Of a DNA stretch of 64,000 bases, positions 1 to 64,000 are shown one piece after another (position 1 is the first letter of the stretch; each line of letters begins with the position of its first letter). The translations under genes and the position numbers were made by a program. The notes below the pieces were generated by a model. It had not been told where the DNA came from, did not search any database, and saw only the letters and a program-made list of their open reading frames with translations. The DNA comes from an uncultured Paracoccaceae bacterium (GTDB taxonomy: Bacteria > Pseudomonadota > Alphaproteobacteria > Rhodobacterales > Rhodobacteraceae): NCBI GenBank assembly GCA_947492585.1, contig CANLND010000008.1, positions 1 through 64,000 on the forward strand, read 5' to 3'.

Positions 1-1
1 G

Positions 2-55
2 AAGGTCTTCCTGTCAGCCATCGCTCTCGCAGCCATCGTCATCTACTGGCTTTGA
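2..55 (+). CDS. C-terminal end of a small membrane protein (partial)
   Basis: An open frame enters from the left edge and reads KVFLSAIALAAIVIYWL before TGA. The stretch is almost entirely hydrophobic and ends in a Tyr-Trp-Leu pattern, as expected for a last membrane helix. The product cannot be named from 17 residues. It could be a very short membrane peptide or the tail of a longer protein. Confidence 0.45.
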   Translation, partial: KVFLSAIALAAIVIYWL

Positions 56-241
56 AACTCAATGAGTCCAGACCCTAACCAACCTTAGGTGCATTTGGTT
101 TTGTTTCACAAGTGGGCAAACATGTGACCGTGCGCTCGTGTATCGGGGCGCCTTTTTTTGCGGCGGTGTTTTGTCGCGCAGAATTGTACCCGCGTTCTGA
201 TTTTTCTCGCCATACGCCACAGTCAGGCGTAGAGCGAACAT

Positions 242-1477
242 ATGTTTGAACGTGTTTCCATCTCTGACCTTGAGACGCAGCCGATCTGGCGGCGGCCGAT
301 TGTTCTGTTGTTTCTGATGGCCTTGGCGATGCCGATTGCCTTTAACGCCTGGCTGGCGCTGCTCAATAACTTTGTGATTGAGGTGGCGCAGTTTGACGGG
401 GCCGATATTGGTCTGCTGCACACGGTGCGGGAAATTCCTGGGTTTCTGGCCATTGGGGTGATTGCGGTCATTCTGGTGGTGCGTGAACAGGTCTTGGCGA
501 TGATTTCGCTGCTGATGCTGGGTGCGGCCACGGCCGTGACGGCCTGGTTCCCGCAGATGGGCGGCATCCTGATGATCACGCTGCTGAGTTCTATCGGGTT
601 TCACTACTATGAGACGGTGAACCAGTCTTTGCAGCTGCAATGGTTGGACAAAAAGCGCGCGCCGCAGGTGCTGGGCTGGCTGGTGGCTGCCGGATCCGCG
701 GCAACGCTGGTGGTGTATCTGGGCATTGAACGGCTGTGGAAGCCGATGAATCTGAGCTATGACGTGGTCTATATGGCGGCGGGCGGCGCGACCTTTGTGA
801 TGGCGCTGGTCTGCCTGTTTGCCTTTCCACAGTTTGAAGGTACGACAGCGCAGACCAAAAAGCTGATCCTGCGGCGTCGCTATTGGCTGTATTACGCGCT
901 GCAATTTATGGCCGGCGCGCGACGGCAGATTTTTGTGGTGTTTGCGGGCTTTATGATGGTCGAGAAGTTCGGCTTTGAGGTGCATGAGCTGACGCGCCTG
1001 TATCTGATCAATCTGGTGATCAATATGACCGTGGCGCCGATGCTGGGTAAAGCGGTGTCGCATTTTGGCGAACGGCGCACGCTGAACTTTGAATACATCG
1101 GTCTGGCGATTGTTTTTGCCGCCTATGGCGGGGTCTATTGGTTCAGCTGGGGACTTGCTGTAGCGGCAACGCTATATGTGATTGACCACATCTTTTTTGC
1201 GCTGGCGCTTGCATTGAAAACCTATTTCCAAAAGATTGCGGATCCTGCGGATATTGCGCCGACAGCAGCCGTGGCCTTTACCATCAATCACATTGCGGCC
1301 GTTGGCCTGCCGGTGCCGCTGGGCCTGTTATGGCTGGCGTCTCCGGCGGCGGTGTTTGCTCTGGCGGCTGCGATGGCGTTGGTGTCGTTTGGGCTGTCAC
1401 TGTTGATCCCACGCCACCCTGAACCCGGCAATGAGACGATTTTTGCGCACAGGGGCCAACCGCAGGCGGCTGAATAA
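242..1477 (+). CDS. Major facilitator superfamily (MFS) transporter
   Basis: A 411-residue integral membrane protein with about twelve hydrophobic segments, the usual MFS size. The N-terminus is cytosolic and charged (MFERVSISDLETQPIWRRP), the first helix starts near residue 20, and a central hydrophilic loop near residues 195–215 (TTAQTKKLILRRRYW) separates two six-helix halves. The short charged C-terminal tail is also typical. The ATG follows a weak GAG ribosome site. The gene stands alone before prmA, so the substrate cannot be inferred from neighbours. Confident as an MFS-type carrier; specificity unknown. Confidence 0.85.
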   Translation: MFERVSISDLETQPIWRRPIVLLFLMALAMPIAFNAWLALLNNFVIEVAQFDGADIGLLHTVREIPGFLAIGVIAVILVVREQVLAMISLLMLGAATAVTAWFPQMGGILMITLLSSIGFHYYETVNQSLQLQWLDKKRAPQVLGWLVAAGSAATLVVYLGIERLWKPMNLSYDVVYMAAGGATFVMALVCLFAFPQFEGTTAQTKKLILRRRYWLYYALQFMAGARRQIFVVFAGFMMVEKFGFEVHELTRLYLINLVINMTVAPMLGKAVSHFGERRTLNFEYIGLAIVFAAYGGVYWFSWGLAVAATLYVIDHIFFALALALKTYFQKIADPADIAPTAAVAFTINHIAAVGLPVPLGLLWLASPAAVFALAAAMALVSFGLSLLIPRHPEPGNETIFAHRGQPQAAE

Positions 1478-1669
1478 TCTAATCCGGTGAAGAATAGAGC
1501 GCCGCGTGATGTGTTTTGGGCCTTTGCCCCAATCCGATATCTGGGTGGATGGGCACGCGGCTGTGATCATTCGCGGCAAGGTTGATCTGCAATCGCCGTG
1601 GCGGTCGCAGGGCTTGACCTTGGACGGCATCAGGCCTAGGCGCGGGGCAACAGTTTCAGGAGAGACGTG

Positions 1670-2536
1670 ATGCCCACTTTTACCGCCCTAACCACATTGA
1701 CTGGAAAATCTGCCGCCGAAGCTTTGGGCGAGGGGATGGAGCATCTAATCCCGGAACCTACAGGCGTGGGCGTGTTTGAGGTCGAAGACGGGTCTGGCAT
1801 CTGGGAAGTGGGCGGATATTTCACCGAAACCCCGGATCAAGCCGGATTGGCCCTGTTGGCCACGATGCATGGTGCAAAACCTTTTGCGGTGTCTGAGCTG
1901 CCCGAAACCGATTGGGTGGCCCATGTGCGCCGTGAATTGGCGCCGGTGGAAGCGGGACGCTTTTTTGTGTTTGGCAGCCATGATGCGGACAAATTGCCCA
2001 GCGATAAAATCCCGCTGCTCATCGAAGCGGCGATGGCCTTTGGCACCGGTCACCACGGCACCACATTGGGGTGCCTCTTGGCGCTGGACCATCTGCTGAA
2101 CGAAGGATTCACCGGCGCAAAAGTCGCGGACATTGGGTGCGGCACGGCTGTGTTGGCGATGGCGGCGGCGCGCGTCTGGGATGCGACCATTGTGGCCAGT
2201 GATATTGATCAGGTTGCGGTGGATGTGGCCGAAGCCAACCTGAAGGCCAACGACATGGCCGGGGCCGTGGCCTGTGTCGAAGCCGCAGGGTTCGACCACG
2301 ACCTGCTGCGTGAAACGGCGCCGTTTGATCTGATCTTTGCCAATATTCTAAAAGGTCCATTGATCGCCTTGTCGCCCGATATGGCCGCGCATCTGCGCCC
2401 CGGTGGGTATGCGATTCTGTCTGGGATCTTGAACGAACAAGCGGATGAGGTGATCGACGTTTATGCACAAAATGGCATCAATCTGGCACAAAAGAACCAG
2501 ATTGGTGAGTGGACGACGCTGCTTTTGCAGAAATGA
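1670..2536 (+). CDS. prmA: Ribosomal protein L11 methyltransferase
   Basis: A 288-residue class I SAM-dependent methyltransferase that trimethylates ribosomal protein L11 at several amino groups. The SAM-binding motif I is visible as DIGCGTAVLAMAAARVW, followed by an acidic loop (ASDIDQVAVDVAEAN) and the PrmA-type motif NILKGPLIAL. The AFGTGHHGTT segment before motif I is characteristic of PrmA. I chose the ATG at 1670 rather than the GTG one codon upstream because an AGGAG ribosome site (1659–1663) is six bases before it. L11 methylation is dispensable in E. coli; its role here is not evident from the neighbours. Confidence 0.95.
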   Translation: MPTFTALTTLTGKSAAEALGEGMEHLIPEPTGVGVFEVEDGSGIWEVGGYFTETPDQAGLALLATMHGAKPFAVSELPETDWVAHVRRELAPVEAGRFFVFGSHDADKLPSDKIPLLIEAAMAFGTGHHGTTLGCLLALDHLLNEGFTGAKVADIGCGTAVLAMAAARVWDATIVASDIDQVAVDVAEANLKANDMAGAVACVEAAGFDHDLLRETAPFDLIFANILKGPLIALSPDMAAHLRPGGYAILSGILNEQADEVIDVYAQNGINLAQKNQIGEWTTLLLQK

Positions 2537-2541
2537 CCTCA

Positions 2542-2567
2542 TTCTACTCAAGTTTGTAGAAATTTTT
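2542..2567 (+). terminator. Weak hairpin terminator after prmA
   Basis: Stem TTCTAC/GTAGAA with an eight-base loop is followed by ATTTTT, six bases after the prmA stop codon. The six-pair AT-rich stem is short for a strong terminator. Confidence 0.4.
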
Positions 2568-2649
2568 AGACGACTCGCTCATAGTTGCTGAACTTATTAT
2601 TGGTTCATGGCCTCCGCGGTTTGGGGGCCGGGTGTGGAGGCAAGCAGCT

Positions 2650-2994
2650 ATGGGTGAGCACGTTCATCTCTTTCGGTCACGTCTTAAGCGTCTTAACGGC
2701 AAATACGAAGCGATGAGCCGTGGCTATGAGGCACGTATGCAGCCTGATGGGTTGATTGTTTTGAAACCTCGCCGGGCCAGCTCTCGCATCACCATTTTGC
2801 CGATCCTGTTGCTGATCATCGCCTTTACGCTGTTCAAGAGCTTTCTTTTTGTGTCGTTAGGCGAGCAAAACTACGATGAACGCGTGACCCGCCTGGAGGC
2901 TGGCACCAAGGTTGAACAGGTCGGCGCGTTTGTCATGCAGTCGGACCCGGTGACGCAGATGGTTGCGGATAAGATCAGCCCAGCCCTGCGTTAA
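2650..2994 (+). CDS. Small single-pass membrane protein, unknown function
   Basis: A 114-residue protein. The N-terminal 50 residues are basic and polar (MGEHVHLFRSRLKRLNGKYE); one membrane helix (about residues 52–70, ITILPILLLIIAFTLFKSFL) follows, then a periplasmic tail of about 45 residues. The start is set by a GGAGG site nine bases before the ATG at 2650; an upstream in-frame GTG at 2632 has no ribosome site. Conserved small proteins of this layout occur in Rhodobacteraceae, but I do not recognise a named family. It is monocistronic between prmA and a convergent DUF1127 gene. Confidence 0.75.
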   Translation: MGEHVHLFRSRLKRLNGKYEAMSRGYEARMQPDGLIVLKPRRASSRITILPILLLIIAFTLFKSFLFVSLGEQNYDERVTRLEAGTKVEQVGAFVMQSDPVTQMVADKISPALR

Positions 2995-3016
2995 GCCACA
3001 TCGTCAATTGAGATTG

Positions 3017-3050
3017 AACCGCTTCGGACTTTGGAACGTGGCGGTTTTCT
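3017..3050 (+). terminator. Hairpin after the small membrane protein gene
   Basis: AACCGC (3017–3022) pairs with GCGGTT (3041–3046), and the second arm runs into TTCTT. The loop is 18 bases with partial inner pairing. A plausible rho-independent terminator for the gene ending at 2994. Confidence 0.45.
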
Positions 3051-3083
3051 TATGTCCGGTGGCTGGGATTGGGGCAGCACGCA

Positions 3084-3117
3084 AAAACGCCGCTGGCCTT
3101 TTGGGCCGCGGCGTTTT
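3084..3117. terminator. Bidirectional rho-independent terminator
   Basis: AAAACGCCGC (3084–3093) is perfectly complementary to GCGGCGTTTT (3108–3117), with an inner GGCC/GGCC pair around a short T-rich loop. The A run and the T run serve transcription from either side, fitting its position between a rightward gene ending at 2994 and a leftward gene ending at 3153. Confidence 0.85.
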
Positions 3118-3152
3118 GTGTTGCGCGGGGCAACCGGTCGGATCCTTTTGGA

Positions 3153-3371
3153 TCAGAAGTGTTTGTTACCGCAGGCGATCAATTCGATGTCGCCCCGGCA
3201 CAGGCCGATGTCGCTCAGCTCGCGGTCGCTGAGGGCGCTTAGTGTTTTGCGGGTTTCAGCCGCGTCGCGTTTTGCGACGATCAGTGCTGTCAGCGCCGAG
3301 ATGAGTGTGTGGGCACGGCCAAACAGGCCAAATGTGCCATGGGTAGCAGGTGCGTAGTTGAGAGCAGCCAT
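3153..3371 (-). CDS. DUF1127 (YjiS-like) small protein
   Basis: A 72-residue protein whose C-terminal half carries the DUF1127 signature: an arginine-rich helix followed by LSALSDRELSDIGLCRGDIE. The N-terminal half (MAALNYAPATHGTFGLFGRA and a hydrophobic segment) is typical of the longer subclass. I start at 3371 because an AAGGA ribosome site precedes that ATG; an upstream in-frame ATG at 3428 lacks one. Members of this family in Rhodobacter and Agrobacterium are small basic proteins, some reported to bind RNA and to respond to stress. The untranslated leader holds a six-pair hairpin, CATCCC (3403–3408)/GGGATG (3415–3420). Confidence 0.88.
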   Translation of the reverse strand: MAALNYAPATHGTFGLFGRAHTLISALTALIVAKRDAAETRKTLSALSDRELSDIGLCRGDIELIACGNKHF

Positions 3372-3428
3372 ATCCGTGTCCTTTAGTTGCGTAAATTCTG
3401 TGCATCCCGGTCTTGGGATGACCGGCAT

Positions 3429-3776
3429 TTATGGAGCCGCCGACCAGCGGACAAGAGGGGGAAACAGCAAGGCTCATATGCGTTTCCTGCATGCCTATGG
3501 GGCTGGATTTTGAGAATTTTCACCCAAGGTCGCAAATGCATATCAATGCGTCGATTTCGGGTTATCTCGGGCGAGAGTGTGTTAACAGCCGGTAACGGAA
3601 TGGTGCGCGGGGCCCTAGATCTTGATTGCGGAGATTTTGAACAAAATCAGCGGGGCTGCGACCACGCGCGCGGCAGCGGGATCTAAATTGGCCAGGGCAA
3701 AACCAATTGGACATGTTCGCCTTTTGTGCTAATGCTATGAGCCAACGAGATAATTCAGGCAAAGGCCGGGCAGCAT
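3429..3776. other. Intergenic region upstream of ruvC
   Basis: No supportable gene lies in these 348 bases, which are the divergent control region between the DUF1127 gene and ruvC. The only features I can point to are the ruvC promoter and LexA-like box near its right end. Confidence 0.6.
3707..3735 (+). promoter_or_regulatory. Candidate ruvC promoter overlapping a LexA-like box
   Basis: A -35-like TTGGAC (3707–3712) and a -10-like TAATGC (3730–3735) are separated by 17 bases. Inside the spacer, GTTC-N7-GTGC (3715–3729) matches the alphaproteobacterial SOS box GTTC-N7-GTTC in seven of eight positions. The ruv genes are known LexA targets in this class, so repression by occlusion of the promoter is a reasonable inference. 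Confidence 0.5.
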
Positions 3777-4274
3777 ATGCGAATTTTGGGCATTGATCCG
3801 GGGTTGCGCACCCTTGGGTGGGGCGTGATCGAAGCCGAGGGCGTGCGGCTGAGCCATGTGGCCAACGGCCTGTGCAAGTCCGATGGCGATGATCTGGGCG
3901 AGCGATTGTTGTCATTGCACAATCAGGTAACCGAGGTGATCGAAGCCTTTCAGCCGGATCAGGCGGCAATTGAACAGACCTTTGTCAACAAAGACGGCGC
4001 GGGCACGCTGAAGCTGGGGCAGGCGCGGGGCGTGGCCTTGTTGACGCTGGCCAAGGCTGGGTTGCCGGTTGGGGAATACGCGCCAAACCGGGTAAAGAAA
4101 ACCGTGGTTGGTGTCGGCCATGCGGACAAGAACCAGGTTCTTCATATGGTCAAATTGCAGTTGCCGGGGTGTGATCCCAAGGGCGCCGATGCGGCGGATG
4201 CGCTGGCGATTGCCATTTGTCACGCCTACTATGGCGGCACGCAGCAGCGACAACTGAAAGAGGTGCGCGCATGA
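3777..4274 (+). CDS. ruvC: Crossover junction endodeoxyribonuclease RuvC
   Basis: A 165-residue Holliday-junction resolvase, the standard RuvC length. The RNase H-like core starts with [17 protein letters not shown], giving catalytic Asp7. The second acidic residue is in [11 protein letters not shown], and the C-terminal acidic pair is in [14 protein letters not shown]. The protein acts as a dimer that nicks opposing strands of a junction held by RuvAB. It is the first gene of the repair operon, and its stop overlaps the ruvA start as ATGA, implying translational coupling. Confidence 0.97.
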
Positions 4275-4957
4275 TTGGCAAACTGTCAGGACGTTTGGAA
4301 TATAAGGCGCTGGATCATATTTTGATCGACGTGCGCGGTGTTGGATATCTGGTCTATTGTTCAGATCGCACCATGGCGACCTTGCCCGGCGTTGGCGAGG
4401 CGGTTGCGCTGTATACCGATATGGTGGTGCGCGAAGATCTGATGCAGCTGTTTGGGTTTCCGTCCTTGGTGGAAAAAGAATGGCACCGGTTGCTGACCTC
4501 GGTACAGGGGGTCGGGGCCAAGGTGTCGCTTGCCATTTTGGGCACGTTGGGCCCCGAGGGTGTGGGCCGTGCCATTGCGTTGGGTGATTGGGCCAGTGTG
4601 AAGGCGGCCAAAGGCGTTGGCCCTAAAACGGCGCAGCGCATTGTGCTGGATCTGAAAGACAAAGCGCCGGGTGTGATGGCCATGGGCGGCACTATTGCCG
4701 ATGCCATGGACGGGCCGGATCTGGAGGTGATTGAACCGGCTGAACCGGTTGCGACACCCAAGAAGGCGGCGCGCAAACCAAAGCCCGCAAGCGGTGCAGC
4801 TGCGGCCACCGCCGGGGCGCTGTCAGCCCTTGGCAATCTGGGCTATGGGCCTTCGGATGCGGCGGCAGCTGTGGCGGAAGCGGCGGGTGACAATCCGGAG
4901 GCGGGCGAGGCTGATTTGATCCGCGCCGCCCTGCGCCTTTTGGCGCCAAAAGGATGA
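4271..4957 (+). CDS. ruvA: Holliday junction DNA helicase subunit RuvA
   Basis: A 228-residue RuvA. The N-terminal OB fold ([20 protein letters not shown]) is followed by two helix-hairpin-helix motifs ([14 protein letters not shown] and [18 protein letters not shown]) that grip the junction. A flexible Ala/Pro/Lys-rich linker (about residues 155–185) leads to the C-terminal domain III, which contacts RuvB. The start at 4271 overlaps the ruvC stop. It is somewhat longer than E. coli RuvA because of the linker. Its stop overlaps the start of a 19-codon minicistron. Confidence 0.96.
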
Positions 4958-5013
4958 GCGCGATGTTTGAGACAGGGTCCGGGCTGCGGATCTGGGCGGA
5001 GGGTGCACAATGA
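4954..5013 (+). CDS. 19-residue minicistron bridging ruvA and ruvB
   Basis: The frame reads [19 protein letters not shown]. Its ATG overlaps the ruvA stop (ATGA at 4954–4957), and its TGA overlaps the ruvB start (ATGA at 5010–5013). It therefore exactly fills the ruvA–ruvB gap with two coupling overlaps. No family is recognisable. It may exist only to carry ribosomes from ruvA to ruvB, may be a real microprotein, or may be a chance frame in a short gap. Confidence 0.4.
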
Positions 5014-6041
5014 TCGATGCAGACCCAACGGTGCGTCCGGCGCCCCTGCCCGAAGACAGCGCGACGGGTGAAGACCGTGCGTTACGCCCGCAGGGCTTGG
5101 GTGAATTTATCGGGCAGGCTGAGGCGCGCGCCAACCTGCGCGTATTCATCGAAAGCGCGCGGCGGCGCGGTGAGGCGATGGATCATACATTGTTCCACGG
5201 GCCTCCCGGTCTGGGCAAAACTACGCTGGCGCAGATTATCTCGCGCGAATTGGGGGTGAATTTCCGCATGACCTCGGGGCCGGTTCTGGCCAAGGCCGGG
5301 GATCTGGCGGCGATTTTGACCAACCTCGAAGCGCGCGATGTGTTGTTCATCGATGAGATCCACCGGTTGAATCCGGCGGTGGAGGAGGTGCTGTATCCGG
5401 CGATGGAAGATTTTGAGCTGGATCTGGTGATCGGCGAAGGTCCGGCGGCGCGGACCGTGCGCATCGAATTGCAGCCCTTTACGCTGGTCGGGGCGACAAC
5501 GCGGATGGGGCTGCTGACAACGCCGCTGCGCGACCGGTTTGGCATTCCAACCCGCTTGCAGTTTTATACCGAAGACGAGCTGTTTGAGATCGTCCGCCGC
5601 AATGCCCGCAAACTGGGGGCGCCCGCAGATGATGACGGGGCCCGCGAGATTGCGCGGCGCGCGCGCGGCACGCCTAGGATCGCAGGACGGCTCTTGCGCC
5701 GCGTTGTGGACTTTGCGCTGGTGGAGGGCGACGGCCACATCAGCCGCGCGCTGGCCGATGGGGCGCTGACCCGGCTCGGCGTGGACGAGTTGGGATTGGA
5801 TGGCGCGGATCGGCGCTATTTGACTTTGATTGCGGAAAACTATGGGGGCGGACCGGTTGGGATCGAAACCATGTCAGCGGCGTTGAGCGAAAGCCGCGAC
5901 GCGCTGGAAGAGGTGATCGAACCCTATCTGTTGCAGCAGGGGTTGATCCAACGCACACCGCGTGGGCGGATGCTCGCGTCAAAGGCCTGGCGGCATCTGG
6001 GGCTGGCACCGCCCAAGTCGCAAAGTGATTTGTTTACCTGA
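5010..6041 (+). CDS. ruvB: Holliday junction branch-migration ATPase RuvB
   Basis: A 343-residue AAA+ motor that forms hexamers on either side of RuvA and drives branch migration. Walker A is GPPGLGKT (residues 64–71) and Walker B is DEIH (115–118). Sensor 1 and the arginine finger region are in [19 protein letters not shown], and the winged-helix C-terminus carries [12 protein letters not shown]. Length and motifs match the family throughout. Translation is probably coupled to the preceding minicistron. Confidence 0.97.
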
Positions 6042-6139
6042 AATCTGAACCGCCACGAGGCCGCTTGTGCCCCAACCATGCGCACACGCACAGATGCACC
6101 GCCAACGGCCACCATGGCCCCCGCCTGTGGGCCACAGCC

Positions 6140-6157
6140 GCGCCGCGTCAGCGGCGC
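6140..6157. terminator. GC hairpin after ruvB
   Basis: GCGCCGC-GTCA-GCGGCGC forms a perfect seven-pair stem with a four-base loop, about 100 bases past the ruvB stop. There is no T tract, so it may attenuate or stabilise the transcript instead of terminating it. Confidence 0.4.
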
Positions 6158-6283
6158 TTGGCCCAACGCCGACCTGTCCGTCCGGCCTTGGCCGGGCACA
6201 GGGAGGGGGCGGGAGGGCTCCGCTCTTGAAGGGCGGAAGGGGACGGGGCATAGATGCGACAATCGCCAAAAGGAGCCGAGCGC

Positions 6284-6937
6284 GTGAATGTGACCTATAC
6301 CCCTGATCAGATCGAACAGCTGTTTACCCGCGCTGACGGCAGCTATGCGTTTGCCCGCTGGGGCCGTCCCATTGCTCCGATTGTGTTCGGCGTGGAGGAC
6401 GAGACGCTTCAGGTGGTCAAAGGCGCGGTTGAGGCTGTGGCCACATTTGCAGGCCATCAGATGGCGGAAACTGACCCTGAACTGGGGGCCAATCTGATGT
6501 TCTTTTTCTTTCGCGACTGGCAGGAGCTGGGGGCGGTGCCGGATCTGGACCGGATGATTCCGGGCCTAGAGACACTGGTCACCCGTCTGGCCGCGCAAGA
6601 CGCCAGCCAGTACCGCGCGTTCCGCTTTGATGATCAGGGCGGTATTCAAGCGGCCTTTGTGTTTTTGCGCATGTCTGGCGACATGGCAAAACTGCCCGCC
6701 GAAACTCTGGCACTGACCCAAGCCGTGCAAACCCTGCTGATGTGGGGCGATACGGCGTTCGCTGAGATCTCGCCGCTTGCAGTTTTGCCGGACAGCGGGG
6801 CGACCATCGTGCGGCCCGAAATTGCGGGTGTCATCGCAGCGGCCTATGATCGGATGATGCCTGTCGCCGCGCAGGATGCCAGCCACGCGCTGCGTCTGTT
6901 TGCCCGTCTTCAGGCGCCGACGACGGGCGACAGCTGA
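6284..6937 (+). CDS. Conserved-looking protein of unknown function between ruvB and thpR
   Basis: A 217-residue soluble-looking protein (VNVTYTPDQIEQLFTRADGS...). No signal peptide, membrane helix or named motif is visible. The middle contains aromatic-rich LMFFFFRDWQELG, and the C-terminal third is mostly helical and alanine-rich. I chose the GTG at 6284 because AGGAG (6271–6275) lies eight bases upstream; the ATG at 6254 has no such site. It is followed five bases later by thpR, so the two are probably co-transcribed. I do not recognise the family and assign no function. Confidence 0.75.
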   Translation: MNVTYTPDQIEQLFTRADGSYAFARWGRPIAPIVFGVEDETLQVVKGAVEAVATFAGHQMAETDPELGANLMFFFFRDWQELGAVPDLDRMIPGLETLVTRLAAQDASQYRAFRFDDQGGIQAAFVFLRMSGDMAKLPAETLALTQAVQTLLMWGDTAFAEISPLAVLPDSGATIVRPEIAGVIAAAYDRMMPVAAQDASHALRLFARLQAPTTGDS

Positions 6938-6942
6938 ACCCC

Positions 6943-7488
6943 ATGCGCAGTTTTGTGGCTTTGCCCTTAGATGAAGACACAGAGGATGCATTGGCGCGGC
7001 TGCAAGAAGATCTGCCTGTGGGGCGGCCCGTCGACATTGAGGCGCTGCACCTGACCCTGGCGTTTTTGGAGGATCAGGACGCCACGACGTTAGATGCTCT
7101 GCACGAGGGGTTAATGTGCCTCACACTGCCGCGGCTGAACGTGCGAATCACAGGGTTGGAGGTTCACACCCGCGCCGCGCCACGGCTGTTGGTGGCTGAG
7201 ATTGCCGACTGCCCGGATTTGCGCCATTTGCAGCAAAAGATCAGCCAAGTCGCGCGGGATGCTGGCATTCACCTGCCGCGCCGTAGGTTCCGGCCACACA
7301 TTACCTTGGCACGCTTTGGGCGCGCCATGCCTGCCCATGAACAGCGCCAGGTCGCCGGATTTTTGGCCAGGCATGGCGCGTTTCAATTGCACATCCCTGA
7401 ACTGTCGCGCTTTGCGCTGTATCGGTCAGACCTGATGCCCGAGGGGCCGATTTATACAGAGCTGGCCGACTATCCGTTGACGGGATAA
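6943..7488 (+). CDS. thpR: RNA 2',3'-cyclic phosphodiesterase (2'-5' RNA ligase family)
   Basis: A 181-residue member of the 2H phosphoesterase superfamily. Both hallmark HxTx motifs are present: HLTLAF (His36, Thr38) and HITLAR (His119, Thr121). The family hydrolyses 2',3'-cyclic phosphates on RNA ends and can ligate tRNA halves through 2'-5' bonds in vitro. It lies five bases after the preceding unknown gene and 37 bases before ybgC, placing it inside the repair-to-Tol operon run. Confidence 0.92.
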   Translation: MRSFVALPLDEDTEDALARLQEDLPVGRPVDIEALHLTLAFLEDQDATTLDALHEGLMCLTLPRLNVRITGLEVHTRAAPRLLVAEIADCPDLRHLQQKISQVARDAGIHLPRRRFRPHITLARFGRAMPAHEQRQVAGFLARHGAFQLHIPELSRFALYRSDLMPEGPIYTELADYPLTG

Positions 7489-7525
7489 AGAGGAGGCAAG
7501 ATCGACACAACAGACGAGCCTCACA

Positions 7526-7912
7526 ATGACCCATCACTTTCCGATCCGCGTCTATTACGAAGACACCGATATGGGCGGGATCGTCTATCATGCCAACTAC
7601 CTGCGGTTTATTGAGCGCGCCCGTAGTGACTGGGTGCGCAGCCTTGGTGTGGATCAAAACACCATGCGTGAGGCCGGGCTGATCTATGTGGTGCGCCGGG
7701 TCGAGGCGGACTTTCTGGCACCGGCCAAATTTGATCAGGAGCTCATGGTCCGCACCGAGGTGGCTGAGGTCACATCAGCCCGCCTGATCCTCAGCCAGTT
7801 GGTGCAGCGTGGCGCGACCGATCTGTTCACGGCGCAGGTTACGATTGTCTGCATGGGCATTGAGGGCGGGCGCCCACAGCGGCTTCCGGCAGAGATTCGC
7901 GCATTGTTGTAA
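7526..7912 (+). CDS. ybgC: Tol–Pal-associated acyl-CoA thioesterase
   Basis: A 128-residue hotdog-fold 4HBT-type thioesterase. The N-terminal active-site motif YYEDTDMGGIVYHANYLRF contains the catalytic Asp (residue 15) and the conserved HANY. YbgC enzymes hydrolyse short-chain or malonyl-type acyl-CoA and interact with acyl-carrier and phospholipid enzymes at the membrane. The gene precedes tolQ, as in most proteobacterial tol–pal clusters. Confidence 0.94.
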   Translation: MTHHFPIRVYYEDTDMGGIVYHANYLRFIERARSDWVRSLGVDQNTMREAGLIYVVRRVEADFLAPAKFDQELMVRTEVAEVTSARLILSQLVQRGATDLFTAQVTIVCMGIEGGRPQRLPAEIRALL

Positions 7913-8018
7913 CAATTGGCAAGGGATTGCCTCGGAGCTTGGCAATCCCCCTTGAACTGCTGTAGCCTGATGGCAATTAAGGCCGGTGAACGGGCCACAA
8001 AAGAGATAGAGCAGGTTT

Positions 8019-8711
8019 ATGGAACATTCTTTGGCGTTGGCGCAGGAGATTGACTTCTCCATGTGGGGGCTTTTTGCGCGGGCTACTGTCACCGTGAAAC
8101 TGGTGATGTTGATGCTGGTTGTGGCCTCGGTTTGGTCTTGGGGCATTATCATCCAAAAGTTGATCACCTACCGCAAGGCCAAAGCTGAAGCGGCGGAATT
8201 TGATATGGCGTTCTGGTCCGGTGAACCGCTGGATGGTTTGTTCGAACAGCTGGGGCCGCAGCCCAACGGACAGTCGCAACGGATTTTTGCCGCTGGCATG
8301 ACCGAATGGCGGCGCAGCCACCGTCAGGATGGCGGGCTGATCGCAGGCGCGCAGGCGCGGATTGACCGCTCGATGGATGTGGCCATTGCCAAAGAAACCG
8401 AAGATTTGCAGGGCAGCCTGTCCGTGCTGGCCACCGTTGGGTCCACCGCGCCCTTTATTGGCCTGTTTGGCACGGTCTGGGGCATCATGACCGCCTTTAT
8501 TGAGATTGCAGAACAGCAAAACACCAATCTGGCGGTTGTGGCCCCGGGCATTGCCGAGGCGCTGATGGCCACCGGGTTGGGCCTGTTGGCGGCGATCCCG
8601 GCAGTGATTTTCTATAACAAGCTGAGCGCAGACAGCGATCGCATCATTGGCGGCTATGAAGCGTTTGCCGATGAATTTGCCACCATTCTTAGCCGTCAGC
8701 TGGACAGCTGA
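8019..8711 (+). CDS. tolQ: Tol–Pal system inner-membrane proton channel subunit TolQ
   Basis: A 230-residue protein of the TolQ/ExbB/MotA family with three membrane helices. The first is at about residues 22–42 (VKLVMLMLVVASVWSWGII), after a short periplasmic N-terminus. The two C-terminal helices carry the family signatures STAPFIGLFGTVWGIM and APGIAEALMATGLGLLAAIPAV. TolQ pentamers surround a TolR dimer and convert proton flow into TolA movement during division. It is followed by tolR after 18 bases. Confidence 0.96.
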   Translation: MEHSLALAQEIDFSMWGLFARATVTVKLVMLMLVVASVWSWGIIIQKLITYRKAKAEAAEFDMAFWSGEPLDGLFEQLGPQPNGQSQRIFAAGMTEWRRSHRQDGGLIAGAQARIDRSMDVAIAKETEDLQGSLSVLATVGSTAPFIGLFGTVWGIMTAFIEIAEQQNTNLAVVAPGIAEALMATGLGLLAAIPAVIFYNKLSADSDRIIGGYEAFADEFATILSRQLDS

Positions 8712-8729
8712 TCCACGAAGGGGACAGGC

Positions 8730-9212
8730 ATGGGTGCTGGAGTTCAGGGCAAGGCAGACAACGGGGGACGGCGCGGACGTAGACGGCGCCGGTCGCGGGC
8801 GATGTCGGAAATCAACGTCACCCCTTTTGTGGATGTGATGCTGGTGTTGTTGATTATTTTCATGGTGGCGGCCCCGTTGATGACGGTGGGCGTGCCGGTT
8901 GAGCTGCCAAAGACCGCCGCAGGTGCTTTGGCAGGGGACGACGAAGAGCCGTTGACGGTCACGCTGACGGCTGACGGGGACGTGCAAATTCAGACCACCT
9001 CGGTGCCGCGCAACGAATTGGTCGCGCGGTTGCGCGGTATTGCTGCCGAACGTTCATCTGATCGGGTGTTTTTGCGCGCCGATGGCGCGATTGCCTATCA
9101 GGACGTGATGCAGGTCATGGGCGCGTTGAATGCGGGGGGATTTGCCAATGTGGGTCTGGTGACAGACACCGGCGGACCTGCGCTGGACGGCTCTGCCGCC
9201 CCGGACCAATAA
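8730..9212 (+). CDS. tolR: Tol–Pal system protein TolR
   Basis: A 160-residue ExbD/TolR family protein. A strongly basic cytosolic segment (GGRRGRRRRRSRAMSEINVT) precedes one membrane helix, PFVDVMLVLLIIFMVAAPLM, whose Asp is the conserved proton carrier. The periplasmic domain (about residues 55–150) has the TolR fold with EEPLTVTLTADG and the DVMQVMGAL helix. The run of arginines is longer than in E. coli. Confidence 0.95.
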   Translation: MGAGVQGKADNGGRRGRRRRRSRAMSEINVTPFVDVMLVLLIIFMVAAPLMTVGVPVELPKTAAGALAGDDEEPLTVTLTADGDVQIQTTSVPRNELVARLRGIAAERSSDRVFLRADGAIAYQDVMQVMGALNAGGFANVGLVTDTGGPALDGSAAPDQ

Positions 9213-9224
9213 CGGAGCGGTCGG

Positions 9225-10358
9225 GTGCAAACCGGAACCAAAATCTCTGTTGCGGGCCATGCGGTGCTGGCAAGCTGGGTGGCGTTTGGCGCCTATTTCC
9301 CGTCAGAACCTTTGCCCAGTCCGGTGCAAGAGGTCAGCCTGATCAGTGCTGCGGAATTTGAACGCCTGTCACAGCAAGTTACGGCACCTGAGGTGACAGA
9401 TGAACCTGTTGCCGTGCCACAGCCCGAGCCAAGCGTTCTGCCTGACATAACGCCCCCCATTGCTGAACCGGTTGATGTGACGCCGCCTGACCCGGTGCCA
9501 GAACCTGCACTAGATCCAGAATTGGTTGAACGCCCCGCGCCCGAGCCAGAGCCCGAGGCGACGATCGTCCCCCCGTCGATTGTGGCGCCTCCGCGATTGC
9601 AGACACCGCTGCCGCAGGTGACAGAGCCGCAACAACAGCAAAAAACCGAACGTGTGGCCCCGGTGGCCGTTGCACCGCCGCCCCCCGATACGACCCCGGA
9701 TGAGGTGGCCCAGCCCGCGATTGCACCTGACACCAACGGTGATACCCGTGACGAACCGCAAGAGGCCACCGCGCCCGAGGCGGCCAGTGATCGCATTGTG
9801 ACCGAAGAAAACGAAGGTGAGGCGCAGGTTGCCGTCACTGCACCGGCGCAGTCTTTGCGCCCGCGGGGGCGTCCAAGCCGCCCCGCACCAGCGCCTGATC
9901 CTGCACCAACGCCTGACCCGGTGGAACCACCCGCAGAACCCGACCAACCCAGCACCGAACCATCTGCAGTGCAGGACGCCCTGGCTGAGGCCTTGGCCGG
10001 AGGGGCGGATGTGGAAGCTCCAGAACCGTCCGGCCCCCCTCTGACATTGGGGGAAAAGGATGCGCTGCGCGTTGCGGTCTCGAACTGTTGGAATGTGGGA
10101 TCACTTTCCAGCGAGGCATTGCGGACAACGGTAGAGGTTGCAGTGTCGCTGAGCCAAGATGGCAAACCTGACATTGGCAGCATTCGCATGATTGGCAGCA
10201 CCGGCGGGTCTGCGGATGGTGCTAAACAGGCTTTTGCAGCTGCACGCCGGGCGATTATCCGCTGCGGCGCGCGCGGATTTAATCTGCCGCCCGAGAAATT
10301 TGGGCAGTGGCGTGATATAGAAATGGTATTCAATCCTGAAAGGATGCGGGTCAGATGA
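9225..10358 (+). CDS. tolA: TolA-like energy-transducing envelope-spanning protein
   Basis: A 377-residue protein with a GTG start. An N-terminal membrane anchor (residues 6–25) is followed by a very long Pro/Glu/Val/Ala-rich segment (about 30–280). A C-terminal globular domain with a cysteine pair (VSNCWNVG and [12 protein letters not shown]) and the TolA/TonB-like [16 protein letters not shown] follows. In E. coli the middle domain is a Lys/Ala/Glu-rich helix; here it is acidic and proline-rich, implying an extended rod. Its stop overlaps the tolB start (ATGA), and its position between tolR and tolB supports the assignment. Confidence 0.9.
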
Positions 10359-11677
10359 GGCAGTTTTTTGCGAGCGTAATGATGGGGCTGATGTCCCTGA
10401 GCGTGGCGGACGTGGCGCAGGCGCAAAACACTCCGCTGCGGCTTGAAATCACCGATGGGGTCATCGAACCCTTGCCCGTTGCGGTGCCGAATTTCATTCC
10501 TGACAGCCCCGAAGCGACGGAATTGGCGGTGGAAATCGCCCGTTTGGTGGCCGCGGATCTGACGGGTACGGGGTTGTTCCGCGAAATTCCGTCGTCGGCA
10601 TTTATCTCGCAGATTTCCAGCTTTGACACGCCGGTGAAATATGCCGACTGGAAAGCGATCAACGCGCAGGCCCTGATCACCGGTGGTGTCAGTGTCAGCG
10701 GGGATCGGTTGACGGTGCGGTTCCGGGGGCACGATGTGTTTGCCGAGGGGGAACTGGGTGAAGGTTTGCAGTTCAACGGCACCACAGCGGGCTGGCGGCG
10801 CATGGCGCATAAGGTGGCGGACGCGATTTACAGTCGGATCACTGGCGAGACTGGCTATTTCGACAGCCGCGTGGTGTATGTCAGCGAAAGCGGTGACAAA
10901 GCCAACCGGCGCAAACGTCTGGCCGTGATGGATTATGATGGTGCCAATGTGCAGTATCTGACCAACAGCGCCTCTATCGTTCTGGCACCACGTTTTTCGC
11001 CCACCGGCGACCGGGTGTTATATACCAGCTATGAAAGCGGCTTTCCGCAGATCCACGTGCTGGATATTGGCAAAGTGCAACGCCGGATCCTGTCGGCAGA
11101 TGATGGTATCATGAGCTTTGCGCCCCGCTTTGCCCCTGATGGGCGCACAGTGGTGTATTCGCAGTCTCAGGGCGGTAACACGGATCTGTATCGTATGGAT
11201 ATTGCCAGCGGTCAGCGCAACCGGCTGACCAGCGCGCCGTCGATTGAAACCGCGCCGTCCTATTCGCCTGATGGCAGCCAGATCGTGTTTGAAAGCGATC
11301 GGTCTGGGTCACAGCAGCTGTATGTGATGGGGGCAAATGGCGGGGACGCCCGTCGGATCAGTTTTGGCAAGGGCCGTTATGGCACACCGGTTTGGTCGCC
11401 GCGTGGCGATCTGGTCGCCTTTACCAAACAAAGCAACGGCCGGTTCCACATTGGTGTTATGCGCACCGATGGCAGCGAAGAACGCCTGCTGACCTCATCG
11501 TTTCTGGATGAGGGGCCGACTTGGTCGCCCAATGGGCGGGTGATCATGTTCACCCGTCATACTCAGGGCGCCAATGGTCGCGCGACGCTGTATTCGGTGG
11601 ATATTACCGGTCGCAATCTGAAACCCGTGCGCACGCCTGATGGTGCGTCGGATCCGGCCTGGTCGCCGCTGCAATAA
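10355..11677 (+). CDS. tolB: Tol–Pal system beta-propeller protein TolB
   Basis: A 440-residue periplasmic protein. A signal peptide ([23 protein letters not shown]) is followed by the mixed alpha/beta N-terminal domain. A six-bladed propeller with repeated WD40-like boxes follows, for example [36 protein letters not shown] and [19 protein letters not shown]. TolB shuttles between Pal at the outer membrane and TolA. Translation is coupled to tolA by a four-base overlap. Confidence 0.97.
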
Positions 11678-11684
11678 CGGGCGG

Positions 11685-11705
11685 GAGCGTTTCGCTCAAA
11701 GTTTT
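11685..11705 (+). terminator. Weak hairpin between tolB and pal
   Basis: GAGCG-TTT-CGCTC followed by AAAG and TTTT, eight bases past tolB. The stem is only five pairs; it may partly attenuate transcription into pal. Confidence 0.3.
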
Positions 11706-11784
11706 ATGTCAGGCAAAGACCACAATAGTTTTGCGGCGTGTGCCGTGGTAACAAACAGCAACAAGGCAAGGTGAGGCAGAGATC

Positions 11785-12306
11785 ATGAACCACATGACAA
11801 AGGCAATCTGGGTGGTGGCTGCATTGGGGCTGAGTGCCTGTTCAAATGCAACGGGCTGGGACGATGGCAGCGCCGGCGGCGCTGGGGCCAATGGAGGTCC
11901 GGGCGGCGTGGGACTGGGGGCCGGGGCCTCTGATCCGCGCAGTGTGGCCTATTTCCAGCAAACCGTTGGGGACCGCGTGTTGTTTGCGGTGGACCGGACT
12001 GATCTGGGCAGCGATGCTCAAAGCATTCTTGCGGCGCAAGCTGTCTGGCTGAAGGCCAATCCTGAATATGCCATCACCATCGAAGGCCACGCGGATGAGC
12101 AGGGCACCGGTGCGTATAACTTGGCGCTGGGTGCGGAACGTGCCAATTCTGCACGGGATTATTTGATTTCTAACGGTGTCGGCTCGGGTCGCATCAAAGT
12201 TGTCAGCTTTGGCAAGGAACGTCCGTTGGAAATCTGTTCCGCCGAAAGCTGCTATGCCAAAAACCGTCGTGCCGTGACTGTGATCGCGGGCGGCTTTACC
12301 AGCTAA
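11785..12306 (+). CDS. pal: Peptidoglycan-associated lipoprotein Pal
   Basis: A 173-residue outer-membrane lipoprotein. The lipobox LSAC places the acylated cysteine at residue 19. A Gly-rich linker (GSAGGAGANGGPGGVGLGAG) follows, then an OmpA-type peptidoglycan-binding domain with TIEGHADEQGTGAYNLALG and ERANSARDYL, including the Asp and Arg that contact the diaminopimelate stem. Pal anchors the outer membrane to the wall and binds TolB. A 107-base gap before it may hold its own promoter. Confidence 0.97.
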   Translation: MNHMTKAIWVVAALGLSACSNATGWDDGSAGGAGANGGPGGVGLGAGASDPRSVAYFQQTVGDRVLFAVDRTDLGSDAQSILAAQAVWLKANPEYAITIEGHADEQGTGAYNLALGAERANSARDYLISNGVGSGRIKVVSFGKERPLEICSAESCYAKNRRAVTVIAGGFTS

Positions 12307-12317
12307 GGAGCGCCAAA

Positions 12318-13148
12318 ATGGGGATCTTTCGACTGTCAGCACTGGCCTGTGCCGTGTCTCTGTCTGTGGCCACGGTGCAACCTGTCGCCGCGCAGAATGC
12401 GGAAACCTTGGCTGACATCCGCCAAGAGCTGACCATTCTGAACGTGGAGATCCAGCGGCTAAAGCGAGAGCTGTCGACCACCGGATCCCCATCGGCCAAT
12501 CTGGCCGGCAGCAGCGTGCTGGACCGGGTGGGCGCAATTGAAAACGAATTGCAGTCGCTGACTGCAAAGACTGAAAATCTGGACTATCGCATCAACCGCA
12601 TCGTGATGGATGGCACCAATCGCATTGGTGATCTGGAATTCCGCCTGGTTGAACTGGAAGGCGGCGATATTGCACAGTTGGGCGAAACCTCAACTTTGGG
12701 CGGTGTCGAAGATATCCCGGCCGGGGGGGCACCTGCCGAACCACAAGCGGTTGAACATGAGCTGGCCGTGGGCGAACGCGCTGATTTTGAGGCCGCGACG
12801 CAGGCGTTGAACGGCGGAGATTTTGCGCTGGCGGCAGAAAAACTGGCAAGTTTCTCACAATCTTACCCCGGAAGCCCAGTGGCACCGCTGGCAGACCTGA
12901 TGCGCGGCAAAGCACTGGAAGGCCTCGGGGACACGCGCGAGGCTGCGCGCTCGTTTTTGGCGGCGTTCAGCGGCAATGCCACCGGACCACAGGCGCCGGA
13001 AGCGTTGTTTGAACTGGGGGCCGCATTGGGGCGTTTGGACCAGCAACAACAGGCCTGTATCACCTTGGGTGAAGTTGGCGTGCGCTTTCCCGGGAACGCA
13101 TTTGTTGCCAAGGCAAGCGCGGCAAAGGCAAAACTTGGCTGCCCGTGA
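12318..13148 (+). CDS. cpoB: Cell division coordinator CpoB (YbgF)
   Basis: A 276-residue periplasmic protein. A signal peptide (cleavage after VAAQ, about residue 25) is followed by a coiled-coil trimerisation segment (ADIRQELTILNVEIQRLKRE and a second heptad region near residues 75–105). A C-terminal TPR domain (from about residue 150) contains DFALAAEKLASFSQSYPGS. CpoB links peptidoglycan synthesis to Tol-driven outer-membrane constriction. It lies 12 bases after pal in the usual order. Confidence 0.93.
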   Translation: MGIFRLSALACAVSLSVATVQPVAAQNAETLADIRQELTILNVEIQRLKRELSTTGSPSANLAGSSVLDRVGAIENELQSLTAKTENLDYRINRIVMDGTNRIGDLEFRLVELEGGDIAQLGETSTLGGVEDIPAGGAPAEPQAVEHELAVGERADFEAATQALNGGDFALAAEKLASFSQSYPGSPVAPLADLMRGKALEGLGDTREAARSFLAAFSGNATGPQAPEALFELGAALGRLDQQQQACITLGEVGVRFPGNAFVAKASAAKAKLGCP

Positions 13149-13172
13149 GGGTGGCCCAGTCCTGAGACCTGC

Positions 13173-14426
13173 GTGTCTGATCTGATCAAGACAATCCACG
13201 ACTGTGTTGCCAGCTGCTCTCCCTTGCGCGAAGCGTCGCGCATTGGGATCGCGGTGTCGGGGGGCGGCGATTCCATGGCCCTGATGCAGGCGCTTGCGGC
13301 GGTGTTCAATGACAGCGGCCCACGGCTTTTTGTGGCAACGGTGGACCACGGGTTGCGGGACGGATCGGCGGCAGAAGCGGCGCTGGTGGCCCAAACCGCG
13401 CGGGATCTGGGCCTGCCGCATGACACGTTGAATTGGACCGACAATGCCGGGAGTGGCAACTTGCAGGACCGGGCGCGTCGCGCGCGGTATGGATTGCTGA
13501 CAGATTGGGCCAAGGCCCGCGACATTCCGGTAATTGCGCTGGGGCATACGGCAGAGGATCAGGCTGAAACCGTGCTAATGCGGCTGCGGCGTGAGGCGGG
13601 CGTTAATGGCCTGTCAGGAATGGCGTCCGCGCGGAGTGAACAGGGGATCACCTTGTTGCGCCCCTTGCTGTCATTGCGTCGGGAGGATCTGCGCCACTAT
13701 CTCCGCCAGCGCCATGTGGCGTGGGTGGAGGATCCGTCAAATGAAGATGTGCGATTTGAACGGATCCGCCTGCGTCAGGCGCTGGATCAGTTTGAGGCTC
13801 TGGGCCTCACGGTCAGCGGGTTGGCACAGGTGGCACAGAACATGGCGCGAGTGCGCGGTGCGTTGGAGTGGAGCACAGCACAGGCCGCTCACAGCTGTCT
13901 GACAGTTGAGGCCGGTGCGGTGGTTGTGGATCAGTGCGCATTTCGCACATTTCCTGAGGAAATCGCGAATCGCCTGATCAAAGGCGTGATCAGCTGGCTG
14001 ACCGGCAATCCGTATGCGCCGCGACGCAGCGTTATGGACCGTGCGGTTGAGGTCACGCGCGGGACAGGCGGGCTGACCGTGGCAGGGTGCAAAATTCAGG
14101 CTTCCAAAAACCGAGCCTGGATTTTTCGTGAATTTAATGCGGTGAAACAGCTGCGCTGCTCCCCTTGTGATCTGTGGGATGGGCGCTGGCAGCTGAGCGG
14201 ACCAGTCGAAACAGGGCAATTAATAGCCTCTTTGGGCCCAGACGGGCTGCAACAGTGTGAAAACTGGCGAGAATACGGCTGCCCGGCAGCGGTGTTTCAT
14301 AGCACTCCGGCGCTGTGGAATGGAGACAAAGTGGTGGCCAGCCTATGCCGCCAGATGCCGCAGGGGTGGGGCTGGTCTGTGTCACCGGGACAAGATGCCC
14401 TGTATCAATCGTTTTTATCGCATTGA
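13173..14426 (+). CDS. tilS: tRNA(Ile)-lysidine synthase
   Basis: A 417-residue enzyme that converts the wobble cytidine of tRNA-Ile(CAU) to lysidine, using ATP. The PP-loop SGGGDS is at residues 29–34, followed by VDHGLRDGSAAEAALVAQ and the GHTAEDQAETVLMRLRRE motif. The remainder is the less conserved substrate-binding region. The start is a GTG at 13173. It is placed 24 bases after cpoB and before ftsH, a common alphaproteobacterial arrangement. Confidence 0.94.
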   Translation: MSDLIKTIHDCVASCSPLREASRIGIAVSGGGDSMALMQALAAVFNDSGPRLFVATVDHGLRDGSAAEAALVAQTARDLGLPHDTLNWTDNAGSGNLQDRARRARYGLLTDWAKARDIPVIALGHTAEDQAETVLMRLRREAGVNGLSGMASARSEQGITLLRPLLSLRREDLRHYLRQRHVAWVEDPSNEDVRFERIRLRQALDQFEALGLTVSGLAQVAQNMARVRGALEWSTAQAAHSCLTVEAGAVVVDQCAFRTFPEEIANRLIKGVISWLTGNPYAPRRSVMDRAVEVTRGTGGLTVAGCKIQASKNRAWIFREFNAVKQLRCSPCDLWDGRWQLSGPVETGQLIASLGPDGLQQCENWREYGCPAAVFHSTPALWNGDKVVASLCRQMPQGWGWSVSPGQDALYQSFLSH

Positions 14427-14504
14427 ACCTCAGTCAACTATCCCTATTTTAGAGACAAAGCAGGCGCACACGCGAGGCGTCTGGAATTTTGGGAGATTAT
14501 TCCT

Positions 14505-16418
14505 TTGGGCAATGCAAGAAATATCGCCTTCTGGGTCGTTTTGTTCGTCCTGATCCTGGCGCTGTTCAATCTATTCGGCGGCGCGGGCAGCACCATGCAA
14601 AGCCGAGAACGCACCTATTCCGATTTCGTCACCGCTGTTGAAGGTGGCTCGGTTGGCTCTGTCACGCTGGACGGCGAACAGGTGCGCTATACGACCACTG
14701 ATGGCCAGCAATATATGACCATCCGTCCGGGCGATGCCGAAGTGACGGCAATGCTGATCAAAAACGACATTCCAGTGCGCGCTGAAAAGCAGCAGACCTC
14801 TGGTTTGCAGTCCTTCCTGATCACGTTGTTGCCGTTTGTGCTGCTGATCGGTGTCTGGGTCTATTTCATGAACCGGATGCAGGGCGGCGGCAAAGGCGGC
14901 GCGATGGGCTTTGGCAAATCTAAGGCCAAGATGCTGACCGAAAAGCACGGGCGTGTGACCTTTGATGATGTTGCGGGCATTGATGAGGCCAAGGAAGAGC
15001 TGGAAGAGATTGTTGAATTCCTGCGCAATCCGCAGAAATTCTCGCGTCTTGGCGGCAAAATCCCCAAAGGGGCGTTGCTGGTGGGCCCTCCGGGCACCGG
15101 TAAAACCCTGCTGGCGCGGGCGATTGCTGGCGAAGCAGGCGTTCCGTTCTTTACCATTTCAGGCTCTGACTTTGTTGAAATGTTTGTCGGTGTGGGCGCA
15201 AGCCGCGTGCGCGACATGTTTGAACAGGCCAAAAAGAACGCACCTTGCATTGTGTTCATCGATGAAATCGACGCCGTGGGCCGCCATCGTGGCGCTGGCT
15301 ACGGCGGTGGCAACGATGAGCGTGAGCAGACATTGAACCAGCTGCTGGTTGAAATGGACGGCTTTGAAGCCAATGAGGGCGTGATCATTCTGGCGGCGAC
15401 AAACCGTCGCGATGTTCTGGACCCTGCCTTGCTGCGTCCGGGTCGCTTTGACCGTCAGGTCACTGTGGGCAACCCTGACATCAAAGGCCGTGAGAAAATT
15501 CTGGGCGTTCATGCGCGCAAAACGCCTCTGGGCCCCGATGTAGACCTGCGCATCATCGCGCGTGGCACGCCGGGTTTCTCGGGTGCGGATCTGGCCAATC
15601 TGGTCAACGAATCGGCCTTGATGGCGGCGCGCGTTGGACGTCGGTTTGTCACCATGGAAGATTTTGAAGCTGCCAAAGATAAGGTGATGATGGGCGCGGA
15701 ACGCCGTTCCATGGTGCTGACGGCGGAACAAAAAGAAATGACCGCTTTCCACGAGGCAGGTCACGCGCTGGTGGGAATCAAGCTGCCCAAGTGTGATCCG
15801 GTCTATAAGGCGACGATCATTCCCCGTGGCGGTGCCCTTGGCATGGTGATGAGCCTGCCGGAAATGGACCGTCTGAATTGGCACAAAGACGAGTGTGAGC
15901 AAAAGCTTGCGATGACCATGGCGGGCAAAGCCGCTGAGATCTACAAGTGGGGCCCGGACAATGTATCCAATGGTCCGGCCGGTGACATTCAGCAGGCCAG
16001 CCAGCTGGCACGTGCGATGGTGCTGCGCTGGGGCATGTCGGACAAAATCGGTAACATCGATTACGCCGAAGCACATGAAGGCTACTCAGGCAACACGGCG
16101 GGTTTCTCAGTATCGGCCAACACCAAAGAGCTGATCGAAGAAGAAGTACGCCGGTTCATCCAGGATGGCTATGATCGCGCCTACGAGATCATCACCGAAC
16201 ACCACGAAGAGTTTGACCGTCTGGGCAACGGGTTGTTGGAATACGAAACCCTGACCGGAGATGAGATCAAACGCGTGATGCGCGGTGAAGCGCCCAGCGT
16301 CAGCGACGACGAAGACGACACGCCAGAAAACGGCGGCACCTCGGTCACGGCGATTCCCAAAGCCAAGACCAAGAAGGATGCGCCCGACAGCGACATGGAG
16401 CCGGAACCCTCCAACTGA
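14505..16418 (+). CDS. ftsH: ATP-dependent zinc metalloprotease FtsH
   Basis: A 637-residue membrane AAA+ protease that degrades misfolded membrane proteins and regulatory substrates. Two membrane helices (about 7–24 and 103–122) flank a periplasmic domain. Walker A is GPPGTGKT (194–201), Walker B FIDEID (251–256), the second region of homology includes RPGRFDRQ (311–318), and the zinc site is HEAGH (416–420). The start is a TTG at 14505, supported by GGGAG nine bases upstream and by the sequence [13 protein letters not shown] immediately after it. A strong terminator follows. Confidence 0.97.
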
Positions 16419-16442
16419 TCGTTCTGATCTAAAGCAAACACA

Positions 16443-16475
16443 CCCCGCGTCTGAGGTCTCAGGCGCGGGGTTTTT
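16443..16475 (+). terminator. Rho-independent terminator of ftsH
   Basis: CCCCGCG-T-CTGAG (16443–16455) pairs with CTCAG-G-CGCGGGG (16458–16470) around a two-base loop, with one T·G pair, and is followed by TTTTT. It closes the ruv–tol–ftsH run. Confidence 0.92.
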
Positions 16476-16854
16476 CGTTCTGTGGCCCTCGCGTCGTGCC
16501 AAGGGCGGGCAGGGTTCACGACTGGGGGGGCGAACACGACCGCGCTGCCGTTGGGGCCGGGACGCCCAATTTGGAGCCTGACGGTCCGTCGGCTCATGAC
16601 AGTTTCCAAGACTGTTTGATTCTCTGGGAGGCGGTTCGATAGGGGGCGGCTTTGGGTCGGACCTTAAAAGCGACATTCAGCAGCGACAGACGACTCCGTG
16701 TTTCCGATGAAGGACTGCGGGAAACTGCCAAAGACGTTTCACGTGCTGAATCGGTCGGAAATCGATGTAATTTGTACAGGCAAGATCGGTAATGCTGAGT
16801 ATGAACCGACGTATTCCGTCGTGCAAAGACAGACCTTAGATCAGGGATCAGGCC
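16476..16854. other. Long leader region upstream of fhs
   Basis: These 379 bases hold no gene that I can support. The left half is GC-rich; the right half contains GTTTCACGTG (16737–16746, a half parS-like motif) and a -10-like TGTAAT (16766–16771) without a good -35. A short frame from 16707 runs into fhs out of phase and looks accidental. I tested by eye for glycine, folate and SAM riboswitch cores and did not recognise one. Confidence 0.4.
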
Positions 16855-18531
16855 ATGAGCTACAAGACTGATATCGAAATCGCCCGCGAGGCCACCAAGC
16901 TGCCGATCCAGGAGATCGGTGCAAAAATCGGAATCGAGAGCGCAGATCTACTGCCCTACGGTCACGACAAAGCGAAGGTGAGCCAAGAGTTCATCAACTC
17001 CGTGCAAGGCAAAGAAGACGGCAAACTGATCCTGGTAACAGCGATCAACCCAACCCCCGCCGGTGAAGGTAAAACAACCACCACCGTGGGTCTGGGCGAT
17101 GGCCTGAACCGCATTGGCAAAAACGCCATGGTTTGTATCCGCGAAGCGTCGCTGGGTCCAAACTTTGGTATGAAGGGTGGCGCTGCTGGCGGCGGTTACG
17201 CTCAGGTTGTGCCAATGGAGGAGATGAACCTCCACTTCACCGGTGACTTCCACGCGATCACCTCCGCACACTCCCTGCTGTCCGCAATGCTGGACAACCA
17301 CATCTATTGGGGCAACGAGTGCGAAATCGACATCCGTCGCGTTGTATGGCGTCGCGTTGTTGACATGAACGATCGCGCACTGCGTCAGATCACTGCTTCC
17401 TTGGGTGGCGTGTCTAACGGTTTCCCACGTGAAACTGGTTTTGACATCACTGTTGCGTCCGAAGTTATGGCGATCCTGTGCCTGGCAAACGACCTGAAAG
17501 ATCTTGAAACGCGTCTGGGCGACATCATCGTTGCGTACCGTCGTGACAAGACCCCAGTTTACTGCCGCGACATCAAAGCAGAAGGCGCAATGACCGTCCT
17601 GCTGAAAGACGCAATGCAGCCTAACCTGGTTCAGACCCTGGAAAACAACCCTGCGTTTGTTCACGGCGGTCCTTTCGCCAACATCGCGCACGGCTGTAAC
17701 TCGGTTATCGCAACCAAGACTGCTCTGAAAGTTGCAGACTACGTTGTGACCGAAGCAGGCTTTGGTGCCGATCTGGGCGCCGAAAAGTTCATGAACATCA
17801 AATGCCGTAAAGCAGGCATCGCACCGTCCGCGGTTGTGCTGGTTGCCACTGTGCGCGCGATGAAAATGAACGGCGGCGTTGCAAAGGCTGACCTGGGTGC
17901 AGAAAACGTAGATGCGGTGAACTCTGGTTGTGCAAACCTGGGCCGTCACATCGAAAACGTCAAATCCTTTGGTGTGCCTGTTGTGGTTGCGATCAACCAC
18001 TTTGTCACCGATACGGACGCAGAAGTTGAAGCGGTTAAAGCCTACGTGGCGACACACGGTTGCGAAGCCATCCTGTCCCGTCACTGGGAACTGGGTTCCG
18101 AAGGCTCCGCGCCTTTGGCTGAAAAAGTTGTTGAAATCGTTGAAAGCGGTACAGCAAACTTTGCGCCTATCTACCCCGATGACATGCCTCTCTTCGAAAA
18201 AGTCGAAACCATCGCCAAGCGCATCTACCGCGCTGACGAAGTTCTGGCCGACAAGAAGATCCGCAACCAGTTGAAAGAATGGGAAGACGCTGGATACGGC
18301 AATCTGCCGGTCTGCATGGCGAAAACCCAGTACTCTTTCTCCACGGATCCAAACCTGCGCGGCGCCCCAACAGGCCACTCGGTTCCTGTTCGTGAAGTTC
18401 GGCTGTCTGCAGGTGCTGGTTTCATCGTGGTCGTCTGTGGTGAGATCATGACAATGCCTGGTTTGCCCCGCAAACCTGCATCGGAAACCATCTGCCTAAA
18501 TGACGCAGGTCAAATCGAAGGCTTGTTCTAA
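16855..18531 (+). CDS. fhs: Formate–tetrahydrofolate ligase
   Basis: A 558-residue enzyme making 10-formyl-tetrahydrofolate from formate, THF and ATP. The nucleotide-binding segment [20 protein letters not shown] is near residue 63, and conserved blocks [10 protein letters not shown] and [10 protein letters not shown]-type ([18 protein letters not shown]) follow. The C-terminal [15 protein letters not shown] is diagnostic. Codon choice is visibly more biased towards C-ending and preferred codons than in the flanking genes, suggesting high expression. With folD it forms the formate branch of one-carbon metabolism, important in roseobacters that oxidise methyl groups. Confidence 0.97.
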
Positions 18532-18548
18532 GCCGCAATATGCGCTTT

Positions 18549-18586
18549 CTGCGGTCCGAGGTATTCCTCGGGCCGCAGGAGTTTTT
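18549..18586 (+). terminator. Hairpin between fhs and the PchB-like gene, merging into its ribosome site
   Basis: CTGCGG-T-CCGAGG (18549–18561) pairs with CCTCGG-G-CCGCAG (18566–18578) around TATT, then GAGTTTTT follows. It looks like a rho-independent terminator, yet the last stem base and the next two form the GGAG ribosome site of the following gene. It could be an attenuator that partly stops transcription or masks translation initiation. Confidence 0.7.
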
Positions 18587-18589
18587 AAA

Positions 18590-18895
18590 ATGACCAAACC
18601 AAAACCGCCGCAAGACTGTACGTCGATGGAAGAACTGCGTTTGCAGATCGATCGGCTGGATCTCGATCTGGTGGCTTTGCTGGCGGAACGGGCGGGATAT
18701 ATTGATCGTGCCATCGCGCTGAAAACGGAAAATGGCTGGCCAGCCAGAATACCGGAGCGGGTGGAAGAAGTGGTCATGAACGCGCGCGACACCGCTGAAG
18801 CGCAGGGCCTTGATCCAGATCTGGTTGAAATGCTGTGGCGACAGTTGGTGGATTGGTCCATCGCGCGCGAGGCGCGCGTTATTCGTGAGAATTGA
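18590..18895 (+). CDS. Chorismate mutase type II / isochorismate-pyruvate lyase-like protein
   Basis: A 101-residue AroQ-fold protein. Its layout follows PchB closely: DCTSMEELRLQIDRLDLDLV, then LLAERAGYIDRAIALK and IPERVEEVV, and a last helix LVEMLWRQLVDWSIAREAR. The basic residues expected to hold the substrate (Arg in helix 1, Arg in AER, Lys in ALK, Arg in PER) are present. The position of the catalytic Gln in the last helix appears to be Glu, as in some eukaryotic mutases. The ATG at 18590 has an AGGAG site. Chorismate mutase activity is likely; lyase activity is an open alternative. Confidence 0.85.
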   Translation: MTKPKPPQDCTSMEELRLQIDRLDLDLVALLAERAGYIDRAIALKTENGWPARIPERVEEVVMNARDTAEAQGLDPDLVEMLWRQLVDWSIAREARVIREN

Positions 18896-18945
18896 GCAAG
18901 GTCACATAGGCCCTGGGCCTGATCTTGGATATAAGGATGCAGAAA

Positions 18946-19836
18946 ATGGCAGCGAACATTATTGATGGCAAAGCCTTTGCCGCAAAAGTCCGTGAACAGG
19001 TCAAAGGTCATGTTGACCGCCTGAAAGAAGAGCACAACATCACCCCCGGTCTGGCGGTGGTTCTGGTGGGCGAAGACCCCGCAAGCCAGGTATATGTGCG
19101 CTCAAAAGGCAAGCAGACCGTCGAAGTGGGCATGAATTCTTATGAACATAAGATGGACGCCGACACCTCCGAAGCTGATCTGCTGGCGGTTGTTGAAAAG
19201 CTGAACAACGATCCCACCGTGCATGGTATTCTGGTGCAGCTGCCTCTGCCCAAGCATCTGGACGAAGACCTGATCATCAACTCGATCTCTCCTGCAAAAG
19301 ACGTTGATGGGTTCCACATCTCCAACGTTGGTCTGCTGGGCACCGGTCAGAAATCCATGGTGCCTTGTACACCTCTGGGCTGCCTGATGATGCTGCGTGA
19401 CTACCACGGTTCGCTGTCTGGCATGGACGCGGTTGTCATCGGTCGCTCCAACATCGTTGGTAAGCCTATGGCGCAACTGCTGCTGGGCGACAGCTGCACT
19501 GTGACCATCGCGCATTCGCGCACCAAAGACCTGCCTGACGTTGTGCGTCGCGCCGACATCGTTGTGGCCGCCGTTGGCCGTCCTGAAATGGTGCCAGGTG
19601 ATTGGATCAAAGAAGGTGCAACCGTCATTGACGTCGGCATCAACCGCATCGAGCGTGACGGCAAAAACAAGCTGGTTGGCGACGTTGATTTTGCCTCCTG
19701 CGCTGAGCGCGCCGGTGCCATCACGCCGGTTCCCGGTGGCGTTGGTCCCATGACTATCGCGTGCTTGCTGGCCAACACCGTGACAGCCTGCTGCCGCGCC
19801 AACAACCTGGCCGAGCCAGAAGGCCTGACTGCGTAA
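18946..19836 (+). CDS. folD: Bifunctional methylene-THF dehydrogenase / methenyl-THF cyclohydrolase
   Basis: A 296-residue enzyme interconverting 5,10-methylene-, methenyl- and 10-formyl-THF with NADP. Visible family marks are [16 protein letters not shown] with the catalytic Lys (SKGKQ), [11 protein letters not shown], the NADP-binding [18 protein letters not shown] and the C-terminal [16 protein letters not shown] start at the ATG at 18946 because AAGGA (18933–18937) is eight bases upstream and [16 protein letters not shown] matches the usual FolD start. It completes the fhs-containing operon and shares its biased codon use. Confidence 0.97.
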
Positions 19837-19860
19837 GTCTGATGACTTTGTTAGGATTGG

Positions 19861-19891
19861 AAACCGCGCCCCAATTGGGGCGCGGTTTTTT
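19861..19891 (+). terminator. Rho-independent terminator of folD
   Basis: AACCGCGCCCC and GGGGCGCGGTT form a perfect eleven-pair stem around AATT, followed by a T run to 19891, 25 bases after the stop codon. Confidence 0.93.
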
Positions 19892-20301
19892 GTTGGCTGC
19901 AGTCACGCGCCTCAATAGTGCGATTCGTCTCTGATCGTCGATGCTACTGTGAACGGCGGGTTGGGATGGCGCGCAATGAAATTATCGACGCCAGACAACC
20001 CCGGGGGGAATGGATCAGTGTCGAGATGGCTTTGATAACGGTAAAAGCGATAGGCCGCATTCCAGAGGCGTTTCGCCTTGTCTCAGTGCGTTGGTTTGGA
20101 TTTCTTTGGGCCGCAAAAAAATAACAACCCCTCCCGCGCCCGCAGGTGCCTTCGCCGTTGGCAAAGACCCCTTGGCGGCCTTGGGCGTGGCAGCCTGCCC
20201 CGCGGGGGCAGGCTGCGGCACCGCGCGTGCGCGGTGCCCGGCCCAACGGGAAGAGAGCTGTTCGAAGAACAGATAGATGACGGGCGGGAGAGCTTGCGCC
20301 G
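19892..20301. other. Convergent intergenic region with stacked palindromes
   Basis: These 410 bases between folD (rightward) and the AAA+ gene (leftward) contain no convincing gene; a 68-codon frame at 19918 has no ribosome site and an unlikely composition. The left part is plain; the right part contains the palindromes annotated at 20190–20272. Confidence 0.5.
20190..20272. repeat. Abutting perfect palindromes (REP-like element)
   Basis: GCAGCCTGCCCC-GCG-GGGGCAGGCTGC (20190–20216) has twelve pairs. It is followed without any gap by GGCACCGCGC-GT-GCGCGGTGCC (20217–20238), ten pairs. A weaker CTGTTC-GAA-GAACAG (20258–20272) lies 19 bases further on. They lie just past the end of the leftward AAA+ gene. 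They could terminate or protect its transcript, or represent a dispersed REP-like element. Confidence 0.75.
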
Positions 20302-21609
20302 CTATTTCACGATGGTTTCGTCTTTGACGAACATATTGGCCCACGCACGGTCGATCAGCTCTGGGGTCATTTGATAGGGCAGGCCTTCAAACTCACAAAT
20401 CGAGATCATCTGATCAATCAGGAATACAGGCTGGTAATTTGCATAGACGTTGTCGATTGTCGGGTATTTGTTGCGCAACAAATGCACCAGCGCGCCTTCG
20501 TCCAGCGGCATGCCCTTTTTACGCGCCACCATGGCAAAAATTTTCAGGAAGTTCTCCTGATCGGGCCCGTCGATTTTGATCTTGAAAAAGATCCGGCGCA
20601 GGGCGGCCTGGTCAAAGATTTCATTTGGGTGGAAGTTGGTTGAGAACACCACCAGAGTGTCGAACGGCACTTCAAATTTCTCACCCGATTGCAGCGCCAG
20701 AATATCCCGGTTTTCTTCCAATGGAACAATCCAGCGGTTCACCAGCGCCTGAGGTGGTTCGGCCTGACGACCAAGGTCGTCGACGATAAAGATACCGCCG
20801 GAGGACTTCAGCTGCAACGGCGCCTGATAGGTGCGGGCGGTGGGATTGTAGACCAGATCCAGCATGGACAAGGACAGCTCACCACCTGTGATCACCGTGG
20901 GGCGATCACATCTCACATATCGGCTGTCGAACCGTTTGAGACGACGCAGCTGGGTGGGGTCTTCGGCTTCTTCGGCGATCTTGTTGTGCACGATCGGATC
21001 ATAGACCGTGATCACCTGGCCCGCATATTCAATAGCATAAGGCACATAGACGTGATCGCCAAGCGCGTCGCGGATACCGTTGGAGATTGACGATTTACCA
21101 TTGCCCGGTGGACCATACATCAAAATTGAGCGCCCGGCGCTGACCGCGGGGCCCAACTGGCCCAGCAAACTGTCCGGCAGCACCAGATGCCCCATGGCAT
21201 CGGTCAGTTGTTTGCGGGTCACCATGATGTTGCGGATTGACTGGCGTTCCACCTGCGCGCGGTACACCTCCAAGGGCACCGGCATGGCGCCAAAGTACTC
21301 AGACTGGCTGAGCGCATCCAACGCGCGCGTTTTGCCCGCGTCTGTCAGCTCATAGCCCATTTCACTGCCGTTGTTGGCATTGAGCGTGCCCGTGGCCTGA
21401 AGCAATTTTTGATCTCGGGCCATATCCACCAGTTCCTGTGTCACCGGAATGGGCAGGCAGACGGCGTCGGCGATTTCTGTGACCAGATCCAGGTTCTTGC
21501 GGAATATGGTTTTTAGAAGAATGTCGCGCATCATTACGATGGGCAGCTTCATCTGGCCCAGCCCTTTTGGGGCAGGGGGCGCAATCACGGGAGACGCTTG
21601 CATGTTCAT
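20302..21609 (-). CDS. AAA+ ATPase linked to the Tad pilus locus
   Basis: A 435-residue ATPase. The N-terminal third looks like a winged-helix domain (PIPVTQELVDMARDQKLLQA). The ATPase core starts near residue 150 with Walker A SILMYGPPGNGKSSISNGIR and has a Walker-B-like GGIFIVDDLGRQ, then sensor-type VVFSTNFHPNEIFDQAALRR. The DDLGR in place of DE is a slight deviation. Such ATPases sit at the end of Tad loci in roseobacters, so a role in pilus control or assembly is possible but not shown. It is separated from cpaA by about 200 bases. Confidence 0.85.
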   Translation of the reverse strand: MNMQASPVIAPPAPKGLGQMKLPIVMMRDILLKTIFRKNLDLVTEIADAVCLPIPVTQELVDMARDQKLLQATGTLNANNGSEMGYELTDAGKTRALDALSQSEYFGAMPVPLEVYRAQVERQSIRNIMVTRKQLTDAMGHLVLPDSLLGQLGPAVSAGRSILMYGPPGNGKSSISNGIRDALGDHVYVPYAIEYAGQVITVYDPIVHNKIAEEAEDPTQLRRLKRFDSRYVRCDRPTVITGGELSLSMLDLVYNPTARTYQAPLQLKSSGGIFIVDDLGRQAEPPQALVNRWIVPLEENRDILALQSGEKFEVPFDTLVVFSTNFHPNEIFDQAALRRIFFKIKIDGPDQENFLKIFAMVARKKGMPLDEGALVHLLRNKYPTIDNVYANYQPVFLIDQMISICEFEGLPYQMTPELIDRAWANMFVKDETIVK

Positions 21610-21805
21610 CGGCTGTCCGGTCCTCAGGCAGGGCTCCAGACCACAGGAGGGTCCGGGAAGATGCCAACAGTTTATTCACGACTGTGGCGCAACCGGGGCA
21701 AAGAGCGCGCATTTCCGGGTCATTCGCTGGGGCCGGTGCGCTTTATAGCCCTGAGCGGGCCACGCGCGCTGTGCACTTCGACAGTTTGGGGGTTTTGTGT
21801 GGGCT

Positions 21806-22327
21806 TCAGGTGCCAAACAGCGTGCCAAGGCACAGGTAGATCGCCAGGGTTCCCCCCAAACACAGGCCCATTGGGAACTTGTGTCCGACATGCCAGCTTT
21901 TCCAGTCCGGTGCCATCTGACGCAGTGGGGTGACTTTGATCACCCGATGGGTCGTAAAGCCCGCCAAAAGGGTCATGTTAAAGAGCACCAGCACCAAGAA
22001 CAGATCCTGAAAGGCCACAAATGGGGCTGCGGCGGCGACAAATTTTGCATCCCCCGCGCCGATTGCGCCACCAGCGTAAAACAAAAATCCCAGCGCAAGG
22101 CCGATGGGCAGATGCAGCAGCTGCCAGCCATAGAGCTCCCAGCTGGGCATCACCAAAAGACCCAACACGATGTATCCCCCCCCCAAGAGATCAACGGCCC
22201 AATTGGGGATCCGCATGCCGCGTAGATCCGTATAAGTGACGGTCATGCAGATCGGCAGCGCAAATATCAAAAAAATCCGCGCAACCGTGGCGTCAATCTG
22301 GACAGACTGGAGCAGGGTAGCAAACAT
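21806..22327 (-). CDS. cpaA: Flp prepilin peptidase (A24 family, CpaA/TadV)
   Basis: A 173-residue membrane aspartic protease that cleaves Flp prepilins. The two catalytic aspartates are visible in TVTYTDLRGMRIPNW and in the GxGD motif GAIGAGDAKFVAAAA. Five to six hydrophobic helices fill the rest. The N-terminal zinc/methylase domain of larger PilD enzymes is missing, as in other CpaA/TadV proteins. It is four bases from the preceding TPR lipoprotein gene, so co-translation is likely. Confidence 0.93.
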   Translation of the reverse strand: MFATLLQSVQIDATVARIFLIFALPICMTVTYTDLRGMRIPNWAVDLLGGGYIVLGLLVMPSWELYGWQLLHLPIGLALGFLFYAGGAIGAGDAKFVAAAAPFVAFQDLFLVLVLFNMTLLAGFTTHRVIKVTPLRQMAPDWKSWHVGHKFPMGLCLGGTLAIYLCLGTLFGT

Positions 22328-22331
22328 TGGA

Positions 22332-23180
22332 TCAGCCGCCTTCTAACGTGCGCAGGGCGCGGGCGGCCTCTTCGAAATGTTGTGGATGCGTAGAGATCGC
22401 TTCGCGCAGCAGGCCTTTGCCCGTTGATACGTCGCCCTGCTTGATCGCTGACAAACCCATCGTGTGCAGCAACAACGCGCGCTCGGTTTGCGTCACGGGG
22501 ACCGTCGGCAGCGTGTAGTTGCGCTGCGCGCCGCGCGCCAGAACCAGATTGTTTTTGGCGGTGAACAGATCGCGATCCTGGCGGATTGCATCTGAAAACA
22601 GCTTTTCTGCGCCGTGGAAATCGCCCCGTGCAAGTTTGGAATAGCCCCAGTTGTTCATCACCCGTGCCGGTGTCGTCGTTAGGCCCACGGCTGTTTCGTA
22701 GAAACTGTCAGCGCGTTTCCAGTCTTCTTCGGAATCCGCAACCATCGCTTCAAGCCGATACCGCTGGAACGTCTCAACTGTGGGGGGGACCTGATCCAGA
22801 ACGGCTTTGGCATCAGGCCATTTGTTATTGCGGATCAAAGCGTCGGCCAGTTGCACATTGTCTGATGGGGTTGCCCCCTCCATTTGGACCACACGGCGCC
22901 AGGCTGGCACGGCCTCGGTGTTGCGTTTGGCGCGGACCAGCGAACTGGCCAAACCGCGCTGTAGATCGATGCGATCGGGGGCGGCCTTGGACGAGCGGGC
23001 GAAATAGCTGACCGCTTCATTGGGATCTGAGACTTTTAGATAGACGTCGTTCAGATTGGATTCGTCGACAACGTTCAGATCTTCCAGCGTTTCTTCGACG
23101 TCAACGCTGCGGTCTGACGTACAGGCGGACAGGCTGACGCCAGCCACCAGGCACGCGGAAAGAAGAATAGAGTGGCGCAT
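22332..23180 (-). CDS. tadD: TadD-type TPR lipoprotein
   Basis: A 282-residue lipoprotein. The lipobox LSAC puts the acylated cysteine at residue 20. An acidic linker is followed by TPR-like helices (AVSYFARSSKAAPDRIDLQR, ARVMNNWGYSKLARGDFHGA, DRDLFTAKNNLVLARGAQ). TadD proteins are pilotins that help place the Tad secretin in the outer membrane. It follows a second TPR lipoprotein gene in the same direction. Confidence 0.88.
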   Translation of the reverse strand: MRHSILLSACLVAGVSLSACTSDRSVDVEETLEDLNVVDESNLNDVYLKVSDPNEAVSYFARSSKAAPDRIDLQRGLASSLVRAKRNTEAVPAWRRVVQMEGATPSDNVQLADALIRNNKWPDAKAVLDQVPPTVETFQRYRLEAMVADSEEDWKRADSFYETAVGLTTTPARVMNNWGYSKLARGDFHGAEKLFSDAIRQDRDLFTAKNNLVLARGAQRNYTLPTVPVTQTERALLLHTMGLSAIKQGDVSTGKGLLREAISTHPQHFEEAARALRTLEGG

Positions 23181-23209
23181 GGGGGCGTCCTTTTTACTGC
23201 TCTGCCGTC

Positions 23210-23785
23210 TTAGGGCGTGCGTTTCAGCACATAGCTGCCGCCGCCGCGTTGAACCAGCTGATAGGGCTGGCTTTGCGTCGGAGTATGTGGCGTTGCGTCA
23301 AGTTTGGCGATAGCCAAGCGTAAATTTTCACGAATTGCGTCACTTTCGCCATTGTCCAATGCCACCGCGCGCCGCAGATATTGTTCTGCTTCGGCGGGTT
23401 TGCGGCGTTCCATTAGGACAATGCCAAGGTTGTTCAGGGATTCGGGCCAGTCCGGAAGGATCTCAACCGATTTGCGCAGCAGCGTTTCCGCCTGTCCGAG
23501 CCGCCCCAACGCAAGATTGGCAGATCCAAGCGACGACAGAACTTCGGCCGACAGCCCATGTGTCACCCCTGCGCGCGTAAAGGCATCGAGCGCCAGTTCA
23601 TATTGACCCGCCGCCATCAAGCGGTGGCCGGTGATCAGTGGATCCACGGCCTCTTTGCGAAGATCAACACCAGGGGCCCAGGCCGACCCGGTGTCTGGCG
23701 TTTGATCAGGTTGCGGTGTGATGCAGGCTGTCAAAACAGACAGGCAGCACACACAAAATATAAAGCGCAGATCGGGCATTTTCAT
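23210..23785 (-). CDS. Second TPR lipoprotein of the Tad locus
   Basis: A 191-residue lipoprotein with lipobox LTAC (Cys21). At least three TPR units are readable, ending with WPESLNNLGIVLMERRKPAE and YLRRAVALDNGESDAI. It resembles the neighbouring TadD but is shorter, so it is probably a paralogue that split or diversified its function. A terminator separates it from tadC upstream, meaning it probably starts its own transcription unit with tadD and cpaA. Confidence 0.83.
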   Translation of the reverse strand: MKMPDLRFIFCVCCLSVLTACITPQPDQTPDTGSAWAPGVDLRKEAVDPLITGHRLMAAGQYELALDAFTRAGVTHGLSAEVLSSLGSANLALGRLGQAETLLRKSVEILPDWPESLNNLGIVLMERRKPAEAEQYLRRAVALDNGESDAIRENLRLAIAKLDATPHTPTQSQPYQLVQRGGGSYVLKRTP

Positions 23786-23882
23786 GTGTCGGGTTGTTGA
23801 TACATGAAGAACTTACAGCAGAGCTGCGGCCAAATAGGTAGCGCAATGCGCTGATGCCAGGAACGTGACCTTAAGATGTGTT

Positions 23883-23918
23883 AAAAACGCCAACCCCCCA
23901 CGCACTGCACGTGGGGGG
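23883..23918 (-). terminator. Rho-independent terminator after tadC
   Basis: On the minus strand CCCCCCACG pairs perfectly with CGTGGGGGG around a seven-base loop, followed by TTGGCGTTTTT. It divides the Tad locus between tadC and the TPR lipoprotein genes. Confidence 0.82.
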
Positions 23919-23952
23919 ACGCAATAGTAGAATTTACCCGGTCAGATCGGGG

Positions 23953-24927
23953 TTATGGCACGACACCGTTGCCCAGATTGGCAATGTTTTGCGCCGAGGG
24001 GCCGACCAGAATAACCAGCAGGGGCGGCACGGTCAGCATCATGGTTGCCAGTGTCATTTTGACTGGCAGTTTGTTGGCAGCCTCTTCGGCGCGCATCACC
24101 CGTTTGTCGCGCATTTCGCTTGCGTAGACGCGCAGAGCTTCGGCAATGGACGTGCCAAAGGCCGAGGATTGGATCATCACGGTGGTAAAGGAGGCAATAT
24201 CAGGCACGCCACAGCGGGTGCCCAAATCACGCAGGACTTTCTCTTTTTCCTTACCAGCCTTCATTTCCTGCGCCACGATCTGAAATTCACCAGACAGATC
24301 CGGATATGACGCGGTCAGCTCTTGCGAGACGCGGATGATGGACTGTTCCAGCGATTGACCCGCTTCGACACAGACCAGCATCATGTCGAGCGCATCCGGG
24401 AAGCCTTTGGTGATCTGTTTTTTGCGCTCTTCGACGCGGCGGGTGATCCAGTATTTGGGGAGGAAATAGCCCGCGCCGCCAACACCTATGATGCGAATCG
24501 CCATCTGTTGGCTTGTGTAATCGAATTCGGCGTTGATCACATAGACCCAGAACAGCCCCAGCGCCAATCCCAACAGCCCCAGCGCCATCTGCGCAAAGTG
24601 AAACAGGCGTACCGCGTCTTTGGATTGATACCCTGCCTGGCGAAGTGTTAGCTCCATCGCTGACAGCTCGTCGGCATCCTGAGGTTCCAGGAACGACGCA
24701 AATTTCCGCAGCTGTTCGTTGCGGGTGCCGTGACGCAACCGCTCCCGTTTGGGTTGGGCGTTATGCGTGTCGTTCAGGTCTCTCTGTAGTTTTTTCAGCG
24801 GGTCTTCGGGCTGATTGAGCATGACCACCATGGCGCCAAGGATCAGCAAGAATCCAACACCGCCAAGCGCAATCAGCGGGCCAAGGTCGCCCAACTGGCT
24901 GATCAGAAAATCATTTATCGCATTCAT
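23953..24927 (-). CDS. tadC: Tad pilus assembly platform protein TadC
   Basis: A 324-residue type II secretion F-domain membrane protein. Hydrophobic helices occur near residues 15–35, 110–150 and 270–315. The cytosolic GspF-like domain contains FPDALDMMLVCVEAGQSLEQ and SAFGTSIAEALRVYASEMRD, with the helix-rich MRAEEAANKLPVKM before the last membrane segments. It pairs with TadB, ten bases upstream, as the inner-membrane platform contacted by the CpaF ATPase. Confidence 0.94.
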   Translation of the reverse strand: MNAINDFLISQLGDLGPLIALGGVGFLLILGAMVVMLNQPEDPLKKLQRDLNDTHNAQPKRERLRHGTRNEQLRKFASFLEPQDADELSAMELTLRQAGYQSKDAVRLFHFAQMALGLLGLALGLFWVYVINAEFDYTSQQMAIRIIGVGGAGYFLPKYWITRRVEERKKQITKGFPDALDMMLVCVEAGQSLEQSIIRVSQELTASYPDLSGEFQIVAQEMKAGKEKEKVLRDLGTRCGVPDIASFTTVMIQSSAFGTSIAEALRVYASEMRDKRVMRAEEAANKLPVKMTLATMMLTVPPLLVILVGPSAQNIANLGNGVVP

Positions 24928-24937
24928 GGCGTGTCCC

Positions 24938-25906
24938 TCAGACTTCGATATTGGTCAAGGCCCGCATGACGAACAGGTTGACGGTCAGCATGATGCCCAC
25001 AAAGAAACAGGCGGGAATGAACCAGGGGTGGTCCAGAACGTTGTCATAATAGTTGGGGTCCATGGCCAGCGTGGCCATCAGCGCAACCAGCGGAAACGCC
25101 GACAGGAATTTACCTGACCACTGCGCTTCGGCGGTGATCGCCTTCACGCGACGAAACAGACGAAAACGTGCGCGGATGACTTGGGCCAGACCGGCCAGCA
25201 CTTCGGCCAGGTTACCACCGGATTGCTGTTGGATGGTCACGGCAACCGCCAGAAAACGCATATCCTGCATTTGCAGCCGTTCGGCCATTTCTTTCAGCGC
25301 ATCGCCGACATCGCCGCCATAGGCGCTTTCATCGGCGATCATGCCAAATTCAGTGGCCAGCGGATCATCCACTTCTTTGGCGACGATCTGCACCGCTGAG
25401 CTAAAGGGATGGCCCACCCGCAAAGAGCGCACCATCAATTCCACCGCGTCGGGCAATTGCTCTTCGATCAACGCCAGCCGTTTGCTGGCCTTGTTGTTGA
25501 CCCAAAAGAACACAGATCCAATGCCAATGATGACCGAACCAAGAATGCGGACGGGCAGTTGGGTTTGTGTGGCGATGCTCAGCCCGGCAAAGGCCAGCGC
25601 CGACAGCGCAACCATGATCATCATCAGTTGTTTCGGGCTAAAGGCGATCGCCGCTTTCTGGGCGCGCTCGGCCAATAGGGAATAGAGTGGGATTGACTGG
25701 GATTTTAGGTGCTGGCCCATCTCCTTGCGAAGCTGTTCTAACACCTGTTCCCGATTGCCACCTTTTTGCAGCATTTCAAGGCGGCGGTTGACGCGGTTGT
25801 TCAGGCTGATTGATTTGCCAAACGTGACCAGATACAGGCCCTCGACCAGCGCCAAAACAGCAAGAAAAATAAGCACATAGATGATGGCTTCGACGGGAAG
25901 ATGCAT
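24938..25906 (-). CDS. tadB: Tad pilus assembly platform protein TadB
   Basis: A 322-residue F-domain membrane protein. An N-terminal helix, two central helices (about 90–130) and two C-terminal helices frame the cytosolic domain, whose core reads QLPDAVELMVRSLRVGHPFS and GDVGDALKEMAERLQMQDMR. The sequence LAGLAQVIRARFRLFRRVKA is typical of TadB. Its start touches the stop of cpaF, so the three platform and motor proteins are probably made in step. Confidence 0.95.
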   Translation of the reverse strand: MHLPVEAIIYVLIFLAVLALVEGLYLVTFGKSISLNNRVNRRLEMLQKGGNREQVLEQLRKEMGQHLKSQSIPLYSLLAERAQKAAIAFSPKQLMMIMVALSALAFAGLSIATQTQLPVRILGSVIIGIGSVFFWVNNKASKRLALIEEQLPDAVELMVRSLRVGHPFSSAVQIVAKEVDDPLATEFGMIADESAYGGDVGDALKEMAERLQMQDMRFLAVAVTIQQQSGGNLAEVLAGLAQVIRARFRLFRRVKAITAEAQWSGKFLSAFPLVALMATLAMDPNYYDNVLDHPWFIPACFFVGIMLTVNLFVMRALTNIEV

Positions 25907-27348
25907 CAGAATTTCTCCATCACGGTGGGTTCGTAAATAGAGGTGGGCAGATCATAGCCCCACAGGCGGAACCGCTCAGAGAAGTGGCTGCGCACACCGG
26001 TGGCGGTGAAATGGCCGATGATTTTATTGTCAGGCGTCAGGCCAACACGTTGAAATCGAAAGATTTCCTGCATTGAAATCACGTCGCCTTCCATGCCGGT
26101 GATTTCGGTGATCGAGGTCATGCGACGCGAGCCGTCTTGCAGGCGTGAAGCCTGTACGATCACATTCACCGCCGAAGATATCTGGCTGCGCACGGCTTTT
26201 AGCGGCATCTCAATGCCTGCCATGGCAATCATGTTTTCCAGACGTGACACGCCATCACGGGCCGAGTTGGCGTGGATGGTGGTCATCGATCCATCGTGGC
26301 CGGTGTTCATCGCCTGCAGCATGTCGATCACTTCTTCGCCGCGCGTTTCGCCGACGATGATGCGGTCGGGGCGCATCCGCAGGGCGTTTTTCAAACAGTC
26401 GCGGGGAGAGACTTCACCTTTGCCTTCGACATTTGGCGGACGGCTTTCCATTCGCCCCACATGGGTCTGTTGCAGCTGAAGTTCTGCGGTATCCTCAATG
26501 GTCAGGATGCGTTCGGCGTTGTCGATAAACGAAGACAGGGCGTTTAGCGTTGTGGTCTTACCTGACCCTGTACCGCCCGAGACGATCACGTTCAGGCGCG
26601 TGGCGACCGCCGCCTGAAGATAGGCGGCCATTTCTTCGGTGAACGCACCGAAATTGACCAGATCATCAATCGCCAGTTTGTCTTTTTTGAACTTCCGGAT
26701 GGAGACCAAGGACCCGTCGACCGCGATCGGCGGCACCATGGCGTTAAACCGCGAACCATCCGCCAGACGCGCATCCACATAAGGGTTGCTTTCATCGACG
26801 CGCCGGCCCACTGCCGAGACGATCTTGTCGATGATCCGCATCAGATGCCGTTCATCTTTGAAGGTGACATCCGACAGGCTCAGCTTGCCGTCCTGTTCGA
26901 TGAAAATTTGCTGGGGTCCGTTGACCAGAATATCGCTGACGCTGTCGTCTTGAAGCAGAGTTTCCAAGGGGCCAAGGCCGGTGACCTCGTCGTAGAGCTC
27001 CTTGTTCAGAGTTTGACGGTCCTCGCGGTTCAGGACGACGCTTTTTTCCGTCAGAATTTCGGTGGTGATCTCTGAGATTTCCGCCCGCAGTTCCGCTTCT
27101 GAGGCATGTTCAAGTGCGGACAGGTTCAAATTGTCCAGCAGTTCGCGGTGCAGCTCAACTTTGATTTGCCCCAAACGCTCTTTACGTTTGCGTTCTTTGT
27201 CCATCGGTGCGGCAGTGGCGGCTTGCTTGAGCGCGGGTTTGCGCAGGCTCTCGGCCTTAACCGGCGCCGGTTTGGCTGCCGGGCTTGGATCCACTTTTTG
27301 CGGTTTGGCCGCTGTGTCGGAAATTTGCTTTTTATATCTGGAAAACAT
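25906..27348 (-). CDS. cpaF: Tad pilus assembly ATPase CpaF/TadA
   Basis: A 480-residue secretion ATPase of the VirB11/GspE superfamily. A lysine- and alanine-rich N-terminus (about 70 residues) leads to the N-domain. The motor has Walker [17 protein letters not shown], the Asp box [16 protein letters not shown], Walker [15 protein letters not shown] and the His box [18 protein letters not shown]. CpaF powers both extension and retraction of Tad pili in studied systems. It is followed directly by tadB. Confidence 0.96.
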
Positions 27349-27372
27349 GTCTCACCTAAAACCCACCATGGA

Positions 27373-28608
27373 TCACGCTGCTGCTTCGGACTCGTTCTTG
27401 CCCAAATCATGCAAGGACTGTGCCAACTTCCCGATTTCCTTGCGCAATGCGCATTTGGGCGCTGACAAAGCCAAGGGCTGCCCGTGATCGCAGCTTTGTG
27501 TTATGATTTTGCCGCCGTCTGGCAGCTGTACGTCAATAGAAATCTCCAACGATTCCGCCAGTCGTTTGACCCGGCTTTTGCCGCTGAGATCTGTAAATTT
27601 GGGCGCGCGATTTAACGCAAAACGCAGTTTTTCAAACGGCAGATCTTCGGACTGCAGCGCACGTTTCATACGCAGCGCGTTTTGTGCTGAACGCATGTCC
27701 AGTTCTAGAATCGCAAAATAGAGATGCGCCATAGTCAAAACGGTTTCAGACCATTGCACCAAGGTGCCCGGCAGATCGATGACCACAAAATCAAAGTGCC
27801 GCCGCGCCATTTCAATCAGGCGCTGTACCTCTTCGGGGCCGATGAAATCTAATGGCAGCATATCCTTCGGTGCGGTCAACACCCGAAGCTTGTCCTGATA
27901 GGTCAGCAAGGCCTGGGAAAAGACTTCATCGTCCAGACTGTCCATATCGCTGAGCATCTCCGCCACCACATCGCGGCACGGCAGGTCCAAATAGGTGCCA
28001 ATAGAGCCGCGCTGCAAATCCAGATCAATCAGGCAGACGCTGGGTGTCTGATCGCTGGTCCGTTCCGCAATCTCCCAGGCCAGATTCACTGCAAGCGTGG
28101 TGGCACCAACGCCGCCAGACAGGCCGTGACACACCACCACCGCGCCATCGCGGCTGTTGTTACCGCTAAGCGGCACCGCGGGAGTTTCGACCGGAGCCGG
28201 CGCGGGCAGGCGCAGCCGATCGATGGCGGATTGCAGCTCTTGTTCTGGCAGCGGATAGGGAATGAATTCATCTGCACCTTGGCGCAGCAATGTGTGTAGG
28301 GCTGTTGGCGTGACGTCTTCGGCAATCAGGATGACCTTGATGTCCAGGGCCTTGGCCTGGGTAATGATTTCACCCATCTGATCAAGGATGTCTTCGTCTT
28401 GGGCGTCGATTGCCAGCGCAACAAATTCCAGCGCACGCGCTTCGTTCTGCTGGAAAAAGGCTAACGCTTCGGCAAACCCTAAATCCCCCCAGGACTCGCC
28501 CAGGGCCGTTTCCATGTCTTCGATCAACAGATCAAAGTTTTGCACATCCCGGCTGATGGTACAGGCGGTGATCGCGTCGGTCTCTGGGTGCGGCTGATCG
28601 CTGCTCAT
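27373..28608 (-). CDS. cpaE: Tad pilus localisation ATPase CpaE/TadZ
   Basis: A 411-residue MinD/ParA-like protein. The first 135 residues form a receiver-like domain lacking obvious phosphotransfer signature. The ATPase half starts with the deviant Walker A HGLSGGVGATTLAVNLA and continues with VCLIDLDLQRGSIGTYLDLP and DFVVIDLPGTLVQWSE. The Lys expected early in the deviant P-loop (KGGxGK) is not present in SGGVGAT, a change shared by many CpaE proteins. I start at 28608 (MSSDQPHPETD), nine bases after GAGG, instead of nine codons upstream. Confidence 0.92.
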   Translation of the reverse strand: MSSDQPHPETDAITACTISRDVQNFDLLIEDMETALGESWGDLGFAEALAFFQQNEARALEFVALAIDAQDEDILDQMGEIITQAKALDIKVILIAEDVTPTALHTLLRQGADEFIPYPLPEQELQSAIDRLRLPAPAPVETPAVPLSGNNSRDGAVVVCHGLSGGVGATTLAVNLAWEIAERTSDQTPSVCLIDLDLQRGSIGTYLDLPCRDVVAEMLSDMDSLDDEVFSQALLTYQDKLRVLTAPKDMLPLDFIGPEEVQRLIEMARRHFDFVVIDLPGTLVQWSETVLTMAHLYFAILELDMRSAQNALRMKRALQSEDLPFEKLRFALNRAPKFTDLSGKSRVKRLAESLEISIDVQLPDGGKIITQSCDHGQPLALSAPKCALRKEIGKLAQSLHDLGKNESEAAA

Positions 28609-28765
28609 TGCCTTTATCCTCTTCGGTCGGTGCACCCGGCATGAGAGCCGGGTCGGGCTGTTGCGTTCTGCAGGTACAGCTCACCTCGTGAAGATAAGAT
28701 CGCGGAAAATCTAGGCAAGATTTGGGCCAAAAAGCCCCAATTGTGAGGAATTGTTTAAGAATGGG

Positions 28766-28788
28766 AAACACGCCGTGGAGGCGTGTTT
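28766..28788 (-). terminator. Hairpin after the OmpA-like lipoprotein gene
   Basis: AAACACGCC (28766–28774) pairs with GGCGTGTTT (28780–28788) around five bases. It lies 20 bases past the OmpA-like stop and before cpaE. The T run on the minus strand is short, so read-through is likely. Confidence 0.6.
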
Positions 28789-28808
28789 TGTGCTTTTAAG
28801 TCAAATAC

Positions 28809-29441
28809 TTACTCAGCGGCAATCGTGCTGTTTAGCCCGTCATCGTGGGTAAGCGTGGTCGCGGCTACTGCGCTTTCAACATAGTCGCGGTAGATGATTT
28901 GGGCATATTTGCCGTCCAGCACAGATCTGTTGTTGGAAACGAATCCCGACACTTCGGTCACCGTGCGGCGATTGCGCCGTTCGCGGGACTGAACTGCAAT
29001 CACAGGCTGGGTTTCTCCAAAGGACACCACCGCTTGCAGGCGGCGACGACTGATGCCTTTTGACACCAGATAATTCACTGTCGCATTGGCACGGCGCTTG
29101 CCCAAGCTGTGGTTAAAGGCGTTCCCGCCCACCGCATCCGTGTGGCCAAAGACCTTGAACCGCACCTCGGGGAATTGTTTGATCCAATGGGCCTGACGGT
29201 CCAATACAGCCATAGACTGCGCATCAAGACGGGCGCTGTTGAATTCAAAGTTGATGGTGTTTGGAACTTCGCGGGCAAACCGCTGGCCCAACTGGATGAC
29301 GTAATCCAGTTCACCATTCAGAACCGCCGAATTGTGACGGTTGGCGTCCCCAAAAGAACTGCGTCCCAGTTCAAGCCCGGCCTCGTTGGTACAGGCACCG
29401 GCAAGTACAACAAGGCCCAACAGGAGTGGTCGTTTCAACAT
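28809..29441 (-). CDS. OmpA-family lipoprotein of the Tad locus
   Basis: A 210-residue lipoprotein (lipobox LAGAC, Cys17). The OmpA C-terminal domain contains TINFEFNSARLDAQSMAVLD, KVFGHTDAVGGNAFNHSLGK and KRRANATVNYLVSKGIS, so peptidoglycan binding is expected. A unique tail of about 60 residues follows. I start at 29441, nine bases after GGAG, not at the earlier 29456 ATG. It lies 18 bases after cpaC and may anchor the secretin to the wall. Confidence 0.87.
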   Translation of the reverse strand: MLKRPLLLGLVVLAGACTNEAGLELGRSSFGDANRHNSAVLNGELDYVIQLGQRFAREVPNTINFEFNSARLDAQSMAVLDRQAHWIKQFPEVRFKVFGHTDAVGGNAFNHSLGKRRANATVNYLVSKGISRRRLQAVVSFGETQPVIAVQSRERRNRRTVTEVSGFVSNNRSVLDGKYAQIIYRDYVESAVAATTLTHDDGLNSTIAAE

Positions 29442-29459
29442 GATCCTATACTCCATCTA

Positions 29460-30854
29460 TCAATCAAGGACATAGCCATATGAACCGGTAAAGTCCTGCC
29501 GTGCGACTTCGCCTGCGGCGCCTTTTTGGTTGCGCGAGGTGCGGCCAAACAGGAACAGGTCAGCTTCGCTGGGGGGGGCTACACGGTCAGTGGGCAGAGT
29601 CAGAGCTTCGCCGCGGGTGGGCGAGACAAGGTGTGCGCTGATGATGACCACCAGCTCGGTCTGTTCGCGACGGTAATCGGCACTGCGGAACAGCGCGCCC
29701 AGAATGGGCACGTCGCCAATCCAGGGCAACTGTGTTGTTGAATCTACAAAGTCATCCTGAATCAAGCCCGCAATTGCAAAGCTTTCGCCGTCACGCAGCT
29801 CCACGGTGGTGCTGGTTTCGCGCCGGCTGAACGCCGCGATTTCCAAGCCGCCAGACGCAAATGTATTTTCGGGGTCGATGGAGGACACGGCGGCTTTTAG
29901 TTCCAGATTGATCAGATCCTGATCGACGACGCGTGGAATGAAATCCAGCTCGATCCCAAACGGTTTGAATTCGACAGATATGCCGTCATCGCCGTCAAAT
30001 ACCGGCACGGGATATTCCCCGCCCGCCAGAAACCGAGCTTCTTGGCCCGACAGAGCGGATAGGTTCGGTTCCGCCAATGTACGGACGACGCCTTTGCTTT
30101 CCAACGCTTCGAACAGCAGGCCCAGTTCCACCGAACCAATGCCAAAGTTAAACGCGATAGCGCCTTCGTCACCGCCACGCAGAGCCAGCGGCGTATCAAT
30201 TCCATTGTCGCCCAACAGGAAGGTGCCTGTTTCACCGCGGGTATTGCCGTTTTCACTGCGCAAACCAAAGGATGAACGCAATTGTTTTGACGCGCTGCGC
30301 TGCATTTCCGCAAAGCGCACTTTCAGCATAACCTGCTGAACACCGCCCACGGACATCAGGTTGGACACCCGTTCCGGCGCATAGCGTTCCGCCAGATCCA
30401 TGGCCCGTTGCAGGCGCGCCGCGCTCGACACTGTGCCAGACAGAACAATGCCGTCGTTTGCAGTACGCACTTCGATTTTTTCACCGGGCAGGATTTGCCG
30501 CAGCCTCTCTTTGAATTCGCTGACATCTGCCGCGACACGCACGTTGACGTTAGAAATCAATTGGCCCGCCGCATCCAATAGCGTCAGTGTCGTCAGGCCG
30601 GGGGTCTTACCCAGCACATAGATCGAACGATCAGACAGCGAGGAAATATCCGCAATGCCGGGGTTCGCAATGGTGATCTCTGCAAAGGGTGTTTCGCTTT
30701 CGACCACCACGGCGCGGTTCATCGGCACATCGAGCGTGGCGCTCGCACCTTTTCGAACCACACGAAGTTCATTCGCCTCGGTAGGGTTGGCCACGGGTAA
30801 AACAGTCAGCATACACCCTGTTAGGGTGGCTGCAATAAAACGCCTAAATATCAT
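29460..30854 (-). CDS. cpaC: Tad pilus outer-membrane secretin CpaC/RcpA
   Basis: A 464-residue secretin. A signal peptide (MIFRRFIAATLTGCMLTVLP...) is followed by the pilus-specific N-domain (LRVVRKGASATLDVPMNRAV, ISSLSDRSIYVLGKTPGLTT). A BON-like domain (GIVLSGTVSSAARLQRAMDL) and the secretin core follow, with VRTLAEPNLSALSGQEARFL and VPILGALFRSADYRREQTEL. It forms the outer-membrane channel for the Flp fibre. The ATG at 30854 is preferred over 30875 because it starts the signal peptide directly and has an AGG site. Confidence 0.94.
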   Translation of the reverse strand: MIFRRFIAATLTGCMLTVLPVANPTEANELRVVRKGASATLDVPMNRAVVVESETPFAEITIANPGIADISSLSDRSIYVLGKTPGLTTLTLLDAAGQLISNVNVRVAADVSEFKERLRQILPGEKIEVRTANDGIVLSGTVSSAARLQRAMDLAERYAPERVSNLMSVGGVQQVMLKVRFAEMQRSASKQLRSSFGLRSENGNTRGETGTFLLGDNGIDTPLALRGGDEGAIAFNFGIGSVELGLLFEALESKGVVRTLAEPNLSALSGQEARFLAGGEYPVPVFDGDDGISVEFKPFGIELDFIPRVVDQDLINLELKAAVSSIDPENTFASGGLEIAAFSRRETSTTVELRDGESFAIAGLIQDDFVDSTTQLPWIGDVPILGALFRSADYRREQTELVVIISAHLVSPTRGEALTLPTDRVAPPSEADLFLFGRTSRNQKGAAGEVARQDFTGSYGYVLD

Positions 30855-31000
30855 GTGACCTGCCTTTCCGATCACGCCTCAGAATGGGGTCATTTTGCCC
30901 CTGTTTTGGGAACTCTGCGGCAATTCATTTACCTTTGCAAGAAAAGTTCTCTGCGGCAGGGCAGGCTGTGGGGGCGCAGCAACAGACAGAGTTCACATGT

Positions 31001-31035
31001 AAAAATCCAGATCAGGCGCTTGCGGCCTGATCTGG
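31001..31035 (-). terminator. Rho-independent terminator after cpaB
   Basis: On the minus strand CCAGATCAGGC pairs perfectly with GCCTGATCTGG around seven bases and is followed by ATTTTTAC. It ends the flp–cpaB unit; cpaC starts about 150 bases further on and must have its own promoter or depend on read-through. Confidence 0.9.
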
Positions 31036-31085
31036 ACTGTAACGCGTGGCGTTAACCTTTGACATCGCTGGGAAATTCTCTGCCC

Positions 31086-31943
31086 TTAGCTTGGGCAGGG
31101 GATCTGGGTCACAACAACCTCGGCACCGCGGCGGTTGCGGATGGTGCAAACGCGGTCTTCCTTAAGTGGGACAGGGGCTTCGAATTCAGCCAGACCCAGC
31201 AATTTGCGTTGATCCACTTCGACCACTTCGGCAATGGTGTCATCCTGCGCGCCCACCAGCGACAATGACAGACGCCCGGTGGATTGTGCCTGCGCCAGAG
31301 CTGCAACCTGTTCGGGCAGGGCTGCAACCGTAACCGTACGGGCAATCACGGCCTTATTTACGTCTCCGGCTTTCTGGTCCACGGCGATCAGTTCAATATT
31401 GGGCTGGATCAGGCGTGTCACATCGCCCGATGCGCGCCCCGACTCTTTTGCAATGCGTCCCGTCCAATAGACGTCGACTTTGTCACCTGGACGTAAGAAA
31501 CCCGACACCCCAGAGGTGACGTCGACCTTAATCGCAAACGCCCGCATGCCCCGTTCCAACCGGGTGGTAATGCCCGCATCTTCACCCGGCCGGGTGACTT
31601 TTACTTTCAGGATTGCTTCGTCTTTTTCCATTGCGCGCAGCACGATACGTTCGTCTTCAGGACGCTCTGACAAAAACAGGGTCTCTAACGTTTGGAATGT
31701 GCCCTCGGGCAGGCTGGCCTGCGGCCAACGGACCGTGCGAACATGTTCTGGTTTTAGATGTTGGCCATATTTCAAAGGGGTGGTCGCCACCAGGACGTCC
31801 ACGGTGGGAATGCTGTCCCCACGATTGGCGCGTTCATAGGCCAGCGCGTTTTGATAGGCAGAAAACTGCTTCTTAACCATCATAGCAGCGCCACCGGCGA
31901 GGGCGACGCCCACAATTAACACAAGTCCAAATACGGCGCGCAT
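31086..31943 (-). CDS. cpaB: Flp pilus assembly protein CpaB/RcpC
   Basis: A 285-residue periplasmic protein anchored by an N-terminal helix (MRAVFGLVLIVGVALAGGAA). An SAF domain (VDVLVATTPLKYGQHLKPEH) is followed by the RcpC domain, including RGMRAFAIKVDVTSGVSGFL and RPGDKVDVYWTG. It links the secretin to peptidoglycan and stabilises it. It sits directly downstream of the second pilin gene and upstream of a strong terminator. Confidence 0.93.
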   Translation of the reverse strand: MRAVFGLVLIVGVALAGGAAMMVKKQFSAYQNALAYERANRGDSIPTVDVLVATTPLKYGQHLKPEHVRTVRWPQASLPEGTFQTLETLFLSERPEDERIVLRAMEKDEAILKVKVTRPGEDAGITTRLERGMRAFAIKVDVTSGVSGFLRPGDKVDVYWTGRIAKESGRASGDVTRLIQPNIELIAVDQKAGDVNKAVIARTVTVAALPEQVAALAQAQSTGRLSLSLVGAQDDTIAEVVEVDQRKLLGLAEFEAPVPLKEDRVCTIRNRRGAEVVVTQIPCPS

Positions 31944-32046
31944 CGTGGTCCTCTTGGTTCTGAATGCCTAAAGTCGCGGCTTCTGATACTCTCAAAAACC
32001 GGTTCCAAAGCTGTTAATATCTCGTTTAATCTGGCGTGGATTTTAT

Positions 32047-32229
32047 TCAAAAGACCACAACAACCGCACTAGCCATGGCTGCGGCAATATCGGTCAGAAA
32101 GTTCGAGGTAACGTCGCGTATCGATTTGAAGCCAAAGACCGCAAGGAAAACGGCCGCGGCGCAAAGAACCACCCAGTCGACGCTCACCGCGCCATCTTCA
32201 TCCATTAAAAACCGTTTGATTTTTGTCAT
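32047..32229 (-). CDS. flp: Flp-type pilin (second copy)
   Basis: A 60-residue prepilin. The leader MTKIKRFLMDEDG precedes AVSVDWVVLCAAAVFLAVFG, the hydrophobic helix that packs in the fibre core. CpaA should cut after the Gly. Position +5 is Asp where most type IV pilins have Glu. The C-terminus after the helix is short and valine-rich. It is less well supplied with a ribosome site than the first pilin and follows it after 119 bases containing a hairpin, so it is probably a minor pilin. Confidence 0.85.
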   Translation of the reverse strand: MTKIKRFLMDEDGAVSVDWVVLCAAAVFLAVFGFKSIRDVTSNFLTDIAAAMASAVVVVF

Positions 32230-32297
32230 GCGTCTGGCCCCCTATTGAGGTTGCGCTGCGCAGCACCCCGATGCCGCCACGTCGCGTCGTGTGACCC

Positions 32298-32320
32298 GCC
32301 CGCCAAGATAGAAGGCGGGC
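32298..32320 (-). terminator. Hairpin between the two flp genes
   Basis: GCCCGCC and GGCGGGC form a perfect seven-pair stem around nine bases. It has no T tract and probably stabilises the upstream pilin transcript or attenuates read-through. Confidence 0.55.
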
Positions 32321-32348
32321 CACGTAAGCCTGAAATCTGCGGATCAGA

Positions 32349-32549
32349 TTAAGGTGTGACGCCGAGGTTTACAGACACAGTTGTCGCTGTAAGCGAAGAG
32401 TCAGCGTTGCTGGCCAGGCTGTCGATACCGCTTGCGATACCGGTGTAAGCAACGCCTGCCAGCGCACAAACGGCTGCGGTCAGAACAACCCAGTCAACTG
32501 TCACGGCACCGTCTTCGTCTTTGCGGAAGTTTTTGAAGAATTTGATCAT
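32349..32549 (-). CDS. flp: Flp-type major pilin
   Basis: A 66-residue prepilin: leader MIKFFKNFRKDEDG, then AVTVDWVVLTAAVCALAGVA and a C-terminal portion rich in Ser/Thr/Ala (SLASNADSSLTATTVSVNLG). Cleavage after Gly14 would leave a mature pilin of about 52 residues. As in the second copy, +5 is Asp. A strong GGAGGGA ribosome site precedes the ATG at 32549; a longer frame upstream is not pilin-like. It is first in the Tad unit and probably the major subunit. Confidence 0.9.
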   Translation of the reverse strand: MIKFFKNFRKDEDGAVTVDWVVLTAAVCALAGVAYTGIASGIDSLASNADSSLTATTVSVNLGVTP

Positions 32550-32908
32550 GGTAAGTCCCTCCAAAGGATCTCGTATGTTAAACCAACCTCGGCGGCCGTT
32601 GCTGGGGGTTTGCTCTCTCACCAGCGTGTCCCCTGTCCGTCGTGGTATGCACATATATAGCCTGCGGAGCGTGGCAGGATTTGGGCTGAAACCCGGAATC
32701 TCTTGCCGCATTTTAACTTTTTGATAGCAAACTCTATAAGGTGTTGAAGTTTAATGATATTAACTAAAAATTCACCTTCATACTCATGGTCAGGCTGTGG
32801 CGAAAAGGGCCAATTGTGGCGAAATCGCCTGAATCAACGGCTCAATTCTGGCAAATGACGCCTGAATCATTGAGAGTTGATTAAAGAGAAACCTAACCGA
32901 GTCTTGTG
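32550..32908. promoter_or_regulatory. Divergent control region between flp and the lytic transglycosylase
   Basis: No gene is visible in these 359 bases. The centre is AT-rich. TTAA-N7-TTCA (32760–32774) is one mismatch from the alphaproteobacterial CtrA site TTAA-N7-TTAA, and another TTAA lies at 32751. To the right, an imperfect direct repeat occurs at 32811–32836 and 32843–32869. The arrangement suggests regulated expression of the pilus, but the promoters themselves are not clear by eye. Confidence 0.5.
32811..32869 (+). repeat. Imperfect direct repeats of about 32 bp
   Basis: The left copy has CAATTGTGGC (32811–32820) and GCCTGAATCA (32827–32836). The right copy has CAATTCTGGC (32843–32852) and the identical GCCTGAATCA (32860–32869). 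TGTGGCGAAA also occurs at 32796–32805 and 32815–32824. The spacing of about three helical turns suggests binding sites on one face of the DNA. Confidence 0.55.
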
Positions 32909-33724
32909 ATGCGCCGTGTAACCGCCTGTTTAATGGCCGCCGTTTGGGCCAATTCCGCCGCTCTGGCCCAAACGCCAGAAGCGCCTGCGCGTAAATCGCC
33001 AGCGCCATTCCCTGAATTTCAGTCCAAAAGCCTGAAACCCCCAAAGCCGGGCACGCAACAGCGCGTAACGATTCAAATCACACCGCCAGAACCGACCGTC
33101 AGCGTTTCACCACCAGACCCAAATGTCGCCAAAACCGCCAGTGGGCAATACGCATGGTTCTGGGATAAGATCTCACCAGGATTAGAAGGCACCGGACCCG
33201 CGCGTCTGGATGATGCGCTTCAGGTGATCAAGGGGGCACAGAAAGTCACCACACCGCGTCTCTCAGATCTGCAAGACATCATCTCGGCCAATGCGGTGCC
33301 GATTCTGCTGGAAACGGTGCAGGCGCCGATCTCCCCGGCACTTGTCCTCGCGATGATATCGGTTGAAAGCGCCGGCCAGACAGATGCGGTGAGCACAGCA
33401 GGTGCAGAAGGGTTGATGCAGTTGATGCCAGATACCGCCAAACAGTTTGGGGTGTCAGACCCACTTGACCCGGCACAGAACATCGCAGGCGGCGTGCGTT
33501 ACCTCAGCTGGTTGATGGAGAAATTTGATGGCGATCCCATACTGGTGCTGGCGGGCTACAATGCGGGGGCTGGATCGATCCGGGATCATCACGGGGTGCC
33601 CGATTATGCAGAAACGCGGGACTATGTCCCCAAGGTTCTGGCGGCCTTTGAAGTGGCCCGCAGCCTGTGCAAAACGCCACCCTTGCTGATGTCGGATGGC
33701 TGCGTGTTTCAGCACATGAACTAA
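32909..33724 (+). CDS. Lytic transglycosylase, SLT family
   Basis: A 271-residue periplasmic protein. A signal peptide (MRRVTACLMAAVWANSAALA) and a proline-rich linker lead to an SLT domain from about residue 140. It has the catalytic Glu in MISVESAGQTDAVSTAGAEG, then LMQLMPDTAKQFGV and LAGYNAGAGSIRDH. I use the ATG at 32909; a GTG one codon upstream is possible. It faces the flp genes and could open the wall for the Tad pilus, like VirB1-type enzymes, which is an inference from position. Confidence 0.92.
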   Translation: MRRVTACLMAAVWANSAALAQTPEAPARKSPAPFPEFQSKSLKPPKPGTQQRVTIQITPPEPTVSVSPPDPNVAKTASGQYAWFWDKISPGLEGTGPARLDDALQVIKGAQKVTTPRLSDLQDIISANAVPILLETVQAPISPALVLAMISVESAGQTDAVSTAGAEGLMQLMPDTAKQFGVSDPLDPAQNIAGGVRYLSWLMEKFDGDPILVLAGYNAGAGSIRDHHGVPDYAETRDYVPKVLAAFEVARSLCKTPPLLMSDGCVFQHMN

Positions 33725-33750
33725 GCGTCACACGGCGCCGAACCGCCTTG

Positions 33751-33821
33751 GCTTCTTTTTGGCGAAAAATACCCCGGGGTGAATGCGCCCCAATAGGGGT
33801 GCAGAGGGGCAGCGCCCCTCT
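33751..33821 (+). repeat. Roseobacter-type 3'-end repeat, copy A
   Basis: GCTTCTTTTTGGC (33751–33763) runs into GAAAAATACCCCGGGG, then a GC hairpin AGAGGGGC-AGC-GCCCCTCT (33803–33821). It starts 27 bases past the transglycosylase stop, in the same direction as that gene, and ends ten bases before the convergent scoB stop. Confidence 0.8.
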
Positions 33822-33830
33822 GACCTGTGT

Positions 33831-34460
33831 TTAGTTGACGAGGGTGGCTTTGGTTGATGATCGCATTTCGTCTTCGCTGACCCCGTCGGCCAGTTCCACG
33901 ATCTTTAATCCGCCTTCGACCACATCCAGAACACCAAGGTTGGTGATGATTCGGTCCACAACACCTTTGCCCGTCAATGGCAGGGTGCATTCCGGCAGAA
34001 CCTTGCTGTCGCCATGTTTATTGGTGTGATCCATCACAACCACCACACGCCCCACACCTGCAACAAGATCCATCGCACCGCCCATGCCCTTGACCAGCTT
34101 GCCGGGGATCATCCAGTTGGCCAGATCGCCATTTTCGGCCACTTCCATGGCACCAAGGATCGCCATAGCAATCTTGCCGCCGCGAATCATCGCAAATGAC
34201 TGGGCGCTGTCGAAATATGCAGTTTGGGGCAATTCAGTAATGGTTTGCTTGCCAGCATTGATCAGGTCCGGGTCTTCGTCGCCTTCGTAGGGAAAAGGCC
34301 CCATGCCAAGCATACCGTTTTCAGATTGCAGCGTGACCTCAACCCCGTCGGGGATATAGTTGGAGACCAGCGTTGGAATGCCAATTCCAAGATTCACATA
34401 CCAGCCGTCTTGCAGTTCCTGTGCGGCGCGTGCCGCCATTTGGTTCCGATCCCAAGGCAT
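33831..34460 (-). CDS. scoB: 3-oxoacid CoA-transferase subunit B
   Basis: A 209-residue beta subunit of a succinyl-CoA:3-ketoacid CoA-transferase. The active-site glutamate is in [14 protein letters not shown]; the GIGIPTLV and [20 protein letters not shown] blocks are also family marks. The enzyme activates acetoacetate or related ketoacids with CoA from succinyl-CoA. The start overlaps the scoA stop by one base, giving equal translation of both subunits. Confidence 0.95.
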
Positions 34461-35182
34461 TATGCACCCTCCCTCTGACGAACTGTGCGCTGTTCGATGC
34501 GCTTCTCATGATCACCTTTGATAATGCGGTGCACATAGATGCCGGGCAGGTGAATGCTATCGGGATCCAAAGATCCGGTGGGGACGATCTCTTCGACCTC
34601 GACGACGCAGATTTTGCCGCAGGTGGCGGCAGGGGCATTAAAGTTCCGGGCGGTCTTGCGGAACACCAGATTGCCGGTTTCATCGGCTTTCCAGGCCTTC
34701 ACAATGGCCAGATCAGCAAAAATGCCCTCTTCCATGATATAGTCTTCCAGCGCGCCATCCGGTCCGGTGGGAAATTGTTTTTCCAGTTTTCCATCGGCAA
34801 TCACTGTGCCAACGCCGGTTTTGGTGAAAAAGCCGGGGATGCCCGCCCCTCCCGCACGCATGCGTTCCGCCAGGGTGCCCTGGGGGTTGAATTCCAGCTC
34901 CAGTTCACCGGACAAGTACTGGCGCATGAATTCGGCGTTTTCACCGACATAAGACGAGATCATCTTCTTGACCTGTTTGGTCTGCAACAAAATGCCGATG
35001 CCAAAGTCATCAACGCCTGCGTTGTTGGAAGCAAAAGACAGATCTTTGGTGCCGGCCTCTTTGATGGCCCGCAACAAAAGTTCAGGAATGCCGCAGAGGC
35101 CAAAGCCGCCTGCCGCAATCAACATGCCGTCAGTGAGCAGCCCGTCGAGGGCCGCCGTGGCATTGGGGTAGATTTTTTTCAT
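34460..35182 (-). CDS. scoA: 3-oxoacid CoA-transferase subunit A
   Basis: A 240-residue alpha subunit. The glycine-rich CoA-binding loop is in [20 protein letters not shown], and the family blocks [20 protein letters not shown] and [15 protein letters not shown] follow. It is first in the two-gene operon with scoB. Copy B of the 3'-end repeat lies 115 bases upstream of its start, belonging to topA. Degradation of ketone bodies or polyhydroxybutyrate is the expected role. Confidence 0.95.
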
Positions 35183-35296
35183 AAAGCCCTCCCGGCGTGA
35201 TGGTCCACAAAGTTGTGGCGCGCGGATGGGGGTAAGTCAATGAATACGGAGAGAACTGCGTATTTCTACGGAAGTCCGTCTGGGCCGAAAGAGGGG

Positions 35297-35347
35297 CGAG
35301 GGGCCAGCCCCTCGCGCTCCCCGGGGTATTTCGGGCCAAAAAGAAGC
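35297..35347 (-). repeat. Roseobacter-type 3'-end repeat, copy B
   Basis: On the minus strand GCTTCTTTTTGGC is followed by CCGAAATACCCCGGGG and a hairpin CGAGGGGC-TG-GCCCCTCG. It starts 46 bases past the topA stop and points the same way as topA. Confidence 0.8.
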
Positions 35348-35393
35348 ACTGGGGTAGCGTTGTGCGTCTTGCTGAGACCTCATTGGCAAAGGG

Positions 35394-38042
35394 CTATTTT
35401 GCGGTTGCCTTTTTGGTCGTTGCCTTCTTTTTTGCGGCCGGTTTTTTAGCGGCAGCTTTTTTCTTGGCAGGCTTCTTGCCCACTTTTTCGGTGATCAGCG
35501 CCAGGGCCTGCTCCAGCGTGACGTCTTTTGGCTCCACGTCTTTGGGCAGGGTCGCATTGACCTTTTCCCACTTTACGTAGGGGCCGTAGCGGCCCTCAAA
35601 GACATTGACGGCGCCGCCATCGGGGTGCGCACCCAGTTCTTTTAGGGCTTTGGCTGCTGCACCACGACGCCGGCCGGGATTGTTGCGCTTTTCGGTGATC
35701 AACTCCATTGCCCGGTTCATACCGATTTCAAAGACCTCAAGGGTTTCTTTGAGGTTGGCATAGACTGGTTTTTCCTCATCTGGCAGCTGGTGCATGATGT
35801 AGGGACCAAAGCGCCCCAGATTGGCGGCGATGACGCCGCCGTCGGGGTGTGGTCCGATTTCGCGCGGCAGGGTCAATAGGGTCAGCGCGCCTTCGAGGTT
35901 GATTTCCTCAGGGCTCCAACCGGGCAGATAGGCGCGGTTTTGTTTTGGCAAAGAGGCGCGCGGGGGCTTTTTGTTTTCCGGTGTGGCCTCGCCGCGCTGC
36001 ACGTAGGGGCCAAAGCGACCAGATTTCAAATGAATTTCGTCGCCGTCATCTTCGCCCAATACCCGTTCGTAGCCTTCGGCACCTTCGCCCGAAATCGGTC
36101 GGGTGTAGTTGCATTCCGGGTAATTGCCACAGCCCACAAAGCCACCGGTGCGTGAGGTTTTCAGGTGCAGGGCGCCCGCGCCACATTTGGGGCAGGACCG
36201 CGGGTCGGTGCCGTCTTCGCGGGGGGGGTACAGCTGCGGCGCCAGACGCTCGTCCAACACATCCAGCACTTCGGAGATGCGCAGATCTGAGGTTTCCGAG
36301 ATCGCGGCCGAGAAGTCGCGCCAGAATTGGCTGAGGATGTCTTTGTAATTGCGATCCCCGGCGCTGACGTCATCCAGTTCGGCTTCGAGGTTCGCGGTGA
36401 ACTCATAGCCGACATAGGTGCGGAAGAAGTTTTCAAGGAAGATCGTAACGATGCGGCCTTTGTCCTCGGGGAACAGGCGGTTCTTGTCCTTGCGGACGTA
36501 TTCGCGGTCTTGAATGGTGGTGATGACGCTGGCGTAGGTCGACGGTCGGCCGATGCCCAGTTCTTCCATACGTTTGACCAGCGTGGCCTCGGTGTAGCGG
36601 GGCGGTGGCTGGGTGTGGTGTTGCAGCGCCAGAACCGCCGTATTGTCCGACAAAATTGCGGCCTCGGCGCCCGCCTTGTCAAAATCGGCCTTGAGAGAGC
36701 TGCCAAATTTGATCGCTTCGCCCTGCATGATCTGCGGCAGGCGTTTGTCGTCGTCATCGCCTGAGGTCACGTCATCGCGGCCCTCTTCGTAGACCCGCAG
36801 GAACCCATCAAACAACATCACCTGACCTGAGGCGCGCAGGACAATCTGTGCGTCGCTTGACGTGATATCAACCGTGGTGCGTTCTAACCGGGCGCCGGCC
36901 ATCTGGCAGGCCAGCGTGCGTTTCCAGATCAGATCATACAGTTTACGCTGATCGTCCTCTGAGATTTTCAGGCTGGCGGCATCGCGGCTCATATCCGTGG
37001 GGCGGATACATTCGTGCGCTTCCTGAGCGTTTTTCGCTTTGTTCTTATAGATACGGGGGCTGTCTGGCACATATTCGGCCCCATAGCGGGTGCCGATCTC
37101 AGCGCGGGCTTCGGTGACGGCCTCAGGTGCCATATCAATGCCATCGGTCCGCATATAGGTGATCAGGCCAGCCTCATACAGGCGCTGGGCGGCGTTCATG
37201 CAATGTTTGGCACCCATGCCAAATTTGCGGCTGGCCTCTTGTTGCAGCGTCGAGGTCATAAAGGGGGCAGATGGATTGCGGGAGGCGGGTTTTGCCTCAA
37301 CCGATTTGACGGACAGATCGCGGCTGGCGACCGCTTGGACGGCCAGTTCAGCCGCCGTGGAGGTCGCAAGATCGAATTTGTCCAGCTTGTCGCCGCCCAG
37401 AACCGTCAGTCGCCCTTCAAAGGCCTGGCCACGGGGCGTTTGCAGTTGCGCCCGAACCGACCAGTATTCGCGGGGGTCAAACGCGTCGATCTCTGTTTCA
37501 CGTTCCACAATCAAACGCAGGCAAACCGATTGCACCCGGCCTGCCGACCGTGCGCCGGGCAGTTTGCGCCACAGAACTGGCGACAGGTTAAAGCCCACGA
37601 GGTAATCCAAGGCGCGGCGCGCAAGATAAGCTTCGACCAGCGGCATATCGACCTGACGCGGATTGCGCATCGCTTCGGTGACGGCTTCTTTGGTGATCGC
37701 ATTAAAGGTCACGCGGCTGACCGCCGTGGACTTTTTGATCGAACGCCGTTTGGTCAGCGCTTCCTGCAAGTGCCAGCTGATGGCTTCGCCTTCGCGATCA
37801 GGGTCAGTCGCGAGGATCAGTTCGTCATCGGTCTTGAGTGCGTCGGCGATCGCCTTGACGTGTTTGCGGCTGTCATTGGCCACTTCCCAGGTCATGGCAA
37901 AATCATCGTCGGTGTCGACCGATCCGTTTTTGGCGGGCAGATCCCGCACGTGTCCATATGAGGCCAGAACCGTATAGTCGGAGCCAAGATATTTGTTGAT
38001 AGTTTTAGCTTTGGCTGGCGATTCGACGACAACAACGGGCAT
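35394..38042 (-). CDS. topA: DNA topoisomerase I
   Basis: An 882-residue type IA topoisomerase that relaxes negative supercoils. The Toprim domain starts MPVVVVESPAKAKTINKYLG and has DPDREGE (residues 80–86). The catalytic tyrosine is Tyr296 in GLITYMRTDG. A four-cysteine zinc finger reads SCPKCG...GCGNYPEC near residue 590. Three C-terminal repeat domains with RFGPYV/I boxes are followed by a lysine/alanine tail (KKPAKKKAAAKKPAAKKK), common in alphaproteobacteria. I start at the ATG at 38042 because the 27 residues of the longer frame are not conserved-looking. Confidence 0.96.
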   Translation of the reverse strand: MPVVVVESPAKAKTINKYLGSDYTVLASYGHVRDLPAKNGSVDTDDDFAMTWEVANDSRKHVKAIADALKTDDELILATDPDREGEAISWHLQEALTKRRSIKKSTAVSRVTFNAITKEAVTEAMRNPRQVDMPLVEAYLARRALDYLVGFNLSPVLWRKLPGARSAGRVQSVCLRLIVERETEIDAFDPREYWSVRAQLQTPRGQAFEGRLTVLGGDKLDKFDLATSTAAELAVQAVASRDLSVKSVEAKPASRNPSAPFMTSTLQQEASRKFGMGAKHCMNAAQRLYEAGLITYMRTDGIDMAPEAVTEARAEIGTRYGAEYVPDSPRIYKNKAKNAQEAHECIRPTDMSRDAASLKISEDDQRKLYDLIWKRTLACQMAGARLERTTVDITSSDAQIVLRASGQVMLFDGFLRVYEEGRDDVTSGDDDDKRLPQIMQGEAIKFGSSLKADFDKAGAEAAILSDNTAVLALQHHTQPPPRYTEATLVKRMEELGIGRPSTYASVITTIQDREYVRKDKNRLFPEDKGRIVTIFLENFFRTYVGYEFTANLEAELDDVSAGDRNYKDILSQFWRDFSAAISETSDLRISEVLDVLDERLAPQLYPPREDGTDPRSCPKCGAGALHLKTSRTGGFVGCGNYPECNYTRPISGEGAEGYERVLGEDDGDEIHLKSGRFGPYVQRGEATPENKKPPRASLPKQNRAYLPGWSPEEINLEGALTLLTLPREIGPHPDGGVIAANLGRFGPYIMHQLPDEEKPVYANLKETLEVFEIGMNRAMELITEKRNNPGRRRGAAAKALKELGAHPDGGAVNVFEGRYGPYVKWEKVNATLPKDVEPKDVTLEQALALITEKVGKKPAKKKAAAKKPAAKKKATTKKATAK

Positions 38043-38181
38043 AAATGTGAAACCTCTTCGGACGGATACGGCGCGTTCTATGGCTGCGCTGAGTGTGGGG
38101 CGCAAGGGGAGATTGTCAATCAATGAGTGTCAATCGGGCCAAAGCGCCGCGGGTGTTGCCTTGGTGTACCCAAGGATCGTG

Positions 38182-38199
38182 AAGGTTTCGAAAAACCTT
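38182..38199 (-). terminator. TTCG-loop hairpin between dprA and topA
   Basis: On the minus strand AAGGTTT-TTCG-AAACCTT gives seven pairs with a stable UUCG tetraloop, 58 bases past the dprA stop. The T run lies before the stem, so termination is uncertain; it may protect the dprA 3' end. Confidence 0.4.
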
Positions 38200-38256
38200 T
38201 GGGCCGTAGCGTAAAAAAATATCAGGTAATCGATAAGTCCTTGTTGAATCTCGATG

Positions 38257-39408
38257 TTATTCGCTCTTGCGACTGAGCAGCCCGCCGGGCTGGCGATCGA
38301 TTTCGCCGGTCAGTTCCAGTTCGGTCAGGGCGGGCGCAATCTCGCGTGCTGGGGCTTGAATGTCACGGATCAGCTGGTCTTCGGCGGTGGGGGCGGGCCC
38401 CAAACGAGAGAGAATCTGCTGATGCAGGGCGTTTGTTTGCCGTAGCGTGCGCTGTTCGGGAGGGGGCAGAGGCACATCTTCCAGTCTGGGGTTTGGCGAT
38501 TGGGGCGGTGCGATTGCAGGGGGCAGGGCGGCGATTACATCTGCGCCACCGCGTACCAGATTGGCGCCGTCGCGGATCAGCATGTTGCAGCCGGCCGCGC
38601 GCGCATCAAAGGGATGGCCGGGCACCGCCAGTACCTCTCGTCCCAGATCCAGCGCATCGCGGGCGGTGATCAGGCTGCCAGAGCGCGCGGCGGCCTCGAC
38701 CACAACCAAGGCACGGGCCAGTCCGGCGATGATGCGATTGCGTTTGGGGAAATGACGCGCCTGCGGTGCCAATCCCATGGGTTGTTCCGACACCAACAGG
38801 CCTGTGTCGGCGATGCGTTGGGCCAGATCCGTGTTTTCCGAGGGGTAAATGACGTCGACCCCTCCCCCCAGTACCGCGATTGTGCCGGCCTCCAGCGCGG
38901 CTTCATGGGCGGCGGTGTCAATGCCACGCGCCAATCCGGATGTGGTGATATAGCCATGTTCGCCCAGTTCCCGCGCCAAGGCGCGCGCCATGCGCAGCCC
39001 CAATGAGGAGGCGTTGCGCGCGCCCACCAGAGCCACATTCTGTTTTTGCAACAAGGTGACATCACCGATGGCCCACAACACAGGTGGGGCGTCATGCAGG
39101 TTGGCCAATAGGGGAGGGTAATCGGGCTGTCCAAAGCACAAAAGCCGCGCTTTGGCGGCTTTTGCAGCTTGGATTTCGTCATCCACGGTGCGTTCTGGGC
39201 ATATTTCATACCCTTTTACACCGGCAATGCGTGCCACTTCGGGCAACGCGGCAAGCGCGTTCTGCGCTGAGCCATATTCGGCCAGCAAGCGATGAAATGT
39301 CACCGGGCCGACACGTCGAGAGCGCAACAGGCGGAGCCAGGAAAACTGAATATCTTCCGTGGTGGGTGGGAGTGGGGGGTGAGTGGAAGAAGGGGTTTCT
39401 TCGGTCAT
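38257..39408 (-). CDS. dprA: DNA processing protein DprA (Smf)
   Basis: A 383-residue protein that binds single-stranded DNA entering by transformation and loads RecA. The N-terminal helix-hairpin-helix region (WLRLLRSRRVGPVTFHRLLA) precedes the Rossmann-like core with VALVGARNASSLGLRMARAL, GLARGIDTAAHEAALEAGT and FPKRNRIIAGLARALVVVEA. A C-terminal winged-helix domain follows a proline-rich linker. Natural competence or gene transfer agent uptake is a possible context in this group. Confidence 0.95.
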   Translation of the reverse strand: MTEETPSSTHPPLPPTTEDIQFSWLRLLRSRRVGPVTFHRLLAEYGSAQNALAALPEVARIAGVKGYEICPERTVDDEIQAAKAAKARLLCFGQPDYPPLLANLHDAPPVLWAIGDVTLLQKQNVALVGARNASSLGLRMARALARELGEHGYITTSGLARGIDTAAHEAALEAGTIAVLGGGVDVIYPSENTDLAQRIADTGLLVSEQPMGLAPQARHFPKRNRIIAGLARALVVVEAAARSGSLITARDALDLGREVLAVPGHPFDARAAGCNMLIRDGANLVRGGADVIAALPPAIAPPQSPNPRLEDVPLPPPEQRTLRQTNALHQQILSRLGPAPTAEDQLIRDIQAPAREIAPALTELELTGEIDRQPGGLLSRKSE

Positions 39409-39570
39409 CCTTTGCTCCGCCTAGTTGCAAGACTAGAATTAACGGGAAGAGGGTTAACAGGTGGTGAATGTGCGAACTGTTTTCGTTGTTTTATTGAAAA
39501 ATGTGCGGGCTTTTGGGGCGGTGACCCCCCTGGACAGGTCGAGACGTTAACTGTTTCAGGTGAGTTATAC

Positions 39571-39604
39571 AGAAATAAGCATCTGGATTCAGATGCTTAT
39601 TTCT
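39571..39604. terminator. Fifteen-pair AT-rich hairpin downstream of tldD
   Basis: AGAAATAAGCATCTG (39571–39585) and CAGATGCTTATTTCT (39590–39604) are perfectly complementary around GATT. It lies 32 bases past the tldD stop. Neither side has a long T run (AGTTTT on the plus strand). A terminator or RNA-stabilising hairpin is the simplest reading; its AT-rich stem is unlike the other terminators here. Confidence 0.65.
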
Positions 39605-39608
39605 AGTT

Positions 39609-39620
39609 TTCCACGTGGAA
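39609..39620. promoter_or_regulatory. parS-like palindrome
   Basis: TTCCACGTGGAA is a perfect 12-bp palindrome. The 16-bp window TTTTCCACGTGGAACA (39607–39622) agrees with the ParB site TGTTTCACGTGAAACA at 13 of 16 positions, including the whole CACGTG core. It lies between the tldD stop and the hairpin. It may be a ParB site or merely an E-box-like palindrome. Confidence 0.35.
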
Positions 39621-39635
39621 CAAATGCTCCGAGGT

Positions 39636-41057
39636 TTAGGTGGCTGCGCCGCCAACCGTCAACCCATCCATCAGCACGCTGGGCTGTCCAACACCCACTG
39701 GAACCCACTGGCCCGCCTTGCCGCAGTTGCCCATGCCGGGATCCAGCGCCATGTCATTGCCAAGCGCGCGAATCTGTTTCAATGCATGCGCGCCGTCACC
39801 GATCAGCGTGGCGCCTTTGACGGGCTCGCCCACCTTACCGTTCTTGACCCGGTAGGCTTCGGTGCACGAGAACACAAACTTGCCGTTGGTGATGTCGACC
39901 TGACCACCGCCAAATCCCACCGCCCAGATGCCGTCCTTGATATCCGCCACCAGATCCTTTGGGTCCGCGGTGCCACCCAACATATAAGTATTGGTCATTC
40001 GCGGCATGGGCGCGTGCTCATAGCTTTGACGACGTCCGTTGCCGGTGGGCGCGACTCCCATCAGGCGGGCGTTTTGACGGTCCTGCATATATCCGACCAG
40101 AATGCCGTCTTCGATCAATGTGTTCTTTTGCGAGGGCGTGCCTTCATCATCCACAGTAATCGACCCGCGCCGATCGGGAATGGTGCCATCGTCTAATACG
40201 GTCACGCCGGGAGCCGCAATCCGTTGGCCCATCAACCCGGCAAAGGCCGAAGAGCCCTTGCGGTTAAAATCACCTTCCAGCCCGTGTCCGATGGCCTCGT
40301 GCAGCAGGATGCCGGGCCATCCGGGGCCCAACACCACTTCCATCACGCCCGCAGGGGCCGGAACCGCGGTAAGGTTGACCAGTGCCACGCGCAGGGCCTC
40401 GTGTACTTTGGCCTGCCAATTGGCCGGATCCACCAGCCCATCCAGACCGATACGTCCTCCGCCCCCGGCAGAGCCGCTTTCACGGCGGCCGTTCTCATCG
40501 ACGATCACCGAGACGTTGAGCCGCGCCATTGGGCGAATGTCACGCACACGCACGCCATCGGCGCGCAGGATTTCGATTTCTTGCAACGACGCCGCCAGCG
40601 AGGCCGATACCTGTACCACCCGTGGATCCAGATCGCGGGCAAAGGCGTCGATTTCGCGCAAAGTCTCAACTTTGACTGGGAACGGCATGGCTGCGATTGG
40701 ATCGGCGTCGGTGTAAAGCCGACTATTTGTCGCCTGTGGCGCATCTGCCATAGTGCCGCCCCCATCGCCCACCGCCAGACGCGCGGTCTCGGCGGCGCGG
40801 GTCAGGGCCGCCATCGACACGTCGGTGGAATGGGCATAGCCCGCGACGTCAGCATTGACGGCGCGCAGGCCAAACCCTTCGGACGCGTCATAACTGGCAG
40901 ACCGTAACCGCCCGTCATCAAACACTAAAGACTCAGATTTGCGGCGTTCGGCAAAAATCTCGCCATCGTCAGCCCCGGCCAGCGCAGAGCGCAAGGTTGC
41001 CAGCGCATCCTCCTCGGGCAGGGTGGTCTCAAATGGTCGAAAGTCGGCATTGTCCAT
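39636..41057 (-). CDS. tldD: Metalloprotease TldD
   Basis: A 473-residue zinc metalloprotease that works with TldE (PmbA) to process small peptides. The zinc motif HEAIGHGLEGDF is near residue 256; family blocks GFGLRAVNADVAGYAHSTDV and the C-terminal GQVDITNGKFVFSCTEAYRV agree. TldE is not in the window. The start codon lies 20 bases from a perfect FNR box that also precedes the divergent coxB. Confidence 0.96.
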   Translation of the reverse strand: MDNADFRPFETTLPEEDALATLRSALAGADDGEIFAERRKSESLVFDDGRLRSASYDASEGFGLRAVNADVAGYAHSTDVSMAALTRAAETARLAVGDGGGTMADAPQATNSRLYTDADPIAAMPFPVKVETLREIDAFARDLDPRVVQVSASLAASLQEIEILRADGVRVRDIRPMARLNVSVIVDENGRRESGSAGGGGRIGLDGLVDPANWQAKVHEALRVALVNLTAVPAPAGVMEVVLGPGWPGILLHEAIGHGLEGDFNRKGSSAFAGLMGQRIAAPGVTVLDDGTIPDRRGSITVDDEGTPSQKNTLIEDGILVGYMQDRQNARLMGVAPTGNGRRQSYEHAPMPRMTNTYMLGGTADPKDLVADIKDGIWAVGFGGGQVDITNGKFVFSCTEAYRVKNGKVGEPVKGATLIGDGAHALKQIRALGNDMALDPGMGNCGKAGQWVPVGVGQPSVLMDGLTVGGAAT

Positions 41058-41076
41058 GAACTGACCCCAGTTTTTT

Positions 41077-41090
41077 TTGATTTAAATCAA
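41077..41090. promoter_or_regulatory. Perfect FNR/FnrL box between tldD and coxB
   Basis: TTGAT-TTAA-ATCAA matches the FNR consensus TTGAT-N4-ATCAA exactly. It is centred 170 bases before coxB and 26 bases before tldD. FnrL is the oxygen sensor of Rhodobacteraceae, so oxygen-dependent control of the aa3 oxidase is a natural inference. A coxB leader hairpin TTCGGAA/TTCCGAA is at 41183–41203. Confidence 0.75.
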
Positions 41091-41252
41091 GAAAGCGACG
41101 CTTTGACGCGAGCATTCCTCTTTATCTGTCGCAAGGAATATGATTTTTACCAGCCTCAAAGACAACGGGGTTAAGTGTGTTTTTCGGAATCAATCGTTCC
41201 GAAGGGCAAAAACCCGCCCCAAACCGATGCGATCAACCGATCAGGACATGAT

Positions 41253-42149
41253 ATGAAGAATGCTTTGATGCTTTCGGGCCTTTTTGCTGGCCTTTCTAGC
41301 CTTCCAGCTGCGGCGCAAGAAGGTCTGGAAACAATTGGTAAGCCGACAGACCGCTTGTTGGGCTTTCAGCCGCCAGCAACCGAACTTGCACGCAAGCTGC
41401 AAGAACTGGATTACATGATCCTTGTGATCATCACCATCGTTTGTGTTTTTGTTGCGGCATTGCTGGTGTATGCCATCGTTCGCTTCAACCGACGTGCGAA
41501 CCCAACTCCGTCGAACTTCAGCCACTACACGCCCGTCGAAATCGCATGGACCATTGGTCCGGTTCTGATTTTGGTTTTCATCGGCTCGTTCAGCTTGCCC
41601 GAGCTGTTCCGTCAGCAGGTGATCCCAAAGGGTGACATCACCATCAAAGTGACCGGCTACCAGTGGTACTGGGGGTATGAATATACCGATCACGATTTTG
41701 GCTTTGACAGCTACATGCTGGGTAGCCCCGCCACCACCGATGAGCCTGACGTAACCCCGTATATTCTGGATGACGCCATGCGCGCCAAACTGGTCGCTGC
41801 GGGCTATAACGAAGACGAATTCTTGTTGGCCACCGATACCGCCGTTGTTGTTCCTGTGAACAAAACAATTGTGATGCAGGTGACTGCGGCTGACGTGATC
41901 CACTCCTGGACCATTCCCGCCTTTGGCGTGAAACAGGATGCGGTTCCCGGCCGTCTGGCCGAGCTGTGGTTCAAAGCCGAGCGCGAAGGCGTCTACTTTG
42001 GTCAGTGTTCCGAACTGTGCGGCAAGGACCACTCCTATATGCCCATCACTGTAAAAGTTGTAAGCGAAGAAGCCTACGAAGCTTGGTTGGCGGAAGCCAA
42101 AGAAGAATACGCAGCGCTGCCCGCTACCTTCCAGGTCGCGTCCAACTAA
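41253..42149 (+). CDS. coxB: Cytochrome c oxidase subunit II
   Basis: A 298-residue subunit with a signal peptide ([20 protein letters not shown]) and two membrane helices (about 54–75 and 95–115). A periplasmic cupredoxin domain carries the binuclear CuA ligands in [14 protein letters not shown] and [24 protein letters not shown] is the aromatic patch that receives electrons from cytochrome c. I start at 41253 because AGGA lies seven bases upstream. Subunit I (coxA/ctaD) is not in the window, as in many roseobacters where it is unlinked. Confidence 0.97.
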
Positions 42150-42162
42150 GACGGATCCACAG

Positions 42163-42180
42163 GGCCCGGTGCGCCGGGCC
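42163..42180 (+). terminator. GC hairpin between coxB and ctaB
   Basis: GGCCCGG-TGCG-CCGGGCC makes a perfect seven-pair stem 14 bases after the coxB stop, without a T tract. It probably reduces read-through so that subunit II is made in excess over the assembly factors. Confidence 0.5.
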
Positions 42181-42258
42181 AGTGGTGATCTGATTGATGT
42201 TCCAACCGGCGGGGCTGCTTTTGCGGCCCCCACCCTTGACTGAAAGACCTGTTGCGCA

Positions 42259-43200
42259 ATGACCGATGCAAGCATCCACGCCAGCTCTGTCCATGAGGAC
42301 GAAGCAAGCTTTGGTGACTTTTTTGCTCTGCTGAAACCGCGGGTGATGTCGCTGGTCGTCTTTACGGCCTTTGTCGGCCTGATGGCGGCGCCCGTCTCCG
42401 TGCACCCTGTGATTGGGTTTGCAGCGATTCTGTTCATCGCTATTGGCGGGGGTGCATCTGGCGCGTTGAATATGTGGTGGGATGCGGACATTGATCGCAT
42501 CATGAAACGCACCAAAGGCCGGCCTATTCCTGCCGGAAAAATCACCGAAGGAGAGGCCAAAGTGTTTGGCCTCGCGCTTTCGGGGATTTCGGTGATCATG
42601 CTGGCGCTGGCCAGCAATATTTTCGCCGGGGCGTTTCTGGCCTTTACCATCTTTTTCTATGTGGTGATCTACACCATGTGGCTCAAACGCTCGACACCGC
42701 AGAACATCGTGATCGGTGGCGCGGCCGGAGCCTTTCCGCCGGTGATCGGCTGGATTGCGGCAACCGGATCGATGGCGATTGAACCCTGGCTGATGTTTGC
42801 CCTGACGTTCATGTGGACGCCGCCCCATTTCTGGGCGCTGGCGCTGTTCATGCGCTCGGACTATGACGATGCTGGCGTGCCAATGTTGACCGTGACACAC
42901 GGCCGGCCGTCCACCCGCCGTCATATCCTTGTTTATACGGGTTTGCTGGCCGCCTTGGCTATTGGCACGGCCTTTTCGGGCGTTGGCGGTCCGTTGTATC
43001 TGGCCGTTGCACTGGTGCTGAATGGGCTGTTCCTATGGGGCGCGTGGAAGATCTCGCGCCGCGATGAGACCGACAGCGAAGCCGATGATTTCAAGGTCGA
43101 GCGCAGCTTCTTTAAGCTGTCATTGCTTTACTTGTTCTTGCACTTTGGCGCGATTCTCGCTGAAAGCCTGTTGAAACCCTACGGACTGGGAGGCTGGTAA
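42259..43200 (+). CDS. ctaB: Protoheme IX farnesyltransferase (heme O synthase)
   Basis: A 313-residue UbiA-family membrane enzyme that adds a farnesyl group to heme b, giving heme O on the path to heme A. The first Asp-rich motif is [20 protein letters not shown] and the second is [20 protein letters not shown]; nine hydrophobic helices are readable. It lies one base before a small CoxF-like gene within the oxidase operon. Confidence 0.96.
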
Positions 43201-43201
43201 G

Positions 43202-43366
43202 ATGGCTCTTCACAAAGAACACGAGCTGCACAAACGGCGTTTCAGCCGCAATGTCGGGCTGGGCCTGATCCTTGGCGCCTTTGTGGTGCTGGTGCTGGCC
43301 CTGACAATGGTCAAAGTCACTTCAAACGGGTTCCAATTCCCCAGCGAGCTGGCGGAGCAGAACTGA
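43202..43366 (+). CDS. Small CoxF-like membrane protein of the oxidase operon
   Basis: A 54-residue protein: basic N-terminus ([17 protein letters not shown]), one helix ([20 protein letters not shown]) and a short polar tail. It lies between ctaB (one base gap) and ctaG (TGATG overlap), the position where alphaproteobacterial oxidase operons often carry a short CoxF-type protein of unknown role. The tight spacing supports translation. The helix-plus-basic-N-terminus topology would place the tail in the periplasm. Confidence 0.8.
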
Positions 43367-43941
43367 TGGCTACGGGCGGACCTCAAAAAACGGTGATCCA
43401 ACTGGTCGGTGTGGTTGTGCTGATGGGCGCACTCTCCTGGGCCTCTGTGCCGTTTTATGACTGGTTCTGCCGGGTTACTGGATTTGGCGGGGTCACTGGC
43501 ATCGCCGAGGGAGGCTCAGACGAGGTGCTGGATCAAACCATCACTGTACGTTTTGATGCCTCAAAAGAACGCAACATGCCGTGGGAATTTACGCCCATGG
43601 TGCGTGAAATGGAGCTGAAGATCGGCGAAACCGGTCTGGCTTTTTATGAAGCTTTCAATCCCACCGACCGCCCAGTTGCAGGGCAGGCGTCATATAACGT
43701 GACACCCTACGAGGCCGGTGGTTTTTTTGAAAAAATCGATTGCTTCTGCTTTGTTGAGCAGGTGCTACAACCTGGGGAACGGGTGCAAATGCCCGTGACC
43801 TTCTTTGTGGATCCCGAGATCGTCACGGATCGGGACGCAAAATACGTGCACACGATTACTCTTTCGTACACGTTCTATGAGATTGATCTGCCACAGGAGT
43901 TAGCCACTCTTGAGACACATGCAGACGCAAACACGAACTAG
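43366..43941 (+). CDS. ctaG: Cytochrome c oxidase copper chaperone CtaG (Cox11)
   Basis: A 191-residue Cox11 protein. One membrane anchor (residues 10–30) is followed by a periplasmic immunoglobulin-like domain with the copper ligands in KIDCFCFVEQVL. The motif SWASVPFYDWFCRVTGFGG after the anchor is a strong family mark. It inserts CuB into subunit I. It is translated from a start overlapping the preceding small gene. Confidence 0.95.
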   Translation: MATGGPQKTVIQLVGVVVLMGALSWASVPFYDWFCRVTGFGGVTGIAEGGSDEVLDQTITVRFDASKERNMPWEFTPMVREMELKIGETGLAFYEAFNPTDRPVAGQASYNVTPYEAGGFFEKIDCFCFVEQVLQPGERVQMPVTFFVDPEIVTDRDAKYVHTITLSYTFYEIDLPQELATLETHADANTN

Positions 43942-43965
43942 GCCGCTTTGGTGAGGGACACTTAA

Positions 43966-44778
43966 ATGGCGCACGCTAAAAACCACGATTATCACATTCT
44001 GCCCCCGTCGATCTGGCCTTTGCTGGCCTCGCTGGGTGCTTTCATCATGCTGTTCGGATCGGTGCTGTGGATGCACGGCATTACGTCAGCCATGTTCTGG
44101 GGCGGCTTTGCTCTGGTGATCTTCACCGCCTACTGCTGGTGGCGTGAATGCAACCAAGAAAGCAAAGTAGGCGATCACACGCCTGTCGTACAGATCGGCC
44201 TGCGCTACGGGTTCATCCTGTTTGTGATGTCCGAAGTCATGTTCTTCTTTGCTTGGTTCTGGTCGTTCTTCAAACACGCCATTTACCCAATGGAGACCTA
44301 TGCAGGCACCGACTACATCGCGCCTGCGATCCACGCGGTTGACGCCTTCCACCTGCCGCTGATCAACACATTGGTTCTGCTGCTGTCCGGCTGTGCCGTG
44401 ACATGGGCGCACCACGCGCTGGTGCACAACAACGACCGCAAGGCGCTGATCCAAGGTCTGGCGATTGGTATCGCACTGGGTGTGTTCTTCACCTTCCTGC
44501 AGGCGTTCGAATACTACGAACTGATTGCTCACGAAGACTGGACCTTTGGCGGAGACGAGTACTACTCGAACTTCTTCATGGCGACAGGTTTCCACGGTTT
44601 CCACGTTATCATCGGGACCATCTTCCTGACCGTCTGCCTCGTGCGCGCCATCAAAGGCGAGATGACCCAGAAACAGCACATCGGTTTCGAAATGGCGGCC
44701 TGGTACTGGCACTTTGTTGACGTTGTCTGGCTCTTCCTCTTTGTGGCCGTCTACGTCTGGGGCGCTCCCGTACACTAA
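43966..44778 (+). CDS. coxC: Cytochrome c oxidase subunit III
   Basis: A 270-residue membrane protein with seven helices. Family marks include [20 protein letters not shown] at the start, [19 protein letters not shown], and the C-terminal [14 protein letters not shown] and [20 protein letters not shown]. The Glu in SEVMFF is the conserved lipid-pocket residue. Subunit III supports proton uptake and long-term stability. A terminator follows 67 bases later. Confidence 0.97.
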
Positions 44779-44845
44779 ACCTGGGGCAATGTAACCCACA
44801 CATCTTTGTGGTTTCCAAAGCCAAAGACAGTGATTATTGAGCAGG

Positions 44846-44874
44846 GCGCGCGGGGCAAAATCCCGCGCGCTTTT
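44846..44874 (+). terminator. Rho-independent terminator after coxC
   Basis: GCGCGCGGG (44846–44854) pairs with CCCGCGCGC (44862–44870) around seven bases and is followed by TTTT. It separates coxC from the SURF1 gene, whose start codon follows within about 20 bases. Confidence 0.85.
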
Positions 44875-44893
44875 GCCATGAATGAGAGGCCCC

Positions 44894-45574
44894 ATGCGGC
44901 GTATCATCTTCTTTCTTCTGATCAGCGGGCTGGGTCTTGTGACCCTGTTGTCACTGGGCATCTGGCAGGTGGGGCGACTAGAGTGGAAAGAGGGCAAGCT
45001 TGCGGAAATCGAAGCCCGCATTGCTGAGGCCCCGGTGCCCATGCCCGCCAATCCTGACCCTCTTGTCGACAAATACCAGCCTGTTGAAATCAGCGGTCAA
45101 TTTGAGAGCGGAGAACTGCATGTTCTGACCTCTGTCAAAGGTCCAGGCCCCGGCTATCGCGTGATTGCGCCATTTGTGCTGACCGACGGTCGGCGCATCA
45201 TGGTTGAACGTGGCTTTGCACCCAGCCGCGCGAAAAACACACCGCGCCCGCTCGGGGCGGCCCAGCTTGAGGGCAATCTCCACTGGCCGGTGGAGGTGGA
45301 CGGGTTTACGCCGGCGCCCGACACCGACGTCAACATTTGGTACGCCCGCGATGTGGCGCCAATGGCCGACACCTTGAACACACTGCCTATTTTGGTCATT
45401 CAGCGCTCAGACACCGCCTCGGGCCTGCGATTGATGCCGGTCGGAATTGACGGCATTGCCAATGATCACTTGCAATATGCACTCACCTGGTTTTCGCTGG
45501 CCTTTATCTGGGCCGCAATGACTGTCTATTTTTTGCGGCGCTCGCGCGCCAACTCCAAAGGTTCTAAGATATGA
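44894..45574 (+). CDS. SURF1-family cytochrome oxidase assembly protein
   Basis: A 226-residue protein with two membrane helices, one near each end (RIIFFLLISGLGLVTLLSLG; LTWFSLAFIWAAMTVYFLRR). It has the SURF1 marks GIWQVGRLEWKEGKL, VLTDGRRIMVERGF and NDHLQYALTWFSLA. SURF1 helps insert heme a3 into subunit I. The start at 44894 (MRRII) has AGAGG only four bases upstream; an in-frame ATG at 44882 has none but remains possible. Its stop overlaps the thrC start. Confidence 0.92.
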   Translation: MRRIIFFLLISGLGLVTLLSLGIWQVGRLEWKEGKLAEIEARIAEAPVPMPANPDPLVDKYQPVEISGQFESGELHVLTSVKGPGPGYRVIAPFVLTDGRRIMVERGFAPSRAKNTPRPLGAAQLEGNLHWPVEVDGFTPAPDTDVNIWYARDVAPMADTLNTLPILVIQRSDTASGLRLMPVGIDGIANDHLQYALTWFSLAFIWAAMTVYFLRRSRANSKGSKI

Positions 45575-46959
45575 AATACATCTCGACCCGTGGCCAGGCG
45601 CCAGAGCTGACATTCGAAGAGGCGATGCTGACTGGTCTCGCCCGCGATGGCGGCCTGTACGTGCCCGCTGAAATCCCGACACTGAGCCGCGAAGACATCG
45701 CCGCGCTGAAGGGGCTCTCGTATGAAGAAACCGCGTATCGGGTGATGCGTCCCTTTGTGGGCGACAGTTTCACCGATGAAGAGTTTCGCGGCATCATCGC
45801 CCGCGCCTACGAAGGTTTTGGCCACGCCGCCCGCGCGCCGCTGAAACAGCTGGCGCCAAATCATTTCCTGATGGAACTGTTCCACGGCCCGACCTTGGCG
45901 TTCAAAGACTTTGCCATGCAGCTGATTGGTCAGCTGTTTCAGGTCGCTCTGAAACGCCGCGGCGAAAGCGTCACCATCGTTGGTGCAACCTCGGGCGACA
46001 CCGGGTCGGCGGCGATGGAGGCTTTTGCCGGTCTGGACGCTGTAAATGTGTTCATCATGTACCCGCATGGCCGTGTCTCGGAAGTGCAGCGCCGTCAGAT
46101 GACCACCCCCACGGCCTCTAACGTGCACGCGCTGGCCGTAGATGGTGATTTTGATGATTGTCAGGCCCGCCTGAAAGACATGTTCAACGATTTTGACTTC
46201 CGCGATGAGGTCAAACTGGCCGGTGTGAACTCCATCAACTTTGCCCGTGTTCTGGCGCAGGTGGTGTATTACTTCACCTCCGCTGTCAGTTTGGGCGCGC
46301 CGGATCGCAAAATTTCGTTCACCGTGCCCACAGGCAACTTTGGCGATGTGTTCGCCGGTTTTATCGCCAAACAGATGGGCCTGCCCATTGATCAGCTGGT
46401 GGTCGCCACCAACCAGAACGATATTTTGCACCGCTGCCTGTCGGGTCAGGGGTACCACAAAGGCGACACCATTCCCTCAATCTCACCCTCAATGGATATT
46501 CAGGTCTCGTCCAATTTTGAACGCGCCTTGTTTTATGCCTATGGGCAAGATGGCGCCGCTGTGGCCCAGCTGATGGATGAATTGAAAACTGGCGGCTTTG
46601 AAGTCTCTCAGGGTGCGATGCAGGCACTTGGCGAAACCTATGTGTCAGGCCGCGCGTCTGAAACTGAAACGCTTGCCACAATCCAGTCCGAGCTGGCCGC
46701 GTCAAATGAACTGCTGTGCCCGCACGGCGCGGTGGGGGTGAAAGTGGCCAATGAACATCGCTGCGCGGCGACGCCGATGGTGACACTGGCCACCGCGCAT
46801 CCGGCGAAATTCCCGGCTGCTGTAAAACAGGCCAGCGGCGTGCATCCCGCTCTTCCCCCGCGCATGGCGGACCTGTATGACAGATCGGAAACACTGACCC
46901 AGATCACCAATGATCTGACAGTCCTTGAAGATCACATCAGAAAGACAATCGCCAAGTGA
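45571..46959 (+). CDS. thrC: Threonine synthase
   Basis: A 462-residue PLP enzyme converting O-phosphohomoserine to threonine. The pyridoxal lysine is Lys112 in HGPTLAFKDFAMQ; the phosphate-binding loop is VGATSGDTGSAAMEAFAGL, and the N-terminal TRGQAPELTFEEAMLTGLA is typical of the long class. It overlaps the SURF1 gene by four bases and is followed by the M16 peptidase with a GTGA overlap, so three unrelated functions share one transcript. Confidence 0.96.
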   Translation: MKYISTRGQAPELTFEEAMLTGLARDGGLYVPAEIPTLSREDIAALKGLSYEETAYRVMRPFVGDSFTDEEFRGIIARAYEGFGHAARAPLKQLAPNHFLMELFHGPTLAFKDFAMQLIGQLFQVALKRRGESVTIVGATSGDTGSAAMEAFAGLDAVNVFIMYPHGRVSEVQRRQMTTPTASNVHALAVDGDFDDCQARLKDMFNDFDFRDEVKLAGVNSINFARVLAQVVYYFTSAVSLGAPDRKISFTVPTGNFGDVFAGFIAKQMGLPIDQLVVATNQNDILHRCLSGQGYHKGDTIPSISPSMDIQVSSNFERALFYAYGQDGAAVAQLMDELKTGGFEVSQGAMQALGETYVSGRASETETLATIQSELAASNELLCPHGAVGVKVANEHRCAATPMVTLATAHPAKFPAAVKQASGVHPALPPRMADLYDRSETLTQITNDLTVLEDHIRKTIAK

Positions 46960-48218
46960 CGGTTCAACAACACCAGCTCTCCAACGGCTTTCGCATTGTC
47001 ACCGAACAGATGCCCGGACTTCAGTCCGCCTCTATTGGCATCTGGGTGGCAGCGGGCGCCCGCAATGAACGCGCCGCGCAAAATGGCATCGCTCATTTTC
47101 TCGAACATATGGCGTTCAAGGGCACCAAAACCCGCTCGGCTTTGCAAATCGCAGAGTCGATCGAGGATGTGGGCGGTTATATCAACGCCTACACCAGCCG
47201 TGAGGTCACCGCCTATTACGCCCGCGTGTTGAAAGAAGACACCGGGCTGGCGATGGAAGTGATCGCCGACATTCTGCAAAATTCAATCCTGGATCCCCGT
47301 GAGATCGAGGTAGAGCGCAATGTGATCCTGCAGGAAATCGGCCAGGCGCTGGACACGCCCGATGATGTGATCTTCGACTGGCTGCAAGAAAAATGCTACG
47401 CGGATCAGCCCATCGGCCGCAGTATTCTTGGCCCGGCAGAACGCGTCAAAGCGTTCTCACAGGCCGATCTGGCGGGGTTTGTCGCCGAACATTATGGCCC
47501 CTCGCAGATGATTCTGTCCGCAGCAGGCGGCATTGATCACGACGAAATTGTCAAACTGGCTGAACAGCTGTTTGGCGACATGCAGCGTAAACCCACAGCG
47601 GTGGCCGCAGCTGCGCGCTTCACCGGCGGCGAAATCCGTCAGGACAAAGTGCTCGAGCAGGCCCATTTTGCGCTGGCGCTCGAAGGTCCGGGGTACCGCG
47701 ATGATGCGATCTACACCGCGCAGATCTATGCCAGTGCCATGGGCGGCGGCATGTCTTCGCGCCTGTTTCAGGAAATCCGCGAAAAACGCGGCCTGTGCTA
47801 CACGATCTTCTCGCAGGCCGGCGCCTATGCCGACACGGGCGCGCTGACGATCTATGCCGGCACCTCTGGGGAACAGATCGGTGAACTGGCCACGGTGACG
47901 ATTGATGAACTCAAACGCGCCGCGGATGACATGACTGACGCCGAAGTCGCCCGCGCGCGCGCGCAGATGAAGGCCGGAATGCTAATGGGGCTCGAAAGCC
48001 CGTCCAACCGCGCCGAACGTCTGGCCCGTCTGGTGCAGGTCTGGGACGATGTGCCCTCGCTTGAAGAAGCCATCGCCAAGATCGATTCCGTCACCACCGC
48101 CGACGTGCGCGCCATCGCCGCCGCTTACGCGGTGCAGGCCCCAGCGGCGCTGGCCCTGTATGGCCCGGTCACAGGTGCACCCGATCTGGCAGCATTGCAG
48201 GCACGGCGTTCGGCGTGA
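46956..48218 (+). CDS. M16-family zinc peptidase (mitochondrial processing peptidase-like)
   Basis: A 420-residue peptidase with a GTG start overlapping the thrC stop. The inverted zinc motif HFLEH is at residues 47–51 (NGIAHFLEHMAFKG), and the distal glutamate lies in REIEVERNVILQEI. The C-terminal half holds the second, inactive lobe with the GGGMSSRLFQEIREKRGLCY substrate-binding block. It is close to the beta subunit of mitochondrial processing peptidase, and linkage to thrC is widespread in alphaproteobacteria. Confidence 0.94.
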   Translation: MTVQQHQLSNGFRIVTEQMPGLQSASIGIWVAAGARNERAAQNGIAHFLEHMAFKGTKTRSALQIAESIEDVGGYINAYTSREVTAYYARVLKEDTGLAMEVIADILQNSILDPREIEVERNVILQEIGQALDTPDDVIFDWLQEKCYADQPIGRSILGPAERVKAFSQADLAGFVAEHYGPSQMILSAAGGIDHDEIVKLAEQLFGDMQRKPTAVAAAARFTGGEIRQDKVLEQAHFALALEGPGYRDDAIYTAQIYASAMGGGMSSRLFQEIREKRGLCYTIFSQAGAYADTGALTIYAGTSGEQIGELATVTIDELKRAADDMTDAEVARARAQMKAGMLMGLESPSNRAERLARLVQVWDDVPSLEEAIAKIDSVTTADVRAIAAAYAVQAPAALALYGPVTGAPDLAALQARRSA

Positions 48219-48808
48219 TGTTGCTGTCGCGTCGCAAGGTCCGTCTGGAAACTGAGCGTTTGACGTTGCGCTTGCCCGCCCATTCCGATTTTCGCGAATG
48301 GGCGGCCCTGCGGCTGCACAGTCAAGACCACCTCACCCAGTGGGAGCCCAGCTGGGCGGCGGATCACCTCAGCCGCAAAGCCTTTTCAAATCGGGTCTAC
48401 TGGGCGCAACGTTCGGTGGCTGCGGGCACAGCTATGCCGCTGTTTCTGGTGCGCCGCGACGATCAGGCGCTGGTAGGGGCGGTGACGCTGGACAACATCC
48501 GCCGCGGCCCGGCTCAGGCGGGCACCATCGGGTATTGGACCGGTCTGCCCTTTGCCCGCCAGGGCTACATGCGTGAAGCCATTGCCGCAGTGGTCCACCA
48601 CGCCTTCACCAAACTGGACCTCAGCCGGATCGAAGCCGCCTGTCTGCCAGAAAATACCGCGTCACGCGGCGTATTGGAACGTTCCAGCTTCAAATACGAA
48701 GGCGTGGCGCAGTCATATCTGCAAATCAACGGCCGCTGGCGCACCCATGTGCTGTATGCGGCGCTGCGCCATGATCGCCGTGGCCGGACCCTGGCCGGAC
48801 AAGCCTGA
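48218..48808 (+). CDS. GNAT-family acetyltransferase, RimJ/RimL-like
   Basis: A 196-residue GNAT protein. The N-terminal LETERLTLRLPAHSDFREWA and WEPSWAADHLSRKAFSNRVY match the RimJ subfamily, which acetylates N-termini of ribosomal proteins. Motif A appears as IGYWTGLPFARQGYMREAIA, and motif B as NTASRGVLERSSFKYEG. The start overlaps the M16 stop (TGATG); a GTG one codon earlier is possible. Copy C of the 3'-end repeat follows. Confidence 0.9.
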   Translation: MLLSRRKVRLETERLTLRLPAHSDFREWAALRLHSQDHLTQWEPSWAADHLSRKAFSNRVYWAQRSVAAGTAMPLFLVRRDDQALVGAVTLDNIRRGPAQAGTIGYWTGLPFARQGYMREAIAAVVHHAFTKLDLSRIEAACLPENTASRGVLERSSFKYEGVAQSYLQINGRWRTHVLYAALRHDRRGRTLAGQA

Positions 48809-48833
48809 TCCGTCGCGCTGCCGCGCCTTTTTT

Positions 48834-48897
48834 GCTTCTTTTTGGCTGAAAATACCCCGGGGGAGCGTGCCCTGTGGCACGCGGGGGCAGCGCCCCC
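48834..48897 (+). repeat. Roseobacter-type 3'-end repeat, copy C
   Basis: GCTTCTTTTTGGC is followed by TGAAAATACCCCGGGGG and then two hairpins, GCGTGCC-CTGT-GGCACGC and GGGGGC-AGC-GCCCCC. It begins 25 bases past the GNAT stop, same direction. Confidence 0.82.
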
Positions 48898-48958
48898 GAT
48901 CTGCGCGCCCCACAGCGGATGACTTGTCAAACCCCGCGCGATTGCCCATGCATAGAAC

Positions 48959-50386
48959 ATGACTGATTTGCGCGCCGCCACCCCGGATTTTCTCAACGCC
49001 CTGTCCGCTCAACTGCCCGCAGATACCCTGCGCGCCGCGGATCCCCGGTATCTGGAAGAACCCAGAGGCCGCTTTCACGGACAGGCCAGTGCGGTGGCCT
49101 TGCCACGCACCGCGCAAGAGGTTTCAACTCTTGTCCGCGCCGCCCATATGGCCCGTGTTCCGGTGGTCCCCTATGGCGGGGGCACCGGTCTTGTGGGCGG
49201 GCAGATCGTCGAAACCCATCCCGCGCCGTTAGTGATCAGCCTCGAACGCATGAACAAGATCCGCGCCGTCCACCCGACCGAGAACGTGATCGTGGCCGAA
49301 GCCGGCGCGATCCTTGCGCAGGTGCAGGCTGCGGCAGCGCATTCTGATCGCCTGTTTCCTCTGTCTCTGGCCGCCGAAGGCTCGGCCCAGATCGGTGGAA
49401 ATCTGGCCACCAACGCAGGTGGGGTGACTGTCCTGCGCTATGGCAACACCCGCGATCTGTGTCTGGGGTTGGAGGCGGTTCTGCCCAATGGTGACATCTG
49501 GAACGGCCTGACCCGCCTGCGCAAAGACAACACGGGCTATGATCTGCGCAATCTGTTGGTCGGCAGCGAAGGCACATTGGGCGTGATCACCGCCGCTGCC
49601 CTGAAACTGGCTCCGCGCCCGCGCCACTCAGGCACCGCGCTGTTGGTGGTGCCCTCTGTGGAAGCTGCCATTGATCTCTTGGCACTCACCCGTGATCTGA
49701 TCGGGGATGGAGTCAGCGCTTTTGAACTGATCCACCAGCAGGGGTTGCAGTTTTTGACCGAGCATGTGCCGCAGGTGCGTCAACCGTTTGCCACGCCCCC
49801 TCAATGGTCTGTGCTGATTGATCTGGGCCTTCCTCGCAACCGCGACGTTCAACGGGAGCTGCTGGCGCTGTTTGAACTGGCCTCAGAACGTGGGCTGGTT
49901 CTGGACGGTGTCATCGCACAATCCGTTGCACAGGCACAGGAGCTGTGGAGCGTTCGTGAACACATCCCCGTGGCCAACAAAAAAGTCGGCTCGATTGCCA
50001 GTCACGATATTTCCGTACCGATCTCTCAGATCCCCGATTTCATCCGCCGGGCGGGACCCGCGCTGGCGCAGCTGGGGGATCTGCGGATCAACTGCTTTGG
50101 GCATTTGGGCGATGGCAACCTGCACTACAATGTCTTCCCGGCCAAAGGCCGGACCCGGGGGGACTATGCCGACATCAGCAGCCAAATCAGCCCTCTCGTC
50201 CATGATCTTGTGGCGGACTTCGGAGGCTCGTTTAGCGCCGAGCACGGGGTCGGGCGGCTCAAAGTTGCAGATCTCGAACGCTATGGTGACCCGGTCAAGC
50301 TGGCTGCCATGCGGGCCATCAAACAGGCGCTGGATCCGCGGGGCATCATGAACCCCGGCGCGGTGCTGCGCGCTCCGATGGGCTGA
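48959..50386 (+). CDS. FAD-linked oxidoreductase, glycolate/D-lactate dehydrogenase family
   Basis: A 475-residue flavoprotein of the PCMH-type FAD family. The FAD site reads VVPYGGGTGLVGGQIVETHP, followed by AEGSAQIGGNLATNAGGVTV and RKDNTGYDLRNLLVGSEGTL. The C-terminal oxidase domain has NCFGHLGDGNLHYNVFPAKG and the terminal EHGVGRLKVADLERYGDP. The substrate is probably a 2-hydroxyacid such as D-lactate or D-2-hydroxyglutarate; the sequence alone does not decide. It is a single gene between two hairpins. Confidence 0.92.
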   Translation: MTDLRAATPDFLNALSAQLPADTLRAADPRYLEEPRGRFHGQASAVALPRTAQEVSTLVRAAHMARVPVVPYGGGTGLVGGQIVETHPAPLVISLERMNKIRAVHPTENVIVAEAGAILAQVQAAAAHSDRLFPLSLAAEGSAQIGGNLATNAGGVTVLRYGNTRDLCLGLEAVLPNGDIWNGLTRLRKDNTGYDLRNLLVGSEGTLGVITAAALKLAPRPRHSGTALLVVPSVEAAIDLLALTRDLIGDGVSAFELIHQQGLQFLTEHVPQVRQPFATPPQWSVLIDLGLPRNRDVQRELLALFELASERGLVLDGVIAQSVAQAQELWSVREHIPVANKKVGSIASHDISVPISQIPDFIRRAGPALAQLGDLRINCFGHLGDGNLHYNVFPAKGRTRGDYADISSQISPLVHDLVADFGGSFSAEHGVGRLKVADLERYGDPVKLAAMRAIKQALDPRGIMNPGAVLRAPMG

Positions 50387-50404
50387 CCCGCGCGCGCTCT
50401 GCGC

Positions 50405-50435
50405 GGGCAAAAGCAACAGTTGGCTGTTTTTGCCC
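50405..50435. terminator. Bidirectional terminator between the FAD enzyme and apt
   Basis: GGGCAAAA (50405–50412) pairs with TTTTGCCC (50428–50435), with an inner CAG/CTG. A GC hairpin CCCGCGC/GCGCGGG (50387–50407) overlaps its left arm. The gene on the left ends at 50386 and the leftward apt ends at 50450, so it serves both. Confidence 0.75.
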
Positions 50436-50449
50436 GGCAGTCGTCGGCG

Positions 50450-50989
50450 TTACAGCCCGTCAAATTCACACAAGACATGCACATCCATGCCTTGCGATTC
50501 CAAAAGCTTACGACCGCCCAGTTCTGGCAGATCCACGATGAACGAACAGGATACAATCTCTCCACCCAAACGCTGGATCAGCTTGATCCCGGCACCCGCT
50601 GTGCCCCCCGTGGCCAGTAGATCATCGACCACCAGAATTTTTTCACCGGGTTTGATGGCGTCGTCGTGGATCTCTACAATCGCTTCGCCGTATTCCAGCT
50701 TGTACTCTTCGCTGATGGTGGTGCCGGGCAGTTTGCCTTTTTTGCGAATTGGCACAAATCCAACGCTCAGCTGGTGCGCAATGGCCCCGCCAAGGATAAA
50801 CCCGCGCGCTTCGAGGCCAACAACCTTGTCGATCTGTTCGCCCGCATAGGGGTGCAGCATTTTGTCGATCGCCATGCGAAATCCACGCGGATCGGCAAAC
50901 AGGGTGGTCACATCACGGAACATGATGCCTTCATGGGGGAAATCCACGATGGTGCGGATGTAGTCTTTGACGTCGGGTTTCTTGGACAT
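50450..50989 (-). CDS. apt: Adenine phosphoribosyltransferase
   Basis: A 179-residue salvage enzyme converting adenine and PRPP to AMP. The PRPP loop is [20 protein letters not shown], and the dimer segment [19 protein letters not shown] and [20 protein letters not shown] agree with bacterial Apt. I use the ATG at 50989 ([14 protein letters not shown]), since the 13 extra codons upstream are not Apt-like. With mtnP nearby it closes the methylthioadenosine salvage route. Confidence 0.96.
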
Positions 50990-51127
50990 GGCCGGGTTCC
51001 CTGGGATCGTTGCAGCGGTCAGGACCAAGGGGCGGCCCCGCGTTCGCCGTGGGTAATGACCTGTCCGTACAGCGCTTGCAAGTCTTTCAGAGCAGTGGGG
51101 GCTGTGACCGTGCGTCTGGTCTGGCGG

Positions 51128-51787
51128 CTAGGAGTTTGGCACCTCCCGGGAGGTGTTTGTTTCAACCTCGACGCTGGCCGCAGCAAGCGCCATCAGCATC
51201 AAGGTCGCCCCCCCCAGCCGGGTTAGCCCTGCGATGATCGACGGGCGCGCAATGCGTTGACGCAGTCGATCCGCCAGCAGCGCATAAAGCAGCGCGTTCA
51301 CCCCGGCAAGGGTCACGAAGGTGACGATCAATATCACAAACTGCGGCAGCAGAGGTTCTGTCGGAAGCAGGAACTGCGGAACAAAGGCAACAAAAAACAC
51401 AATGGATTTTGGGTTGAGCGCCGTCACAACGGCCGCATGCGCAAACACCCCAGAAGCATCTACATCCGCCATGTCACGTCGCGCCCCAAGTCCCTGCGCG
51501 GTCGCTGCGCTGCGCCATAGTGTGATCCCCAGCCACAAAAGATAGGCGGCGCCGATCCATTTCAGCGCCACAAACACCGTGGCGGACGCCATCACCAGCG
51601 CCCCCAGACCAGCAAGCGAGGCTGTCATGGCGATCAGATCCCCGGTGGCAACGCCAAGCGCGGACGCCACCGCGACCTGTCGACCTCTGGACAGCGCATA
51701 GCTGAGCACCAAGAGAACGGTCGGGCCGGGGATCATCAGCAGGGCAACAGAGGCGGCGACAAAGGCCAGCCACAGGTTCAGGTCCAT
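51128..51787 (-). CDS. LysE/RhtB-family amino-acid exporter
   Basis: A 219-residue membrane protein with six hydrophobic helices. The N-terminal LMIPGPTVLLVLSYALSRGR carries the family PGP motif, and ASALGVATGDLIAMTASLAG and ALNPKSIVFFVAFVPQFLLP are conserved positions. Substrate specificity cannot be read from sequence. It lies between apt and mtnP on the same strand, separated from both by about 100 bases. A 16-bp perfect palindrome (51140–51155) lies near its 3' end. Confidence 0.9.
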   Translation of the reverse strand: MDLNLWLAFVAASVALLMIPGPTVLLVLSYALSRGRQVAVASALGVATGDLIAMTASLAGLGALVMASATVFVALKWIGAAYLLWLGITLWRSAATAQGLGARRDMADVDASGVFAHAAVVTALNPKSIVFFVAFVPQFLLPTEPLLPQFVILIVTFVTLAGVNALLYALLADRLRQRIARPSIIAGLTRLGGATLMLMALAAASVEVETNTSREVPNS

Positions 51788-51845
51788 GGAATCTCCTTTT
51801 TAAATTCCTGGTTGAGTAAACTAAAAAGGGCGCCAGAGAACAAGA

Positions 51846-51869
51846 CGGGCCCGGTGCTGTTCGGGCCCG
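51846..51869 (-). terminator. Terminator-like hairpin after mtnP
   Basis: CGGGCCCG occurs at 51846–51853 and again at 51862–51869; being self-complementary, the copies pair around eight bases. It is 22 bases past the mtnP stop, with TCTTGTTCTC following on the minus strand. Confidence 0.65.
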
Positions 51870-51890
51870 CAGTGGTGTTTGGGTGAGGGT

Positions 51891-52769
51891 TTACCCCAAA
51901 ACCCGACCTGCGACCGCGTCCAGCTTTGTCAGCAGGGCAGGGTCGCGTTTTTCCGGCGCGGTCATGATGGCGAACTCCAGCGCAGTGTCGCAGCCATGCG
52001 GGCAATTTTCGCGGGTGGCTCCCAACAGGTCTGGTAGGCGGCGCACCATGTCGCGGGCATTGCTGGAATTGCCCTGCAACGTGGCGATAATATCAGTGAT
52101 TTCCACCGCGCCGTGGTCAGGGTGCCAGCTGTCAAAATCGGTGACCATGGCGATGGAGGCATAGCAGATCTCAGCCTCGCGGGCCAATTTCGCCTCGGGC
52201 ATATTGGTCATACCAATGACATCGCAGCCCCAGCTTTCGCGGTACATTTTTGATTCTGCCATCGTCGAGAACTGTGGCCCCTCCATGCACAGATAGGTGC
52301 CGCCCCGGTGCACGGTGATGCCCGCAGCGCGCGCCGCAGTCTCGGCGGCATCGGACAGGCGTTCACAGGTGGGATGGGCAACGCTGACATGGGCCACGCA
52401 GCCCGTGCCAAAGAAGCTTTTTTCACGGGCGAAAGTGCGGTCAATGAATTGATCTACAATGACAAAATGCCCCGGCTCCATTTCCTCGCGGAAAGATCCA
52501 CAGGCCGAGACCGAAAAGATATCGGTGACACCTAGGCGTTTCAGCGCGTCGATATTGGCGCGGTAGGGGATTTCGGTCGGGCTGTGCACATGGCCGCGCC
52601 CGTGGCGGGGCAGAAAGGCCATTTTGACGCCGTTTAGCGCACCGGTCAGGATTTGATCGGACGGCGCGCCCCAGGGGGTGTCGACGCTGATCCACTGGGT
52701 GTTTTCCAACCCATCGATTTCATAAAGACCCGAGCCGCCGATGACGGCAATCATGGTTTCTGTGGTCAT
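51891..52769 (-). CDS. mtnP: S-methyl-5'-thioadenosine phosphorylase
   Basis: A 292-residue nucleoside phosphorylase that splits methylthioadenosine into adenine and 5-methylthioribose-1-phosphate. The phosphate loop is IAVIGGSGLYEID; FLPRHGRGHVHSPTEIPYRA and GGTYLCMEGPQFSTMAESKM are signature blocks, and the ribose/base residues include MTNMPEAKLAREAE. The adenine released is the substrate of Apt encoded downstream. Start at 52769 follows TGCAGGAGCAGAACC, a good ribosome site. Confidence 0.95.
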   Translation of the reverse strand: MTTETMIAVIGGSGLYEIDGLENTQWISVDTPWGAPSDQILTGALNGVKMAFLPRHGRGHVHSPTEIPYRANIDALKRLGVTDIFSVSACGSFREEMEPGHFVIVDQFIDRTFAREKSFFGTGCVAHVSVAHPTCERLSDAAETAARAAGITVHRGGTYLCMEGPQFSTMAESKMYRESWGCDVIGMTNMPEAKLAREAEICYASIAMVTDFDSWHPDHGAVEITDIIATLQGNSSNARDMVRRLPDLLGATRENCPHGCDTALEFAIMTAPEKRDPALLTKLDAVAGRVLG

Positions 52770-52831
52770 TGGTTCTGCTCCTGCAACTGCTGGGGCCTGT
52801 ATGGCTTTTGACAGGTGGTTTTGGCAAGCGG

Positions 52832-52872
52832 CGGAGGCCTCCGGCGGGGGTATTTCAGAGCCAAAAAGAAGC
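52832..52872 (-). repeat. Roseobacter-type 3'-end repeat, copy D
   Basis: On the minus strand GCTTCTTTTTGGC is followed by TCTGAAATACCCCCG and the palindrome CGGAGGCCTCCG. It starts nine bases past the stop of the gene at 52882, same direction. Confidence 0.75.
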
Positions 52873-52881
52873 TGCAGAAGG

Positions 52882-54366
52882 TCATTCGCGCCGGATCACC
52901 CCGGTGAGCGCGGCGGCGCCAAGGGCGGTGACGATCCAGCCAAGGGCGGTCAACAGCCACCGCAGCCACCAAAGGTGCCAGCCCCAGGGTCCGCGTTCGG
53001 TGGAGGGGGCCCAGGCATCGGTCTGGCCTAGGTTCAAAATGGGGATGACCAGATCGGCGGCATAGGCGTAGCGGTTGAAGGTTTCCCAGTCTTTGCCGGG
53101 CACCGCATTGGACCATTCGGCGGCGGGGTTGTCTGCCGTTTCGGCCAGGGTTTTCCATTCAGCGGACACCAGCACGGGCGGGGCATTTGGGGCAAAACTG
53201 CCTTCCTCCCAGGCCTTATGCGCGGGATAAACCGCCAGCGCCCAGAGCAGCACCAGCCAGAACAGGCTGCGTTCGGAGCGAAACCCGTGACCTGTAAGCG
53301 CCAGCGAGACACTGTGCCAGATCCACAGGAACAGGCGACCGAGATCATGCCAGAGGGATTTCACCCCCACCGACAGGTCCCCGTTTGGCGTGACCATCAG
53401 CGCAGTGCGCTGCTCTTGTCGCAGTTTGCACGCCAAGGCCACGCGGACCTTTAACGCGTCGTCTTCGTGGCCCATATCGTGCAGGACTTTGGCCAGCTGT
53501 TTGTAGGGTTGCGGGAAAAACACCCCGTTCCAGTGGTCACCGCGGGACAGCCAGTCCAGTCGGGTTTTGGCATCGGTCGCACCCACGATCCCATTGTAGG
53601 TCAGCCCGTTCAGAATAAGCTGGCCCTGCGCGGGCCAGCTGAAGGGATCATCAATCAATGTCGTGACACTGGCAGAGTGCAGATCAACCGGGCCGGAGAT
53701 ATGTTTTACCTTTCTGAGATACAGCCCCAAGTCTATTGTTGCGCTCTGGAGGTTGAGCGCTTGAGCGTCGCGCGCCAGAAACTCGGCACCTTCGCAGGCC
53801 AGCTGCCCGCCGATTTCGATGCCCGAAAGGTCGGCCGTGGCATGAAATTTGGCACCACGCAGGAACAGGTCCGCATCGATTTTTGCACGTTGCAGATTGA
53901 GCGCCCGGCCTGCCTTTGCCAGAAACTTGGCACCGTCACAGCCCAGCTGCCCACCAACCGTCATGGCGTTTCCGCTCAGAGCGGGCGCCGCGCAGCTGCG
54001 CAGCCCAAGATCTTTGATGAACTGGGATCTGTCAAACTGGAGGGGCTCTTGAAACCGGCACCCCATTAGGACGAGTTTGTGTGGGATGGTGCAGTCCGTC
54101 AGGCTCAGGCGGCCGCTGATGTAGGCACCGCCCAGCATAAGCCCCTTTTCGGTGATGCCGCCCCCTTGTTCGGACAATAAGATGAAGCGCAGAACCTCGG
54201 CCCGGATGTGATGGGTGGGGGCAAGCGTCTGCCAGTTGTTGGGGGCCGGGGGGATGTGGTCCAGTGGCCCCAATACACAAGGCTCGCCTGCCTCGGCTGC
54301 GTCTTTCAGCGCGCGCTCGGCCTTGGTGGCGGTGTCTACAATCTCCGCCCAGCTGGTGAAACGCAT
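52882..54366 (-). CDS. Unknown membrane protein with solenoid-like repeats
   Basis: A 494-residue protein. Residues 138–185 and 186–234 are two copies of one unit: GGQLxCxGAxFLA, ALNLQxAxID, then LxLR; a weaker unit (GGAYISGRLSLTDCTIPHKL) precedes them at about 79–100. The pattern suggests a right-handed beta-solenoid, like pentapeptide or bactofilin folds. The C-terminal half has membrane helices near 370–390 and at the end (about 467–491), with a polar segment between. No enzyme motif is visible. Function unknown; it stands alone, divergent from sulP. Confidence 0.8.
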   Translation of the reverse strand: MRFTSWAEIVDTATKAERALKDAAEAGEPCVLGPLDHIPPAPNNWQTLAPTHHIRAEVLRFILLSEQGGGITEKGLMLGGAYISGRLSLTDCTIPHKLVLMGCRFQEPLQFDRSQFIKDLGLRSCAAPALSGNAMTVGGQLGCDGAKFLAKAGRALNLQRAKIDADLFLRGAKFHATADLSGIEIGGQLACEGAEFLARDAQALNLQSATIDLGLYLRKVKHISGPVDLHSASVTTLIDDPFSWPAQGQLILNGLTYNGIVGATDAKTRLDWLSRGDHWNGVFFPQPYKQLAKVLHDMGHEDDALKVRVALACKLRQEQRTALMVTPNGDLSVGVKSLWHDLGRLFLWIWHSVSLALTGHGFRSERSLFWLVLLWALAVYPAHKAWEEGSFAPNAPPVLVSAEWKTLAETADNPAAEWSNAVPGKDWETFNRYAYAADLVIPILNLGQTDAWAPSTERGPWGWHLWWLRWLLTALGWIVTALGAAALTGVIRRE

Positions 54367-54486
54367 GGTTCAGCCCCCCAAATGCAATGGGACAACTATG
54401 CGGTGGTGCATTGGCTGCGCACAAGGGGGGGAATTTTTGGTCATTTCAGTTAATAAGGCCTTAACCTTAAGTGCGGTGTTCGCCAA

Positions 54487-54506
54487 ATGTTTCGCACGCG
54501 AAACAT
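54487..54506. promoter_or_regulatory. Perfect 20-bp operator-like palindrome upstream of sulP
   Basis: ATGTTTCG-CACG-CGAAACAT has two perfect eight-base arms around four bases. It lies about 105 bases before the likely sulP start and 120 before the divergent gene start. No T tract follows, so a repressor or activator binding site is more likely than a terminator. I cannot name the regulator. Confidence 0.6.
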
Positions 54507-54610
54507 CAGGGCAGCAAGGGTGACCTGTTTGCGGGGGCTGCGGCTTGCCCAAAAGGGTGAATTCGGGTAGGGCCGGGGCAACGCACTCCTTAGTATCGCA
54601 GGTATCTTTC

Positions 54611-56221
54611 ATGAAACGCGCCGCCATGGCCCTGTTGGCCAACCGAATATCTCCGCCCAATTTGTCGATCATGCAGGATGAAGGCTGGTCGGTGGGCCGG
54701 GTGCGCACCGAGGTGCTGTCGGGTCTGACCGTGGCATTGGCGCTGGTGCCCGAAGCGGTGGCCTTTGCCTTTGTGGCGGGCGTGCACCCGTTGGTGGGCC
54801 TTTACGCGGCCTTCTTGGTTGGCCTGATCACTGCGGTGATCGGTGGCCGTCCCGGTATGATTTCGGGCGCAACCGGCGCTTTGGCTGTCGTGATGGTGGC
54901 GTTGGTGGCGCAACACGGGGTGGAATACCTGTTTGCCACTGTGGTCTTGATGGGCATCATACAGGTCATCGCAGGGGCGTTGCATTGGGGGAAATTCATC
55001 CGTCTGGTGCCGCATTCAGTGATGCTGGGCTTTGTGAATGGTCTGGCAATTGTGATTTTCCTGGCGCAGCTGACCCAGTTCAAAGACCCATCCAGCGGTG
55101 GCGCGGACTGGTTGGGCGGTGGCCAGATGCTGGTCATGCTGGCGCTGGTGGCGCTGACCATGGGGATCATCTGGGGCACGCCTAAGATCACAAAGATCAT
55201 CCCGGCGCCTCTGGCGGGTATCGGCATTGTTGCCGTGCTGGTGATTGTCTTTGGCATTGATGTGCCGCGCGTGGGCGATATGGCCTCGATCGAAGGGGGG
55301 CTGCCAAGCTTCCACGTGCCGCTGGTGCCGTTCAATCTGGAAACCTTCCAGATCATCCTGCCTTATGCTGTTATTCTGGCCGCGATCGGCCTGATCGAAA
55401 GCCTGCTGACCCTGAACCTTGTGGGTGAAATCACCGGCAAACGTGGCGGGGCCAGCCAGGAATGTATCGCACAGGGCGCGTCCAACATTGTCACCGGGTT
55501 CTTTGGTGGCATGGGCGGTTGTGCCATGATCGGCCAGTCGATGATCAACGTGAAATCCGGCGGCCGCACGCGGATCGCGGGCATTGCGGCTGCGCTGTTT
55601 CTCTTGGCCTTCATCGTTGTTGCCTCACCGCTGATCGAACAGATCCCGCTGGCCGCGCTTGTGGGCGTGATGTTCATGGTGGTGATCGGCACCTTTGCGT
55701 GGAACTCGTTCAAGATCATGACCAAAGTGCCGCGCACCGATGCCTTTGTCATCGTGTTGGTAACGGCCGTGACCGTCGCCGAAGATCTCGCGATTGCGGT
55801 TGTGGTTGGCGTGATTGTCTCTGCCCTGGCCTACGCCTGGAACAACGCCCGCCGCATTCATGCCGTGACGCGCGATTCTGACAGCGAAGAAGGCGCCAAG
55901 GTCTATGAGATCGAAGGCCCGTTGTTCTTTGGCTCTGCGGATGGATTTGGCGAATTGTTTGATGTGGCGGGGGACCCCGACAAGGTGATCGTGGACTTTG
56001 TGCGTAGCCGCGTGGTCGACCAATCCGCACTGCAAGCAATTGAGGCCGTTGCGGGCAAATACGAAGCCGCAGGCAAGCGCCTGATCCTGCGCCACCTGAC
56101 CCGCGATTGCCACGAGCTTTTGACCAATGCTGGACATCTGGTCGTCGACAGTGATGATGATCCAGAATACGGCGTTGCCGTGGATTACGGCGTGAAAACC
56201 GGGATCCTGGGCGGGCATTGA
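54611..56221 (+). CDS. SulP/SLC26-family anion transporter with STAS domain
   Basis: A 536-residue transporter. The membrane domain has the SulP marks SGLTVALALVPEAVAFAFVA and GRPGMISGATGALAVVMVAL, with about twelve helices. The STAS domain spans about the last 90 residues (KVYEIEGPLFFGSADGF, VIVDFVRSRVVDQSALQA). Candidate substrates are sulfate, bicarbonate or other anions. The start is uncertain: ATG 54611 has an AGG site, ATG 54671 is possible, and a TTG at 54545 is less likely. Confidence 0.92.
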   Translation: MKRAAMALLANRISPPNLSIMQDEGWSVGRVRTEVLSGLTVALALVPEAVAFAFVAGVHPLVGLYAAFLVGLITAVIGGRPGMISGATGALAVVMVALVAQHGVEYLFATVVLMGIIQVIAGALHWGKFIRLVPHSVMLGFVNGLAIVIFLAQLTQFKDPSSGGADWLGGGQMLVMLALVALTMGIIWGTPKITKIIPAPLAGIGIVAVLVIVFGIDVPRVGDMASIEGGLPSFHVPLVPFNLETFQIILPYAVILAAIGLIESLLTLNLVGEITGKRGGASQECIAQGASNIVTGFFGGMGGCAMIGQSMINVKSGGRTRIAGIAAALFLLAFIVVASPLIEQIPLAALVGVMFMVVIGTFAWNSFKIMTKVPRTDAFVIVLVTAVTVAEDLAIAVVVGVIVSALAYAWNNARRIHAVTRDSDSEEGAKVYEIEGPLFFGSADGFGELFDVAGDPDKVIVDFVRSRVVDQSALQAIEAVAGKYEAAGKRLILRHLTRDCHELLTNAGHLVVDSDDDPEYGVAVDYGVKTGILGGH

Positions 56222-56267
56222 TATTTCTTACAATACTGTATTCTAGAAAGAGAAGTAGGGTGACTAA

Positions 56268-57935
56268 ATGACTGATAACATGAACATCCGATCGATTGAT
56301 TTGGAACAGGCTGATGTCGTATGGTTCGACGTTGAAGACGCCATCTCTGCCAGTACCAACCCTTACTCAGCGATGGCGAAGGCTTCCGATAGAGTAAGAC
56401 CTGCTGTTTGGCCCAATGTTGTCTCTGAGTTTCCGGTAGCCTCAGGAAGTAGCATTTTCACGATCGGGAGCTGTTTCGCACGAAACATCGAGGACAACCT
56501 CGATACGCTCGGCTACCGGCTGCCGACTTTGGATTTCATCGTACCCCAAGAAGAACAGCCGGGTCGTTCGACAAATCTACTTAACAAATATACGCCGGCC
56601 TCAATCTATCAAGAAATTTTGTTTGCCCACAAAATTTATAAACGCGATGGAATTGTGACCGAAGAGGATATCGTTTCTTTAGCGTTTGAAGAGAAGCCAG
56701 GCCAGTATTTGGACTTGGGTCTGTCCACGTTGAAAACTGTTTCATATGAACGTTTGCTAGAACGACGCCAGGCGATCTATGAAACATTCAAAAATGTTTT
56801 CACATCAGACATCGTAACGCTTACACTCGGTTTGGTTGAAGCCTGGTACGATACAGAGCACGCGGGATTTGTTCAATTTGCTCCTACTCGGGCAATGAGA
56901 AAGAACAAAGGCAGATTTAAATTTTGCCAAATGAACTACCCACTTTGTCTGGACTATATTCGTGAGACAATTAATCTCATCCGCTCTGAAAATGAATGTA
57001 AATTCCTCATTACAACCTCACCTGTTTCGCTCGCGCGAACTTTCACGAAACACGATGTGATCACTGCCAACTTGGAATCAAAGTCGATTCTCAGAGCGGT
57101 ATGTGGACAAATAAATCGGGATTTCGATTTCGTTGGGTACTTCCCTAGCTTTGAGAGCGCGGTACTGACCAAAGACCCAGAAGTCTATCTAGCCGACAAC
57201 ATCCATGTTTCGCCGGAATTCGTGGGGCAGATCGTTGGCGGTCTAGTGTCATCGTATTTTTCGGATGCTTCAGAAGTTAAAATTGCGACACAACAGGCAA
57301 GAACAGAGCATATGAAAGGGAAGCCCGAGGCCGTAATCGAACTGTTGGCTGGCTACTCAAATGATCCTGATATGCCATTAGATGGAGCGACATTGCTCCT
57401 CCAGGCGTATATTCGAACACGCCGGTTTGAAGACGCCGTAACGATTGGACGTGCGCGTGAACAACAGGGGTTCGACGGGGCAGGTGCGGACCTGCGATCA
57501 CGTTTCTATTCGGCACTTAGAAATGTGTTTTTGAACGTTGGCGAAATTGATGAGGCCGTCCGCTGCGCGGAGCAGGCGTTGTCATGCGAACCTCATTTGC
57601 CAGTTTGGGCGTTTGAATACGCAAATACCTTGCTACGGGCTGATCGATCAGAAGAGGCTGAGGGTATTTTCCGTTCGCATGAAAAATGGGTTGATAGCGC
57701 TATGCGTCGTTTTCAATTCGCACAAGTCTTGTTTGCGAATAACAAGTTTGCGGAAGCGCGCGAGTGGCTATTCCCTGTAACGTTTTTTGATATGGGAGCA
57801 AATGTGTATTTGGAGTACGCGAAGCTGCTCGTCAAAATGGACTTCAAGGACGATGCATCGAGCGTAATTGAGCGTGGGCTGGTTGTTCACCCTAGTGATG
57901 AGCGGTTGCAGGAATTGTTTGCAACCCAAAAGTGA
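56268..57935 (+). CDS. GSCFA-domain protein with C-terminal TPR repeats
   Basis: A 555-residue protein. The GSCFA motif is exact at residues 67–71 (SIFTIGSCFARNIEDNLDTL), heading an SGNH-hydrolase-like domain that runs to about 330 and ends near YLADNIHVSPEFVGQIVGG. From about 340 on, TPR-like helices follow (MKGKPEAVIELLAGYSNDPD, EIDEAVRCAEQALSCEPHLP). GSCFA proteins are often found near polysaccharide genes, and acyl-ester chemistry on glycans is a family-level guess. The gene is clearly richer in A/T and in non-preferred codons than its neighbours, suggesting acquisition by transfer. Confidence 0.88.
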   Translation: MTDNMNIRSIDLEQADVVWFDVEDAISASTNPYSAMAKASDRVRPAVWPNVVSEFPVASGSSIFTIGSCFARNIEDNLDTLGYRLPTLDFIVPQEEQPGRSTNLLNKYTPASIYQEILFAHKIYKRDGIVTEEDIVSLAFEEKPGQYLDLGLSTLKTVSYERLLERRQAIYETFKNVFTSDIVTLTLGLVEAWYDTEHAGFVQFAPTRAMRKNKGRFKFCQMNYPLCLDYIRETINLIRSENECKFLITTSPVSLARTFTKHDVITANLESKSILRAVCGQINRDFDFVGYFPSFESAVLTKDPEVYLADNIHVSPEFVGQIVGGLVSSYFSDASEVKIATQQARTEHMKGKPEAVIELLAGYSNDPDMPLDGATLLLQAYIRTRRFEDAVTIGRAREQQGFDGAGADLRSRFYSALRNVFLNVGEIDEAVRCAEQALSCEPHLPVWAFEYANTLLRADRSEEAEGIFRSHEKWVDSAMRRFQFAQVLFANNKFAEAREWLFPVTFFDMGANVYLEYAKLLVKMDFKDDASSVIERGLVVHPSDERLQELFATQK

Positions 57936-57954
57936 CAGTTCCCTAATAATCGGC

Positions 57955-57993
57955 CACGCAGCAATGAGGATTGATCGTCCTGATTGCTGCGTG
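57955..57993 (+). terminator. Hairpin after the GSCFA gene
   Basis: CACGCAGCAAT (57955–57965) pairs with ATTGCTGCGTG (57983–57993), extended by AGGA/TCCT inside after one mismatch. It starts 20 bases past the stop. A T run occurs only 20 bases later, so termination may be imperfect. Confidence 0.65.
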
Positions 57994-58085
57994 ACACCAC
58001 TGTGAAGACCCCTGTTTTTCTGCGGGTGGCGTCTTTGGTTCGAACGGATCTTTATTCACTCTAATTCGTCGTTGAGCCGCTCACA

Positions 58086-58688
58086 TCACTCGGGCCGTTG
58101 CAGGGAAAACACCTCACCCACCGCTGAATAATCGCGGTAGCCTAACCGGCTGAGAGGGGTGAAGGTGGTAACGTCGAAAACCCCATCCACCAGACAATCA
58201 TCGCGCAGATGCACGCCGATGACTTCACCAAACACAGCGCGGTTGTTGGCACCGGGCAGGGTGACGATTTGGGTCAATTTGCATTCCAATGCAGCAGGGG
58301 CCCGCGCCACGCGAGGGCAGGGGATGGTTTTGCATTCTGCGACCTCGATGCCTGCGTGGGCGAATTCGTCCACCTCTTTGCCCCAGGGTCCAGAGGTTGC
58401 GTTCATCGCGTCGCGCATGGCGTATTCGACCACATTCACACAGAGTACGCCGCTGTCCAGAATATTGGCCACGCTGTCTTTGGTGCCGTTCTGGTCGTCT
58501 TTGGCTGAGGTTGACGCAAACATCACCTGGGGTGGGTCATAGGCGACCGCGTTGAAAAACGAATAGGGTGCCAGATTGTTCACACCGTCCGCGGAGCGGG
58601 TGGAGATCCAGCCGATGGGGCGGGGTGTGACAATGGCGTTGAACGGGTTGTGGGGCAGGCCGTGGCCATCTTTTGGGGTGTAGAACAT
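58086..58688 (-). CDS. Flavin reductase-like domain protein
   Basis: A 200-residue FMN-binding split-barrel protein of the flavin reductase (DIM6/NTAB-like) family. Signature segments are NPFNAIVTPRPIGWISTRSA, LAPYSFFNAVAYDPPQVMFA and TKDSVANILDSGVLCVNVVE, where the Ser/Thr residues contact the flavin phosphate. I start at 58688 (MFYTPKDGHGLP); the 20 extra codons of the longer frame look non-coding. The electron acceptor or partner monooxygenase is not apparent. Confidence 0.9.
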   Translation of the reverse strand: MFYTPKDGHGLPHNPFNAIVTPRPIGWISTRSADGVNNLAPYSFFNAVAYDPPQVMFASTSAKDDQNGTKDSVANILDSGVLCVNVVEYAMRDAMNATSGPWGKEVDEFAHAGIEVAECKTIPCPRVARAPAALECKLTQIVTLPGANNRAVFGEVIGVHLRDDCLVDGVFDVTTFTPLSRLGYRDYSAVGEVFSLQRPE

Positions 58689-58770
58689 ACGCGCCTCTTC
58701 AATTGTTTGCCCATGACTTAGGCGCGTGTTAGGGCAAATGCCAGCCAAGCCGGGAAATGAGGGATAACGG

Positions 58771-59259
58771 GTGCTGGAACTGCGGGCAGAAGAGCCGGAC
58801 GATCGCTGGGAAGTAGAAGCGTTGTATGATCTGTGTTTTGCGCCCGGGCGTGAAGCGCTGTCGTCTTATCGTCTGCGCGACGATGTGCCACCGGTTCCCG
58901 GCCTTAGCCAAGTCGCGCGTGATGCCGATGGTATTCTGGGGGGGGCGATCCGGTTCTGGCCCGTTCACGTGGGGGCGCAGGATGCGCTGCTGCTGGGGCC
59001 GGTCGCGGTCCACCCAACCCGGCAGGGAGAAGGGCTGGGCGGGTCGTTGATCCGGGACAGCCTGGCGGAAGCGCAGGACAGCGGTTGGGCGCGGGTGATG
59101 CTGGTGGGGGATGCGCCGTATTACCGTCGGTTTGGGTTTGAACGCCTTGATGGCGTGGTGATGCCCCCCCCGACCAACCCCGATCGTGTTTTGGGATTAG
59201 ACCTGAAACCCGGAGGCTGGCAGGGTGTTTCGGGCAAAGTCACCCGCTGGACGGGTTGA
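58771..59259 (+). CDS. GNAT-family N-acetyltransferase (YhbS-like)
   Basis: A 162-residue acetyltransferase with a GTG start. Motif A reads LLLGPVAVHPTRQGEGLGGS, giving the acetyl-CoA pyrophosphate loop RQGEGLG, and the YhbS subfamily block VMLVGDAPYYRRFGFERLDG follows. The substrate is unknown. It is divergent from the flavin reductase gene and followed 46 bases later by an EcsC-family gene. Confidence 0.9.
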   Translation: MLELRAEEPDDRWEVEALYDLCFAPGREALSSYRLRDDVPPVPGLSQVARDADGILGGAIRFWPVHVGAQDALLLGPVAVHPTRQGEGLGGSLIRDSLAEAQDSGWARVMLVGDAPYYRRFGFERLDGVVMPPPTNPDRVLGLDLKPGGWQGVSGKVTRWTG

Positions 59260-59305
59260 AAACACCTTTGTGAATGCTGATCTAAGGTGAAACACGGGAG
59301 ATCAC

Positions 59306-60070
59306 ATGAGCGAGATTTTGGCGCCTGCGCCGCCGCTGTCTGCGGCAGATGTTGAACGTGAAATTGAAGCCCTGGCGGGGTATCATCGGGCCTCCTCTGG
59401 CGCGGCGATGCGGTTTTTGAATTCAGTGGGGGGCGGGGCGGAAACCCTCTTGGCCAGATTGCCTGCCCCCGTCCGCAACAATTTGGGCACTGCCACCGAG
59501 GCTGCGCTGTGGCTGGCGGTGCGCAACCTGTCCCACAGCCGCCGCGTGCTGCCCAGCCCGTCGCCTCGTGTGGCCCGTTTGATCGGCGCGGCGCTAGGCG
59601 CGGCGGGGGGGGCTACAGGGCTGCCGGGCACCTTGGCTGAATTGCCGGTGACCACGGCGTTTTTGTTGCGCACCATCCAAGACGAAGCGGCGCGGCAAGG
59701 GTTTGATGTAAATTCCGAAAGCGTGCTGTTTGACACCATTCAGGTGTTTGGCGCGGGCGGTCCTTTTGCCGATGATGACGGCAGCGACACCGGATTTTTG
59801 GCGGCGCGTCTGTCACTGACAAGCGGGGGCATGCAGAAACTGGTGGCACAGGTGGCGCCCAAATTGGGGGTGGTATTGGGGCAGAAACTGGCAGCACAGG
59901 CCGTGCCTGTGTTGGGCGGAGCCGCCGGAGCCTCGGCCAATTACATCTTTGCGGGCTATTATCAAAACGTGGCGCGGGTGCATTTTGGCCTGCGACGGCT
60001 GGCGCTTGAAACAGGTCAAAGCGAGGCGGAGCTGCAACAGCGCCTTCAGCGCCTGCTGGAAAACCGCTGA
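59306..60070 (+). CDS. EcsC-family protein
   Basis: A 254-residue protein matching the EcsC family by its central LGTATEAALWLAVRNLSHSR, the glycine/alanine-rich GAALGAAGGATGLPGTLAEL and the FLLRTIQDEAARQGFDVNSE segment. A second small-residue-rich region (AAQAVPVLGGAAGASANYIF) suggests membrane association or a tightly packed helical bundle. Its role is unknown; Bacillus EcsC sits next to an ABC transporter, but none is present here. An AGGTG/GGGAG region precedes the ATG. Confidence 0.87.
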   Translation: MSEILAPAPPLSAADVEREIEALAGYHRASSGAAMRFLNSVGGGAETLLARLPAPVRNNLGTATEAALWLAVRNLSHSRRVLPSPSPRVARLIGAALGAAGGATGLPGTLAELPVTTAFLLRTIQDEAARQGFDVNSESVLFDTIQVFGAGGPFADDDGSDTGFLAARLSLTSGGMQKLVAQVAPKLGVVLGQKLAAQAVPVLGGAAGASANYIFAGYYQNVARVHFGLRRLALETGQSEAELQQRLQRLLENR

Positions 60071-60203
60071 CGGGCGTGTTGTCATGCTGCGTTCTGTGTC
60101 AGGATTGCAGATGCGGCGTTCACGTGATGCAGATCAATTGGGTCCGGCCCCTTGATCTTGCAAATCGGGATCCGTAAGCCTGTGATCTGTTAAGAGGACA
60201 CAG

Positions 60204-60719
60204 ATGATACAATACGCGTTGAAATGTTCCGATGGCCACCGGTTCGAAAGCTGGTTTCAATCTGCTGCTGCTTTTGACAAGCTGGCAGGGGCAGGTCATC
60301 TGTCCTGTGCGGTCTGCGGTGGCAGCAAGGTGGAAAAAGCGATCATGGCGCCGCGTGTGCGCCCCGGACGCAAGGCCGTGTCTGCGCTGGGCGAACCCGC
60401 GCCTGAGACCGCGCCCGATTCTGAAGCCGCCGCGCCAACACCCTCGGCGCCCGCCAATGTGCCACAGATGCCCACTCCTGCCGCGCAGGAGGTGCCGCAA
60501 CAGGTGCAAGAGGCGCTGGCAGAGTTGCGCAAGAAGGTTGAGGCCAACTCGGATTATGTTGGCAATGATTTTGTCAGTGAGGCCCGCGCCATGCATCTTG
60601 GCGAGGCACCTGAACGCGCGATTTACGGCGAAGCCAAACTGGAAGACGCAAAAGAGCTGATTGAAGACGGCGTGCCAGTCGTGCCGCTGCCGTTCATTCC
60701 GGGGCGTAAAACCAATTAA
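60204..60719 (+). CDS. DUF1178 family protein
   Basis: A 171-residue protein. It starts with the DUF1178 pattern MIQYALKCSDGHRFESWF, followed by SAAAFDKLAGAGHLSCAVCG, giving three cysteines that could bind a metal. The middle is an Ala/Pro-rich linker, and the C-terminus has the conserved VSEARAMHLGEAPERAIYGE and DGVPVVPLPF. The family has no assigned biochemical role. It is followed by an SDR gene 34 bases later. Confidence 0.92.
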   Translation: MIQYALKCSDGHRFESWFQSAAAFDKLAGAGHLSCAVCGGSKVEKAIMAPRVRPGRKAVSALGEPAPETAPDSEAAAPTPSAPANVPQMPTPAAQEVPQQVQEALAELRKKVEANSDYVGNDFVSEARAMHLGEAPERAIYGEAKLEDAKELIEDGVPVVPLPFIPGRKTN

Positions 60720-60753
60720 CGATCCCACCGGATCCAACCAGAGGGCAGATAGA

Positions 60754-61395
60754 ATGCACGTTGTGATTACCGGAGCAAGCCGTGGTATCGGCAAGGAAAT
60801 GACCAAGCAACTGCGAGATGCAGGTCACGAGGTGACGGCGACGTCGCGCGATCATTCTGCCGACACCCGTCTGGATGTGACAGACCCTGGCCAGCAGGCG
60901 CGCTTTGCGGCGCAGTTGAAAGGCCGCCCCGTTGACCTTTTGGTGTGTAACGCCGGTGTGTACATCGACAAGGGCACCACGTTTGATGAGTACAGCGCTG
61001 AAATCTGGAGCAAATCTCTGGCCACCAATGTGACCGGTGTGTTTCTGACCGTGCAGGCCCTGATGCCAAATCTCAAAATTGCAGAAACGCCCAAAATTGC
61101 GCTGATGTCCTCGCAGATGGCCAGTCACACCCGCGCGCCGGGGGGCAGCTATGCCTATCGCGCGTCCAAGGCGGCAGTGCTGAATCTGGGCCGCAATCTG
61201 GCGTCAGATCTGCGGCCTGATGGCATTGCCGTGGGCATCTACCATCCGGGTTGGGTGCGTACGGATATGGGCGGCGACGAGGGTGACATTTCTGTACAGG
61301 ACTCTGCCGCTGGATTGATCGATGAATTTGATCTGCTGTCGGTGGAAACCACCGGCTGTTTCCACACGTGGGATGGGCGCATTCATCCCTATTGA
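60754..61395 (+). CDS. Short-chain dehydrogenase/reductase (SDR)
   Basis: A 213-residue SDR, slightly short for the family. The cofactor loop is VITGASRGIGKEMTKQL, the structural NAG motif is VCNAGVYIDKG, and the catalytic Ser and YxxxK appear in ALMSSQMASHTRAPGGSYAY with YRASKAAV. NAD(P) dependence is expected; no acidic residue preferring NAD is obvious, and TSRDHS near the loop hints at NADP. Substrate unknown. I use the ATG at 60754 since MHVVITGASRG begins the fold. Confidence 0.92.
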   Translation: MHVVITGASRGIGKEMTKQLRDAGHEVTATSRDHSADTRLDVTDPGQQARFAAQLKGRPVDLLVCNAGVYIDKGTTFDEYSAEIWSKSLATNVTGVFLTVQALMPNLKIAETPKIALMSSQMASHTRAPGGSYAYRASKAAVLNLGRNLASDLRPDGIAVGIYHPGWVRTDMGGDEGDISVQDSAAGLIDEFDLLSVETTGCFHTWDGRIHPY

Positions 61396-61444
61396 CGGGC
61401 CAATTGATCGACCTGTTGATCAGGGCACCGGACCCGGACCAATA

Positions 61445-61478
61445 AAAAACGCCCGCTCAGATATGAGCGGGCGTTTTT
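61445..61478. terminator. Bidirectional rho-independent terminator
   Basis: AAAAACGCCCGCTC and GAGCGGGCGTTTTT form a perfect fourteen-pair hairpin around six bases. It separates the rightward SDR gene (ends 61395) from the leftward SPOR-domain gene (ends 61500). Confidence 0.94.
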
Positions 61479-61499
61479 CTGTGTCGAAGCTGTGCGAGC

Positions 61500-63269
61500 T
61501 TATTCCCAGCAGCTGACCAGAACGGTCATGCCATTGGCGCTGCGCACCAGCGCGTCATTGGGAAGCGGGCTGCTGTCGGTGGATTTGTCCTGCGCCGACC
61601 GCTGTGCCGTGGCCAATGCGGTGCGCAAAGCATCGGCATTGGCCGCAAAGCTGACGCCTGCGGGCAGTTGCTGGCTGCCAATCTTGCGGGGCAGCAACAT
61701 GCCTAGAACCGCGCCGGTGCTGTCCAGAACAGGACCGCCTGCATCCCCGGCCTGGGCGGCCAGATCCAAACGGGCCACACCTGTGTTGCCGTCCAGACTT
61801 TTGAGATCGCTCAACGCGCCCCAGGTCAAGCTGGGCGCGCCCAGAATGCCCTGGTAGGAAAAGCCCGAAACGGCCACGTCAGATTGCAGACGGGGCGACA
61901 GGGTGGCCAGTTCTGCGATCGCCATAGGGGCAAGCGCGTCCTTGGGGGCCAGTACAGCCAGACCGTTGTCAGTGTCGTTGACCAGAACAGTTGCGTCAAA
62001 ATCATGATCCAGCGTCACGCGCGAACAGCTGGCCACAACGTCGGATGTGGTCACAACCGTGCCTTGGCCATCAACAAAAAAGCCAGAGCGCGACAGGCGG
62101 GGCTTGCGGATTTGCAGACCGGCCAACAGATCAACGTTCTGCGGCGCATCCGCACCTGCTGCGGGATCCAGCACCCCGTCCAGACGGGCAAAGCTGGACT
62201 TCATCGTGGTCAAAACGCGGGTGCGACGGGCGTCGTCCCCTTCGGGCCAGACCAGCGTAAAGCCTTTGATCTCGCCGTTTTTCAGGCTTGCTTGGGTGTA
62301 GGACACGATGCCATTGCCCTGGCCTTCGATGGTAAAGCTGGTGTTGCCGCGTTTGCGCGCGCCGTCCAGCGGTACAATTTCCAGTGTCTGGATAATGTCA
62401 TAAAGACCATGCAGGGTGCGCTTGTCGCCGGGCTGGCTGATCAGAAACAGGCGGGCGCCCAGATCGGTCAGGGATTTGTACTGGGCAAAGGGGGATTCAT
62501 AGCGATCAAATCCCACCTCGTTTGCCGGGATCTGCAGAGCGATGCCAGCTGCGGTGTCTTCGATCTGTGTCATGCCAACAGAAATCAGCGGTGCGTTGTA
62601 CTGGTCGATCAGCACTTTGCGCTGGGCGGTGGTCAAAACGCCGGTGGGCTCATACAGATTGGCCGCCTGCCAGTCGGCCATAGAACGGCGGGTGCCGCGG
62701 CCAAAGGCGCCATCGATGGACGAGTTGTAGAACCCTTGTGATTGCAGTGCGATTTGCAGCGCTTCACGTTCCGCACGGTTGAGCGCACGTTCGCTGCGGC
62801 GGGCTTCGGCGGGGGTTTCGTCAGGCTGGGCTGGGATCACCGTGGTCTGAGGGGCTTCGGGGGCCGTGTCCACCGCTGCCGAGGGGCCTGGCACGGGAGC
62901 AGGCGCAGGCGTTGCGGTTGCGGGTTCGGCGGGGAAAAACTGTGCCCGCAGATTGCGCGAAAAGGCAATAAAGCTGTCCCGTGGAATTTGACCTTCTGAG
63001 CGGTAAACCTGTAGGACGCGTTCCGCATCAGATCGGGTGTAGGGGCCCAGCACAACGCCGTACCAGCCACCGCCCAGCGAAAAGCCTGAAACATCTGGCA
63101 GACGGCTGGCAAAATCGCGCGCTCGTTCCTGTGCCCGTGACAGGGATGGATGTGCCGCGACCTGAACCCAGACCGAGTTTTGTGTGTTTTGCTGCGCCTG
63201 TGCAGATCCGGCCAACGCAAACAGCGTGGCACAGATCGACACTGCCCAAACGGCGAACAGTCTTTTCAT
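61500..63269 (-). CDS. Secreted SPOR – peptidoglycan-binding – degenerate trypsin-like protein
   Basis: A 589-residue exported protein. A signal peptide (MKRLFAVWAVSICATLFALA) is followed by a SPOR-like domain (about 30–105, WYGVVLGPYTRSDAERVLQV). A proline linker and a PG-binding-1 domain follow (about 165–215, YNSSIDGAFGRGTRRSMADW). A C-terminal region has the trypsin/HtrA fold from about 385. All three catalytic positions are changed: VVTTSDVV has Asp410 where His is expected, DNGLAVL has Gly436 for Asp, and AGDAGGPV has Ala510 for Ser. It therefore looks like a pseudo-protease that could sense or scaffold at the septal wall. Confidence 0.85.
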   Translation of the reverse strand: MKRLFAVWAVSICATLFALAGSAQAQQNTQNSVWVQVAAHPSLSRAQERARDFASRLPDVSGFSLGGGWYGVVLGPYTRSDAERVLQVYRSEGQIPRDSFIAFSRNLRAQFFPAEPATATPAPAPVPGPSAAVDTAPEAPQTTVIPAQPDETPAEARRSERALNRAEREALQIALQSQGFYNSSIDGAFGRGTRRSMADWQAANLYEPTGVLTTAQRKVLIDQYNAPLISVGMTQIEDTAAGIALQIPANEVGFDRYESPFAQYKSLTDLGARLFLISQPGDKRTLHGLYDIIQTLEIVPLDGARKRGNTSFTIEGQGNGIVSYTQASLKNGEIKGFTLVWPEGDDARRTRVLTTMKSSFARLDGVLDPAAGADAPQNVDLLAGLQIRKPRLSRSGFFVDGQGTVVTTSDVVASCSRVTLDHDFDATVLVNDTDNGLAVLAPKDALAPMAIAELATLSPRLQSDVAVSGFSYQGILGAPSLTWGALSDLKSLDGNTGVARLDLAAQAGDAGGPVLDSTGAVLGMLLPRKIGSQQLPAGVSFAANADALRTALATAQRSAQDKSTDSSPLPNDALVRSANGMTVLVSCWE

Positions 63270-63423
63270 TGCAGGACCTCTATCCCGGAAACCAAATAAA
63301 TATCCCCGGCTCTTAACGACTATGGCGCGCGATTGGAACTGCTGATCGGGAGGGAATTTGGCCAGTGCGGCTGCATTTCCTCAGGTTGTTTGGTGTTTGG
63401 ACGCTGCATCGGGGTTTGCCCCG

Positions 63424-63452
63424 TTGACCCTGTGCCAAGCCTTGCATAGGAA
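63424..63452 (+). promoter_or_regulatory. Candidate glyQ promoter
   Basis: TTGACC (63424–63429) and TAGGAA (63447–63452) are separated by 17 bases, 36 bases before the glyQ start. The -35 matches five of six consensus positions; the -10 is weak. Confidence 0.5.
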
Positions 63453-63487
63453 GAACCCCGCATTTGCTGCCCCAAAAGGGAAACGAC

Positions 63488-64000
63488 ATGACCGAAAGCA
63501 CCGGCGCGCCGCGCTCCTTCCAAGAGATCATTCTGAGGCTCCAAAGCTATTGGGCCTCCAAAGGTTGCGCGATTTTGCAGCCCTATGACATGGAAGTCGG
63601 AGCGGGCACCTTTCACCCAGCCACCACCTTGCGCGCGCTGGGATCCAAACCCTGGGCCGCGGCCTATGTGCAGCCCTCGCGCCGTCCGACCGATGGCCGC
63701 TATGGCGAAAACCCCAACCGGTTGCAGCACTATTACCAGTATCAGGTGCTGATCAAACCGTCGCCGCCCGATCTGCAAGAGCTGTATCTGGGCAGCCTGC
63801 GCGCGATTGGCGTTGATGACACGCTGCACGATATTCGTTTTGTCGAAGACGACTGGGAAAGCCCAACCTTGGGTGCCTGGGGTTTGGGCTGGGAAGTCTG
63901 GTGTGACGGCATGGAAGTCAGCCAGTTCACCTATTTCCAACAGGTGGGGGGCCACGATTGTACTCCGGTGTCCGGGGAACTGACCTACGGTCTGGAACGT
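63488..64000 (+). CDS. glyQ: Glycine–tRNA ligase alpha subunit (partial, cut by the window edge)
   Basis: The first 171 codons of the bacterial alpha2beta2-type glycyl-tRNA synthetase alpha subunit. [60 protein letters not shown] and [20 protein letters not shown] are unmistakable class II core blocks with the adenylate site. The frame is open at the right edge; roughly the last 130 residues and glyS presumably follow. AAGGGAAACGAC gives an AAGGGA ribosome site before the ATG. Confidence 0.97.

Follow-up and report, generated by a model that had tools for sequence, protein, structure and literature searches.

A family of interspersed palindromic elements at gene junctions of a Paracoccaceae bacterium and its relatives, with a species-dependent core spelling

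Interspersed palindromes of bacterial genomes are usually explained either by transposition or by a local RNA function. REPINs and BIMEs are known kinds of REP-type repeat, and Rickettsia palindromic elements are found between genes and as in-frame insertions in the protein genes of these alphaproteobacteria. DNA uptake sequences, which often lie at gene ends, are known to occur in dialects. In its available text, PMC3733652 divides REPs into GTAG- and CGTC-tagged super-families with RAYT transposases, and describes intragenic REPs and a Rickettsia conorii RPE with a CGTC end. The PIT/TM_ECO repeat of Escherichia coli (potential intrastrand triplex) has, in the available part of PMC4666352, the order C-run, G-run, G-run.

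The window analyzed here, a stretch of 64,000 nucleotides from an uncultured Paracoccaceae bacterium (genome of 3.59 Mb in 83 contigs, 95.6% complete), contains four copies of a short element (Table 1). Their coordinates and core were re-found as given in the first-pass annotation, and each copy does follow a same-strand stop codon at a distance of 9–46 bases. Pfam named the genes in front of the first three copies as that annotation had, while the fourth is without a match. In the close relative G016, an ordinary terminator stands at the place of copy 2. Copy 4 is the window copy that was followed across relatives.

Table 1. Element copies in the window, their parts, and the genes upstream of them.
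Feature	Position	Strand	Setting or Pfam families	Bases past stop codon	Parts
Copy 1, type 1	33751..33822	+	between convergent genes	26	5' block 33751-33763; AAATACCCC 33767-33775 (C4 = 33775); G1 33776-33779; X with hairpin 33780-33805; G2-loop-C2 33806-33818
Copy 2, type 1	35297..35347	-	tandem, sense, after topA	46	5' block 35347-35335; AAATACCCC 35331-35323; G1 35322-35319; X 35318-35312; GGGGCTGGCCCC 35311-35300
Copy 3, type 1	48834..48897	+	tandem, sense, after GNAT gene	25	5' block 48834-48846; AAATACCCC 48850-48858; G1 48859-48863; X hairpin 48864-48882; G2 48883-48887; loop 48888-48892; C2 48893-48897
Copy 4, type 2	52837..52872	-	tandem, sense, after its own gene	9	5' block 52872-52860; AAATACCCC 52855-52847; CCCGCCGGAGGC 52848-52837
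SLT transglycosylase gene, upstream of copy 1	32906..33724	+	PF01464		
DNA topoisomerase I gene, upstream of copy 2	35394..38042	-	PF01131, PF13368, PF01751, PF01396		
GNAT acetyltransferase gene, upstream of copy 3	48215..48808	+	PF13302, PF00583, PF13420		
Gene upstream of copy 4	52882..54366	-	open reading frame; no Pfam family at E 1e-5		

The element is roughly 40–85 bp long and opens with a bipartite core, in which a 5' block, CTTC..TTTT(GGC), is separated by a near-random linker (26 different triplets among 45) from a 3' block, AAATA-YYY-C. As a rule, one of two palindromic ends follows. The type 1 end has the order C4-G1-X-G2-triloop-C2; the type 2 end is CCCGCCGGAGGC, mostly continued by a hairpin like that of an intrinsic terminator. 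Run lengths and the C4/loop pair were counted in 103 type 1 copies, 23 of 126 having been dropped beforehand. G1 equals G2 in 98 of them (shuffle mean 38.7, maximum 57), G2 equals C2 in 91, and G1 equals C2 in 89. C4 covaries with the loop with no exceptions (C-G in 97 copies, T-A in 6), all six T-A cases coming from one single genome. The equal G runs and this covariation suggest, at the level of sequence, that G2 and C2 form a hairpin along which G1 docks. The hairpins of X vary yet stay paired, as had been claimed: those that could be counted in six species hold 328 Watson-Crick pairs, 5 GU and 1 AC, and 34 of 40 X segments in the bacterium's own genome are distinct. Strand assignment from GU versus AC pairs was given up, 5 to 1 being too small in numbers.

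In the own genome the exact core GCTTCTTTTTGGC is found 53 times, versus twice for the reversed control, and the gapped pattern TTTTTGGC-N0..8-AAATAYC 56 times, versus none. With the gap fixed and at most three mismatches allowed, the core pattern found one of the four window copies and nothing in 100 shuffles; the other three were missed because their linker is shorter. These exact-core, gapped-core and shuffle controls rule out a chance origin of the copies. From the own genome 63 copies were extracted, and at least 81 score at E 0.5 (among the best 150 of 2476 candidates scored). In a survey of 149 genomes of the family, 100 have at least 10 matches and 33 have three or fewer; G015 and G016, almost devoid of copies, also have the lowest G+C among the genomes sampled. 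There is no clear clustering by chromosome position among 43 copies on the largest contig of G007 (gap variance p 0.077). A phage or plasmid origin was considered as well, with no match in viral_contigs for one dialect pattern, nor among plasmids and phages for a single query of 76 bases.

Nor did we recognize a described RNA family: Rfam has no match in the window at its gathering scores, and with E up to 1 a search of four loci matched only HCV_5BSL1 and wcaG. The HCV_5BSL1 match (E 0.032, L024 3021-3057) lies far under that family's own gathering score and is taken as chance; both wcaG matches (E 0.38) fall on a single stretch at a distance from the copies. The 5' block in its RNA spelling does not occur in the literature searched, and the matches listed for its DNA spellings include none on this element, in a collection whose coverage excludes most subscription papers. 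Four AAATA..CGGGG spellings had no occurrence among the literature matches listed for that search, and topic searches gave no title on this element among the matches listed.

The first-pass annotation read the element as always in sense with the preceding gene, and offered a 3'-UTR processing, stability or termination element as one of two explanations. In the window all four copies are indeed in sense, although the junction at copy 1 is convergent; genome-wide, the statement does not hold, and the orientation test set by that annotation goes against the 3'-UTR reading. Among 126 copies from six species, placed on gene calls made in-house, 117 lie outside called genes and usually near a stop codon, 54 being between convergent genes, 4 at divergent junctions, 57 at tandem junctions (30 sense, 27 antisense), and 2 unplaced at locus edges; the other 9 are inside genes. 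Tandem junctions of the own genome have 14 sense and 11 antisense copies. When only well-scored neighboring genes are counted, the numbers become 9 and 6 in the own genome and 23 and 18 in the six species (of the 126 copies, this strict count left out 33 classed as far, 8 as edge and 9 as inside).

An RNA element of the mRNA 3' end, under selection in the sense strand as a terminator, a processing site or a stabilizing hairpin, thus seems unlikely to account for the family. Such an element would fit the sense orientation of the window copies, the nearness to stop codons, the lean of 5 GU versus 1 AC pairs towards the sense strand and the terminator replacing copy 2 in G016. It would also fit the T run (at least four T in 8 nt) after the right hairpin of 8 of 13 parsed type 2 copies, and the strong hairpin whose end lies no more than 5 nt ahead of the core in 14 of the 107 copies classified, including 10 convergent ones (of 126, 17 were dropped with an unrecognized 5' block and 2 more were unclassified). 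However, only 10 of 102 parsed type 1 copies have such a T run (11 of the 126 copies were not parsed for this count), and folding is clearly better than in shuffles for copy 1 (z -4.0) but no better than z -1.4 for the other three (-0.4, -1.4 and +0.9). The near balance of orientations and the intragenic copies described below also stand against it, and local RNA function alone leaves the dialect unexplained. The element shares with intrinsic (Rho-independent) terminators GC hairpins past stop codons and the T runs seen at type 2 ends and at some of the hairpins lying upstream, and differs from them in type 1 right hairpins without a T run and in its antisense and in-frame copies. From the T runs of type 2 right hairpins, a terminator role is possible for part of the copies; given the antisense tandem copies and those in coding frames, the element is therefore not a 3'-UTR-only or terminator-only one.

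The nine intragenic copies of the six species all interrupt xanthine dehydrogenase genes without breaking the reading frame, in sense in xdhA and antisense in xdhB. Among the genomes with data, the element is present in xdhA in 14 of 18 and in xdhB in 14 of 17, so that filled and empty sites both occur among relatives. The three-letter C/T code of the 3' block agrees between xdhA and xdhB in 11 of 13 species holding both copies, and differs in G003 and G007. In xdhA the encoded residue follows the code, being P, S or L, and the X segment AGGTCGCAGACC is identical in 11 of 14 though the code changes. A single intragenic copy was seen in G242.

This code belongs to a feature that the first-pass annotation missed and that is visible only with other genomes. 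The core is mostly uniform inside one genome and, as sequence comparison establishes, differs between species even at the same, orthologous loci, whereas the linker is free. Read with AAATAYYYCGGGG, a pattern that admits all eight C/T codes, G001 has CTC in 13 of 13 copies, G002 CCT in 21 of 22 and G003 CTT in 17 of 19. In the wider family, among the matches listed, G110 has TCC in 25 of 25 and G159 CTC in 26 of 26. Other genomes are mixed: G004 (TCC 34, TCT 14, CCT 3, CCC 2; n=53), G007 (TCC 34, CCT 9, TCT 4, CCC 2; n=49) and G080 (TCC in 16 of 26 among the matches listed, plus four other codes). The 28 tabulated copies of G005 combine CTTTTGGC with CTC (18) or CATCTTTT with TCC (10), with no mixed copies; alternatively to two separate recognitions, the core could here be copied as one unit. 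At site 52872, five of the nine relatives listed have an orthologous element, its spelling varying between species; G007 departs there from its majority code, and G016 has a relic with blocks like those of the own genome. Because the species are related, the loci are interdependent.

The other suggestion of the first-pass annotation, a REP-like family, fits better than the 3'-UTR reading, and we conclude that the element is a REP/PIT-like interspersed palindrome. What stands is the interspersed palindromes and their mostly convergent or tandem junctions, rarely divergent; what does not is the enzyme. Y1_Tnp (PF01797; RAYT) matched only in G009 and G010 of 18 genus genomes, leaving the own genome and 15 others without a match (in this search the control matched in 5 of 14 genomes), and membership of the RAYT-REP system was rejected. 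Like REPs, BIMEs and REPINs, the copies are short and mostly intergenic, some lie inside coding genes, a conserved unpaired block sits at the hairpin foot, and type 2 copies form inverted, facing doublets in another genus (L245 and L257). Unlike REPs, they have a consensus (63 copies, inspected by eye) with neither a GTAG nor a CGTC tag, and a spelling that, at orthologous sites, depends on the species. As in the present family, Rickettsia palindromic elements are found both in frame and between genes; here the host genes seen are xdhA and xdhB, plus the G242 copy, and the CGTC end is absent from the consensus. With PIT/TM_ECO, as described in the available text of PMC4666352, the element shares two equal G runs with a matching C run, intergenic location and lack of strand bias. 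It differs in the order (G-run, G-run, C-run), in letters other than the published consensus, in the AT-rich bipartite core in front, in coding copies and in the species dialect, and a triplex is at most predicted.

It could be that a REP-, REPIN- or MITE-like palindrome family is moved by an enzyme other than the Y1/RAYT transposase, the dialect of each species marking the subfamily most recently at work, whose copies re-insert at old sites or overwrite them. Filled and empty xdhA and xdhB sites among relatives, the inverted doublets and the diversity of X segments within the own genome all favor such mobility, as do the differing X segments of G000 and G005 at several position-matched sites; mixed genomes may contain old and new subfamilies. 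We nevertheless consider it rather doubtful, given the diverse linker within an otherwise constant core, the xdhA X segment kept through changes of code, the 16 genomes in which Y1_Tnp was not detected, and the lack of a clean target duplication at the xdhA, xdhB and 52872 sites inspected by eye.

Genome-wide spelling that varies between related species also recalls DNA uptake sequences, which differ in being far more numerous and in lacking so large a composite structure. Molecular drive by biased DNA transfer, with copies following the taste of an uptake or transfer machinery that prefers the core, would account for dialects, free linkers, tolerated coding copies and absent orientation. It is nonetheless highly improbable: the copies extracted or scored in the own genome are far sparser than uptake sequences are known to be, and the palindromic ends remain unexplained.

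The explanation that we favor, with moderate confidence, is an old family of palindromic junction elements whose core is recognized in trans by a putative factor. Its anatomy, its positions and its orthologous copies at some loci are established by comparing genomes. The palindromes sit at gene junctions, for the most part convergent or tandem ones and seldom divergent ones, and at least two genes carry them as an in-frame coding linker. A sequence-specific cell factor, protein or RNA, would read the core in trans, as DNA or as RNA, and a change in its specificity would pull the copies along; less strongly, the element may form an orientation-indifferent boundary between neighboring genes. The search for a trans factor covered Y1_Tnp and found none; a guide RNA complementary to the core was among the candidates considered. 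More tentatively, the copies may amount to a genome-wide address system, with palindromic sites numbering from tens to about 200 in each genome. Their bipartite core would be the target of a trans factor that evolves fast, is specific to the species and acts so strongly that even coding copies are respelled. Two factors would then act where two unmixed dialects coexist, as in G005, and sites would decay once the factor is lost, as the relic in G016 suggests.

The copies are apparently vertically inherited, with position kept (at xdhA, the hairpin too) and the core respelled broadly in step with the genome, even where the amino acids of a protein change. This respelling would mean that the copies evolve in concert without the usual enzyme, or else that they co-evolve with a putative recognition factor, and the dialects provide natural material for swap experiments by which that factor may be found.

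The four copies of the palindromic element that the first-pass annotation placed in the window are present there, and more occur elsewhere in the genome of this bacterium (G000; 3.59 Mb in 83 contigs, 95.6% complete), of which the window is contig C8, 1-64000. GCTTCTTTTTGGC occurs 53 times in it against 2 for the reversed control, and TTTTTGGC-N0..8-AAATAYC 56 times against 0. After flanks had been fetched, 63 copies were extracted as the own-genome sample; a sequence-only model of these, which scored 150 of 2476 candidates, finds at least 81 sites with E of 0.5 or lower. Downstream of copy 4, CTTGCCAA or CTTGTCAA is kept in several relatives.

Positions of element copies and neighbouring features (preceding genes by Pfam; boxes read by eye as possible promoters)
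Feature	Position	Strand	Preceding gene
Copy 1	window 33751	+	SLT transglycosylase
Copy 2	window 35297	-	topoisomerase I
Copy 3	window 48834	+	GNAT protein
Copy 4	window 52872	-	protein without Pfam match
TTGNCA -35-like box after copy 3	window 48834-48990		
TTGNCA -35-like box after copy 4	window 52760-52840		
Antisense copy L053	own genome, contig C10, ~87.06 kb		

Each element consists of a 5' block, a linker and then AAATACCC, with perfect AAATA following in 46 of 53 own-genome copies chosen by the 5' block alone. GGC-to-TACC spacing is 6 nt in 45 of the 63 copies, 7 nt in 10 and 5 nt in 8, and in those with 6-nt spacing the linker has 26 different first triplets and 0.08-0.24 bits per position. 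By eye, about 44 of the 63 end in the type 1 arrangement (C4, G run G1, segment X, G run G2, triloop, C run C2), 14 in type 2 (..CGCCGGAGGC) and 5 in neither in clear form. Among 103 parsed type 1 copies from six species (23 of 126 being left unparsed), G1 and G2 are of equal length in 98 (shuffle mean 38.7, maximum 57), and C4 matches the loop without exception, as C-G in 97 and as T-A in 6, these six all being from the own genome. This pattern suggests a geometry in which G1 would be laid along a G2-C2 hairpin, with C4 touching its loop. The palindrome is less constant than the core: by eye, 4 of 15 copies in G242, from another genus, have the core but no GC palindrome. Three own-genome loci (L014, L031, L066) read AAATACCCA without the usual palindrome, and may represent decayed copies or another kind of sequence. 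Two facing type 2 copies of G242 (L245 and L257), ~20-45 bases apart, form an inverted doublet that resembles a REPIN or BIME.

The three-letter C/T code of the 3' block is strongly uniform in many genomes and weakly so in some. The 5' block spelling also varies and is tied to the code within a single genome: the own genome has CTTTTTGGC with CCC in 41 of the 43 copies tabulated, while G005 has CTTTTGGC with CTC in 18, CATCTTTT with TCC in 10 and no mixed copies. Across genera the two are untied, CTTTTTGGC standing with CTC in G242 and with TCC in G106. Of the nine CCT copies of G007, six are type 2.

Codes by genome (AAATAYYYCGGGG admits every C/T code, its matches covering G001-G004 and part of G005)
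Genome	Genome-wide code	Site 52872	xdhA code (residue)
G001	CTC 13/13 (AAATAYYYCGGGG)	CACCTTTT/CTC	CTC (L)
G002	CCT 21/22 (AAATAYYYCGGGG)		CCT (P)
G003	CTT 17/19 (AAATAYYYCGGGG)	CATCTTTT/CTT	CTT (L)
G004	TCC 34, TCT 14, CCT 3, CCC 2; n=53 (AAATAYYYCGGGG)	absent	TCT (S)
G005		CTTTTGGC/CTC	TCC (S)
G006		CATCTTTT/CCT	TCT (S)
G007	TCC 34, CCT 9, TCT 4, CCC 2; n=49 (AAATAYYYCSGSSG)	CATCTTTT/CCT	CCT (P)
G008, G010			CCT (P)
G011, G013			TCC (S)
G012		absent	TCT (S)
G014		absent	CTT (L)
G016		relic, TTTTTGGCTAAAAACACCCCC	
G017			CTT (L)
G110 (wider family)	TCC 25/25		
G159 (wider family)	CTC 26/26 among matches listed		
G109 (wider family)	TCC 23/26 among matches listed		
G027 (wider family)	CTC 23/26 among matches listed		
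G151 (wider family)	CTC 14/19		
G080 (wider family)	mixed; TCC 16/26 among matches listed		

Across 149 family genomes, AAATAYYYCSGSSG has at least 10 matches in 100 and at most 3 in 33 (median 25, maximum 210), its reversed control never exceeding 6; element DNA outside the genus was inspected in G106, G242, G248 and G286. The own dialect is rare: it is present in 9 of 295 family genomes, a count that takes in the own one, and in ten stretches of genome_contigs, of which two belong to a single Sulfitobacter and the other eight to unrelated or unplaced records. Counts of the terminal hairpin GGGGCAGMGCCCC are 0-4 in G009 (67% complete), G014, G015, G016 and G017 and 12-53 in the other 13 genus genomes; G+C, lowest in G015 and G016 among eleven genomes sampled, is a confounder.

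The nine copies called inside genes are inserted, free of stop codons, into two genes bearing xanthine dehydrogenase Pfam domains, with sense orientation in the first, xdhA, and antisense orientation in the second, xdhB. By Pfam ranges, the first lies between the [2Fe-2S] and FAD domains and the second between the two molybdopterin-binding domains. The xdhA element is present in 14 of 18 genus genomes (absent in G000, G009, G015, G016), and that of xdhB in 14 of the 17 with data, all but G009 (absent in G014, G015, G016). Of 14 species, 11 share an identical AGGTCGCAGACC in X of the xdhA element, and the xdhA and xdhB codes agree in 11 of 13 species having both, G003 and G007 differing. In xdhA of G001 (L163), the GCAGAGCCCCC arm occurs in about four repeats, which are translated as AEPP repeats.

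For orthologous loci, counts are given without p-values because species relatedness makes the loci dependent. Site 52872 carries the element in five of the nine relatives compared, and the G007 code there departs from that genome's majority. At sites 33751 and 48834 no same-orientation copy was seen by eye in eight relatives each; G005 has a diverged copy in opposite orientation at 48834. At the topA junction, a type 2 copy lies beside the same downstream gene in G006 and G012, separated from topA in G006 by an extra gene; the topA protein of G016 is nearest to the own one (94%), yet at the place of copy 2 that genome has a hairpin like an ordinary terminator. Five G000/G005 pairs at matching blast coordinates (L030/L111, L051/L100, L045/L113, L054/L102, L024/L097), in most of which X differs, are consistent both with replacement and with descent. 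The main rival to our preferred reading, a mobile family with replaced subfamilies, is an appreciable but rather unlikely explanation: it is supported most strongly by the mixed genomes, and insertions and doublets make mobility at some time likely, but no match to the usual enzyme was found, and simple transposition does not explain a core that is respelled broadly in step across a genome while linker and xdhA hairpin do not follow.

With gene neighbours placed by a home-made codon model, the 126 copies from six species comprise 54 convergent, 30 tandem sense, 27 tandem antisense, 4 divergent, 9 intragenic and 2 at a locus edge (33, 14, 11, 2, 1 and 2 in the own genome alone). A stricter set of 76 junctions, with well-scored neighbouring genes within 300-400 bases, gives 33 convergent, 23 tandem sense, 18 tandem antisense and 2 divergent. 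A 3'-UTR function in the sense strand only, in line with one of the two readings in the first-pass annotation, is thereby excluded as an explanation of the family as a whole. L053 fills a short gap between two adjacent genes resembling ABC-transporter ATPases, the second start codon being ~10 bases away; L013 and L017 lie in divergent own-genome gaps ahead of thrS-like and ndk-like genes (names by reading of translations). In G242, L253 is a palindrome-less core within a called gene. At least 4 T in the 8 nt after the right hairpin are found in 10 of 102 type 1 and 8 of 13 type 2 copies. In 14 of the 107 copies that were classified, 10 of which are convergent, a strong hairpin ends no more than 5 nt ahead of the core, so that in some copies the T-rich block also belongs to an ordinary terminator. 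Only type 2 ends and copies preceded by a hairpin are plausible as terminators. That the family is at base an RNA element is improbable, a local RNA function leaving the in-step respelling unexplained; we do not rate it lower because some copies may well end transcription.

We consider recognition of the core in trans the most likely cause of the spelling changes, and give it about an even chance. Core spelling shifts broadly in step across a genome, linker and xdhA hairpin not following, and this reading is preferred because both alternatives, local RNA function and simple transposition, fail to account for such concerted spelling.
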